64,000 nt of DNA from Spinacia oleracea (lineage: Eukaryota; Streptophyta; Magnoliopsida; Caryophyllales; Amaranthaceae): contig NC_079488.1 in assembly GCF_020520425.1 (NCBI RefSeq), positions 30,805,247-30,869,246 on the forward strand, in the 5' to 3' direction. Every line of letters starts with the position of its first letter. Position 1 is the first letter of the stretch. The notes below the pieces were generated by a model. That model was not told where the DNA came from, ran no database searches, and saw only the letters and a program-made list of their open reading frames with translations. Made by a program: the position numbers and the translations under genes. Shown here in pieces: positions 1 to 64,000 of this stretch.

Positions 1-839
1 TCATGCTGTTTAGGAAGTAGATACTTGACATTGACATACTCATTTCTTGTTCTTTTGATCAACATATGTATTCTGTACCGTGTACGTATAATGTGTAAAT
101 TGGGCGTGAAACATGATGAAGATATTTACTTCGTATAAATTTTATCCAATATTTGAATCACGCAAATTTTCTGTTAGACTGTTACTCCATAGATCGAATT
201 GGACGTCATCTTAAATCTTAATCATAAAACACAATCAAAAGCCCAGACATTAATGACGACTTTTGGTCAACAAGTACTACTTTCTTAGACAACTTCTGAA
301 ATATTTATCAAAGTGGGCTATGGCCCATTGATTTGTAGGGTTGCTTAAATGATTAAATCATTCCAATATTTTGTGCCTTTGGGCCTTCTTATCTTTCTTA
401 GTTTCTTTCCTTTTTGGCATAATATTGGTGTTGAACTCTTTCCGCTTTCTTTTATTAGTCCTGTTTATTTTTTCAATATTTAATGGTAAATTTTTTCAAA
501 TATGTATTATAAAAAAATATCATACATTCTCTGTTTTTTTATATTCTCGTCTATGATAGTCTCTTGTTTCGATGAGTGATGATGGGTGTAAGAAAAATGT
601 GCAAAAAGTAAGAGAGATGTAATAAATTAATGGATAAAAAAAGTGAAATGTTCTTCCGACTTATACAATATTCTTTATTACTCCATGCTGATTATTTATA
701 GTAGTAATATTTACAAATTTATTTATTTTCAAAAATTGTACAGAGTATTTTTTATTCCCTTTAATAAAGGGAGGAAAAAAAGTACCAAATTATGACGTCA
801 CCTCAAGAGTCAAGAGTTCCCTTATATAAAGAGACTACT
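1..839. other. AT-rich intergenic DNA, no gene seen
   Basis: Nothing codes convincingly here. The only open frame of note is a hydrophobic, low-complexity stretch of about 61 codons near 371-556 with no recognisable motif. I see no RNA gene. Confidence 0.5.
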
Positions 840-1565
840 TTAGGGCCCGTGCAATGCACGGCTACTACTAAAACAATTTATTATTTTAATAGTAACTAAA
901 AGACTTGTGATATTAGGAAAATATGAAAGTAAAAAGGATATATGAAAAAGAATAAATTCAAAGTTGTGTAAAAAAAAATATTCAAATGAACTAAATTTGC
1001 ATATTACAACACAAAGTTAAAAATTAAAGTCGTTTACTTGTATGTAGAACGATCTAACAACGTTAACCAAAATCGAATGACTCAAGACTAATTTTCGAAA
1101 AGACCCGAGCATAACCGAGTTAGTCAAATACAACATATTTTGAATTGAGTAAAATCTTGATAAATAAACTTATATGTTAGTCTACTTACCATGTATTATT
1201 ATTTTAATTAACATTCTTACTTACCAGTTACCATGTATTATATTATTAATAGTAGACTAACATTAGAAGTTCATTTATCAATATTTTTTATATTTCTTAT
1301 CAGGTTAAAAAGTTGTACTAATACATAAATAGAATTATATCATAAAGGAAAAAATAATATTGATTTAGCTTTCCTCCAATAATATATTATGCAGTACACA
1401 TTTATGGTAATGAAAATATATTTTTATCTTAGTTTCCTAAAAAAACGTAATGTAATTTACTTATTTTAAAGTAAAAAAATAAAAAAACATTTTGGTGGGA
1501 AAAAATCGCACCAGAAGATGACACGTGTCATTCCTGGTGTCTCTTTTAGTATATATAGTAATAGA
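840..1565 (-). mobile_element. Small non-autonomous Helitron, minus strand
   Basis: Read on the minus strand, the element starts TCTATTACTATATATAC after an A, a typical plant Helitron 5' end. It finishes with a GC-rich hairpin (arms CCGTGCA/TGCACGG, plus 846-860) followed within a few bases by CTAA. The body is AT-rich and has no coding capacity. The base after CTAA is A rather than the expected T, so the 3' border may be off by a few bases. It needs a helicase supplied by another copy. Confidence 0.55.
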
Positions 1566-4072
1566 TTTGCAACACCCTTGCGACATCGAGAATATTGTTG
1601 CAATATTTTACGCAACGACAAGTGATTTTTTGCAATGACTTTAATTGTTGCTTAAAAAAAAGGGGTTTTCTTGTATAATCTCCAATTTTAAATGAGTTAT
1701 CGGTTATTTGTGTTGACTCCTATAGAACCGATAGTCTTGATGCTGTGGATTGGAAAATAAGATTTTTATTAATTATTGCTAAAAAAATAGGATTTCTTGT
1801 AAAATCTCTAATTTCAAATGAGTTGGTGTATTTTGAAAATTTAACGACTTCTGTCCAGTACTACTTAAAGGGCCTAAAGGCATTTGTGTTGCCAATTTAA
1901 TTGTTGTTTAGGAACAAAAGTACAACATGTATGCATTTCTCTTTGTGGAATCAAAACTGCTTTGCAAGATTTGATTACTATTAACACAGTTTCCTTTTGC
2001 CAGAGATAATAAAAAGGAACAAAAAAAAAAAAGTTGAATAAAGTGAAGAAAACGGCATTGTTTAGCTGTTCATCAGGCAATGTTGAAGCCTTTATCCTAT
2101 TTTATAGAAAAAAAAAGTGTAGAATTCTGAACTTAAAAAATACGAAGTAATAAATATTTAAAGGTGACTAATATCTTTAAAAATATAACAGAAATTGAAA
2201 TTTTAAATAAAAATTAGAAATAAAAAAAAAAAAAAAAAAGTAAAGAAGAAATGAAGAAAAGGGGAAAATCACTTTAATTATCCTTTTCCAATTCCAAATT
2301 TCCAATCAACTTTATATTACTATATTATTATAAAGTTAAATAGTATTAATAAAATGTCTCTTTTGAAGAAGAAGATCTTCATATGCAGCTTTAAACAACT
2401 CAAAATGCTATAATTTGGACATTATCTTGGTTGTCTTCTTTCTCATTGATCTGAATTGCATGTACTCCACTTATTATGCATGCCATCATTTCATAAGCTT
2501 CCAAAGTTGTGAAGAAGCTAAGAGAATGATATGATGGTGCAATTAGCATGTTTTGCCTCTCTCTCACTTCTATCCTATGGAAACTTCTTCCTCATTTTGT
2601 TCTTGTGATGTTATCGCCATCCTAAAATAGTAATACGAAATACAAATATGTATAAACGAACTTCTTATCAAATAGTTGTACTTAATAATTATATAGTTAT
2701 GCGTACTTTATAATTAAATAGTTATATTTTTTAAAAGTTAAAATTTATATGCATGACGATTTCATAGAATACCTACCCAATAAATAAATACTTTGTATCA
2801 AGAAATCATGTATCTCAATTAGACATGGAAATCATATACTTCGGACAAACAAATTAGAAAGTTTGATAAGATAAAAGTAATCCATCCCAATTGAAATTTG
2901 AAAATAGGTTTTTTTTCCTCTCCTCCTCTTATTTTCATTTTTTCAAATCTAATAAGAGTTTAGCTAGGTGTGGAGTGAGTTCTTACTTCGAATAATATTA
3001 GTTTAGGGTTAATAAGTTCAAATAAGATAAATTCATGACTTGTAAGTTCAAATAAGCTAGATAACTTTAGGGACAATATAAGTTTAGGGCTCTATTTTCC
3101 CAACACATCATTCTCACTTATATATATAAGGAAAATTTGTCAGAAAAGATCTTTTAAAACACAAAAATTGTGAGAAAGGACCTTTTAAAAAAAGTTGTGA
3201 AAGAAGATCCAATTGGGTTTTTTTGTTGTGAATAAGGACCATAAGCCATATTTCGGTGGTCAACAACTGTTCTCCGGCGTTGACCATCACGTGACATGCA
3301 CGTGTCTTAAATTTTTACAATTTTTCAAAAAGTTTCCCTCCATATTTCCCCCACCCCCACCTAACTTATTCAGATCTTAAAAAAATCGATTCTTGAAATT
3401 AAGTAACACTAAGAACCCTAATTTCAAGAACCAAAAAATTGGAGAAATTTGAGGGAAAAAAATTAGGGCTTTTAGTGTTATCTCGTACCGAAAGGACCGA
3501 CAAGCAATTGGGTTGCGCGAATTTGGTTGATTTCAACTGGGGAGAAGAAATTCGTGGTTGGAAGGAAGAAGAAAATGGTGGAGGAGCAGCAGAGCAGGAG
3601 AGAAAATCGAGTTTCTTTTAAGATCTGAATTATAAGTTAGGAACTCGATTAAACTATATGTGAATAGTTTAATCGAGTTCCTAATTAAACTATTCACATG
3701 CATACTCGGCTTCACTTTCACTAATGTTGGTAATTAACACTGACCCATAACAAAACTTAAGTTATAGTCATATGAATGTTTAGCAAAATAATCACAATTT
3801 AACTTTTAAAGTCAAACTTCGATTAATTTTGACTACAATTTATAATTGAGTCTTGGAGATCGTAAAATTCAAAATATGACTTATCTTTCTTTGTTTGAGG
3901 GATAGATGTGACTCTTATCTTGAACATACAGTTAGTGAACTGTAAATCTGTGTTGCTGTAGCTGTAGCTGTAGCTGTAGCTGTAACCTGTATTTTTATTT
4001 TACTTTATTTTTATTATATTTTAAGGTTGCTGTTGGGGAATGAGAAGGTGAAAGAAGAGCCGTTGGATATTA
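1566..4072. other. Intergenic DNA, no supported gene
   Basis: This stretch is AT-rich with homopolymer runs. A region near 3090-3620 has slightly higher GC and a 60-codon open frame (3439-3621) rich in Glu and Lys, but it lacks introns, a family motif or context. I do not call a gene. Confidence 0.45.
3955..3984. repeat. GCTGTA hexanucleotide microsatellite
   Basis: About five tandem copies of the hexamer GCTGTA sit in otherwise unremarkable intergenic DNA. Confidence 0.85.
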
Positions 4073-4400
4073 CTCCCTCCGTCCCGGAATACTTGACCTG
4101 TTTTCCTTATCGGGTCGTCCCTTAATACTTGACCTGTTTCTAAAAATGGAAATATTCTAACAATACTATATTATTTCTCACTCCACCCCTATTAACCCAC
4201 CTACCCCCTACTCTATACAAAAAATAATTAAAAATTCAACCCCTACTCTCCCCCAAATCCACCCCTTCACACATTTCCCACTAACTACATTAAAATAATA
4301 CCCCACTATCAACTACTACCTATTAAATTAAATAAGTCAATTTAAGTTCCTTAAACTCTGTGCCGGTCAAACCGGGTCGAGCATTCCGGGACGGAGGGAG
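4073..4400 (+). mobile_element. Stowaway-type MITE, 328 bp
   Basis: The terminal inverted repeats begin CTCCCTCCGTCCCGGAATAC and are flanked by TA dinucleotides at 4071-4072 and 4401-4402, the Tc1/mariner target duplication. There is no coding sequence. A second copy of exactly the same length and opposite orientation lies at 41083-41410. Confidence 0.9.
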
Positions 4401-5094
4401 TAAGAAAAGACATGAGCAAATGAAAATGGAGAAAATACAAGTGTAGGATTAAACCCGTATGCATGCATGCCTGAGGTATGAGCTATCCTTTTCCATTTTC
4501 AACTGATTTTACTTTTTTACCCCCCTCGACACTTTTTCTCTCTCCTCGTCTTTCACCCTCTTCCTCAGTTTTTCTGACATTTTTTGTCAGAAATCTCTGT
4601 CGCTTGCTGTTTTTCCCCCTCCTATAAAATATCATCAATTTTTATTTTTCATTTTTTTTTAAACCCTCTTTTGCGCTTCAAAATTTTTATTTTTAGTTTC
4701 CCAACTTCAGGTTTTGGGACATTAGTTATTGAGCAATCATTTTATTTCATTGACTAATGTCAAAGCCAGCTAAAGATTAAAGAAAAAGAGCTTCTCTGCC
4801 ATCTGAACTTGAAGATGAAGTTTGTGTAAAGATTTGGATAATGACTTTTTACCATAAATTTTGGGGTTTACTAAATCCCGCCCTAGTATTACTTCTACAT
4901 TACCGCCCTATTAAATGACCTAATTCCCTTTTTATATTTCTTCCATCTTTTATACTTTGTAACCCATTTTAATTAACATATAATCAATAATTAATAAACT
5001 AATTAAATAAATAAATAATTATTTCAACATTAAATTATAAAACACTAATTAAAATCACAAATAAAAATTGAAATAATTTTTTTTAAATTTTAAC

Positions 5095-5425
5095 ATGGAG
5101 ACTTCCTCAGTATAAGCTTCTACCGTGGTAGAGACTTCTTTTGTTTGAGCTCCTACCATGGTATGAGCTCAAAAAGCAGAAGTCTCAAACATGGTAGGAG
5201 CTCAAATCATGGAAGTCTTTGTAAGTTTTGTTATACATTAAGACAAACTTTTTAACATGGAGACTTCTACAATTTGAGCTTTCACGTGGTGGACATGATG
5301 AAAACTTCTTCTGTTTGAGCTTCAACCATGGTGGAGACTTCAATTCTTCTGTTTGAGATTCAACCAAGGTGGAGACTAGCTTCTTCTGTTTGAGCTTTCA
5401 CCATGGTGCAAGCTCAAACAGTAAA
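5095..5425. repeat. CCATGG-centred imperfect repeat array
   Basis: About eight imperfect units of 35-45 bp combine GAGACTTCT, TTTGAGCT and ACCATGGT in direct and inverted order, so the array could fold into several hairpins. A second block of the same units lies at 5885-6005, beyond the inserted Stowaway. It has no open frame of interest. Confidence 0.7.
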
Positions 5426-5501
5426 AGCCTATGTGAAGTAGCATTTTCTTAAAAAAAATATATTAATTAGATTTTTATTATTTAGGGAACAAATTAATTT
5501 C

Positions 5502-5504
<3 letters not shown>

Positions 5505-5540
<36 letters not shown>
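5505..5540. repeat. TTA trinucleotide microsatellite
   Basis: About twelve tandem TTA units lie just left of the Stowaway at 5560. Confidence 0.9.
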
Positions 5541-5542
<2 letters not shown>

Positions 5543-5559
5543 CAAATTAATATTTATTA

Positions 5560-5844
5560 CTCCTTCCGTCCCAGATTAGTTGTTACACTCTCTTTTTTCG
5601 TCTGTCCCAGATTAGTTGTTACACTTATAAATAAGGAATGACCCCACAATTATTATATTATCTCTCTCTTCCCACTAAATATTTTTTTGTCCTCACCCTC
5701 TCTCTCATTCAATTAAAAACATACCCTACTAACTTCTATCACATCCACTTTTTCAATAAAATAACAATTGATAACCAAACAACCACTTATCACCTAAAAC
5801 TTTGTGCAAAGATAAGTGTAACGACTATTATGGGACGGAGGGAG
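5560..5844 (+). mobile_element. Stowaway-type MITE, 285 bp
   Basis: The ends CTCCTTCCGTCCC and GGGACGGAGGGAG are flanked by TA at 5558-5559 and 5845-5846. Its interior differs from that of the 328-bp family. It is inserted in the 4863-6233 transposon. Confidence 0.9.
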
Positions 5845-6291
5845 TATTATCATTAATTAAAATTTGATTATTTTGTTTAAACACGTGGGCTTCTTCATTT
5901 TGAGCTTAGCACATGGTAGAGACTTCTGCGCTTTAAGCTTCTACCGTAGACGGAGCTTAAAACGCAGAAGCCTCTACCATGGACCAAGCTCAAAACGAAG
6001 AAGTCTAAATTAATCTAAATTATTGTTTTTAATTTTTGGATTTTTATTAAATTTATGAACCAAATTCATTAAATTCTAAAAATACATTAACTAAATTTAT
6101 TAACAAGTTTGGTGGAGAGATTAAAAGTGAGGTGCGGATAAAATGGGGGAGAGAGAAAGCTAATGTAATCAAGGGTATTTTATTAGCTATATAGGGCGGG
6201 TGAGTAATAATGGGGCGGGGTTTAGCGCTCCACTAAATTTTCCCACCATCCCTTATTTAATTCATTCACATTTCCTTATTCACGGGAGATG

Positions 6292-6463
6292 ATACATATA
6301 CCACAGGGGTATGTAGGACCCACATACCCTGGTCTTTTATTGGTCCAAATCAGCTTAAAGAAATTTTATTTTGGAGGAAAATGAGTTTTATTTGGGGTGG
6401 GACCAATAATAACCAATCAAATAATATGGTATGTAAGGGCCCACATACGCCGAGGTATGTGAA
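6292..6463. repeat. Short inverted-repeat element, about 170 bp
   Basis: Two arms rich in ACATACC/GGTATGT (roughly 6292-6335 and 6427-6463) are inverted relative to each other around a loop that itself has mirrored ATTGGTCC/GGACCAATAAT pieces. It is probably a MITE, but I found no convincing target duplication. Confidence 0.45.
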
Positions 6464-6532
6464 GCCTTTGCGCTTATTTACCCATCTAACCCCACTTTTA
6501 TGATTTTTTATTACTTTATTAAAAATATCTTA

Positions 6533-6613
6533 CTCCCTCCGTCTCTTTTTGTTTTTTTACGTTTGATGTTATTCACGCGATTTAATGACTATTTATTGTG
6601 CATTGAGATTACT
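6533..6613 (+). mobile_element. Left part of a Stowaway MITE split by the 6.6-36 kb insertion
   Basis: The sequence begins CTCCCTCCGTCTC after TA (6531-6532). It matches, in inverted orientation, one end of the undivided 323-bp copy at 41637-41959. The remaining part of this MITE resumes at 36030, so about 29.4 kb was inserted into a 324-bp element. Confidence 0.88.
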
Positions 6614-6957
6614 TGTAATACCCCGAAATTTTAAACTTGATAAATTAAACTTAATTATTTTTATCATTTTAAATCCTAATTTTAAACTTTAATATAATTA
6701 ACGAAATTTATTTGACTGGAAAAAAAAAGAATATATTAAAATTTAAATTAGATTTATTTTCAGATTTTGTAATTTAATTAGAAAAAAAAAAAGAAATTTT
6801 GATTTACATATTATTTTCGGATTTTAAGCCCAAATGGAGAAACTTATTTCAGAAATTTATTTAGAAAATTATTACTAAATGGACTTGTTCATCTAAGGAA
6901 GCCCAAATCAGTTTGTTCTTCCTTCCTCCTTCCCCATATCCCTAATTGCTATACCCA

Positions 6958-7047
6958 GGTACAGCCAAGATGGCTGTACCCCCTGCCCAAAACGACGCGC
7001 AGCGTCGTTTGGGTAAAATACCCAGGTACAGCCAACTTGGCTGTACC
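6958..7047 (+). repeat. Left subterminal palindrome module of the MULE
   Basis: Two 23-bp palindromes with arms GGTACAGCCA and TGGCTGTACC (6958-6980 and 7025-7047) flank a third palindrome around AACGACG...CGTCGTT (about 6990-7010). The module lies just upstream of the protease gene promoter. The same module in inverted order is at 33558-33632. It could be a transposase-binding site or an operator. Confidence 0.85.
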
Positions 7048-7143
7048 CCCTGCCATTGTTAGGCGCGTGAATCCCACGCGCGGGTAGTTAATTTTGAAAA
7101 AAAAAATGGCACGTGAGGGTAATAATTTCGCGCAGGAATGGCC

Positions 7144-7151
7144 TATAAATA
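7144..7151 (+). promoter_or_regulatory. Probable TATA box of the Ulp1-like gene
   Basis: TATAAATA lies about 260 bp before the chosen ATG. A leader rich in CTCTCT follows and has no in-frame upstream ATG that would fit the exon chain better. The palindrome module is 100-190 bp upstream. Confidence 0.6.
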
Positions 7152-7404
7152 CAAAAAAAAAAGAGGAAAATCATTTCGAAAACTGTTCAAATTCTCAGCA
7201 CGCAAAAAATTTTCTCTCTCCTCTGCCCAATCTTCTACTTCGTTGTTTTCTCTCTCTTAAAACCGCCATTAAACTTCCTGCAACCACCTCAATCAACTTT
7301 CTCTCTCTTCAAACCGCTACTAATCTTCATTATTAAAGCTGAATTTCCACAAAATATCAAGAGAAGAAATCTGTGACTTCTTTTTACTGAAAAAAAAGAG
7401 AAAA

Positions 7405-10400
7405 ATGGATGTTCGTGACGAAATTGACATGAACAAGCTTCAAAATCCACCGAAAAGCAAAAAGTAAGTAATTACAATTGATTCTGATGTTTCGATTTTA
7501 TTTTCGAACTAAAATGAAATCTAATTTTGCTTATTTTCGTTCTATTTCAGAAAAACGAAGATGCCGAAAGAAAAAAAGGAAACGTATGTAATTTAATTTC
7601 AGATTTCCAACATGCAACTGTTTTATTACTTAAATATTTGTTTAATTCAGTTATTTTCAGTATTTTTCTTTATAATGTTCAAGTAATTTCATTATAATGG
7701 TCAATTTTTTGGTTTATGATGTTAGCAAACCCTAACTTCTGATTTTTTGGCTATAGGACTGGAAGATCTAGTGAAGAGCAAAAAATCGGGAATGCAAAGC
7801 AACTAGACATGAAGGAGTAAGTTATTTTAAGTTTTCGTAGATAAATTCATTTTAATTTACATATGTTCAATCAATTTTATGTTAATGTTCAATCGTTTTT
7901 AATTTAATGTTCATTTTCGTTGCGTGATGATTTAACCAAACCCTAACTATTGGTTTTTTGATCACAGAACTGGAAAATACGAAATTGAGAAGGAAATTGA
8001 AGCTGAAAAGCAAATAGACACATTCCAGTAAGTAATTTTTATGTTTTTGAATATCTATTTCTATTTAATTTGCGAATGTGCCGTTTTTGACATTTGATAC
8101 AATACAAATACAAATTAATGATACATTGTTCATATTCATAGAGATTTAACAATAATCTTATTGATGATTAAAATTTGGATTGGGAATGTCAATTAATTTA
8201 AATATTATTATAATAATGTAAATGTGATGAACTTTTGTCGAGTTTTTCTAATCTTATGTTAGACGTTCAATTTATGTGTAAAATGTTCATATTGTTTAAG
8301 CTAGATATTCATTTTGGTCCACTGAGTTTTGTTCATTCCTCTGTAAAATAAATTAAGTCTTTAGAACTCATGATAACTATCTTATGCAAAATGTTCAATT
8401 GATTATAGCAGAATATTCAATATCTTTTTGGAAAATGATCATATATTCCAAACTGGATATCCTTTTTGGTCTACTGAGATTTTCTTTAGGAATACTGAAT
8501 TATTTCGAATGTTATATATATAATTAAAATAATTTGAACATTTGTTCATTCATATGTCCAAAAACTAAATCCAGAAATCATGGTAACTGTCTGTCTCCAA
8601 AATGTTCAATATATTTTGATAAAATATTCATTTTCTTTTTATAAAATATTCAATATATTTTGATAGTTCATTTTCTTTTTATAAAATGTTCAATTTTTTT
8701 TCTGGAATATATTTTGTTACAGAGTTTTGTTTTGGAATATACTATGAATTATTTCTAGTATTATATTCATAATGGAAATGTTCTTTGTACTAATATTCAA
8801 TTTTTCTACAGTAAAATTTTAAATCTACACTCATCTGCGAAAAATGTTCAATTTATTTTGCTAAAATATTCAATTCCTTTTTATAAAATGTTCGTTTACT
8901 CTGATATACTAAGTTGGTTTAGAAATCTTCAATTATTTCAACTACTATATTCATAATTTCAATGTTTGAACTTTTGTTCATTTCTTCAGTCCTTTTTATT
9001 ATTAAAACTCATGATAACTGTTTTTATGTTAAATGTTCATTTTGTTTTCATAAAATATTCATTTCTTCAAACTGAATTTTGCTCTGGACACTCATTAGTT
9101 ATACATTTATAAAACCTAGAGAACAACCACAAAGGTTAATACTCAAATTTAAGCGAAGACCAACTAAATCCCAGCCAGAGGTTCAGAAAGTATTAAGGTA
9201 TAAGATAATATCAATTTTTTATTAAATTTGAATGATTTTTAATATTATATAATATAATGTGTGCATTAACATCATATTAATAAAAAATACAGTGAAGGAG
9301 ATGGGAAGGCATGTACAACTTCTGAGACAGAAGTTCAAAAACCATTGAGGTATAATATAATGTCCATTTTTTACTACATTATGCATGTAATATAAATGTT
9401 CTTTTTCTTAAAGTTATTTGTTCCATTGTGTATGGCTTAATATTCATTCATAAATTGAAAGTTTATCTCATCTGCGTTTATGAATTATGTTCAAAAAATT
9501 TCCTCCTTGTGTTCAAAGTTTTTATGAATTATGATCAAAAAATTTACTTATTATGTTTAAAGCTTCTCCTATATGTTCAAAGCTTTTCTCCATTGTTCGT
9601 TCAAATTTTTTAACCTTTATGTTCTAAGTTTTTAGTCATATGTTCAAAGCCTTTCTTTCTGTTTATATCTCAGTCAAACTATTTGGTTATAATATGTTCA
9701 AAGCTTTTCTCCATTTTGTTCAAAGTTTTTAACCTTTATGCTCAAAGTTTTTAGTCAAATGTTCAAATTTACCTATTATGTTTAAAACTTTTCTCCATTT
9801 TGTTCAAAGTTTATTACCTTTATGTTCAAAGTTTTTACCCTAATGTTCAAGTTTTTAGTCATGGGTTCAAATTTCACAGTATAATATAATGTCCATTTTT
9901 AGCTTTTTAAATAATTTTTTATTAATTTTATATAAAATGACTTGTACGTTTACACCTTACTATTCAAATTACAGTGAAGGAGATAAGAAATCTTCGTCAA
10001 AATCACAGCCTGAAGTTCAAAAAACATCAAGGTAAAAATTAATATGAATTTTCAATTTAGTTGAATCGTTCATAATTTTTATATAAAATAGCATGTATAT
10101 TAAAAATATATTATTCAAATAACAGTGAAGAAGATCAAGAAGAGTCTTCAAAATCTTTGGTACAAAGAAAGATTGCTACAAAAAATAGGTAGAATTTGGC
10201 ATTTTTTTACAATTCATTTTCTTCTGCATATTTGTTCATAATGGTTTCATTGTTTGTTCATTCATTTGGAATTGTTTGTTCTTTATTTTATATGGTTTAT
10301 TCTTTATTATTGAACGACTCTTTCTTTCTTCTTTATTTGTAACTTTATATATAAATGATATTTTACATACGTTTTCATATATATGATCACACATTTGTCG

Positions 10401-13400
10401 TTTTAATTTATTGAATTTTTTTTGTTCTTTGTTTATCAGGGGCAACAACTTACTGAAACAACTTTTAGCAAAGAGCATAAAGCAGAACAACAAAAAAAAG
10501 GCTGCACAAATGGTAGCTGCAGCTGCTGCTGCTGCAATGGCCAGCAAAGAAGCTGACAAAAGGATAGATACAGCTGCCGTTGCAGCACAAATAGAAGCTG
10601 AGAAAATGGCACCTGCAGCTGATGCAGAAGACAAAAGAGTCGCTCAGGAAAAGGCGTCTGCAGCTGAGAAAGAAGCCAAAAGAGTGGCTGAGGAAAAGGC
10701 ATCTGCAGCTGATGCAGAAGCGAAAAAACTGGATGAGGAGAAGGCATCTGCAGCTGATGCCCAAAGAGAAGCTGAGCTGAAAGAAGCTGAAAACAAGAGG
10801 ATCGAGGCTAATAAGAAGAAGGAAGAAGAAGATAAAGCTGAAGCAATGAAGAAGGATTTAGAGGAAAGAAAGAAAGAATATGAAGAAAAAATGAGCCAGC
10901 TTATGGCTAAAAACAACAAAGAGTTGATAGAGGAAGCGGAAAGGAAAGAAGCTGAGAGAAAGAAAAGAGAAGATGAGAGAAAGAAAAAAGAAGACGATGA
11001 TGCCACAAAAGCAATTGCCATGGTGGTTGAAAATGTAAATGCTTCAGAGAGTGAAGCTCAAACCATTGGTGGTAAAGGCACAAAAAGAGGAAAGAAGACA
11101 ACAGCTACCAAGAAGAACACCATTCTAAGTATTACTATGGATGAAGAACTACAAAAGAAGTTGCACAACATATCAGATTCATACAATCCGAGAAGAAGTA
11201 CAAGATCAATGGTGAAATTGCAACAAAATGTTGGTGCTGAAGTAGTTAGCAAAGAAGAATTTGAAGGCAAAGGTAACTATTTACATTGTTCAATCTTATT
11301 TCAATAAATATTCAAAATATATTATTATGTAAGTTGTACTTAGTATTTGTTAATAATGTAGATGTTTCTGGAGTTACTTCCAAAGTAACAAATACTCCAA
11401 AGAAAAGGAAAGCGGCTGAAAAAGAAGATGAGGATGAGCCTTTGAATGTTGAGATAATAAAAATAAAAAAACAAAAAGGTAAACATATTTACAAAAAAAC
11501 AGTGTTAAAAAATAATTTAAGATAATTGATAAAATGTTAATATGTTAAATACATTGTAATTTTTTTTACAGGAGTTGAAAAAAAAGCACCTGTTAAGGGA
11601 AGAATTCTTCCTCTTAGGAGTGCATTGAAAAGAAATAAGAAAAATGATATTGAAGAAGTGAAAGAAGAACAGAAAACAGGTATTACATTTAACATTGTTC
11701 AAAGTTTTTTCAAAGAACGTTCATTTGGTTATCATAAAATGTTATTTTTGTTTGGATAAAAATTCTTTCTGTTTTTATCTCACAGTTATTCAAACTATTT
11801 GGTTATATGTTCAAAGTTTTTCTCCATCATGTTCAAAAGTTTTCTATATTAAGTTCAAAGTTTTCTCCATTATATTCAAAGCTTTACTATTTCGTTCAAA
11901 GTTTTTGGGTAATATGTTCAAACATTTTTACTATTTTGTTCTGTTCACAGAACTTGCAAAAGTCAATGTTAAAGGAAAAAGGAAAATGAAAAAAAGAAAG
12001 GAAGAAGAAGAAGAGGTTCAAGAAGAAGAGGAGTTAGAGGGAAATGATGAAGAAGAGCAAGAAGAGGAGGAAGAACAAAATGAGGAAGAAGAGGAAGAAG
12101 AGGAAGAAGATGAGGAAAATGAGGAAGATGAAGAATGGGAAGAAGAAGAAGAAAAAGAACAAAACAAGATGCCAAAAGGTATATTTAGTATACTAAAATA
12201 TTAAACATTGTATTACATGTTTATCAAAACTTCTTAATTGTATGTTCTTCTCCAACAGAGAAAACAGTACCGGTGAAAGAGAGGTTGGTTCAGTTTGAAA
12301 AACAAAGACAAAAAATAGGTAAAATTAAAATTTATTTGTTCTCCATAAAATTAAAAATTCTACAATTGTTATTAAAACTTACTTATACGTGTTCCTTTTC
12401 CAGCATCAAAAAGAACAGCAGCAAAAGCAAACCTACCTGCTGAAAGAAAAACAAAAAGGAAAATAACTGATGAAGAATATGAAGTGAAGGAAGAAAATAT
12501 AGAAAAAGGTAAAATAAACTCTTCCTTTCAACAGTTCCATATGTAAGTATAATAATTGATGTTATTTAAAATGTTCATTTTGTTTATATAAAATGATCAA
12601 TTTTCTTAAAAAGAATGTTCAATAGTAAAACAAGTAATGTTTAATATATTTAAATAGAATGTTCATAATTACAATACATAATGTTCAAAATTTTGAAATA
12701 CAATATTCATTATTGAAATAATTAATGTTCTACAAAATTTTGAAATACAATATGCATCATTAATTTTTGGTTTTGTTAATCAGCTTTAATTGTGGAACGG
12801 GAGGTTTCCCCTTTGGCGATGATTACCAAAGAAGTTCCTGCAAAAAAGAAACCAAAGAAATCAATTGCTGTTTACAAGGAAAAAGTAGCAGAAGAAGAGG
12901 AAGAAAAAACTGGAGTTAGAGGAGGACATGGAAAATTCATCAGTTTCATTTCCATGATGAATGAACAGAAGAAGGAGGCCGTTCGGAATATCGGTCTAGG
13001 AGCATTGCTAGATTTCCAGCTACCTACTTCATCCCAACAATTTGTTACATGGCTATGTAACAACTTTGAGGAAAACAACCAATATCTTTATCTGCCGAAG
13101 AATGAGAAAATCCTGATAGAATTTGAGGACGTGAAAAAGATATATGGCCTTCCTAGCGGTGAAGTAGACATAGTTGAGGCAAAGTCTGACAAGGCTAGTG
13201 AAGAGTTTTCTGCATTCATGGCAAGGTAAATGATCTTAAATCTATACTTATATTTTCAATATATTATAGACTTCAAAAATCTAACTGCATTATGCATGTA
13301 CTACAAATGTTCTTTTTCTTAAAGTTATTTGTTCAATTGTGTATGGCTTAATATACATTCAGAATTTGAAAGTTTTACTACAATTATAATGAGAAAAAGT

Positions 13401-16400
13401 TTTTTCTGTGTTTCTCATAGAATTATTCATAGTTTTTCCTTCTTATGTTCAAAGTTTTTATCAATTATGTTCAAAAAATTTCCCTAATATGTTTAAAGCT
13501 TCTCCAATATGTTCAAACCTTTTCTCCATTATGTTCAAAGTTTTTTTCCTTTATGTTCAAAGTTTTTAGTCTTATGTTCAAAATATTTTCCTTAATTAAA
13601 TTTTGTTCATTAACAAAAACAGATGGAAGAAGACAGTAATACATGAAAAGTGGAAACCTAAATAAATTTTGTTCATATTTATTAAATTTTGTTTTTCTTA
13701 ATTAAATTTTGTTCATATGTCTATGCTTGTTCTTTTTCTATAACCCTGATTCATATAATTGTTCATAATTGTTCATAGTTGTTGTTGAGTTTGTTCTTTC
13801 TTTTTATATTGGTTGTTCTTTCTGTTTGGGAATGTTTATCTTAATTAAATTTTGCTCATTTAAATAAACAGTTGGAAAAAGATCTTTGGGAATAAGGTCC
13901 CATCAGTTCAGAAAATTTTAAAGTACTACAGTCAAGAAGACCAAATTGAGGCTGGACCGGATGCAAATTTCATTACAAGCTTCTTGGTGGTCACTGTCAA
14001 CACGTTGATCAAGAGCACGTTGTCAAACCAAGCATACTTCAAATTTTTGTTCTCAATGATGAATCATGAGCAGATCCGGAACTTGAATTGGTGCAAGTAT
14101 GTGTGGGAGACACTGCTCTCAACTACTGCACAGTATAAGAAAAACCTGAAACAAAAGGACAAAGCAACATTTTTCACAGGACCATTGCCGTTATTGACGG
14201 TATAACTTCATTTACACCTTCTAAATTGATGATTTTAATGTACTTGATCAATCTTAGAGATTTTCTAACACTTATACTTTGAATGTCAGATTTTCTATTT
14301 TGACAGAGTTCAAAGAATGAACTTTTTTCCTCCAAGACGAATTCCACTTGTGTCCTGCTGGACAAAGGAAATAGGACACAAACGGAATAAATTGGAGGAA
14401 AGTGGCTTTGGATTGGGGAAGGTGTTACCCAAAATCAATATTGAAGAAAAACAAACTCGCAAGGTATTATTAAATACATCAAATTCTAATAGATTAAATT
14501 TAATTCTTCTGCCAAATATAAATATGGGTAATATTAATTTTATGTTCCTTCCTTTAATATGTTAAATAATATTTTTAGAACATATATAAATAAATGCTCA
14601 TAACCCTTTGCTTAAATGTTCTTTATTTTTGCATATAATGTTCATACCTCTCTAAGACATATCATAACATAACATAATGAAGAATTTGTGCAATATATAA
14701 AGATAAAATGTTCAAACTTCTTTAGTTATTTATTCAAACTGTATCAATAAATGATAAAAAATAAGTGTTCAAGCCTATTTATTTATATATTGTATATGTG
14801 CACAAGTGTCATTCAGTATATATAGTTGTTCATAGTTCTACTTTTAAATGTTCAAACTGAAACACCTAAAAGTTTACTATTCCCTAATATATGTCAATGG
14901 GTTTTAAAACACAGGAGTTTATGGATGAGTTTGTCGGTATAATTCAAGCTGTTGGTGACAATTTGTCAAAGCTTTCTGATTCACTGAAGAAGGCGCAAGA
15001 ATTCTTCCCAGGAAATGAGTTGGTATCTAAAGTGGAAGAGTTCTTGTCAAAAATGGCAAAAGAACCATCATTAAGCCAAGATGAGTGGTCTGGTGACTTC
15101 ATTAAGGCTCTGTTGGAAAAAGAAAAGGAGTTGTTGGATGCAATTGAGCTGGAGAAAAACAAAGCAAAAAAGGATAAGAAGAGATATGAGTATGATATCA
15201 AGAATGCATTCGACTTGGGACTTTCACCATCACCGATAATAGATGATGACAAGTTGAAACGTGAGAAAGCTGGTACATCCACCTCTACGCCAAATTTGTC
15301 ACTTGAAGAAATAGATGAATCTTTGGCTTCTGCTATGCTGAATCTAAAACAAAGAAGGGAGGAAGAGAAAAAAGAAAATGAAATTGCAAAAGCTAAGAAA
15401 ATGATGCAAGCAGAATCAGAAGTGAGTGAACCAGCTTCAGAAAAACCAAAAACAACAGTGGAGGAGATTGTTGTACAAGAAGAGAAGATTGTGAGCTCGG
15501 ATGAAGCTACAGTGGAGCCTGAGTTGCATGTATCAGAAATGATGCCTGTAACTAATGTAATTGAAGAGGAGCCTGCACCAGAAGTGAGAAATGAAGAGGT
15601 TTCTGCACCACAAGTGATTGAGAAGAAGGTTACACCAGATGGGGTCGAGGAGCAGCCTGCAAAAAATAAGAAAAATGAAAGTGCTGAACCACAAGTGGTT
15701 GAGAACACGGTTGCACAACAAATGGTTGAGGAGCCAGCAGAACCTCATACTCCTACACAGTCGCAGGTGCAACAACCAGTGGAAGCTGAACTATCTGTTG
15801 GTGCAGAACAATCTTCTCTTCCTTCACCAAAAACTCCATTGAATGAAGTCTCAATATCAACATTAATTTCAAGCACAAAAACAGATTTGAAATTGGACGA
15901 AATTTTTGAAGACAAAGGAGAAAAAGAAGATGAAGGAGAAGGGTAAATTTTAACTGTATTAAAACTGAATTAGTATTTGTGAAACTTTGGTTATATTATG
16001 AAAACTATTTTAAAGACATAATAATGTTTTGGTTATTTAAAATGTCATAATAATATGTCATACTCTTCTAGTTTTTGTTCTATCCTTTTCAAACCTGTTA
16101 AATTTTTTTGGATCATTCTTTTTGAATGTTATGTTCTTTCTTTTTGTACCTTTTGTTCATTCTTTTTACTTTATATGTTCATACTCTTAATCTTATATGT
16201 TCATACTCTTAATCTTATATGTTCATTTTATAATTATGTTGATTTTTTGTTAAATTTTTGGTACTCTTAATCTTATATGTTCATATTAGTAATCTTATAT
16301 GTTCAATTTATAATTATGTTGATTTTTTGTTAAATTTTTTGTATATACAGAAATGAGAAAGGTGACAAAGGAAAAAGACCTCAAAGGATTCACAAACTAC

Positions 16401-17979
16401 CGGCTGCCTTCTCTTCTCCATATTTGGTCAAGTATCGAGACTTGTTCAAAAATCTGGACACAATGCATCAAAGCCTAGCAGATTATGTCTTAAGTGGTCA
16501 GGACAACAGGTATTTTCTTTAATTTCACGTAAAAATAATTTAAAATTTAAATTCTTATACTTCCTCCTAATTTACTTCCTGTTTGTAGTGAGGTTCTTTA
16601 TTTTGATGGATACAACTACATCAATAGAGAGGACATGAAAACACTGGTTGATGAAGTGGAAGTGGTTGACTGTGTGATTGATTCATGGTCAAAGTATCTA
16701 AATGCAAAGGGCCATAAAGATAAACTCTTCCTTTCAACAGTTCCATATGTAAGTATAATAATTGATGTTATTTAAAATGTTCATTTTGTTTATATAAAAT
16801 GATCAATTTTATTAAAAAGAATGTTCAATATTAAAACAAGTAATGTTTAATATATTTAAATAGAATGTTCATAATTACAATACATAATGTTCAAAATTTT
16901 GAAATACAATATTCATTATTGAAATAATTAATGTTCTACAAAATTAAGATAAAAATTACAAATGATTAAATTGAAATTTTCATTATCATTGTAACTAATT
17001 TTACATATATTTATAATTGAATGTTGATTATGTTTAAATGCAGCATATTATGTGCACAAACAAGGTGTGTCCAGCAGGATCCTCCTACGAAAAAAGGCTT
17101 GAGGATTTTAACAGAAGGGTTAACGAAGAACTGGTTAACTATAATTTCAAAAACATTCATCAATTTAAACAGGTAAACCTATATAACTACTAACCCATTC
17201 TTCAAACTTTAATGTTCATTTTAATGTTTGTAATTTGTTCATTGTTTTTAAGTTAAATAATTACCTCTTTTTCAGATATTCATCCCTGTTCTTGCTGCAA
17301 AACACTTCTATCTCCTAGTCATCAACCATTACAATGCAACTGTGGATGTAATTGACAACAGGCCTCTACCAAGAAATGTAAAATTTGAGGATAAATATGA
17401 GGGACACCCAGAAGTTGTGGTAAGAAATAAATCATTCATAAAATGTATATTTGAAACATCGTAGATAATTATCTTACATTTATGAACATAAATTCCAGTT
17501 GGATGCTTTTGCAAAATATATGGGCACATTTGGATATGAGGTAGAACCAATGCAAAAGTATGAAATGAATTTGGTCAAGATGAAATGGAGAAGCATGAAA
17601 GACTATACAAACTGCGGTGTGTATGTCATGAAGCACATGGAGACCTATACTGGTGATCCAGAACATGAATGGATATGTGACTTGAAGGCAAATGATGTAA
17701 GTTGAATTTTGTTCATTCTTCTTTTGTATTTTGTTCATTTATTTTTATTGTTTTGGTCTTTTCTGTTTTATTGTTCTGCCTGTTGAATTTCTTTTATATT
17801 CCTCAAATTTATAATTTAATATTTGGATTTTATAAAACATTTTTAATTTTTTTATTTTTATTTTTGATATACAGACAAATCAAATAAGGAAGCTTCGTGT
17901 CACTTTCTGTGGTCTCCTAATGCTTTCAAAGCAAAATGAAATGCATGAGTCAAACATAAATGAAGCATGGAGGAGTTAA
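7405..17979 (+). CDS. MULE-borne Ulp1-like cysteine protease (KAONASHI/VANC-like)
   Basis: I trace 24 exons: 7405-7463, 7551-7583, 7757-7816, 7968-8027, 9120-9197, 9293-9349, 9975-10031, 10126-10188, 10440-11272, 11362-11478, 11572-11679, 11951-12178, 12259-12318, 12404-12508, 12784-13225, 13872-14189, 14307-14463, 14915-15942, 16351-16509, 16589-16748, 17044-17172, 17276-17419, 17499-17696 and 17875-17979. They give about 1,585 residues without a stop. The exon 16/17 junction needs a weak donor (GTTATT) to hold frame. The N-terminal half is Ala/Glu/Lys-rich coiled coil plus an acidic run. The middle carries DVKKIYGLPSGE and FPPRRIPLVSCW, typical of plant DUF1985/Ulp1 transposon proteins. The C-terminus is a C48 peptidase with His in KHFYLLVIN, Asp in VDVIDNRP and Cys in TNCGVYVMKH. 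Such proteins may cleave SUMO or act as DNA-binding anti-silencers; which applies here is inference. Confidence 0.82.
9120..10188 (+). repeat. Run of duplicated same-phase small exons
   Basis: Exons 6-8 of the Ulp1-like gene (9293-9349, 9975-10031, 10126-10188) all start in the same phase with TGAAG(G/A)AGAT and encode a Ser-Glu-(Gly/Glu)-Asp start. Exons 5-7 share an EVQK ending. The exons around them also end in the same phase, so unit duplication leaves the frame open. The spacers hold TGTTCA arrays. Confidence 0.65.
12514..12739 (+). repeat. 226-bp direct repeat inside the Ulp1-like gene, copy 1
   Basis: This intron segment matches 16720-16945 without gaps and with about two or three differences. 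It begins with the last 29 bases of exon 20 (CTCTTCCTTTCAACAG and on) followed by that exon's intron. It therefore looks copied from 16.7 kb into the 12.5-kb intron. The exon remnant is not needed for the frame here. Confidence 0.9.
15161..15237 (+). repeat. 77-bp segment shared with the transposase tail exon
   Basis: It encodes KKDKKRYEYDIKNAFDLGLS in exon 18 of the Ulp1-like gene. It matches the minus-strand sequence of 19057-19133 at 70 of 77 positions by eye, where the transposase gene encodes [20 protein letters not shown]. The frame is kept in both. Confidence 0.85.
16720..16945 (+). repeat. 226-bp direct repeat inside the Ulp1-like gene, copy 2
   Basis: This is the probable source copy, because here the first 29 bases are functional exon 20 sequence followed by GTAAGT. 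The partner is 12514-12739. Confidence 0.9.
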
Positions 17980-18746
17980 TGAAAAATTAAGCAGATAGTA
18001 TTTCAAGGTTAACAAACAATAGATAGATTTTTAGTACAATGTAAAGACAATATTTTGGTATTTTGGTGGTTTGTTCAAAAACATATAACTTGGTGTTCAT
18101 TTCCTTTATGTTTAATATTCAGTTTCCTTTGCTGTAGAAAATCCAATGCACAAACAAATACTCCAAATCAATAATGCATACAAAATAAATGTTTTTTAAC
18201 TGCTTGATTGATGAAAGTTACATATAATGATTAATATCGTTAAACAATGTTCATTGTAAAAATAGGTAATAATCAATATGATTCATACAACGTTCAATTA
18301 TTAAATTACTGATATTTATTGTATTTCAATAAAATGTTCATTATTAAAATACTTAATGCTCAAAATTTTCATATAGAATATTCACTTTGAAATACGTATT
18401 GTTCAAAACCTTTAAAGAAAACACATTAACAAATACGTATTGTTCAAAATCAAGTGAACAAAAGTAGATAATGTTGAATATATTTGATTAAAATGTTCAT
18501 AAATTTCAGAAGGATGCCTTAAAAAAAAAAAAAAAATTCAAACATAAAATATTATGAAAAAAGGTGATGTTCAAAATGTTTGACCTCAATGTTCATTCTA
18601 TTAAAACTAAATGATCAAACAGAAAAAGAGCACGTACTACTTGAACTAAATGTTCATTCTATTAAAACTATATGTTCAAAATGTTTGAACTCAATGTTCA
18701 TTCTATTAAAACTAAATGTTCAACTCAATAATCAACAGTTACTAAA
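17980..18746. other. Spacer between convergent MULE genes, packed with TGTTCA
   Basis: About 770 bp separate the stop codons of the two MULE genes. I count roughly 13 TGTTCA and one TGAACA on the plus strand, often as AATGTTCATT or ATGTTCAAAA. No open frame is visible. It must also hold both polyadenylation sites. Confidence 0.75.
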
Positions 18747-21700
18747 TCATTGACTTTTAATGGCTTCTTCAGCAGCCATTGATTCATCAAAAAGAGCTAA
18801 GAAAGCATCATACTTAAATTTCAAATAAGCTTGATCATTAGCAGATTGATGAGATCCTTTAATACCCAACGGAGGTTTAGTAACCAATGAAACTTGAGGT
18901 CCTTGAACCTTAGATCCAACTTGAGTAATTTTTTCAGCCTGAATAGATCCGTGAACTGTAGGTACTACTTGAATAATTTCTGAAGCATGAATAGGTCGTT
19001 GAACTTTAGCTTCAGTACAAGATGGAGCTTTAGTAACAGATGAAACTTTAGTAAGCATCGGTGTTGGTGAAAGTCCCAAGTCAAATGCACTCTTGATATT
19101 ATACTCAAATCTCTGCTGATCCTTTTTTGCTTTAGTGGCTGATGTTCCTTTAGTAGCCAATGGTGCTTTATTAACCGATGGTGCTTTAGTAGCCGATGGT
19201 GCTTTATTAACCGATGGTGCTTTAGTAGCCGATGGTGCTTTAGTAGCCGATGGTGCTTTAGTAGCCAATGGTGCTTTAACTTTTGTACATGCATCGGTTT
19301 TAGTACTTCCATGAATATATGAATCATTTGATGTTTCATTTGTTGAATTGTTTTCCTAAAATTGACACAAAATGTAAAGACATTCAAAAACAGAAATTTA
19401 AATATTCACTTTAAAGAATTAAATATTAATATCTACCTTGTCCGATGATTCTACATTTTTATCAACAGCTGCACCTCTTCTAAAATATTTTGGAGGTGGC
19501 TTTGGAAAAGAAGCATCAACGTGAAATAATATAGTGATCATTTATCAAGTAAATGTTACTATATTTATAACTAAATGTTCAAACTTCGCAAGAAAAAAAA
19601 CCTGAAATAGTGATGGATCTAGTACAACTAGATCAGATGAGTCACTAAGAGAATTAGAAAAAATCACAGGAGCACCAACTTCATCCAACTCCTGCAAAAA
19701 CCAAGCAAAAAAAAAAAAAAAAAAACAAAAATGTTCAATTAGTTATAAGCAAATGATCAGTTTATAAAACATATATGTTCAATATTAATAAATATTTACC
19801 ATGACTGCAGATTGAGCCTTAAACCTTGTTGCATCTGTAAATTTTGCTTTCCTCCTCCTCCAATTCCCTTTAGCTTTATTGTAGATTTTCTCAACTGTAC
19901 CCTTCAATCTGTCATTCCTCTCACCTTTTTTCCTTAAATTCTGTGGGTTTTTTACTAACGGCACAAAGATATCTTCACCCTCTTTAGGATCAGAAAAATC
20001 AATAGTACCCCTAATACTCTCCACTTTTTCTTTTAAAAGACCAAAGGCAGAATCAACCTCAGCCCTAGCTTGAAGAGAATCTTGACTAGACATAACAAGC
20101 TTAACAAAATTCCTAAGGGTCTGTGCCCTCCAAACAGAAGCCGCAACTATATTAGACTTTTCCCCATCATCTTCAACCAAATGACTGCACATAGCCGCTT
20201 TTGTCCACCTCTTCAATATATAAAGATTGGGAATCTCTGGGACACAATGCACATGATAAACACGAAGCGCATGAGAACATAAAAAACCCATTTCAGTAAA
20301 GTACTGACAAGTACAATCCACTGCAAAAGTCTCTTGGTTAAACCGAACTTCATGTTTAATCAAGTCTTTTTTAGGCCTCCACACATAATAACTTTTCTCT
20401 ATAGCTGTGTTTCCACGTATTTCTTCTTGAGAACATGCCATCCCTTTAAGAAATTGTTCTTCAAACAAAACATATGCTTCTATAGTGTAAATCTTTCTCG
20501 CATGAAGAAGAATTCCGCAATTTGCAGCTGCAACTTCTGGTCTACCTTTCCAATTTCTGTAGTCATGACCATTCTCTTTGCTCCTCCAATCAGAAATAAC
20601 ATCCAAAAAAACATGATAAAAATCACATAACCCTTGTGTCTTATCAAGTCGATGGGAAACTGACTTGTTGGTAGTTTCACATCGCTGTGATGATAACACA
20701 CCACCAGACCAATAATTCTTAGAATAAGCAGGACACCACATCTCTCTAATTGTATATAAATTCTTCAACCATGGATTTTCAACGCATTTATAGTGAGTCA
20801 ACATTCTGAAAAACAAAATGTTCAATATAAAAATCAAATTTGTTCATCGGAATATACCTATTTGATCAAAGTCGATCAGAAAGCATATAACTTAGTAATA
20901 ACATGAAATTCCTAAATGTTCATTTGTTTGTAAGTAGATGTTCATAAGGTTACAAGTACATATTATTTATTAATTAAAAGTAAATAAGTAATCCAAATTA
21001 ATTACCTTGGCCAATGATATTCAAACTCAGCAGCAGTTTCACAATACTTCAGAAGATAATTGAATATGTCAGAAAAACCATCTAAAGCTCTATACTGCCC
21101 AATATGCTTCTTTGAATTTTCCCCAATATGCCACGTACATAATCTATGTCTAGCATCTGGAAAAACATTCCTTATCCCAGCAGCAATGGATGGAGCTTGG
21201 TCTGTCATAATGGTTATTGGGGGATTTCCACCCATGGATGTAAGGAAAGTTTGAAAAAGCCAATTAAAAGATTCGGTTTTTTCATTGATAACAAAACCCA
21301 TTCCAAACATAACATTATTAGAATGATGGTTCATACCAACAAAAGGAGCACAAATCATATCATATTTATTGGTCCTATAAGTAGTATCAAAAACCAATAA
21401 ATCCCCAAAATAATCATAATCTCTCTTCATCCGACCATCACGCCAAAAGAAACTTAAAAGTCCCTCTTCTTCACTAAGCTCAAAGTCATAATAAAAACCT
21501 TCTTCACTAGAATTTCTCTGAGCAAAATACTTGATTAACTGATGACAGTCATGACCTTCAAGTTTATTAGCTTTTGCACGTGATAAAGCATTATAAGCAT
21601 CACTAGCTGTAAAACCGACCATAGGTGATCCGCCTACTTCTTTCCTCAAAACCCTCAAGGTATCAGACACTTTAACACCACTAGCTTTTAAAGTAGACAT

Positions 21701-24700
21701 AAAGTAAAGAGCCTCCTTACTAACCTTCCTTTGTGATCTTATCAAATGCCTCTTATTTAGAGGAACCATAGCATGATTATGAATCATATTATGATTCACA
21801 ACCGTCCATACACCATCTTTACCAATAGAAAACTGAACAAAAGCAGTACACCCAGTACGCGTATCCAATCTAGCATAAGACCTTGTTCTCTTCCTTTTTT
21901 CATCTTTAACCCCTTCACAGCTACACAAGAACCGTTTCATAGTATAAAATTCACTGTTTTGACGCTTCCGACCTTTCCCAACCCTAATACCAAAACCTTT
22001 ACTAAAAGCATATTCATTATACAAATCATAAGCTTCGTCTTCATTTTTAACTTCCTTCATCATTAACATAGATTCTGACTGTTATTCCAGTAGGAACACG
22101 CACAAGAGGGGGGGGGGGTGAATTGTAATTAGAACTTTGATAAAGTTTCTTGCGGAACTTAAGAAACAATCAAGAAACTGAGAATAGAGAAGACAATAAC
22201 AACAATTGTGAAAACTTCTTGATACTAATCAAGAAGAGAATTCTTTTATTATGGTAATGCCTCGATTACAATAATCTCTCCAACACAAGTTCCTCTCAAA
22301 CTCGTGTTCCTCACAGTAATCTACTTCGATTACAACTCCTTAACTTCTCTCTCTCAGACTTAAACTCTAAGTCTAAACAGGATAACTCTATCCTTACTAA
22401 TACAAAATATAATTCGTGTTTGGATAACTCTAGATATTAATAATGCTTTTGTGAGGATATAAGAAACTTAGGAACTTTGAATTAACTAGGACACAAACTG
22501 TTTTAGAAAATCTTAGACAAAACGTTTTTAGGAAAGCAAAAACTCTCAGAATGTTTGTGTACTTTAAACCAAAAACGATTTCCCTTTTATAGTGTTTATC
22601 CTTAGGGTTAGTTCCCTTCAAAACCTCAACTGCTAACTGCCAGCACTTTGGTCTCCACGTCCCTTGACTTGAGGAACAAGGGGAAGACCACTTCCCACGT
22701 TCAGCCATAAAGCAGTTGGTGATTTGACTCAATCAAACCCTAAAATATTTCTTTAAAACAGATTTTATTTATCTACAAAAACTTAGGAGAATTTTTAGGA
22801 AAATAAGTTTTGTTTAAATAAAATAAAACGTAAATCTATTTTATATTAAATATGCAAAACTTGTTTTTATTTATGAAAATGTTTTCCATAAAAATTGCTT
22901 CCAATAAAATAAATGGCCTAATTAAATCATAAGTTCCTTGAGTACTCTATATACCATTAGCATAATTAATATTTACATAAAATTCTAAGTACAGTGGACT
23001 ACCTAGACTTCATGTCTTCCCTTTGTCTGGAACTTGCAACTCAGAAGCTTCAGACGTTCCAGCCAAGGAACATTGATGAGTTCCTCTCTAGCTAACACAG
23101 GAACTCTTGGCTATGAGTCTGTAATAGTTCTTGTGGATATTCGGAACTCTTGATATGTAACTGTGTTGCTCCTCTTGTGACTTCAAACTGGAACAGATAC
23201 AACTTCCAGCTCTGAAACTCCATTGACTGTTCCAAGTGTACCTCAGGAACTTCACCAGTTTATTCAAGTTCCTATCCTAATAGAAACTTGGGCATATGCC
23301 TGTTCAAAGTCATTTAGCAACCATAATCAGGAAGTTTGCAATATGTGTGTGTCATCAACCAAAACTTAGGAACAACAATATTCCCCCTTTTTGGTGATGA
23401 CAACACTTGCAAACTTTTTACAAAGAGAGTAAGTACAAACAAACAAGAACTTATACAGACTATTGTGAAACAGAACATAAAAATTGAAAAACAAAAGAGA
23501 AAGATTAGAGAGAAGAAAGAGGAGCACCCTTGGCTTACAGAGAGATTCAGAGAGATTGATTCAGGAACTGGATTGAGTGTGCCTTGGAAGTTTGCACCCA
23601 TGACTTCCCCCTGTTGACATCAACAAAAAGCATAGCACGAAATATAGCCATTCCAAACACAGTGCCCCACGATCAACGTTTGGCAAGTTAAGCTAGCCTC
23701 AAAGTATTAAACTAACTCATACAATAAATTGAAAGCAAGCAGTAATGATCAAGACTAGAAAGCATAGATATGTGTAACCAAGCAAGTCAAAATAAGATGG
23801 AACAAATACCCAAGTTTAAAAATTATACAAACCGAAAGCAAATTAAAAAGATTGTTCCATGGCAAAAGATAAAAGAAACATGGGATAGGGTGATTTAGGC
23901 TTGGGATGGGGAACCAGAACCAGCAGTTTCTTCTATCACAGTCTCCTCAAAAGATTCCAGATTGTTGATCTTGGTGAGGATTGTGGCACGAGTTGCATTG
24001 GCTTGTTCTGAGTAGTGGTGAAGATCGTTTTGGAGAGTCTTGACACTTGTAACCAATGCACCTATGTGGGCCTGCATTGAGCTAATCCTGTGATCTGTTC
24101 CCTCCTGTAGTTCCACCAGACGAGCAACTGTTGCCTTTAGCTCCAATATCTGATCATCCTTTGTGTTCCAGGCACCCCCATGATCTTGAACATGTTCCTG
24201 TTCAGATGGAACACGACGAGCTTTGGACTTTTTGGAGGATCTGGGTGTCCTTTTTCTTGGCCTAACAGTTTCAGGCAGTTCCTCTTGATTCAGTGGAACA
24301 GCATCCTCCTCTATGGGCATCTCCTTGACATCCCCTTCCTCATTTATTTCCATGAAGACAGGCCCTCTTTTCTTGTTCTCCTTCATTGCTACCCTCATGC
24401 TCTTTCTTTTTCCTACACTCTTCCTGTTCCCTCGAGGTAAAGGGACCTCTATTTGTTCGAGTTCCTCCTCCTCCTCCACTTCTTCTTTAACTGCAATTCC
24501 TTCCTGATCTTCCTCATCTTGTTTCTCTTCCTTTCCAGCCCTAATGACTTTACCCTGAACCACTTTAAGATTTAATAGATGGAGCATTTCAAGTTGAAGG
24601 ATTTGGGTGGATTTTAAGGGAATCACAAAGTATGGGCTAAGGTCAACTGAGAAGCTTTTGAAGATTTCTGTAAGAAGGGAGGAGTATGGAATTTTGAATT

Positions 24701-27700
24701 TGGGGATACAGGTGGATAAGTGTTTGATCATGATTGCAGGAAAGTTTATGGGAATTTTCCTTTCAAGACAATACATGAGACATGCATCAAACAGACTTGC
24801 TATGTTCCTTTTCTGAGTTCGAGGAACTACACCTCTCCACACAATATTAAACAGTAATTTTTGAAGAGGTGAAAAGCAGTTGTGTGAGGTGGAGGTGGAT
24901 ACTTTAGAATCTCCTCCAATGGAACCAACTATATCTTTCTCATCTACATTATCTATGGTCACTGTGATTTGACCTTTGAGCCACATATCAAAACCCCTAT
25001 TGGGTGTACCAAACAGCTGTTCCAGATAAGAGGCATCAAATTCGATGCGAGTTCCATTCACTTTACTTGAGCATACATTATCAACACATGCAAAGTTCTT
25101 GCAGAATTCTTTCATAGCTTCAGGAATTAAGGGGGATTTGGCATAGGTACTCAACAGACTTACCCACTTTTGTTGTTCAAGGATTTCCATCAACTCTTTA
25201 AATTTCGTGGCTTCACACCATGTTGAGTTGATTGCGAACCCCTCGACCAGATTGTTTTCCTTTGCAGTGAGTTTCTTGGACCCTTTTACTTCCCCCTGAG
25301 TTTGAGCATTCTCCTCTGTTTCCTCGATGTTTTCACCAGAAGCTTCCACTCGTCGTTTTTTGGATTTTCTTGTGGAGGATCTAGGGTTTGAGATTGGGGA
25401 TTTCATTTCGATGTCAGTGTTGGTTTGTTCCCCCTGAGTGATTGCGAGCATTGGATTGTGGGATCGAAGAGGAATTGGCGATTGAATGGGTGAGGTATCC
25501 ATGGGAACAGGAGATGAAGGGTTTCTCTTTCGTTTGAGGGATGTGAGATCAGTGTTGTTGCTTGTGAGAACCATGGTTGAGGTTTTTTTTTTTTTTTTAT
25601 AGGTGGAAGGAGAGGTGATGTCAGTGGAGAAGGCGTGTGAGAGAGAGAAAGGGGGTTGCATGGATTGATTGTGGAAAGTGAAGAGTTTCTCCTATTTATT
25701 GCCAATGGAACCGTTCCAAACATTCTTTGAATATGGGTATTCGGTTTTTAATTAAAAAAAATAAATAGATAAAAATAAAAGGAAAATGAAAAAAATTGTG
25801 TTTGACTTTGACTTGCTTAATTTCGTATCTCTGACTTAACTAGTTTGAAAGGAACTGCTTACCTTGCTCATTTGAAGTGTGAGTGAATTTGCCACGATGG
25901 TAAGCTTCAACTATGTTTGCACACAAGATTTTGTGTTTGTAATAGTCTATATGTACCATGATTTTTGCTTTTGCCTTAGAGGAACTCCAATTTGGCAATT
26001 ACCTTAGCTTGATCATTCCGAGTTCCATTCTCATTTTCTCATGTTTCTCTCTGTTCAAAGGCTTAGTTAAAATATCAGCAATTTGGTGATCAGTTTGGCA
26101 AAAGTCTAATTTGATCAAACCTTTCTCAACATTATCTTTAAGGAAATGGTGTCTGATGTGGATGTGTTTGACTCGGGAATGATGAACCGGATCTTTTGAA
26201 ATACAAATAGCACTAGTGTTATCACAATAGATAGGAACACAATCATAGATAATACCAAAATCTCTTAGCTGTTGTTTTATCCATAGAATTTGTGAGCAAC
26301 AAGCTGCAGCAGCTACATACTCAGCTTCAGCTGTGGATAGAGCAACAGTATTCTGTTTCTTGGAACCCCAAGAAACCATGCATGGACCTAGGAACTGTAC
26401 CATACCTGATGTGCTTTTTCTATTCACTAAGTCACCTGCATAATCAGCATCTGCATATCCTCTTAGCTCGAAGGATCCACTTCTTGGATAGTAAAGGCAT
26501 AGGTCATCAGTTCCTTTGAGATATCTTAGTATTCTTTTCACCGCAGTTAGATGGGACTCCTTTGGATTTGATTGAAATCTTGCACATAGTCCTACACTAA
26601 AAGAAATGTCAGGTCTACTGGCTGTTAAATATAATAGAGATCCAATCATACCTCTGTATTTTGTTTGATTCACACTTTTCCCATTTGGATCAGTGTCTAA
26701 TCTGGTAGCAGTTCCCATGGGAGTGTGATTTACTTTGGCTGATTCTAGCTCATATTTCTTTAGGAGTTCCTTCACATACTTTTGTTGGTGTATCATGATT
26801 CCCTCCTCGGTTTGCTTGATTTGTAAACCAAGGAAGAAGTTGAGTTCCCCCATCATACTCATTTCAAATTCACTGCTCATCAAGCTTGCAAAATCTTTGC
26901 ACAAATTTTCATTAGTTGCTCCAAATAATATATCATCAACATAAATTTGAACTACTAACAAGTCAGTTCCTCTAGATTTTAAGAATAAGGTTTTGTCTAT
27001 TCTACCTCTTTTAAAATCATTTTGAAGGAGGAACTTTGATAATCTCTCGTACCAAGATCTAGGGGCTTGTTTTAGTCCATAGAGAGCCTTATCTAATTTG
27101 TAAATGTGATTTGGAAATTCGGGATTTTCAAATCCAGGGGGCTGTTCCACATAAACATCTTCCTCTAAGAAACCGTTTAAGAAAGCACATTTAACATCCA
27201 TTTGATAAAGTTTAAAACCCATGAAAGCAGCAAAAGCAATTAAGATTCTAATGGCTTCTAATCTAGCAACAGGTGCAAATGTTTCTTCAAAGTCAATGCC
27301 TTCCTGTTGATTATAACCTTTGACCACTAACCTTGCTTTGTTCCTTATGATTGTTGCATGTTCATCTTTCTTGTTCCGGAACACCCATTTTAGCCCTATC
27401 ACCTTCTGATGCTTTGGTTTGGGTTCCAAGTGCCATACCTTGTTTCTTTTGAATTCATTTAATTCTTCTTGCATGGCAATGATCCAGTCAGCATCTTCCA
27501 GAGCCTCAGTGTGATTTCTTGGCTCAAATATGGAGAGGAACGCGTGGAATGCGCAAAAGTTCCTTAGTTGTGACCTTGTCTGAGTTCCTTTTCTGATGTC
27601 ACTCACAATGAGTTCCATTGGGTGGGACTTTAGATGCTTCCAAGGTTTAGGTTGAAATTGAGCTACTGGTGTTGTGGCATTTTCGTCAGTTCCTTCTATG

Positions 27701-30700
27701 ACCTGAGTTCCCTGTTGGGGTTCCTCTGGTGTTGTTTCTGGATCTTCTTGGTTTTCTGCTTGTTCCTCTAGTACGGGAACTTCTTGATTTTGTTGAGCAG
27801 TTCCTCTTGCTGTGTGTTTGCTTATTTGGAACTCCTCATCATTTTCTGCAGCACGAGATAAACCAATCTCGAAAAATTCTTGTTCCTGTACTATGTCAGT
27901 TTTGTTAGATTCATCAAATATTATATGTACACTTTCCTCAACACACATAGATCTTTTGTTATAAACTCTATAAGCCTTGCTATTTAAGGCATATCCTAGG
28001 AACACTGCCTCGTCGCTTCTTTCATCAAACTTCCCCAAGTTCCTTTTTCCATTGTTGTGGACAAAACATTTGCTCCCAAAGGCTCTAAAGTAAGAGATGT
28101 TGGGTTTTATACCTTTTAGTAGCTCATAGGGGGTTTTGTTTAGGATTGCTCGAATCATAACTCTATTTATAATGTAACAAGCAGTATTGACTGCTTCAGC
28201 CCAGAAGTTCCTAGGCAAGGAACTGGCTATTAGCATGGTTCTTGCCATGTCCTCTAGGGTTCTATTTTTCCTCTCAACAACTCCATTTTGTTGTGGAGTT
28301 CTGGGAGCTGAGAAATTGTGGTCCATACCTTGTTCCTTGCAGTATTCATCGAATTTGTAGTTTTCAAATTCTGTTCCATGATCTGATCTTATATGGATCA
28401 GTTGGTGACCTGTGGTTTTCTGGATTTTCTTTGAAAATGTAACAAACTCATCAAACGTTTCATCCTTGCTTGTTAGAAATATGACCCAAGTAAAGCGAGA
28501 GTAATCATCAACAATAACTAATACATATTTTTTCCCACTTCTGCTTTGAATTCTCATTGGTCCACATAAGTCCATATGGATGAGTTCCAATGGTTTTGTG
28601 GTGCTTACCAATTTCTTAGATTTAAAGGAACTTCGGACATGCTTGCCTTTTGCACATGCATCACACACTTTATCAGTTAGGAACTTGATTGAGGGGAGTC
28701 CTCGAACCAGTTCCTTTGATCTTAGTTTGTCAAGCAGCGAGAAACTAGCATGTCCAAACCTCCTGTGCCATAGTAGGGAATTTTCTTCAAGGGCACTGAG
28801 GCAGGTTAGATTGTTCCTGGGAACTGTATTGAGATCCACAGAATATGTGTTCCCTTTACGAGTTCCTTCCAAAATAACCTTCCCAGTGTTATTGTTTATG
28901 ATTTGACAGTTTTCAGAAGTAAAACTTACAGAGTTTCCTTTGTCACAGAATTGAGAGATGCTTAGTAGACTGTGCATCAAACTCTCGACTAAAAATACAT
29001 TTTCAATGGCGTAGGAACTTGACCTTCCAACTTTTCCAATTCCAATAATTTCTCCTTTCATGTTGTCTCCAAAGGTCACAGTTCCTCCATTGTAGGCTTC
29101 TAGTGAGAGGAATTTAGATTTGTCTCCTGTCATGTGTTTGGAACACCCGCTGTCGAGATACCACGAGCTGTTCCCCTTCACTAGAATCTGTAAAGAGATC
29201 AAAGGTTAGTTACAGGAACTCGGGTTTCCTCGAGTTCCTTTTCAACTATAACTTCAGACTTCTTAACCCATTTTTGTTTTACATAATTTATGTTTCTTTG
29301 ATCCTGTTCCTTCATCTTGGAACACTCAGTACTTATGTGACTTCCACTTCCACATGAGAAGCAGACTTTTACACTAGGAAGATCCACATACTTCTTCTTA
29401 TGACTATTTTTATGGTTAAAGCCCAATCCTTCTGTTCTCTTAGATTGAGCATTCTCAATCCATTTGGGAGGAACTTTAGGTGGTTGTCTCTGTGCCCTGG
29501 CCATGGATAGTTCCCTTTCCAGTTTCTCTTTTTGTTCCTTTGTGGTGATCAGATCTTTGTTTAAATTTTCTAAGTCGATGTTAAAAATTCCCATGTTGAT
29601 TTCCAAGGATTTTGTAGGATCTAAACTTAAATTAAACATCTTATATTGACTGAGTTGAACTTGTAGAAGGATGTTTTCATTTCTAATTTTTTCGAATGAC
29701 TCATTAATAGAGGTATTTCTATCTAGTAATTCAAAGAACCTGCCTTGGACATCAGATCTAATATTGTTCAGATAATTTATGTGGTCTTTACTGAGTTCCA
29801 AGGCTCTATCACTTTGTGCTTTTAATATACTTAGCTTTTTGTAATCATCTAGAGTTTCTAGCAACAGTTCAATTAGTTTTGACTTTGAGAGACACTGAAG
29901 AGTGGAGGAACTTACTTCTTCTGATGGAACTTGATCAGTTCCTTCTGTTCTAGCCATAAGGCAGAGATTTGCAGTTTCTTCATTTGGTTGTTCCTCATCG
30001 TCTTCTGAGTCTGTTGCTTCGCCCCATGCAGCTATCATGGCCTTCTTGAAGTTTGGTCTGTTGAAGGTAGACTTGTTAAAGCGATCTTTGACCTGTTCCT
30101 TCCCTTTTCCTCTGGTCTTGTCGTTCTCCCACAGAGGGCATTCACGAATTTGGTGATCAGTTTCTCCACATTTGAAGCAACCTTGCTCAGTTTTGGAACT
30201 AGTGATTTTCTTGGCAAAGTTCCTTCCTTTCTGGTTTCCTGGTTTGAAGTTCCTATAGAGCTTTCTCATTCTTCTGACCAGCATGGCAGCCTCTTCTTCA
30301 TCTGGTTCAGATTCATCGAGTTCCTCAGCCTTTAGAGCAAGTCCTCGACTTCTTGAGCTCTCGGGAACAGCAGCTCCAAGATGCAGTTCGTGTGTCATCA
30401 AGGAACCAGCAAGTTGTTCAATGTTGAACTTGGTGAAGTCCTTGGTCTCAAACAGTGCAGTGACCTTTGTTCTCCAGCGATCATCTTGTGGCATGCTTCT
30501 TAGTATTTTTCTTACCTGTTCATCTGTGGGAATGATTCTACCAAGAGAAACTAATTCATTGGTTATGTTAGTAAATCTAGTGAACATTTCTTGAATAGTT
30601 TCTTTTGGAAGCATCTCAAATCTTTCATATTTAGACATCAAAAGGTCAATTTTGGAACGCTTAACTTCATTAGTTCCTTCGTGGGTTACTTGAAGTAGTT

Positions 30701-33395
30701 CCCAAATCTGTTTTGCGTTCTTGCACCCCATGACTCTGTTGTGTTCATGAGGTCCAAGCCCGCAATGCAAGATTTTTACAGCCATGGCATTCATCTCATA
30801 TTTATCAAAGTCTTCTTTAGAAAATTCAGACATTGGTTTAGGAACTACCTCGTTTTCAGCATTGGTCTTTGTTACCTCGAAGTCTCCAACTTCAATTACA
30901 CGCCAAACTTGGTAATTTTCAGCTTTGATGAATATCTCCATTCTATTCTTCCAGTATGAGTAGAACTTGCCATTGAACATAGGTGGCCTTTGTGTCGAGT
31001 AACCTTCTTCCAGTTTCTCTTGTGAGTTCATACTTTCAGGAACTTGACTCAAACAGGGTTTCCTGTGTTTTGGTGAGTACTGGCTCTGATACCAACTGTT
31101 ATTCCAGTAGGAACACGCACAAGAGGGGGGGGGGTGAATTGTAATTAGAACTTTGATAAAGTTTCTTGCGGAACTTAAGAAACAATCAAGAAACTGAGAA
31201 TAGAGAAGACAATAACAACAATTGTGAAAACTTCTTGATACTAATCAAGAAGAGAATTCTTTTATTATGGTAATGCCTCGATTACAATAATCTCTCCAAC
31301 ACAAGTTCCTCTCAAACTCGTGTTCCTCACAGTAATCTACTTCGATTACAACTCCTTAACTTCTCTCTCTCAGACTTAAACTCTAAGTCTAAACAGGATA
31401 ACTCTATCCTTACTAATACAAAATATAATTCGTGTTTGGATAACTCTAGATATTAATAATGCTTTTGTGAGGATATAAGAAACTTAGGAACTTTGAATTA
31501 ACTAGGACACAAACTGTTTTAGAAAATCTTAGACAAAACGTTTTTAGGAAAGCAAAAACTCTCAGAATGTTTGTGTACTTTAAACCAAAAACGATTTCCC
31601 TTTTATAGTGTTTATCCTTAGGGTTAGTTCCCTTCAAAACCTCAACTGCTAACTGCCAGCACTTTGGTCTCCACGTCCCTTGACTTGAGGAACAAGGGGA
31701 AGACCACTTCCCACGTTCAGCCATAAAGCAGTTGGTGATTTGACTCAATCAAACCCTAAAATATTTCTTTAAAACAGATTTTATTTATCTACAAAAACTT
31801 AGGAGAATTTTTAGGAAAATAAGTTTTGTTTAAATAAAATAAAACGTAAATCTATTTTATATTAAATATGCAAAACTTGTTTTTATTTATGAAAATGTTT
31901 TCCATAAAAATTGCTTCCAATAAAATAAATGGCCTAATTAAATCATAAGTTCCTTGAGTACTCTATATACCATTAGCATAATTAATATTTACATAAAATT
32001 CTAAGTACAGTGGACTACCTAGACTTCATGTCTTCCCTTTGTCTGGAACTTGCAACTCAGAAGCTTCAGACGTTCCAGCCAAGGAACATTGATGAGTTCC
32101 TCTCTAGCTAACACAGGAACTCTTGGCTATGAGTCTGTAATAGTTCTTGTGGATATTCGGAACTCTTGATATGTAACTGTGTTGCTCCTCTTGTGACTTC
32201 AAACTGGAACAGATACAACTTCCAGCTCTGAAACTCCATTGACTGTTCCAAGTGTACCTCAGGAACTTCACCAGTTTATTCAAGTTCCTATCCTAATAGA
32301 AACTTGGGCATATGCCTGTTCAAAGTCATTTAGCAACCATAATCAGGAAGTTTGCAATATGTGTGTGTCATCAACCAAAACTTAGGAACAACACTGACCC
32401 TTCAACAAAAACACTTACTTCCTTATTCACTGCGAAAGGAAGAAATGTTCAATGTTAAACTAGTGATTGTTCAATGTTAAAATAGTGAATGATCAATTTC
32501 AATAATAACTAACAATGGAAAATTGAAATGTTCAATATCCTTAAATAAAATATTCAATATTAAAATAGTAATGTTAAAAATAGAATGTCCATTGCTTAAT
32601 TAGGTGTTGTTCAATGTACTTAAATAAAATGGTAATTACGAACATAGGTAATATTCAAAATCATTAAATAAAATGTTCATTATAAATTATAAATAATGAT
32701 AAAATACTTGAATTAAATGTTCATTGTAACATAGGTAATGATCAATAACTCTTAATAGAAAGTTCAATATAATACAATACAATGTTCATTATCTAAATAA
32801 AAAATATTCAATATATTTTAATGCAATGTTCATTACTAATATACGTAACATTCAAAGTCATTCAATAAAATGTTCATTATTGTTGTAGACAATGTTCAAT
32901 TTCCTTGAACTGAATATTCATATATTTGTTAAGAATGTTATAACTAAACAATGAACAATATTTTCTTTTGGGACAGAACAATTCAAAAATTCATAACATA
33001 ATATGTATTTTATCAAAATATATAATGTTCATAAGATCTGAGGTAAAAATTCATTAACATTATATACATTGATAATAAATAAAATTATGAATAAAAATCG
33101 AACAAAAAATAACGTACAATTGCAAAAAAATAAGAAAATCTGCAGAAAACAAAAACAAAGAAACAAATCAAAATCGAAATATCCAGCGAAAACACGAAAA
33201 ATAACAAAATTCTAAACACATTTTATCCAAAATCAAAATATAAAATCGAAAACAATCAAAACCAAAAACATTGAAATCAAAACAAATAAATGAAAATAAT
33301 AAAAATATAAACTTACGTTCTGACATCAATGTACTTAAAATTCCAGAATTAGATTCGAAAAGAGCTTCAGAATTTTCCATAACTGCGAGATCCAT
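18747..33395 (-). CDS. FAR1-type MULE transposase, interrupted by Copia
   Basis: Minus-strand exons: 33317-33395, then one exon cut by the Copia (32394-32429 and 21006-22079), 19800-20805, 19602-19691, 19437-19499 and 18747-19355. Phases agree at every junction and give about 983 residues in the uninterrupted gene. Exon 2 starts with a FAR1/WRKY-GCM1 zinc-binding region ([17 protein letters not shown], then CSCEG, GCTAF and HNH). The MULE catalytic domain follows ([20 protein letters not shown], then [20 protein letters not shown]). Exon 3 has the SWIM zinc finger ([21 protein letters not shown] spacing C-x-C...C-x-H). The last exon has tandem ATKAPS repeats and a 77-bp segment shared with the neighbouring protease gene. 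With a 10-kb insertion in an exon, this copy should not make active transposase. Confidence 0.88.
19140..19275 (-). repeat. 18-bp tandem repeats coding [12 protein letters not shown]
   Basis: About seven 18-bp units (plus-strand unit GGTGCTTTAGTAGCCGAT) lie in the last transposase exon and keep frame. Two variants, ATKAPS and VNKAPS, partly alternate, suggesting expansion of a two-unit block. Confidence 0.85.
22080..23377 (-). repeat. 3' LTR of the Sirevirus-type Copia
   Basis: It begins TGTTATTCC (plus strand) and ends AGGAACAACA. A TATA box (TATAAAAGG on the minus strand) lies near 22584-22592. It shares a dense GGAAC/GTTCC content with the coding part. Confidence 0.93.
23895..25661 (-). 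CDS. Extra ORF of the Copia, 588 residues, downstream of pol
   Basis: This single open frame lies between pol and the 3' LTR on the sense strand of the element. The N-terminus is basic and Ser/Pro-rich with nuclear-localisation-like KRKR and KSKKRR. Residues about 140-350 look like the domain annotated as putative plant transposon protein (Transposase_32 type), with the [10 protein letters not shown]...VNGTRIEFD...LFGTPNRGF pattern. Acidic and basic tracts follow, and the last 80 residues form a probable coiled coil ([15 protein letters not shown] onward). I see no signal peptide or membrane segment, so env is a positional label only. It carries the same GGAAC/GTTCC enrichment as gag and pol, implying long residence in the element. 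The family assignment is from memory. Confidence 0.75.
   Translation of the reverse strand: MQPPFSLSHAFSTDITSPSTYKKKKKTSTMVLTSNNTDLTSLKRKRNPSSPVPMDTSPIQSPIPLRSHNPMLAITQGEQTNTDIEMKSPISNPRSSTRKSKKRRVEASGENIEETEENAQTQGEVKGSKKLTAKENNLVEGFAINSTWCEATKFKELMEILEQQKWVSLLSTYAKSPLIPEAMKEFCKNFACVDNVCSSKVNGTRIEFDASYLEQLFGTPNRGFDMWLKGQITVTIDNVDEKDIVGSIGGDSKVSTSTSHNCFSPLQKLLFNIVWRGVVPRTQKRNIASLFDACLMYCLERKIPINFPAIMIKHLSTCIPKFKIPYSSLLTEIFKSFSVDLSPYFVIPLKSTQILQLEMLHLLNLKVVQGKVIRAGKEEKQDEEDQEGIAVKEEVEEEEELEQIEVPLPRGNRKSVGKRKSMRVAMKENKKRGPVFMEINEEGDVKEMPIEEDAVPLNQEELPETVRPRKRTPRSSKKSKARRVPSEQEHVQDHGGAWNTKDDQILELKATVARLVELQEGTDHRISSMQAHIGALVTSVKTLQNDLHHYSEQANATRATILTKINNLESFEETVIEETAGSGSPSQA
25999..29202 (-). 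CDS. Copia pol: protease, integrase, RT, RNase H
   Basis: The order protease, integrase, reverse transcriptase, RNase H is the Ty1/copia order. Visible motifs are the protease [10 protein letters not shown], the integrase zinc finger (HRRFGHAS to CDACAKGKH), the catalytic core around [14 protein letters not shown] and [11 protein letters not shown], the RT motif [10 protein letters not shown] and the RNase [12 protein letters not shown] and DNTSAI. About 1,067 residues are open. The core around [16 protein letters not shown] resembles the SIRE/Maximus lineage. Gag precedes it in an adjoining frame. Confidence 0.95.
29199..31052 (-). CDS. Copia gag with two zinc knuckles
   Basis: This 617-residue frame begins with a UBN2-like gag region ([19 protein letters not shown]) after a short leader. 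It has CCHC knuckles in [15 protein letters not shown] and, near the C-terminus, [15 protein letters not shown], with a coiled-coil-like stretch between them. Large gag proteins are usual for Sireviruses. It lies directly downstream of the 5' LTR and primer site. Confidence 0.93.
31097..32393 (-). repeat. 5' LTR of the Sirevirus-type Copia
   Basis: This copy is near-identical to 22080-23377 and is followed on the minus strand by the initiator-Met primer site. Its outer end abuts the host duplication CTGAC at 32394-32398, inside transposase exon 2. Confidence 0.93.
32430..33316 (-). other. First intron of the transposase gene, with a TGTTCA array
   Basis: The intron runs from a GTAAGT donor after 33317 to a TTTCGCAG acceptor before 32429. 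Between about 32440 and 33020 I count some 13 plus-strand TGTTCA and many near-matches (TGATCA, ATTCA). The motif lies on the strand opposite to transcription. Confidence 0.8.
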
Positions 33396-33557
33396 GGAAA
33401 CAGAGGAGAGAGAAAATAGGAGAGAAAAAATCGAAATAAACCCTAAGAACAAGATATATCGCAACTTGAAGAAGAAGAAACAAAAAATTAAAGAGTTGTC
33501 TAACTTAGGAAACTCAGGAAGGGGATAAAAATACGCTGAACGACGTCGTTTTCGGGG

Positions 33558-33632
33558 GGGTACAGCCAGCGCTGGCTGTACCCGCATCACACGACGTCGT
33601 TTGATTAGGGGTACAGCCAGCTTGGCTGTACC
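33558..33632 (-). repeat. Right subterminal palindrome module of the MULE
   Basis: A 26-bp perfect palindrome (33558-33583, arms GGGTACAGCCAGC) and a 23-bp one (33610-33632, arms GGTACAGCCA) flank an ACGACGTCGT palindrome (33591-33600). It mirrors the left module and lies 160-240 bp upstream of the transposase start codon. Confidence 0.88.
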
Positions 33633-33955
33633 CGAGGGCAGCCAAAAAATTGCGTCCTTCCCCTTCACGCAACACTGACTATGAAAGACAAACAACTTTA
33701 CAGATGTCTCAAGCAAAACTTCAATTCCAGTAATTGAAGCCACGATTCATTCCACTCCTCCTTAGTCAACAATTGATCTCACTTACTCTTTACATTTGTC
33801 ACCCAAATACTTGCAATGTGAGCTGATTTCTCACGACAATAAACATCATTCCATCTCTATAAATAGACCCATAATTAATCCATGAAATTCCAGAATCAAA
33901 CCTACTTCCAATTTCAATGTTCATAAACCAAAAACCATGAGAATTAATCATCTTA

Positions 33956-34210
33956 CTACCTCCGTTTCAGAAAGTTTTTTACGCTTTGGAAAATGTGTCC
34001 AAAGTATGAAAACTTTGATCGTAAATTCCCACTATTATATACATCAAAATGTTACATGTAAGATCTTGTGAGATTGGTCTCGTTATTCATTTTGAGAATA
34101 TTAACTTTTTATAATTTTTTTCCATACAAAATTGGATATATTAACAGTCAAACAATGTATCGGAGTCCGTGCAAATAGTAAGTGTAAAGATCTTTTTGAA
34201 ACGGAGGAAG
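33956..34210 (+). mobile_element. Stowaway-type MITE, 255 bp, inside the Gypsy LTR
   Basis: The ends CTACCTCCGTTTC and GAAACGGAGGAAG are flanked by TA (33954-33955 and 34211-34212). It is a different subfamily from the 328- and 323-bp elements. Confidence 0.88.
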
Positions 34211-36029
34211 TATATCCCTGTAATTTTGAATTTTGAACAACCACCACCACTAACCACCGTGAGCAACACCCCTGCAAACCAATGCACCACCAAGCCCCGT
34301 CATCTGGTAGCTATGGACGACCACCAGCACCACCTCCACACTGCAAACCCACCCCCCCTCGTCTTTCTCTTCTTCTTCCCCGACTCCCCTGCCTGTCCCT
34401 CCTTCTGCGCGACCCACCGCCCGAAAATAAGTCAGCAGCGCCCATTTATGGCGTCTGCCTCGCCTGCGCCGACGCGCCACCCAGGCATAGCCGCCGCCCC
34501 TCCTTCCTTCCTCCCTTCCTTTTCTCTTTTCTCCTTCGTACCCTGCTTCCTGTTTCTTGCTTTGCTTCGTTCCAATTTTTCCAAGAGAACCAAACTTTGG
34601 AGCTTTATTTCTTCTAATCTAATTATTTTAAGTCAGCCCATTACCAACAAATTCAGCCCAACATTTACCTAAGTGGGTAAGCTTTACCTATTGCACTAAT
34701 TCTAATTTTACTACTATTCTTTATAATAATAAAATATAAATTGTTATTTATTTTTACATTCCTATAATAAGGATGTTAAATGATGATTTAAAACCTCTTT
34801 TACTCAAATTTGTTTTATAACATTTTCATATTAAAGTAATATATGAATTAATAAACTTTATCTAGAAAATACTAGTTTTAATGTTTTAATCGTTTTTAAT
34901 ACTAATTAAATAATGAATCTTTTGAAAGAAATCGGACTCGGAGCTCAGAAGGAACGAACCAAGGAAAAAGCTTAGTAAATCACAGAATTGAGGTAACGGC
35001 TATTGCTAGTACCCGCAATTCCCTTATAAATGCGATTATGAAATTACAACGTTATGATTGGTTTATGAACTGAATGTTTTGACATGTTTTATGAATTGCG
35101 GGAAATGAAATATGATTTGATTGAATTATTTATAATATGATTGAATATTTTATTATAATATGATTTGATGAAATTATTCTTAAAATATGATTGATTGAAA
35201 TTCTTGTAAAATTATGTTTATAAGAAAACCATGAAAGAAATGATGTTTATGCAATGCCATGAAAGAATTGATATTTTATTGATCCCAGGATCTAAATGAT
35301 GTTTTATCATGATGTCATGATCTAAAGGATTTATGTTACTTCAACTGAAGTAAAAAGGCTAAAATGTAAAATTAAACGAAACATGATAAATGAAAGTGAA
35401 AGACCTATTCCGTTTGGCAGTATATGTTCACAGGTTACGATTCTCGGTCATGCATGTACCCAGGGGGCATCAGCCCATTGAGCCAAGGCTCTCATGTTTT
35501 CGGGCCAAGGCCCCATGTTTTATGGACATCGGTCCATCGTGGAAGACGTTCCACCATATCATACTTGTCACGGCTAGCATGTGCACCCAATAGTTATGAA
35601 TGAATTAAATAAAGGACTTTATAAAATGTTTTACTTTATTCTATTCTCCTTGTGTTATTAAATAAAATGAATTGAAATGAATTTACGTTGCTAGGATAGT
35701 CGTTACTGAGTTTTCGGCTCACCGTTTTGTTTTAGGTACTGCGGGGAACGATGGAAACGATTAGTGGCGAGGAATTTCACCATTATAATATTCACTTAGT
35801 TTATGCTTTAAGTTTTAATAGTTTAATTAAAGATTTTTAGTAAGTTATGTACTTTTACCTTGGGAATATAAAACGATTATTATGTTAATTTTGGAGTTTA
35901 ATAGCTTATGATTGATGGTTGCCTTGTAATTCCCAAGAGGGAGTCACGGCAGGTAATGTCCCGACCAAATTAGGTTAATTCCACTGCTAAGTATGCTTTA
36001 ATATTTGAATTAGAGGTCGGGGCGTTACA

Positions 36030-36277
36030 TTACTTTACTTTTTTATTCAAACAAGAAATATTACGTTTATTTATAATGTTTTCACTTTTATCAAAAATCT
36101 GACATTGGGAAAATGAGAAATATTTAATGTCTAATGGATTTAATTGGTTAAAATAATATTTGGGCACAAATTCTGATAGAATATTAATGCATTATGTGAT
36201 AATATAAAAAGAAATGTAAAGAACAAAATGAGATACCCAAAATGAAATACGTAAAAAACAAAAAGAGACGGAGGGAG
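36030..36277 (+). mobile_element. Right part of the Stowaway split at 6613
   Basis: It ends GAGACGGAGGGAG, followed by TA (36278-36279). With 6533-6613, and counting the TTACT duplication once, the MITE is 324 bp, close to the undivided 323-bp copy at 41637-41959. Confidence 0.88.
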
Positions 36278-36975
36278 TATCTCTAATTCACTTCTTTATT
36301 ACTTCTTTTTTTACTACTTTATTACTTTCTCTTACATTCAATCATTACTCTTATACCCAATCATTACAAGATTTCATTTTATTAATTCCCACACCATTTC
36401 TCAACCGAGAAGAACAAAAAGGAACATAGAGAGATAAATAAGTACGGGTAACATATTTTATTGGACATTTTTTAAGCGAGAGACAAAGGAAAGGGGGATC
36501 GGAGATTGAACAATAAAATCTGAGAAAGACACAAGACCTTGAATGTAGCAACGAATGTTAGGCCAATAAAGCACCCATTTCACTTCACCATTTATGTTAC
36601 GTAGGGTTATTAAATCTAAGACCCTATGAGTCTATGACGGTATGACCCTATAACTAGGAGGTTAAAAGAAGGGTGAGCTTCTCTATGAAAACACCTCGTT
36701 TTTGGTGATCACCTTTTTTCCCTTTCTTTTTGGGTCAGATTTCTACATTTAATTAAACATTGGGGGTTAGGCCTACTACTTTAATTAGGAGAAACAAATT
36801 TTAAAATCAAATTTATTTAAGTAAGAAAATATCAAAATAAGATATGGGACATAAATCTCTATTATATAAGCCAAGAGCTGAGGGGTTTTTGGTAACTTAA
36901 CTTTTCGTGTCCACCTGCTAAAATACAAAATTACCCTCCCCCGTTCAACAGCTAATCTCAATTACAAACCCTAAA

Positions 36976-37345
36976 ATGTCGTGGTCTCTACCGCAGTACC
37001 GCACACTCTCCTCCCCCCTCTCCCTCCCTCACCCCATCTCTTCTCTTCCGATTTCTTTTACTCCCCCAAAACCTTCTCCCCGCTTCATCCTCTCCTCCGT
37101 CTCTTGCCGACGCGTCGCCATCACCATCACCATCACCGTCTTATATTCTATATGTTCGTCACGAATCCGTTGAAAACGCCGGAAACATCGGAAAAGATGA
37201 CCTCCACATTAGGATCTTGCTATCCAAATTCACCCTCCTCCAGATCGCTGCTGTCATTCAGTCCCCGGTCACCGTATTCTCCGCCGCTTCCTTAGCGCAG
37301 CCACCGTATTCGTTTTTCTATTTCCATCGGAAGTTCAGATCTGAA
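36976..37345 (+). other. Exon-like CT/CA-rich segment in the Helitron
   Basis: This segment is unusually pyrimidine-rich, with short Ser/Pro/His-rich open frames in two phases. It ends in a GAAG|GTAAAATC donor-like site. It could be the captured 5' end of a host gene, but I cannot name the source. Confidence 0.35.
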
Positions 37346-38443
37346 GGTAAAATCTTCCCTCATTTCCTTTATTATTTTTATGTAATTATAGTATTTGTTG
37401 TAATATGTATTCTTCAATTTGTTTATGTGAACTTTCACCATGATTTAGGCGTAATTCTTCTACTTCACTATTTATTCTTTTGATTATGTTTTTTTTAAAT
37501 TGTTGTGTGAAATTGTTGTGAATTTGGGGGAAATTGTGTGAAAGTGTTGTTCTTGATTGTATAAATTTGTGATATTTGACAGAAGTACAAGCCCTAATCT
37601 ATTACGAAAGTACTAAAAAAATGAAGAGGGTCCGTTAATTGGGTTAATTGTGTGAAGATCTGATCCTTGAAATCATGTTTCGATCAACCATAAAATCATC
37701 AAGAAGGCTCAATTGAAATTCAAAGTAATTATCTCTTAATTTTTTTTTAATTTTCAGGGTTTTATTTCAGTTTTAGGGTTTTAATTCCAATTCCATTATT
37801 AGTTTTTTATTTCAGTAATTGGAAGCTGGGGAATAAAATATAAATGAGTTCTTATACTCCAATTGATTCAATTGATTTAATTCCTCTTCCTGCTAATTCC
37901 TGTGACTCCTCTTTCCGGTCTTAATTAGCTAATTGACTCCTCTTTTTTGACTTTGGGCTAATTCCAATTTATTCTGAAATAACAGCCACAGAGTTCAGTT
38001 TTAGGGTTTTTATTCTGATATGGTAATTTGTTGATTTCTGCTCAGTTTCTTCATAGAGAGCTTTTTATTCGAATTGCGCACAAGCTATTGAACTTGATAA
38101 TGCGTTATCCAATTCTGGTGAGATTTCATCAATTTTTATTAAATTTTTATTTTTTTGGAATTGATTCTGGAGATTTGGTTGATTTGATGTGTTTTTCCTA
38201 TTTTTGTTTGAATTTCTTAACAGGCTCTTGAATAATCAAACGGTATGAAATGTTACCTAATTTCAGTTTAAAATCTAGCACCCACTATTTCTTATTAAAT
38301 TTTCATCTGAAGACTCAATTTCAATGATTTCAGTAAGTTATCTGTTGTAGATTTTCTACAGTTTTTCTTGCAGTTAGAATTCAGTTTTCCTCGGTTATTG
38401 TTACGCGTTTATTCTGAATGCAACTGTGGTTCGTTGTTTGCAG

Positions 38444-38589
38444 GAACAAAGCCGAGACAAGGGGGAAATACCAGCAAGTTAACAAAAAATGTCTATATTA
38501 CATTTAGAACTGAATACTGTAGCCAACAACTCCATCAATTTCATGGAAATAGCCAACAACTCCATCAATTCCTCTCCATCAAACCAAAG
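38444..38589 (+). pseudogene. Candidate captured exon in the Helitron
   Basis: It is preceded by TTTGCAG and followed by GTAATCG. It contains two near-identical 22-bp units (AGCCAACAACTCCATCAATT). It is likely a gene fragment carried by the Helitron; its source is unknown. Confidence 0.4.
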
Positions 38590-39577
38590 GTAATCGATTC
38601 ATCGTCTAATTCGTTCTTAGTTCCTGCTAATTTAATCAATTAATTTGAGTTTGAATGTTTGATGATGATGATGATGAACTGTAAGTAAGGTTTGCATCGA
38701 TGATGGTCTAAATCGAGTTGCTTTTAATTAATTACTTCCTATTTGTGGGATTTCCCGGATGTCAATCATAAAAGTTGTGGATTCATTGATGTATAAGGGT
38801 TTCAGGTTGACTTAGCTGGAGACTTTTACTCTGTTGTGACGATTTTCTCAGATGTTATGTGTTTATCATCTACTGTTCTTTAATTACTCTGGAGACTTTT
38901 ACTCTGTTATTCAATCAGGCATCAACTATTCAATCATTGTGTTTGTTTAATTGGATTTCATTTGATTAAGTTTTTGGAGGTATTGCAAAATAATGAAGAA
39001 AGAAAAGCTTTGGGTGATTATTAATTTGAACTTTTTTAAAAATTTGGTTAAACTTGAATTTCACCACGTTCAGCTGATTCTATATTCCTATTCTGTTGCA
39101 ATCGCGTGAGTATGACTAAGTACTTGATTATTATAAAGTGTGCTGTTTCATTAAAATGTTCGACAGTTGTAAATAGTTATGAAAATATATGTGTATATGA
39201 TTGTACAAAACTTATATGCAAAGGATCAATTAGTTTAGGTATAATATAGAGTTTTGACGTCATATTTTCAGGTTCATTACTTTTTTTTACCATATGTTAA
39301 TATGCATTTCTTAAATGCCCAAGGTCATATGAAAAATCAAGCAAAATCCTAATCAAAGATTTCAACCGTTTTTTTTATCCATTTGATCAAGTTGCTAAGT
39401 AATAATGGATTAGTAAAAAAAACAAATACTTTGATGGTCTGACAAAATAAACAGCAAAAATTAATATATGAAATTAATTACATACTTTTCAATTTGATAA
39501 TGTGCACGAAAATGTACTTTCTTTATTATATTTGTTGGATTTTATGTCAAATACTGATAAATTCAACATTTCTGCAG

Positions 39578-39654
39578 AAGTCAATCTAAGGCAAGAATTA
39601 AGATCATTACAGGAAGCTATGCATAGCTGTGAATCTAAACATGGAGAACAATAA
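39578..39654 (+). pseudogene. Candidate captured terminal exon in the Helitron
   Basis: It is preceded by TTTCTGCAG and stays open to TAA, encoding a 24-residue helical-looking tail (VNLRQELRSLQEAMHSCESK and on). It may be the 3' exon of a captured gene. The parent was not recognised. Confidence 0.4.
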
Positions 39655-40043
39655 TAGCGATCATGAAGTTAGGCAAGGGACTTGAGGTGAAACAAGAGGA
39701 TCAATTGCCCCATCTATTATCATGCAGTTTGTTCTGTTTGGTGTGAATTGTTATAGGTTATGAATTATTAAATTGTTTTATTATTTAGATTTTTAAAATA
39801 GAGATGACTTTTAATCTCTATTCTGTAGGTGAGCTTTTTTTCTTACCTATTATTTAGGGTGATTTACTGTAATAAATATAATCTAGCATGCATTGTGTGC
39901 ATATAAAGAAAGAAGGTATCAATAAGCTTTGGAAATATAAGTTCATGTCCTGGATTTATATTTTGATTTTGCGTATATTAGTCGTAACAATACAATTTAA
40001 GTTTCTTAATGATTCCGCACGCATCGCGTGCATATAAGACTAG

Positions 40044-40599
40044 TGGGATTATGAGAAAAGGCAGGGGTAGGAAGGGAAAAGTTCAAAATAAAAATAAGAT
40101 AGAGATTGCTTGCGCAAATCTAGCGAATGCACTGCTGGAGCGTCTGGTACAAGTTAAATACAAGTGAAATTGTGAATTTTCAAAATTACGGAGTAGTACT
40201 ACTTCCTAATTCCCTCACTAGTACTAAATCTGTTTTTATGTCTTTTGTGCACAAGAAGTTGCACAATTTTGCAATCACAAGATTCACAACTCACGGCACT
40301 TATAAAAAAGAGAATATACAATGTAATTTCGAATATAAATAATTACGTATCAAGAGCTGTTTGAAGTCGATTAAAATTAAAATATAACAATATTTTGAGA
40401 TGTTAGGGGTCTCCCAATATTTGTAACATGTGCTAGACGTGAATTAATGTGTGTAGCTTAAGAGGAGTTCTACACTATAGTTTAGGTCCTACCGGATACA
40501 TTAATGGTAATTGGTAACACATGAAATGGATTAAAAAGGCATATTCTACGTAGGATTAGCAAATGAATTAAGTAGTGGTAGGTTTGTGTTATGTGAAAA
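40044..40599. other. Intergenic DNA between the two Helitrons
   Basis: No gene, repeat or RNA was recognised. An open frame at 40127-40342 has no family features. Confidence 0.45.
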
Positions 40600-40990
40600 C
40601 TAGTCTTATATGCATGCGATGCGTGCGAAATTATTTAAAAAACTTAAAATTGTATTATTACAACTAATCACAACAAATATTAGGCACAAAAATATTCGCA
40701 AGTTCATATTTAAACACATTAAGGTCATGCTATAGGTCAATTTTGCAATCTAAGTTCATATTTAACTAATCACAACTATTGCATCAATCAAAAATCTATG
40801 TATGTAAGAAATGTAAATAATAATACAAAGTAATTAACATTTAATTAATCAGTTTTTTAAAATAATAAATAATCATATTTACATTAATATGTCATTGTGA
40901 AGAGCTGAGGGTATTTTTGTCTTTTAGTTGGTGGACACCAAAAGCGTGATTACGAAAATAACCCTCCCTTCTTGGCTTATATAATAGAGA
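40600..40990 (-). mobile_element. Helitron of 391 bp sharing both ends with the 3.2-kb one
   Basis: On the minus strand it starts TCTCTATTATATAAGCCAAG after A and ends GCACGCATCGCATGC, ATATAAGACTAG, then T. It is an internally deleted relative of 36856-40043 in opposite orientation, with 556 bp between them. Confidence 0.88.
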
Positions 40991-41082
40991 TTAAACACGT
41001 TGAATATTCTTGACCTATATACTTCGCAATTCTGTAATTTTATATATTATGATTCCTTTATTATTTGAGTGAACTAGTAATA

Positions 41083-41410
41083 CTCCCTCCGTCCCGGAAT
41101 ACTCGACCCGGTTTGACCGGCACAGAGTTTAAGGGACTTGAATTGACTTATTTAATTTAATAGGTAGTAGTTGATAGTGGGGTATTATTTTAATGTAGTT
41201 AGTGAGAGGTGTGTTAAGAGGTGGGGTTGGGGGAGAGTAGGGGTTGAATTTTTAATTATTTTTTGTATGGAGTAGGGGGTAGGTGAGTTAATAGGGGTGG
41301 AGTGAGAAATAATATAATATTGTTAGAATATTTCTATTTTTAGAAACATGTCAAGTATTAAGGGACGGCCCGATAAGGAAAACAGGTCAAGTATTCCGGG
41401 ACGGAGGGAG
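41083..41410 (-). mobile_element. Stowaway-type MITE, 328 bp
   Basis: TA duplications lie at 41081-41082 and 41411-41412. The termini are CTCCCTCCGTCCCGGAATAC. It is the same family and the same length as 4073-4400, in inverted orientation. Confidence 0.92.
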
Positions 41411-41453
41411 TACTAATGATATAAACGTAATTATACTACAGAAAAAATATTTA

Positions 41454-42010
41454 CTCCCTCTGTCCCTTAATACTCGCCTCGATTTCCTTGTAAAGTCGTC
41501 TCTTAATATTTGCGCCGTTTTATAAATGACATAAGCTTTTACTAATATTACTCCCTCTGTCCCTTAATACTAGCCCCAATTTGACCGACACAAAGTTTTA
41601 GGTAATTTAATTGACTTATTAATTTATTAGGTGATACTCCCTCCGTTTCTTTTTGTTTTTTACGTATTTCATTTCGGGTGTCTCATTTTGTTCTTTACAT
41701 TTCTTTTTATATTATCACATAATGCATTACTAGTCTATCAGAATTTGTGCCCAAATATTATTTTAACCAATTAAATTCATTGGACATTAAATATTTCTCA
41801 TTTTCCCAATGTCAGATTTTTGATAAAAGTGAAAACATTATAAATAAACGTAATTTTTCTTGTATAAATAAAAAAGTAGAGTAATTTCAATTCACATTAA
41901 ATAGTCGTTAAATCGCGTGAATAACATCAAACGTAAAGAACAAAAAGAGACGGAGGGAGTAGTTGATAGTGAAGAATTTTTTTAATATAATTAGTGGAAA
42001 ATATGTCAAA
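41454..42010 (+). mobile_element. Older Stowaway fragments hosting a younger one
   Basis: Two left ends (CTCCCTCTGTCCC at 41454 and 41551, each after TA) stand without matching right ends. The second resembles the 41083 family at its AATTGACTTATT and GTTGATAGTGA portions, and is interrupted by the MITE at 41637-41959. The 3' limit is approximate. Confidence 0.6.
41637..41959 (-). mobile_element. Undivided 323-bp Stowaway MITE
   Basis: The ends CTCCCTCCGTTTC and GAGACGGAGGGAG are flanked by TA (41635-41636 and 41960-41961). It serves as the empty-site reference for the MITE split at 6613/36030. Confidence 0.92.
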
Positions 42011-42763
42011 TAAAGGGGAAAGGGTGGGGGAATGCTTTCTAAGGAAATAAAAATATATTTGGGTCATTATTGAAAATAACGCAATTATCCTATACGATAA
42101 TATCATATGTAGTAAGTTAAATTATAACTAAGCCATATGATATAAGATATAAGTCTGTATGAATTATGAAACATCTATTTATAATACAAATTAGATCTCC
42201 TATTCTTCATTTCCTACATATGATATCAGACCAGATCAGATCAGGAGAAATAAAGTGAAATAAACGGGGCCTTAATTTATGAATAATAAAGTCGTTGAAT
42301 TTTCAGATTCATTAAATCCAAGATCCTTAGGGTGAAATTTTCTCATAAAATAATGGAATCCAACAATAAGATTTAATAGGTCCTCACATTGGAGGGAGCA
42401 ATAAATAGGCAATTTCCATTTTTGAGGAGAGTTTTTGTTTTTCCAAGACAAAGACATAAGAACAACAAAATCCCATTAAAGCCTTCCTCTCTCCCCAGTC
42501 CCCCCAACCCAAATCCAACAATAAGATTTATTACCACCCTGTTTTTTTTAACTTCTCATTTTTCTCGAACTGAACCTCTTTTCTTCCCAATTTCTCTCTC
42601 TCCTCTGCCTATCCCCATCCCCCTGTTCCACACCCACACCCTCATTCTCCCTACAAAAATGCATCAAATTTGCAACTCAAAGTTCAAATCAACACCTCAA
42701 GATCTCAACTCTACCATTTCCCAAACTCCTAAACCCCCCAAAATGGTGATTTAATGGGAAAAG

Positions 42764-43006
42764 GTGGAGAGAGAAAGACAAGATTTGGTTATAAAAGAAG
42801 GGAAGATTATTGAAGAAAAAGAAAAGCTTGGATTTTGGTTGATTTTTGTAAGAATGAAGAAGAAATATGGAATGTTTAGGTACTTTGTAAAATGGGTTTT
42901 GTGTATAAATCATGTTGTTGAAAAACCCATTTCTAGTCGTTGTAAAAGCAGCTTCAAGCTTAAGCTTCTTTTGTTCCCTGTTTCTCTCTCATCATCACCA
43001 TGTTAA
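42764..43006 (+). CDS. Possible small-peptide gene, uncertain
   Basis: An open frame of up to 80 codons (or about 50 from the ATG near 42857, starting MKKKYGMFRYFVKW) is basic and has a hydrophobic tail (KLKLLLFPVSLS). It follows a CT-rich, leader-like segment (about 42480-42660), as in plant 5' leaders. I see no family motif and no intron, and it may be chance. Confidence 0.2.
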   Translation: MERERQDLVIKEGKIIEEKEKLGFWLIFVRMKKKYGMFRYFVKWVLCINHVVEKPISSRCKSSFKLKLLLFPVSLSSSPC

Positions 43007-43009
43007 TGG

Positions 43010-46000
43010 CGGATAGATAATTACCTCATTTTACTGGGTTTCTGTTTCTTGTGATATTGGCGGGACGGCTCAATCTATGGATTTCTTAGTAAAATTTCCC
43101 ACCTTTTATTTTATTTATTTATTTTTATAATTTCCCATTTAATTTCCTTGTTTTTTATTTTTTATCAAATTATTGTTCATATGAAGTAGATTTGGAAATA
43201 TTCATTTGCTATGTCCTTCAAGCTTTCCTTCTATCTTGCACTTAATTACTATATTTGATACTTTAACAGTATAAAACTAATCAGCTTAATCTTTTTTCGT
43301 TGAGTTAATACTTTAACAGTATTATACAACGGTTTATCTGTATGCAATTCTAAAGGCTACATATAAGCAGTAAATTGGTGGTAACGATTTAGGAATTTAT
43401 GACAAAATTACGTGAAGGTTAATATTATCAAGGACTAATTCATGCTTAATGTTTATTTATAGACATAATAGTTATGTTAATTTGGTAAATGGTTTGAAAT
43501 AGTGAGTAAGTTGGATTCAAAATGTAGGATGCAGAGTCCAATGCAGTGAGCAGTGGAGCAGCAGAGAGAGTATGAAAACTCATTGTCATTTATCAATTTG
43601 GCATTTTGTCATTTTTACCATTCTCGTATCTTTACTTGTTCATTGGAACTAGTTACACTAATGTTACATATGCATATAATTTTAGTATATTCGGTTACAC
43701 ATTTTTTTTTGTTTTTGCCATGATTTTATATCATGAATTTTGAACAAAATTTCAACTATTTTTCTTCGGTTACACATTTTTCTTTTGTTTTTGCCATGAT
43801 TTTATATCACGAATTTGACAAAAAAATCAAGTATTTTTCCTCGGCACATCTAAGGTGTACATGACATCGCTTTATATGGGTTGATGTGCATGTGCATATT
43901 ATACAAGGAGAAAATATAAGAAAGACTATCGATATTCCATAGGCACAAATATTGTACATTTGTAATTTTCCTGTTATTATCATCTTTTTGCAAAATGCGG
44001 AGTATTATAATATAATCATATTCTATGTAAAAATAATAATAATAATAATAATAATAATCATATTATCACCTTATTTCATTTTATTAATGGGGTTGGGATA
44101 GATATGATAATATGAGCGTAGTTCTGTAGTTGCATTTTACTCTTCAATATTTTTTTATTTTTATTATTTCGAGCAAAGTTTAGACCGTGTGTTTAGATTT
44201 TCTTTCCTAATCAAATTAAAAAAATATACGGAGTATTTATTTATTTTTAAAAAATTAAACTTTTGGCTTTTGTACTCCATGTTGTATTGATTGGTTTCTC
44301 ATAATGTCTTTGAATTTTGGAACTCCGTAGTAAAAGTACATGCCTTGATGGCAATGACTCGACAGTGAACATGTTGATTTTGTTTTTTTATAAATTTTTT
44401 CCTTTTGACATTAGGTTCCAAAATTTTGTGCTAATACCCCGTTTTGCAACAGACACATTGCTTTAATTTTCTAAACTATTTTATAAAAATGTACGAATTT
44501 TAACCATATTTATTTACTATTGAGTAATATTCAAAGACAAATATCATTATTGTAATTGTTGTAAGGTTAGTATAGAGTACAAAGTGTATTAGCATTAATG
44601 TATATTTCCATGAACAATGCGTCCGATCAAAATTGTGCATTTTTGATATGTGTTAGTTCTCTTTTAATTGTACGTAGTATGGCAATGCACTGTTTTAACT
44701 TTTAAGAACACGAGAGATGAAAATGATGGATTGTTTTTGTCCAAGCTATGAAGATAAATACGGAGTATAGTGTAAACCGTCGGATAAACTATGTAATGTT
44801 GTTCTATATATAGTATTTTTTTGTACCAAGTACGATATAACTTTAATAAAGAATACGCTGCAATTAAAAGAAAACATACCAAGTGAAAAAATGTTCTTTT
44901 AAAGCAAAAAAATGTACGTAATAGGATTGAATTTCGTCTACATTATTCATTTTATTTACTTAAAATAAATCCTAAAAAACATCAAGTAAAATTGGGAAGT
45001 ACTAAATAGGAAGAAATTTGGAGGCAGTGAAAATACCAATAGAGGCAAGAAAACAAGAACACAAAGAAAGACAATAAAAAAGGAGAGCAGCCATAGAAGT
45101 GTCCTATCATATCAATGCAAACTGTTTAACATTTCGTTTTTACCTGTCCACGTGAAGTTACTTTGATGTCAAATTATTTGTGCCCTTAAATTTTAGGGTG
45201 AAAAGTGTTACAATTCCATATTTTTATGTTTTTTTTTATAGGCACTACCTTTGTCTAATGTCTCACTTGGCTCGATATTTCTGTTTATCTTACTCATAAT
45301 GTATAGGGTGTATTACTCCTAATGCTAGGGTAAAACCACCTTTGATATTTTCTAAGGTCAATGTAGGTGTCATAAGTTGTATTCTAGTTAGTCCCTAATC
45401 CATATATTTTACAATTAATATGTGGCATTATCGAAAATTAGCCTCGTAGCCTAACATGGCTCAAAACTTCAAAAGCTTATATGATTAGAAATGAGTAGGT
45501 ATATTATGTTATGAGGTCTCACTAAATAATGATCAGATCAATTAACTTTCTAGTTTATCTTTTCTAGTTTTTGTGTACTCAAAATTTGCCGAGCCTGTTT
45601 TTTTTATAAGAATTTGCCAAGTGTAATATTATTATGGTGAAGTATAATCGACAAGTATCTGAAGTCTGAATGGATCCTAATTGGGCTCTTGGGAAATGAT
45701 ACACGAAGTACATAATGTTGAGTAACATTTACTAAATTAGAGCATGTGTCCTACTGTACACGACGCTCAGTCTGTTCAAGACTTTATTGATACATTCACT
45801 AGCTCAGTTTAGGTTTGGTCACAAATCTTACAATTTCTATTGATTAGAATAAAATAAAGTGAACTAGCATAAAGTAAAAGCAATAAACATGGAATAAAAG
45901 TGATGTAAACCATCAATGAAGTAAGGCATATAAGATTAGGAATCCAACATATTAGAGACATTAAGCATGATATTCTTGACTTCCTAGTTCCTACCATCAA

Positions 46001-46184
46001 TCCCACTTTTTTTCATGGGGAGAAATCAATCAAAATCGGACTCTCATTGGAATCAAGACAATGGAATTTTAATCAATATATTATTATTTGATTTATTTCT
46101 ATTATTAAATTATAGAAGTACACATTTTCTTATGTTTTATATTCAGAACATACGAAACACAAGTTCTTATTTAAGAACATGTAC
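43010..46184. other. AT-rich intergenic DNA
   Basis: I find no gene, tRNA or full transposon. It contains an AAT microsatellite (44032-44058) and scattered GGAGTA/TACTCC remnants of Stowaway ends. The short open frames have random composition. Confidence 0.5.
44032..44058. repeat. AAT trinucleotide microsatellite
   Basis: About nine tandem AAT units. Confidence 0.9.
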
Positions 46185-46622
46185 TGTTATAACCAAACGC
46201 GTGCCACGAACGATTGAGAACAAACCCACAAATATAATATAGGACAAATAACAAACACAATAATAATAGACACAAGTGTTTATGAGAAAATTTAGATTTC
46301 CTCCCCTCAAATATTATGGTATTATTAAGTTCCTGCAAAATAACACAATAACCCCTCAATTGATGATTCCTCTCACCAATGTATTTTCCCCTCTTATTTT
46401 CTAGCTAGGCCTAAACCTCCTTTTATAGGCTAAACTAGAAACCCACGTCTACTAGAATTATACTTGCTCCACAAGTCTAAGTAATTCTAGAGATTGTTAC
46501 ATATCAAAATATATCTACTTTCCTAATTACAATTCTAATTAAACTAGGAAACAAGATATTAAATCAAACAAGTCCGTTTCGTATTTTTATCAACTTAACT
46601 AAGTTGTGTTTATTTCCTAACA
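46185..46622 (-). mobile_element. Solo LTR, 438 bp
   Basis: The ends TGTTATAACC and TTTCCTAACA are flanked by the 5-bp direct repeat TGTAC (46180-46184 and 46623-46627). A TATA box (CTATAAAAGG, minus strand) lies near 46420. No primer site or internal domain is adjacent. It is a fossil, probably Copia-type from its size. Confidence 0.82.
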
Positions 46623-46899
46623 TGTACAATAAATAAAAATTGTACATTTGAGTTAAAGTTAACTCAAAATATTTAAAAGTAATCTGTATTTGAGTGATAA
46701 ACATTTCATTTAAATAATAATTATTCCTTCAAAATCACTAATAATGTATAAAATTAATCATTTAACCCTTTAAAATATTTATCTAGCAATATTTTTTTTT
46801 AATAATATAAAGTTACATAAAAATAGGGTAAAAGTTATATTGTTTTTACTGTATTTGAAAGTTGTGTTTTCCCTTTACCGTATTCGGCTGACATTACAT

Positions 46900-47336
46900 A
46901 TGTGTCTAATTTTAGACGCAAATTTGACGATTGTACTCGGAGAGCAACACATATAAGGTGCACCCGGGTGCACATTCTCACATTTTCCCCATACACCCTT
47001 ACATGTGCAATATGGTTGTGGACGCCGGGTCGAGCTTCTACCGACTCCATGGGTCGTAAGCCTGGATCATGTCAAACCCACTCTTCATCGGGCAAGGCCA
47101 AGCCGACCCAAAAATTCCAAAACAGGGCTCAAGCTCACGTGCATAAGCCTAACTTTACTAAATTTCGTGTGCGTGTCTGGTCGAGTTGTGCCTTGTCGTG
47201 TTTTTTCCAAAAATATGCGGCCCGATCCATGACTCACGACTTCATACTCGTGTTGGGCCGTGTTTTTTCGTGCCTGTGTCGGGACGAGCTTTTTCATGCC
47301 GGTCTGGCTTGGCCCAACCATCTGTATGTGCATATC
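46900..47336. other. GC-richer repeat-like segment of unknown family
   Basis: It carries repeated GGCCCGA/CGTGTCGGG-like blocks over about 400 bp, bounded by AT-rich DNA and directly followed by the hAT MITE. It looks like a transposon remnant, but I could not define its ends. Overlapping open frames reflect GC content. Confidence 0.35.
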
Positions 47337-47877
47337 TAGAGATGGCAATGGTTCCTGGACCCGGTCCAAATCCGTTTTACAAGATCTAAATCTTCAAATT
47401 TTGGACCATCTGAATCCGGATCAGTTTCTAGCGGATAGGATCTGGATCCTATTTTTGAGATCCTGATCCGGTCCAGATTCTGCTTATGGCTCCGTTTTAA
47501 AAAGAAATTATAATTTTTTAAAAAATTATGTGCTTCAACATGTATAAAATAATGTGCTTCAACATGTATAAAAGAAATTATAATTTTTTAAAAATTATGT
47601 GCTTCAACATGATTTTGATATTTATTTTCTTTATTCCGTTAGATTATTTTGCATCGTAGGGTGAATGCATAATTTTAATGTTTTTGTGGTAAAAAGTAGC
47701 AAAGAAATAATATTTTTTTGAAGAAAGAACAAAATTAGGATCCAGATCATACCTGCGGATCTGGATCCATGTGTGGAAAATTGTGGAAATTATCGAGTAA
47801 TCGGAGATGAAAAAGAAGACCCAAAATTTTGGAACCCAATAGGATCCTGTCCAGATCCTATCCATTCCCATCTCTAT
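47337..47877 (+). mobile_element. hAT-type MITE, 541 bp
   Basis: The inverted ends TAGAGATGGCAATGG and CCATTCCCATCTCTA are flanked by 8-bp repeats TGCATATC (47329-47336) and TGCATATA (47878-47885), with one mismatch. Subterminal GGATCC/GGATC-rich blocks are mirrored at both ends. It is non-coding. Confidence 0.82.
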
Positions 47878-48000
47878 GCATATAATGCGAGAAGAAATGT
47901 AAAAGGGACCACCAATGGACATAAAAATACCATTTGGTGTACGGTACACTCAGATGCACCTAAGATTTTTACTCAAGATATAGCTTATAGTTTCATGTAA

Positions 48001-51000
48001 AACTAAAGGAGACGCAAAGAACCACTCCTCTTCTTATTAAATTAATGAATATATATATATATTACAATTCCTAACTATTTTCAACCTAACTATTCTTAGA
48101 TATATTAAGATAATACTACTAATAATATGGTAATCCTAATTTTAAGATAATATACTACTATTATGTTAATCCTAATATTAGGATACTAATATTATGGCAA
48201 TCCTAATATTAACATAATATTAATATTCCTAATATAGCTTAACATCCCCCCCTCAAGGTGGAGCATGTAGATCTCGAATGCCCATCTTGTCAAGAAAAAA
48301 ATTCAAATTGCGCTTTTCCTAACGCCTTTGTAAAAATATCTGCTAATTGCACCTTCGTTGACACATACGAAAGACAAATAACACCTTCCTTGATTGCATC
48401 TCGTATGAAATGACAATCTGCCTCAATATGTTTAGCCCTTTCATGAAAAACTGGATTATGTGCAATGTGAAGTGCTGACTGACTATCACAAAACACACGC
48501 ATACCTTGCTTGTGCTCCACGCCCAAATCTCTAAGTAGTTGTTTTAACCACTTTAACTCACATGTCAATGCTGCCTTCGAACGATACTCTGATTATGCTG
48601 ATGAGCGCGATACTGTATATTGTTTCTTAGTCTTCCAGGAAATCGGAGAAAGACCGAGTAACACAAACCATCCAGTTAATGAGCAACGAGTCAAAGGAAA
48701 ACTAGCCCAATCCGAGTCACACCATCCCTCTAGTCGCAAAGGCACTATCAGAACGTAAAAGAATGCCTTGACCAGAGCACTTCTTTAAGTATCGCACTAC
48801 TCTTAATGCTGCCTCCCAATGTTTTTCCTTTGGTGTCTGCATAAACTGCGATAAAATGTGCACAGAATATGCCAAATCTGGCCTAGTCACGGCCAAGTAA
48901 ATTAGACGGCCTACGAGACGTCTGTATTTCTCTACATCTTCCAGTTCCTTTCCTTCTGCAAGTGCTAGCTTATGATTTTGTTCTATTGGAAAATCTGAGG
49001 GTTTTGCACCTAGTAGACCTGTTTCTGAAATAATATCTAGAGCATATTTTCGCTGCCAGACATAAAATCCACTCTTGCTACGTGCAACCTCCATTCCTAG
49101 AAAATATTTAAGATGACTTGGATCCTTCATTTTAAAGCATTGACTCAAATACGCTTTAAAACTATTTAATGCAAATACATTGTTTCCGGCAATAATCATG
49201 TCATCAGCATATACTAGAACGCTCAACTGTAACTCTCCTTTCGAAAGGGTGAATAGCGAGTAATCTGAATATGACTGTTTAAACCCATACTTCTTCAAAG
49301 CAATGAACAACTTTTCAAACCAACACTGGGGTGCCTGTTTCAATCCATACAAAGATTTTTTCATTCTGCAAACCATGTCAGTATTATCTTTATGAAACCC
49401 AGGTGGAATTTTCATATAGATTTCCTCCTCTAAATCACCATGTAAGAAAGCATTATGTACATCCATTTGATGCACTTCCAAGTTTTTCACTGCTGCAACA
49501 GCCAAGAAAGTTCAGACTGTTGACATTTTAGCAATTGGAGCAAAAGTTTCATAATAATCTGTACCTTCTATCTGATGATTGCCTAAGCACACCAATCGTG
49601 CCTTGTTCCGGATCAAATTTCCATCCTCATCTCTTTTCTCCGTATACACCCACTTGCTCCCTAGTGCTTTCTTTCCTTGAGGTAATTTTTCTAGGACCCA
49701 TGTCCCCTGTCCTTCAAGTGCGTCTATTTCTGCACCCATAGCCCCTCTCCACGCTTCGTGTTTCATTGCCTCTTTAAAAGATTTTGAGGCTTTTCCCTCT
49801 GTAATAGCTGCAATAAAATTTCTATGTTTCGCAGAAAATCTTTCATAATTAACAAAATATGTTATAGGATAGGGAGTACCTGAGGAGGAAGATGTCAAGG
49901 ATGAACTTTCCGATGGAACTTTATTTTTCCGTATAGTATGCATCAAACAATCTCGAAATTTGAAGGAAGGGTATTTTTGTCTCTTCCCTCGCCCCAACTC
50001 CTCCTCACTTCCCGAGCCTACCGTCGTACTGCCAGACATAATATTTCCTGCACTATTGCTGCTCATTTGCCCAATAGTTGTTGTCTGGTTCGAAGCAGGT
50101 GTTGTGATCTGCGCCTCTTGCTGCACTTCGGCGTGCGCTTCATGCGACACCTCGTCTAATTCCTCCTGCAATACTTCTCCATCACTCGCATCTACTGGCA
50201 CACTTGATGCCCCTGTGTTTCGTGCATTATCGCTTATTCCTACCACCTCACTACTACTAGGCCTTAGAGGTTGCTTGACATTGCGACTATTAACACATTC
50301 TGCCTCATCATCACTCCCACAAACTACCACATGTTCCTCATTAGCAAATACCCCGACAATATCATCTGCCATACCCTCAGCATAAGGGAAAGCCTTCTCA
50401 TGAAACTTAACATCACGCGACCCAAAGAATTCTCGTGTTTCTAAATCAAATAATTTCCACCCTTTCTTGCCAAACGGATATCCAATAAGAATACATTTTC
50501 TACCCCGAGAATCAAATTTGTCCCCTTTACTCCGTTGATTATATGCATAACAAAGACATCCAAAAATACGAATCAACTCATACGACGGAATTTTACCAAA
50601 CAACATTTCATATGGTGTTTTATTATTGAGCAAAGGAGTTGGCGTTCTATTTATCAAATAACATGCCGCTGAAATACATTCCCCCCAAAATTTCTTTGGT
50701 AACTTAGCCTGAAAACGTAATGCCCGTGCCGCATTTAATAAATGTTGGTGTTTCCGCTCTACCCTACCATTCTGTTGGGGAGTCCCAACACATGATGATT
50801 CAAACCAAATTCCATTTTTTAAAAAAAATAACCTTGCAGGCAATTAAATTCAGTACCATTATCACTTCGTATCACTTCGTATCACCTTAATATCTTGATT
50901 AAATTGACGTTTAGTCATTGCAACAAAATTCATAAACACATCTTCAACCTTAGTTTTATTACGAAGCAAATAAATCCATACTCCTCTAGACAAATCATCT

Positions 51001-53147
51001 ACAATAGTTAAAAAATATCGAGCACCACAAGACGAATGTGTCTTATAGGGCCCCCACAAATCTAAATGTATCAATTCTAACATTTCACCAGCTTTATTTT
51101 CACTAACAGGAAAAGGATTCCTAGTATGCTTAGCACGAGGACAAACATCGCATACATTATTATTTCTCCTAACAACAAAAAAACAAAAAATTTGGAAAAC
51201 CCAAGGGATTCCGCAAATAGGACAAAAGGATGGCAGAGCCGCACTCCTCCTGTTGAGGGCTGCCGCGCCACTCACAGGAGGAAGAAGCTTCACAATTCGT
51301 TCCGATGGATGCCCCATTCGTTGATGCCACAGTTCGACCACACATTTTGTCTCAACCGCACACACCTTGACTAACGGGGTTCCACAGAAAAAATAAAGTC
51401 CATCCGTTCGTTCACCCAGGCCAATCATCTTCCTCGTCAACCGGTCCTGTATAACACATATCTTGTTAGTAAATTGAATCACACAATTTGATTCATCACT
51501 CAATTGCGTCACAGAAATTAAATTGCAATTTAAAGTAGGTACAAATAACACATTATCAAGTATTAATCCTCCATTCAATTCCACCGAACCAATTTGATTC
51601 GAGTTAGTGAATTGTCCATCTGGGAGGCCTACAGGGCAATTTTGGATCGTCCGCACATTCATCAATGTTGAGAGGTCGTTTGTAACATGATTTGATGCTC
51701 CCGTATCAACGATCCATAATAAATTATTATCGCATATACCTTGCAATTTCGTATTGGTTTTTGATGTCAACAGGTCAATAATCTGCTGGACTTGAGTGGA
51801 GGATACTCCTGCTAGCCCACCAGTCATCCCAAAAGCATCCAAAGTAGTTGTTGTGCATGGCTTGTGAGTTTGTTAGCTCGCACACCACCTACTGCCCCTT
51901 GATTACTTGGCCCTGTGACACCATTGCCTCCTACGCGACCTCGGCCCCCACGACCCCCTCTACTATTATTGTTACGACCAGAGTATCGTGCTCCTTTTCT
52001 CCTATCATCCCACCATTCAGGAAAGCCAACTAGCTGGTAGCACGTCTCATCCTCATGGCCTTCCCTATTGCAATGGTTACAAAATCTAGTGGCATGATCT
52101 CGATAACCCGACTTACCTCGTACCTCAGTCTTGAAAGCCATAATGTTACCCTCACGTTGATGACCTTCCTTTATTCGTAAATCCTCAGTATTAGTCAATG
52201 ATTGGTATGCTTCATCTATCGAAGGTAGAGGCGTCTGTCCTAGTAATTGGGCTCGGATGGCTTCGTAAGGTTTGTCAAGCCCAATAAAAAAATAATGTAG
52301 ATGATCCTCTTCTCTAATCTCCGCTACCTGCGCTACGTGCAGCCTCCACAATCACACTTACGTACCCTTGCATAATTCACAAGTTCCTTCATGATAATTG
52401 ACAGCCTGCCATAATACTCAGCTACTGTCTCATTACCTCCCTGCTTGCATTCACCGAGGCTTGTTTTTAATTTGCAGACACGTGTGCCGCTGACCACGCA
52501 GAAGCGCTTCTTCAGGTGAAGCCACAAAGTTCCGGCATTATCATAATCTCCTACAGTTGATCTCAACGATTCCTCCAACGTGTGTGTGATCCATGATACC
52601 AACATAGATTGGACAGCAATCCAATCTGCAAGTCTGTCCGGGTCTGTTGTTGGTTCTTTGATTGTTCCATCAATGAAGCCAAATTTTCTCTTTGAAATCA
52701 AAGCTCTACGAACCGATGTAGACCTAGTTCTTGGAGCCTCTAAGTTTAATTGGTGTAATTATATTTCCTGGACCATCAAATGATCCTAGATAGTATTCCT
52801 TTGCGAGTTCCCTCATCATCTTTCGCCATTACACGACCTCAAAACTCACCGTATTTCTCTCCTCAAATTTGCGGCGGAAAAAAAATCTTACCTTGCTCTT
52901 GATACCATGACAAATATGACGCAAAGAACCACTCATCTTCTTATTAAATTAATGAATATATATATTACAATTCCTAACTATTTTCAACCTAACTATTCTT
53001 AGATATATTAAGATAATACTACTAATAATATGGTAATCCTAATTTTAAGATAATATGCTACTATTATGTTAATCCTAATATTAGGATACTAATATTATGG
53101 CAATCCTAATATTAACATAATATTAATATTCCTAATATAGCTTAACA
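48001..53147 (-). mobile_element. Decayed Ty1/copia element, Ale-like
   Basis: LTRs of about 240 bp lie at 48001-48244 and 52908-53147. They start TGTTAAGC on the minus strand and differ by several substitutions and small indels. The primer site (TGGTATCAAGAGC on the minus strand, 52895-52907) and a purine tract (48245-48256) are in place. Gag, protease, integrase (HQRMGHPS, WGPYKTHS, DDLSRGVWIY), RT (YADDMIIAGNN) and RNase H (DSQSALHIAHNP) are all recognisable. The element is broken, with about five or more interruptions. The short LTRs and integrase resemble the Ale/Retrofit lineage. It is older than the 22-32 kb Copia. No clear target duplication was found. Confidence 0.88.
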
Positions 53148-54885
53148 GAAAGCCTAAATCAAGCTAGACCCCCAAAAATGATCAGTAAACAGTAATAAGC
53201 ATGGCAGAGAAACAATAACTTGGTGACCAGGTCCTCCTCAACTAAAAACTTGCAGAAATCTTCCACTAACAAACCAAACAGGCCCAAGTGAGTCAACCTA
53301 ATCTTAGAGACTCCATTTCAGGTATTTGCTTCAGTTCTGTCGAGTTATTTCAGGTTATGAGCACGCCAGTCTACGTAGCTCAGTTCTTGTTTAGGCTTTC
53401 TAGGGTCGGGTCAGTTCTACCAAGTCCGTTTTCAAATAGTTCAGGTGGGTTGTGGTGGTGGTGGTGGTGTAAATGCTGCTGCAGTACATAACCCATAACG
53501 AAGCGCCCTAACAGTTATACTAACTGCAGTTGGACATGACCTTTCATGAGTCTTGTTCAGTTCAGAAAGACATACTTCACAAAATTAAATGGAATAACAC
53601 ATTTTAACTTTGTCCCTTGAAAATAATTTCACACTACAATCACAAAAGCTAGCTCAAAGAGAGGAGAGGCCATAAACCTATATAATGTCCAATCACACAG
53701 GGTATCGTAAACTTTAGCCACAAACTGCAGATTCTCACAACTGTTTACCAGTAAAAAGAACTAATCAAAAGATTCAGGGACACTTACTAACAAAAGGAGA
53801 TTAGGGTGAGTTGCAGAAACAGGAACCGGCTGGTTCAGCTAATGGACCAGACATCAAAATGCACAAATATAATCATGACACTATAACATTGATTCCTCAT
53901 CCCAATCTCTACTTGTTTTTGCAATGTACAAACTCTGAAAACTATGGAGTATGCACCTATCTAATAAATCTTTCAGTCAACAGATAACAATGTCAGTTAT
54001 AGGGGTTACGACAAATACTAAAAAGCATAGCCTTCTTGCAGTGCCTTCAATACAATAATCTCAATTATTTTCTTAGAAAGACTTAGGTAGAAGATCTTTG
54101 TATACATCTAGCCTGTAAACTGGGGCTATGAGCTCCAAATATTTTTTCTTCTCATTCCTTGCCTTCACTACTTGGCCTTTTGTAAGTTTTGTTCATGTAC
54201 CTCCGAAACCTCAACCTTGCACCAAAATAGCTAAATACTTAGCAGCCTTGACTTAGCTTTTACGGGGCTGCAAAGTAAATTGCCCCTAGGAGTATAACTA
54301 AAACTCGAAACATCCAGCTTATGAAAATTTTAGCATGTTCTTTCCATTATACGAGATGAAACAACTGGCTAATATTGTATCTTGTACTTCCTCCATTTAG
54401 ACGGAGGAAGGATTTATACAACATCACTTTCTAAACGGATTTATACAACATCAAACACCAATGAATTCACATCCCACACTTGAAATGGATTCACCATAAA
54501 CATTTCTAGTTCTATACTTATTAAACAACTACAGAAAGTTTGCATATGAAGGTTATCTTGCATCAAAATATAGTGAACTGGAAGTTAATCAAAATAGTCA
54601 AAATGCAGGCCATAATTACCAATTATCAACAGAAATATAAGAAATTAACAGATTTTATGTTTTAAAAAACGCAACAGCTTGGTCATTATAATTATAATTC
54701 AAAAAAGGATAATCACTAATAACACGAATAACAGTAAGATTTTCAGATTACTTGTGATATGAAATGGTACAATTTTAAACCAAAAAGGCACTAAATATAA
54801 CTTTATCAAGTAATTGATACGAATCAAAGCAAGTAATAATATCTGTCAAGCTGGGAGATAGTTCTTCACCTGATCAAGGCCAGCA
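53148..54885. other. Intergenic DNA downstream of the fucose synthase gene
   Basis: It has no supported gene. It includes a short GTG/TGG repeat (53450-53470) and probably the 3' UTR and polyadenylation region of the minus-strand gene near 54.8 kb. Confidence 0.5.
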
Positions 54886-55941
54886 TCATTGCTTGGCAGC
54901 ATAATTCTCCAAGTACCATTTATAAGCATCTACAAGACCGTCTTTAAGCGAAATTTTGGGTTCCCAACCCAATTCCATCAACATAGAGCTGTCCATAAGC
55001 TTCCTCGGGGTGCCATCTGGTTTAGTTTTATCCCAAACAAGCTCCCCTTCGAACCCAACAACCTCTTTCACAAGCTCGGCCAATTCCTTAATAGTCACCT
55101 CCTTCCCACTCCCAACGTTCAAGTGGCTCAACCCACTATACTTATCCATCATAAACACAACAGCATCGGCAAGATCATCAACGTGCAAGAACTCCCTCAA
55201 AGGAGATCCACTCCCCCACACAACCACCTCCTTATCCTTGCTCACCTTCGCTTCGTGGAACCTCCGAATCAACGCAGGCAAAACATGGGAATTCTCGGGA
55301 TGGAAATTGTCATTAGGGCCATATAAGTTAGTGGGCATCCCAGAAATCGCATTCCAGTTATGTTGAATTCGATAAGCTTGGCATATTTTGATTCCAGCAA
55401 TTTTAGCAATGGCATACCATTCATTGGTGGGCTCCAAAGGACCGGTCAAAAGTGCAGATTCAGGGATTGGTTGAGGGGCAAACTTAGGGTAAATGCAGGA
55501 GGAACCAAGAAAGAGGAGCTTTTCAACACCATGGGTGAAAGATGAGTGGATAACATTAGTTTGGATTTGAAGGTTAATGGCAATGAAATCAGCAGGGTAG
55601 GTGTTATTAGCATGGATGCCCCCAACTTTAGCAGCAGCAAGTATGACAAATTTAGGTTTCTCAGAAGTAAAGAAGGCATCAACAGCAGATTGGACAGTGA
55701 GGTCGAGTTCAGAATGGGTTCGGAGAACAAGGTTGGAGAATCCAAAGGATTGGAGCTTACGGACTATGGCAGATCCTACTAACCCTCGATGACCTGCTAC
55801 AAAGATCTTTGCTGATTTATCAGAGAAGAAGGAACCTGCAACAAATAACAAGAGAATGTGATAAGTAAAATTCAAAAGAAAACATGAAAGACCAAGGAGG
55901 AAGGGGTGAAGCGCAAACGTACCAGCATTGGTGTCAACCAT
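54886..55941 (-). CDS. GER1: GDP-L-fucose synthase (GDP-4-keto-6-deoxymannose epimerase-reductase)
   Basis: This cytosolic enzyme converts GDP-4-keto-6-deoxy-D-mannose to GDP-L-fucose with NADPH, the last step of fucose donor synthesis for cell-wall polysaccharides and N-glycans. Two coding exons, 55923-55941 and 54886-55835, are separated by an 87-bp intron (donor GTACG, acceptor TTGTTGCAG) that happens to be open. The spliced product is about 322 residues; Arabidopsis GER1 is about 312. It is an extended SDR protein: Rossmann GHRGLVG at 21-27, Ser 118-119 in LGSSCIYP, and catalytic Tyr147 and Lys151 in [20 protein letters not shown] and [13 protein letters not shown] are family signatures. 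It appears intact and is the only clear host gene here. GER1 versus GER2 cannot be separated by eye. Confidence 0.95.
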
Positions 55942-56800
55942 GATTAGAAAGGAGGCAGAATCAATGCAACCACAAAACCAGCTTCAACTTCAACTTGGAT
56001 GATGTTAATGCATAAAATAGACAACTTCCAAGTCTGCAGACACCCAACAATCAGGTTATCAACGGCGGATCCAGGATTTTCAATTTCGGGTGGCATCAAT
56101 CATTTTTATAGTCGATTCTAAAACGTAGGGGAAAAATTAAGATTGTAAACAAGGCTACGATTTCGAAGAAAGTACTAGATAAACCCTTGCACTGCAAATC
56201 CAAGGTGAAGATTTTATCCCCAATATCAAACCTTTGATTCTAGCAATAGGAAGCAGAAGCCAAACTAGTTATTCCCACCTCAAATTATATCGTCTTAGTA
56301 ATTACTATTCCAATAAACAACAACATTACTGCATCCAATATTCACCAGAATTCATCCCATTTGTCCTGCATTTAAACTAATCAAGCTTTTGATTAATCTT
56401 GTTTCATCAATCTCAACTAAATCTATTGATTCCTACGTGACCCCCCAAAACCCCATATACCAAATTACTGGCAGAACATTGAAAAGAATAGAAAATTCAT
56501 GATCCAAAGAATCCCTCCTTGAAAAATGGATCAGATGCACACCAACTGTTCGACATTATGTCTCAAAGACACAGATTGCACTTTCACTTCCAAATTTTGT
56601 GGGCATTACACAGAATTCATTATATTCAAGATTTAAAAAGTGGGTGTCTGTAGATTCAAACAAACATTGCAAGAGAATGGGAGAAGGGTTTTCAGAGTTC
56701 AGTAATTTTACCTGTGTGCGTCGGTCGATGCGCTGCTTCTGGGTGATGTCTCCTTCCTCGCAGATGGCTGGTGCTGCTTCTGTCGAATTCCAATAAAATG
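55942..56800 (-). promoter_or_regulatory. Probable 5' leader and promoter of the fucose synthase gene
   Basis: A leader intron is likely: donor CACACAG|GTAAAAT at 56711-56712 and acceptor GTCTGCAG before 56033, leaving a leader exon from 55942 to 56033. The upstream exon would lie near 56712-56800. This is splice-signal inference only. Confidence 0.45.
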
Positions 56801-57137
56801 TTGCTACGATAAGTTTTTTAATGAAATTAAATTAGAAATTTTAAAGCCTATTTCTTTTTGGCTCAAGAGTCAAGAGGAGAGCTTGATGAACTATTGAACT
56901 GCGATTGATATTTTATTTGTCTGTATGAGGGCTTGAAATGGCAATCGTGCATTCCTGTCCACAGTACAAAAGTGGCATTGTTTTTTTTTTTTTGAATACA
57001 TAGAACCAAGTCATTGTTATCCCACTTTTTGGACTAACGACATAATTGCTTTGACGTTTGATCATTTCGTGTCGACCAGGTACTGTCGTGTCATAGGTGA
57101 CGTCGTGTCGAATGAACAGGTTGGACGTAGCATCAGG

Positions 57138-57240
57138 CGACAAGGCATGGACGACAGAAGACCAGTGACAAGGCATAGACGACAAGTGACCAGCGACAAG
57201 GCATAGGCGACAAGTGACCAACGACAACAAATAGGCGACT
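57138..57240 (+). repeat. 28-bp tandem repeat in the Gypsy LTR
   Basis: About 3.6 imperfect copies of a unit like GACAAGGCATAGACGACAAG followed by TGACCAGC. Confidence 0.8.
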
Positions 57241-57537
57241 AAGTGAAGATAGGTCAAGATCCAAGCCCAAGGCCCAAGATATGTCGCGCCGTCATACAAG
57301 CAGAACAAGTCCAAAGAGTTGTCTAAGATTACGGAAGTAGTTGGAGACTGGAAAAGATCATGGGACAACGGTCAGTGGAAGATCCCTATCTTCTAGGGAT
57401 CCTCTCAACCAACAGTACCGTTGAACTTCACGTATAAAAGCATGGAGCAGCTATATCTGAAGACACAAGTTAACTCAAGCTCACAAGCATAAAAGCAAGC
57501 ATTATATTTTCATTCTTTAAAGCGATCATTGTATTAG

Positions 57538-59977
57538 CGGTTTTTTCATGAAATGCCCCTGAGGTTTGCAAGAATGCACCAAATACTCTCGCGTCTTTTG
57601 AATCACATAATATACCCCTATTTTTTCATACTGTTCATGAGATGCACTTGGAGTTAACGGACGTTAGTCCTCCGTTAGCTACAGTTTACCATTTTGCCCT
57701 TAATGCATATTTTTCGACATAAATTTCCAAAAAAAAAAAAAAACTCAAACTTCATCTCTTTATCTCTCCTCTCCCCTGTTCTTCCTCCTACTCTCTGGTC
57801 GCCGACGGCGGCCGATCTCTGATCTCTAGTCGCCGGCGAGCCTAACCCCAAGATTTTGAAGTATAACAGTTCGATCTCCATCGAATTGCAAGGATTGGTT
57901 GTTTGGTTGTGATTCTTGGATTCTTTGTTTGGAGCAAGGCATCTCATTCCTCAGTCGGCAATTCACCTCTACAAACTCCGGAGTTCTCCAGCGTCCTCCA
58001 CCCCTGGTTGAGAGCAACTCGGAACTGTTGACTGAGATTCTTGATTCGTTGTTTGGACCGTTCTTGCAATTTCTTCTGCTAGGTTTGATTTCTTGATCTT
58101 CTTTATTAGTTCTTTTGATTGCAAATTGGCTAAACTTTAGCACTATTTTAGTGATTCGGTGCTTGATGAATGTTGGTGAATTTCTGGGCACTTTTTCTTT
58201 GGTTGAACATGTTCTGCTTCTCTGGTATTTTTCTGTCGTGTTGATGGGTGAATAACTTATAGGCTTTTGCAGGGGGGTCCTGTTCTGTGTGAGCAATGTG
58301 CAGGAAATGGTATGTTGTTTCTTTGTTCCCAAATCCTTGCACTTTATCATAGACATTTGCATAAGTTCTGTCTGACTATGCTAAACATGTAACTACAGTG
58401 TTAGGAATACATGATTAGTGGAAGATTATAGGATTTACACATTGGTTTTTCACTTTGTTGATACTTTGTATGTAAACCAGCGTGAAGTGCGGATAATTGT
58501 TGTATGCACGTTGCTAGTACAGTTTATGCGTTTAACGTGTTAACTCAGAACTTGATTGATCATTTGTGCCTCCCCCCTCCCCAATTAAGTCTTCTGACTG
58601 TTATAACTCATAAGTATTTTTGAACCGGCCAGCAGTGTTTGAAAAAAAATCTTTGGCTCTTGTATAGGGGGTACAAAATGTGTGTATTGCAACGATGGTA
58701 AGATGAAGTCAGATTTATAATGCCAGATTGATTGCAAAGTCTGCAACGGTGCAACTATTGATTTATAATGCCATAACTTCACTTACATTTGTCATTTGTT
58801 ACTACTTTGTATAGATGAGTATTATGCAGCTCTGTAATTTTTATAAGGTGATGGTGAGCCGATATGTCACTGGCTATGTTATTTTTGCTCTTCATTTTTT
58901 CCGGGGATACTTTGACAGAGGAATACTCTTCCCAATCAATACCAATTTTTTGCCTTATCAGATTGGGTAATATACACAAGTACAATATATTATGTGACAT
59001 CTCCATTGGCTAGAATCAGGAAGTTTTGAAAGAAATATATACGGAGTAGGATTTTGTTTAGTACATAGTTTTATCTTACAAAGCTTTTGCACTTTGTAAA
59101 CTTACAACAGCAGTTGGAACACATTTTGCAGCATATTTTGTAAATATTTATCTTACTCTTTTCATAGCTTAAATTGCCCCAGGCAGCTTAGTCAACTGCA
59201 TTTCTCTCGTTAAACACTTGATTTTGGTAAATTTTCGTTAAGCTGGTTGAATTTTACTTTATACTTTTGGCTCAGTAAACATTTTTTGTGTTGTCGTTGA
59301 TATTAAGTAATGCTGCATCAAATTATGCAAATATTTACTCTTCTAGCAGCAGTAGTGAGTTCGATTTTCCAACTTGGAAGACACAATCTCCTGCTACTCT
59401 TTATCCTAGCAGGCCGATTTACTAGTGATTAAGAAGCTAATCAATGCAGCGAGGAAATTACCAAGTGTTAGTTGGTTTCCTAGGATATTTGCGGGAGAAG
59501 TTGTGTACCTAATGAACCACCAACAAGCAAGGCATGTCGTTCAATAGTGTTTTGTTTCATTAGTTACGGATTCGATCAACTCACCAATACAACCAGATGT
59601 GGGGCTGGACAAACAGATGGATATGGCCAGCAAAAGAGAGTGTGGTGTGAATACATTTTGTTTGTAGCTTTGCTTAGAATTCTTTTGATAGTATAAAACT
59701 CACTGGACTAGCCATTTGAATCAAATTCTGCAGTTTTAAAGCAGTTTGGGTATTTGGTGCAAATAAGTTTACAAGTAGGTGTATATTGTGCAATAAATTT
59801 ATAATCAGGTGCATTTGGTGAATTATAAACATGACTTAACGGAGGACTAACGGAAGACCGGCTTAGGGGTATTTGGTGCAAACTTAGGCAAAAATAGGGG
59901 TATATTATGTGATTCGAAAGACGCGAGGGTATTTGGTGCATTTTTGCTAACCCCAGGGGCATTTCATGAAAAAACCG
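57538..59977 (+). mobile_element. TIR-MULE (Pack-MULE candidate), 2.44 kb
   Basis: Long inverted ends start CGGTTTTTTCATGAAATGCC and stay similar for about 100 bp. They are flanked by the 9-bp direct repeat TTGTATTAG (57529-57537 and 59978-59986), the Mutator signature. There is no transposase. The interior holds exon-like fragments, including two that match a DnaJ-type cysteine-rich domain. It is inserted in a Gypsy LTR. Confidence 0.9.
58273..58760 (+). pseudogene. Captured fragments of a DnaJ-type zinc-finger gene
   Basis: One exon-like piece (58273-58309, after TTTTGCAG and before GTATGTT) encodes GGPVLCEQCAGNG. The next (from 58668, after TTGTATAG) continues in frame as GGTKCVYCNDGKMKSD, and a nearby stretch (about 58729-58752) encodes IDCKVCNGA in another phase. 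CxxC-x-G-x-G pairs in this order are typical of plastid BSD2/LQY1-like DnaJ zinc-finger proteins. The fragments are damaged and lack the rest of the gene, so this is a transduplicate, not a gene. The parent family is named from memory. Confidence 0.6.
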
Positions 59978-60209
59978 TTGTATTAGTTTACCTTATTTTT
60001 TACGAAGCATAAAAAATTCTCTAGATAACTTAAGGATACTTAGTGGATTGATAGCCTCATAGCTATCCGCGGTTTTTTTTACCTTATTCCTGGGTTTTCC
60101 GTGTCAACATCTCCTTGTGCCGTCTCTCTTTTTATCTTTTTCGCATTCAATACTTAGTTAGTGTCGACCCAAGCCAAGTGTCGCCCCTAGACGAAATTTG
60201 GCATAAACA

Positions 60210-61341
60210 GTTTGGCGTCGTCTGTGGGGACATTAACTAGGTTTCACACAAAAAATCCCCTCACAAAATACCTCTCTCACAATGGCCTCCGGAGATATGA
60301 TACTCGCAAAGATGAAGGCGGCCTACGACAAGGTCCAAGAGGAGCTGGCCCAAGAAAGAGCATATGTCGAGAACCTCTAGAAAGAGCTAGAATCCGCAAA
60401 GAGCACCAAGTACCAGTCGCGCTACAAACCCGGTGGAAAGCCAAAGAAGCTGATATTCGAAATGCCCGATGAGTTCGAGGATCTGACCGACGATGAAGAG
60501 CCCCACGAGGAAGAAGATGGACCGACGCCTGACCCTGTGACCCGAAGCCTGAAAAAGAGGGAAGCACATATGAAGAAGCACTGTTCGTTGATGTTGAAAC
60601 TGATGACCAAGCTGCCAAGAGCACCCACACCAGTGGAGACGGAACCAACCGACGGATACGCAACATCACCATTTTGTGAGGCGATTTCCAGGGTAACATT
60701 CCCGCATCAACTTCGGCTCCCTATTTGGACCACCCTCTACGACGGAACTTCCGATCCTTACAGGCATGTCAACATCTACAAGCAGCGAATGTGGCAGATC
60801 GGCATCCCGTACGACCTGGTCAAATCGTTCGGAGGCACCCTCGACGGAGCAGCTCTGGAATGGCTTATGAACATCACCCCCGGATCCATATCTAGTCTTT
60901 CTGATCTCATCAACGCCTTCTATCAACAGTTAGCTAGCAGTTGCCAGTTGGAAAAGAAGACGAGTGACCTCTATCGGTTGGCCCAAGGACCAACCGAGTC
61001 GGTACGCGATTATTTTAACCATCTTAATTGTGAAAAAATTAGCATAAAAAACTGTGTTGTTAAGACAGCTATCAAAGCATTCAAAAGAGGTCTCATCCCC
61101 AACTCGGAGTTGTACCGGGAGATTACCAAATATCCCTGCGCAACCTTCGAGGAGGTCAGATCGAGAGCCACTGCCCAGATGCGGATCGAAGACGACGAGG
61201 TTACACGATCGACAACACCACGATCAGAAGGGGGTAGCAGCGACAGGCGGTCGTACACCCCGAGGAACAACAGCTGGCGACACCAGCCATACAACCGCCA
61301 AAACCAAGTACAAAATGTCAATCAGTATACTCCGGAAACGA
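60210..61341 (+). mobile_element. Gypsy gag region, incomplete
   Basis: After the primer site, a gag frame follows, open from about 60462. It contains a Retrotrans_gag-type domain (LPIWTTLYDGTSDP, DLVKSFGGTLDGAALEWL, LAQGPTESVRDYF) and an Arg-rich tail. The frame is broken and is cut at 61341, where another LTR element is inserted. Protease and later domains must lie beyond the window or be lost. Confidence 0.82.
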
Positions 61342-64000
61342 TGATATTACCGGAAACGGAAATATGGATCGTATCGAAAATATAAATATTATCCAAGTCG
61401 TAAATGTTGCCGGAAACGGAAACATGGTACGTATCGGAAAATATTAATGGAAATGGAAATATTGCCAGAATCGGAAATATTGCCGGAAACGGAAATATTA
61501 TCAGAATCGGAAATATTATCTGAATCGGAAAATAATTCCGGAAATGGAAATATTAAATATTTGTTCGAAACGGAAATTAATTCCGGAATCGGAAATATTA
61601 AATATTGTTCGTATCGGAAACTTAATCGGAAGCGTATCGTACGAATTAGCATCGGACGAGGCTCGCTAGACGAAGGCCCAACACGAAGCCAGGCCATCGC
61701 CCAGCAAGCCACACGCATCACCAACACACGCCAAGCCTCGACCAGGCCCAGCGCAAGGCCAGGCCCAGCGCAAGGCCAGGCCCAGCCAAGGCCTTGGGCG
61801 CGCGCGCGGACATAGGCAGCAGCATGGGCCGAGCGCTGTGCGCTCAGCGTGGGCCGCAAGGCCTGCGCGAGTGTGCGGTGCTCGTGCGATGCTCGTGTAC
61901 GTGCTATACGAATCCTAAAGCCATCAGGATTCGATATATGATTAAATTCCTAATCCTAAAATGATAAATTAATTAAATAAGAGTTCTACTAGGATTCTAG
62001 TTTAATTAATTCGTATCCTAGTAGGATTCTAGTTCATTTTCCATACCTCTATAAATAGGTGCCTAGGGTCATAATTTATAGACACAATTGAAGTATTCTA
62101 AAGGTAAGATTTTGAAGAAAAATCAGCCATACACTTGCACCTAAATAGCCGAAATTCCTAAGCAACCTTAGGGGCGATTCTAGTTGGTCAAGCTTAAGGC
62201 GGATCCGGACGTGCTGTGGACTATCTACGGAGGGACGACACTTGGAGTCCTAAAGACTTGTTCTTGTTCGGTTCGGGCGCGGCTAGGGAGGGCACGCAAC
62301 AAAGTGTATGCATCTAAACTATGCTAAATGATTATGTGTAAATAATATGCTTTCCTGGCTTTATGGTTTTTCCGCATGATTTATGTTTTGTCATATGAAT
62401 CATAACCTAACAGTGGTATCACGAGCCTCTTATTATTTTCATAATCTAAATTGCATAAACATGGTTAAATTTTACAAATTTGCAAAGAATTAAAAGGGCA
62501 GATTAATTTTCGTAATTGTTAATTAATTGCAAATTGCGTTTATTTAATTATATGTACGCAGGTTTTCGGCAGTTTCTTCGTTACTCATCCAAATCGAGTG
62601 ATTTTTGTGTCAATTCCGCATGTAAAAGGCATTCTAAATTTTTGACAAAAGTAGTATTTTTCGGCCGAACCCAGAATTCCCAAATTCGAAGCCTAACTAT
62701 GACTTTTCGGAGGTTTTAGTTTTTCGAACGCAAAAGTTTGTAAATTTAAGATGTTAAATTAAATATTTGCGTTTCTTGTTGATAAATCTTGAATTTTTTA
62801 TTGACCTACAGTATATGTTTAACAAGTTTGAATGCCTAGCCTTGTTAATTATACAACCTAACTTGTAATTATGATTAATTTGTTGAAATTCGAATAATTT
62901 AGAATTAATTTGATTTTCATAATTAATTAATAATTTAATTAGGTATCCATGATTAAAATCCACCATAAAAATTGTTAATTTATGTTAAATTTTTAATTTT
63001 TATGACCTAGATTTGAATCCATGTTAATCGGAAATTAATTGATTAATAAACTTTCGATTTTTCGCCCTAAAATTATGAAATTAATATGTTTTATTAATTT
63101 GTCATTAATTTTGAATTAATTTTTTTTAATTTTTATGAAAACGCTCATTAATGTTGCACGCACAAAGCAATGGAAGCTACGTGTTACCCTTAAGGGGTGT
63201 TGTATAGTGCGGGCACGCGACGACGAGCAAGGGAGCTCGTCGCCCGTGCGGTATGAATGCAGCGATAGCGCATGGCGCGCGCACGAGGCAAAGGTGCCTG
63301 TGTGTGTGTGTGCTGTGTGATGTGGCGATGGGCGAAGGGCGAAGGCATGGCACGAGCAGAGGCGCGCGCGCGTGCGAGGGCGAGAGCTGGTCGCCCAGCG
63401 ATGGCTGCTCCGCGCACCAACACGCGTGGCCTCGAGGGCTTGCTTGCGCGCGAGCGAGCGAGCACTCCCATCGTGGCTGCTGCGATGCATGCGGGCGAGC
63501 AGGCTGCGCGCAAGCGTGGCTTGGCTTGCTGCGTTTGCGCGTGGCTGCTGCTGCAATGAGCCATGGGCCAGCGATAGGTCGTGCACTCGACGGGGCTTGG
63601 GCGCAAGCCCAAGTGCTCGTCATGTTACGATTATCAAGTTTTAAATTTTAATTTGAGATTTTCAGTTCATATAATTTTAATTAATTTTAAAATTAATAAT
63701 TTAAATTGTTTTCTTGGATTTTAATTTTGAATATTATAATTATTATAAATTTTAATTTATTCTAATTATTTTACTAAAATTCGACTGAAAATCTTGGGCG
63801 CAAAACCTTGAATTAATTTAAATTCGACTGAAAATAAATTAAATAAGTGGATTCAATTATAAATTTATATGAGCTTTAAATTTTAATTAAATTTGTATGT
63901 TTCCGGTTAGACTAGAAATACATTTTTATGTTTAAAATTAGTAAAGCATATGAATTTATTGGTTTAAGTGGGAGCAATTTTAGTCATAAACTCTTGATTA
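61342..64000 (+). mobile_element. LTR retroelement, 5' LTR and leader; runs off the window
   Basis: The LTR is 61342-62412 (TGATATTACCGG to ATAACCTAACA). It is followed by the primer site TGGTATCACGAGC (62414-62426), which resembles initiator tRNA-Met and suggests Copia. A TATA box (TATAAATAGG) lies near 62052. The U3 holds about 15 GGAAATATT-like units and a GC-rich block at 61660-61910. The leader to 64000 is AT-rich except for a GC-rich island at 63175-63650 and has no gag yet. The outer duplication cannot be checked, because the 3' end is outside. Confidence 0.75.
63175..63650. other. GC-rich island in an AT-rich retroelement leader
   Basis: Composition rises sharply to GCGC-rich sequence with GT and CG runs, then returns to AT-rich DNA. 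All six frames look open because stop codons are rare at this composition, so I call no gene. The LTR has a comparable GC block at 61660-61910. Confidence 0.6.

Follow-up and report, generated by a model that had tools for sequence, protein, structure and literature searches.

A FAR1-type MULE of Spinacia oleracea with a candidate VANC-like, self-addressed anti-silencing system

In a 64,000-nucleotide stretch of Spinacia oleracea DNA (hereafter the window), we identified a FAR1-type MULE that probably carries a VANC-like, self-addressed anti-silencing system, a reading to which we give a probability of roughly two-thirds. In this element and its relatives, words of the form (T/A)GAACA, which read TGTTCA or TGTTCTT on the opposite strand, are dense in non-coding DNA, are set in a two-helical-turn phase and are better kept than their surroundings, and the word splits with the transposase tree. 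Because this layout matches that published for VANC21 and VANC6, the protein encoded by the second gene of the element may, by analogy, bind the words and keep its own family unsilenced. In such a mechanism, adjacent words on the same helix face would be bound cooperatively by the protein, acting singly or as an oligomer, and dense arrays would draw it in sufficient amounts to remove or prevent DNA methylation at the promoters and introns of the element.

The element, its two genes and its word

The element, which we assign to family F1, has 16.4 kb of DNA excluding the LTR element nested within it. The limits given in the initial annotation proved exact, as they are flanked by a 9-bp target duplication. 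The ends are short palindromes, without long inverted repeats. The main features of the window are as follows.

6927-6935, no strand: target site duplication, left copy, 9-bp TCCTTCCCC (from sequence)
6936-33654, plus strand: whole MULE, family F1 (from the target duplication and the gene and repeat maps)
6958-7049, no strand: left end, two terminal palindromes GGTACAGCCA(n3)TGGCTGTACC (from sequence)
7405-17976, plus strand: VANC-like gene with some 18 coding blocks, of which three have guessed limits (from tblastn of P0121/P0122, a splice model for the 3' two thirds, and Pfam)
17276-17702, plus strand: exons encoding His, Asp and Cys of the C48 triad, at positions invariant in three aligned families
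19788-33380, minus strand: transposase gene, with exon 1 at 33380-33318, exon 2 at 22078-21005 (FAR1, MULE) and exon 3 from 20807 (SWIM)
22109-32393, minus strand: nested Copia-like LTR element inside the first intron of the transposase gene (exact repeat match; the ends may be a few bases off)
33559-33632, no strand: right end, two terminal palindromes GGTACAGCCA(n3-4)TGGCTGTACC (from sequence)
33655-33663, no strand: target site duplication, right copy, 9-bp TCCTTCCCC (from sequence)

The transposase contains FAR1 (70.1 and 68.9 bits, cut-off 28.1), MULE and SWIM domains. In a MULE survey (PMC6446971), VANDAL MULEs are listed with SWIM and CCHC, and FAR1 is listed for the Jittery group and parts of other groups. 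The presence of FAR1 therefore leads us to replace the earlier label "VANDAL-type": judged by domain content only, the element is a FAR1-type MULE set apart from VANDAL. The nested LTR element has identical 1,269-bp repeats, which indicates that it is recent, and it lies outside the word system. It contains polyprotein frames as well as a 598-aa open frame (23898-25691) with a PF20167 Transposase_32 match above the cut-off.

In tblastn, the second gene corresponds block by block to two spinach proteins, P0121 (1,074 aa; 28 member sequences) and P0122 (1,480 aa; tandem peptide repeats can be seen in it), and our own splice model follows P0121 over most of its length, with one internal exon missing. 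Both proteins bear the UniRef name "Ubiquitin-like protease family profile domain". The initial annotation had described the partner of the transposase as a DUF1985/Ulp1-like protein, and it is the Ulp1-like part of this description that stands. The C-terminal part of the protein matches Peptidase_C48 in all three families at E values up to 1 (best 2e-6), and the His-Asp-Cys positions of the triad are intact in F1 as well as invariant across the three aligned families. The C48 score is barely above the cut-off of 20.7 in P0121 of F1 (20.9 bits) and falls below it in P0122 (15.8) and P0123 (16.8); at E 1, C48 was not found in P0124 or in the Ipomoea relatives P0128 and P0130. The nearest solved chain is SENP7 (E 1.6e-4). 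DUF1985 is at best weakly indicated, reaching 14.4 bits in a single exon against a cut-off of 35.1, and DUF287 was likewise under threshold (13.6 bits against 21). The N-terminal part has a weak match to the plant mobile domain in two of the three families, which in F3 scores 22.6 bits, below the cut-off of 34.9. Two proteins of Ipomoea triloba are distant relatives, sharing 26% identity with the query across 40% and 27% of its length. Structure prediction for P0121 from 11 sequences gave a pLDDT of 32. Between the two genes, on the minus strand, there is also an open frame of peptide repeats (18750-19355), one part of which repeats a segment of the VANC-like gene in inverted orientation (15161-15237 versus 19057-19133).

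The claim that the non-coding DNA of this MULE is saturated with TGTTCA was borne out by our counts. Across 6936-33654 there are 110 TGTTCA and 10 TGAACA. The element's own non-coding DNA (9,651 bp) holds 98 TGTTCA against 4 reverse complements, compared to 2 against 3 in its coding DNA (6,782 bp), 10 against 3 in the nested LTR element (10,285 bp), and 10 against 10, i.e., no excess, in the flanks of the window (37,282 bp). This partition uses exon limits from tblastn, with guessed block limits at 11361-11460, 11640-11684 and 12252-12522. As previously described, the larger exons (10440-11272 and 14915-15942) contain no TGTTCA. The exclusion of words from exons might reflect the constraint that coding imposes on them. 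TGTTCA is the top over-represented 6-mer of F1 non-coding DNA, with 97 occurrences within segments against 7.0 expected (z 33.9). In a slightly larger set of 10,620 bp, which still includes 969 bp of the LTR element and has 99 words, 200 dinucleotide shuffles gave a mean of 7.1 and a maximum of 19. Individual stretches hold the following word counts.

7462-9111, plus strand: non-coding stretch, 14 TGTTCA
9348-10440, plus strand: non-coding stretch, 12 TGTTCA, with degenerate 22-bp tandem arrays
13226-13871, plus strand: intron, 12 TGTTCA
17977-19787, plus strand: intergenic stretch, 16 TGTTCA
20808-21004, plus strand: transposase intron, 4 TGTTCA, antisense to the transposase gene
32394-33317, plus strand: remainder of the first transposase intron beyond the LTR element, 11 TGTTCA

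In F1, a single word orientation thus runs across both oppositely transcribed genes and the intergenic DNA, and the same is true of F2. A separate observation concerns the right flank, where a tandem array of CGGAAATATT-like units occupies 61384-61626. The word CGGAAA/ATCGGA ranks high in two other spinach loci (L044 and L047) and, as TTTCCG, in a third (L045), so this array may represent a separate dispersed repeat family.

Phasing, divergence and conservation of the word

The words also have a regular spacing, which the initial annotation had left unmentioned. Of the 97 distances between neighbouring words in F1 non-coding DNA, 27 are exactly 22 bp and 9 are 43-45 bp, whereas random placement (2,000 trials) gave a mean of 0.7 and a maximum of 5 distances of 22 bp. 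Genome-wide, there are 5,481 pairs of TGTTCA at 22 bp against 436 for the reversed pattern, but pairs at 17 bp show no excess (203 versus 187 reversed). The enrichment of 22-bp but not 17-bp pairs indicates that the two-turn phase is special, rather than a consequence of mere word frequency. The genome-wide pairs include arrays outside F1-F3; the one such locus that we read, L051, is without terminal palindromes. At positions 4000-4500 of L051, where palindromic ends are absent, eight TGAACA are clustered within 500 bp, some of them in 22-bp units. Sasaki et al. (2022, EMBO J, on eudicot antisilencing) reportedly found that the specificity of VANC proteins is determined by the sequence of the word, by its density and by its helical periodicity. 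A helical periodicity is present in all three spinach families, with neighbour spacing at 22 bp in F1 (27 of 109), 21 bp in F2 (38 of 94) and 21-23 bp in F3, and the word distances of F1-F3 have their best coherence at 10.6-10.85 bp.

A genome search with transposase exon 2 returned at least 123 matches, and we judged 11 elements for their words using flanking DNA of 10 kb for six and at least 20 kb for five. Seven of the 11 carry TGAACA/TGTTCA, namely two of F1 (including that of the window), two of F2 (transposase identity to F1 of 65-66%), and three more (64%, 71% and 72%), of which the 71% element also holds 11 AGAACA. The remaining four carry AGAACA/TGTTCT, namely F3 (55% transposase identity) and three more (57%, 58% and 53%). 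F3 has 87 AAGAACA and 96 TGTTCTT, compared to 3 and 10 of the F1 word and its reverse. The signal in the three additional elements is modest (AGAACA/TGTTCT 14/3, 13/13 and 26/9), and in the 14/3 and 13/13 elements other words outrank AGAACA. The genome thus holds a second family with the same word at 21 bp and a third family with TGTTCTT, C48 being matched in all three. Unlike in F1 and F2, the word in F3 (L042/L043) lies as TGTTCTT on the sense strand of each gene, so that its strand changes along the element, a pattern that would not be expected if all words simply shared one orientation.

The word splits along the transposase tree, for which nine database proteins were chosen out of 120 listed. 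All seven elements with TGAACA fall in one clade with the quinoa proteins P0005 and P0007 (support 0.995), and the four AGAACA elements group with beet P0012 and quinoa P0017 (support 0.74). If the quinoa elements carry the words, the word split appears to be older than the split between spinach and quinoa.

The co-variation of transposase and word between families would also be expected if the words were binding sites of the transposase itself, through its FAR1 domain, which is a DNA-binding domain, or aids to a synaptic complex, like the subterminal repeats of other DNA transposons. As the transposase and the second protein are linked in one element, co-variation cannot tell the two apart. 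However, the words extend across introns and spacers over 16 kb instead of being confined to the ends, and the terminal palindrome provides a separate end signal, and we thus consider a transposase role unlikely. Somewhat less probable still is that the arrays are sites of a host transcription or chromatin factor exploited by the element. The phasing on one helix face would fit any cooperative binder, including such a factor, but a word that varies among related families of one host along the transposase tree is unexpected for it.

The words are also better kept than the surrounding non-coding DNA. A blastn comparison of F1 non-coding DNA (1e-3, dust on) yielded no match in F2 and a single match in F3, compared to 121 in another F1 copy; F1 and F2 are nonetheless full of the identical word. 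At one unit's distance from a word, where a second word was not required, the word positions match in 62% of cases in F1 and 65% in F2, whereas the spacer positions match in 45% and 43%, respectively. Over 28 aligned F1 loci, divergence was 0.050 in word columns and 0.082 in neighbouring non-coding columns (resampling P 0.005), with coding columns lower than word columns (0.029). These loci are four-kilobase pieces, and among them is the window copy (L006), the upstream part of which is mostly LTR element. With the window copy removed, word columns diverged by 0.047 against 0.069 in their neighbours (P 0.035), and with seven rows under 0.93 identity removed, by 0.014 against 0.033 (P 0.041). 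As the copies share common ancestry, the P values should be taken as indicative. One F1-like copy, L025 (70% identical to the consensus), holds 4 TGAACA and 10 TGTTCA, opposite to the other copies.

Neutral tandem duplication of a 22-bp unit that happens to include the word is, in our estimate, improbable. Degenerate tandem arrays of about 22 bp do exist, the spacers of adjacent units are more alike than those of random pairs (57% over 27 pairs versus 39%), and the constraint test is only moderate. Yet the words are kept better than the spacers both between units and between copies, the unit length differs between F1 and F2 while the word is kept without a non-coding match, and coding DNA is nearly without the word. 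An RNA-level signal, e.g., in splicing, is the least probable of the alternatives, for while many words are intronic and those of F3 follow the sense strand of each gene, the words of F1 and F2 keep one orientation across oppositely transcribed genes and intergenic DNA, and non-coding relatives retain the arrays. Neutral duplication and an RNA-level role were both set aside, given that the words outlast the spacers and that one orientation spans opposite genes.

Short non-coding relatives

Two short MULE relatives with palindromes of the F1 kind are present in another spinach locus (L050:1340-3640 and L050:7030-8700), and inspection of their open frames revealed no recognisable gene. The left end of F1 aligns with each of the two ends of the first element, and by eye the apparent 9-bp target duplications agree at 8 of 9 bases in the first element and 9 of 9 in the second. 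TGTTCA and TGTTCTT, the words of F1 and F3, are interleaved on one strand in these elements (40 + 29 and 29 + 19), with zero reverse copies of either. With both words counted together, 34 of 68 and 18 of 47 neighbour distances are 22 bp; between neighbours of unlike words, exactly 22 bp separates 16 of 28 and 4 of 14. Unlike in F1 and F2, the word distances in these elements are without coherence at 10-11 bp. A third short non-coding relative adjoins an F2 copy.

The form of the palindrome borne by the short relatives is present at 436 genomic places (control 0), suggestive of a large family. Among the first 100 of the 436 places there are 24 neighbour pairs within 4 kb, of which 20 are 1.08-1.67 kb apart. 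Words were counted in the closely read short elements, and we infer the word content of the remaining palindrome places from these. The short relatives, which keep little but ends and words, may ride on the protein of the autonomous elements. We tentatively suggest, at less than even odds, that they are composite addresses, perhaps recruiting two anti-silencing proteins, and form a non-autonomous family that parasitises or titrates two autonomous systems.

Likeness to known anti-silencing systems and significance

The closest published parallel is that of VANC21 and VANC6, encoded by Arabidopsis VANDAL21 and VANDAL6. According to Hosaka et al. (2017; PMC5735166), VANC21 binds copies of a short word that all face the same way within non-coding tandem repeats, and both systems have dense same-orientation arrays of short words, often in tandem, in introns, spacers and ends, as is the case here. 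The paper likewise describes related families with different words, as in spinach, and a second element-encoded protein whose variable regions contain repeated peptide motifs (PMC5735166). There are also differences. The words given there are YAGTATTAY; AGTTGTCC/AGTTGTAC, compared to TGTTCA/TGTTCTT in spinach, and the VANCs are marked in that paper with DUF1985 and DUF287, whereas here C48 is accompanied by a weak plant mobile domain. In addition, the spinach transposase carries FAR1.

An Ulp1-like domain in the second gene of a MULE has a parallel in the Ulp1-bearing VANC genes termed KIU (Kaonashi). A 2026 review (PMC13317346) reports that these genes act on their own kind, recognising the words of their own kind only, and describes the role of the Ulp1 domain as unknown. 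KIU are reported there in non-TIR MULEs/Vandals, whereas the spinach element has a FAR1-bearing transposase and terminal palindromes. By transposase domains, the element resembles the Jittery group (group 36), for which the MULE survey gives an N-terminal FAR1, a MULE core and SWIM (PMC6446971). This likeness is by domains only: the dicot and monocot Jittery members have one ORF in the table of that survey, whereas here there is a second large gene in an anti-silencing-like layout.

The earlier interpretation is thus upheld in part: a VANC-like, family-specific recognition word is supported, but the label "VANDAL-type" is not. Phased words, identical or slightly different between related families, lie beside an Ulp1-like gene and show no excess in the flanks of the window, and the second protein is their putative binder, by analogy with the Arabidopsis systems. 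Our literature search found no paper on such a system in spinach, nor any on a VANC-like layout with a FAR1 transposase, on 21-22-bp phasing, or on dual-word relatives, although prior coverage by Sasaki et al. (2022) is possible.

Overall, VANC systems are a known example of transposons that use a sequence address to relieve their own kind of silencing. In spinach, a crop distant from Arabidopsis, a VANC-like layout is combined with a transposase bearing FAR1, and the word changes slightly between families and is clearly spaced at two turns. The spinach families provide a natural series on how proteins read words and on how word and reader change together, and the dual-word non-coding relatives would show clearly whether words by themselves suffice as a target. 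If the composite-address reading and a word split predating that of spinach and quinoa are both true, these elements would represent an address code of two words that has long persisted outside the VANDAL clade.
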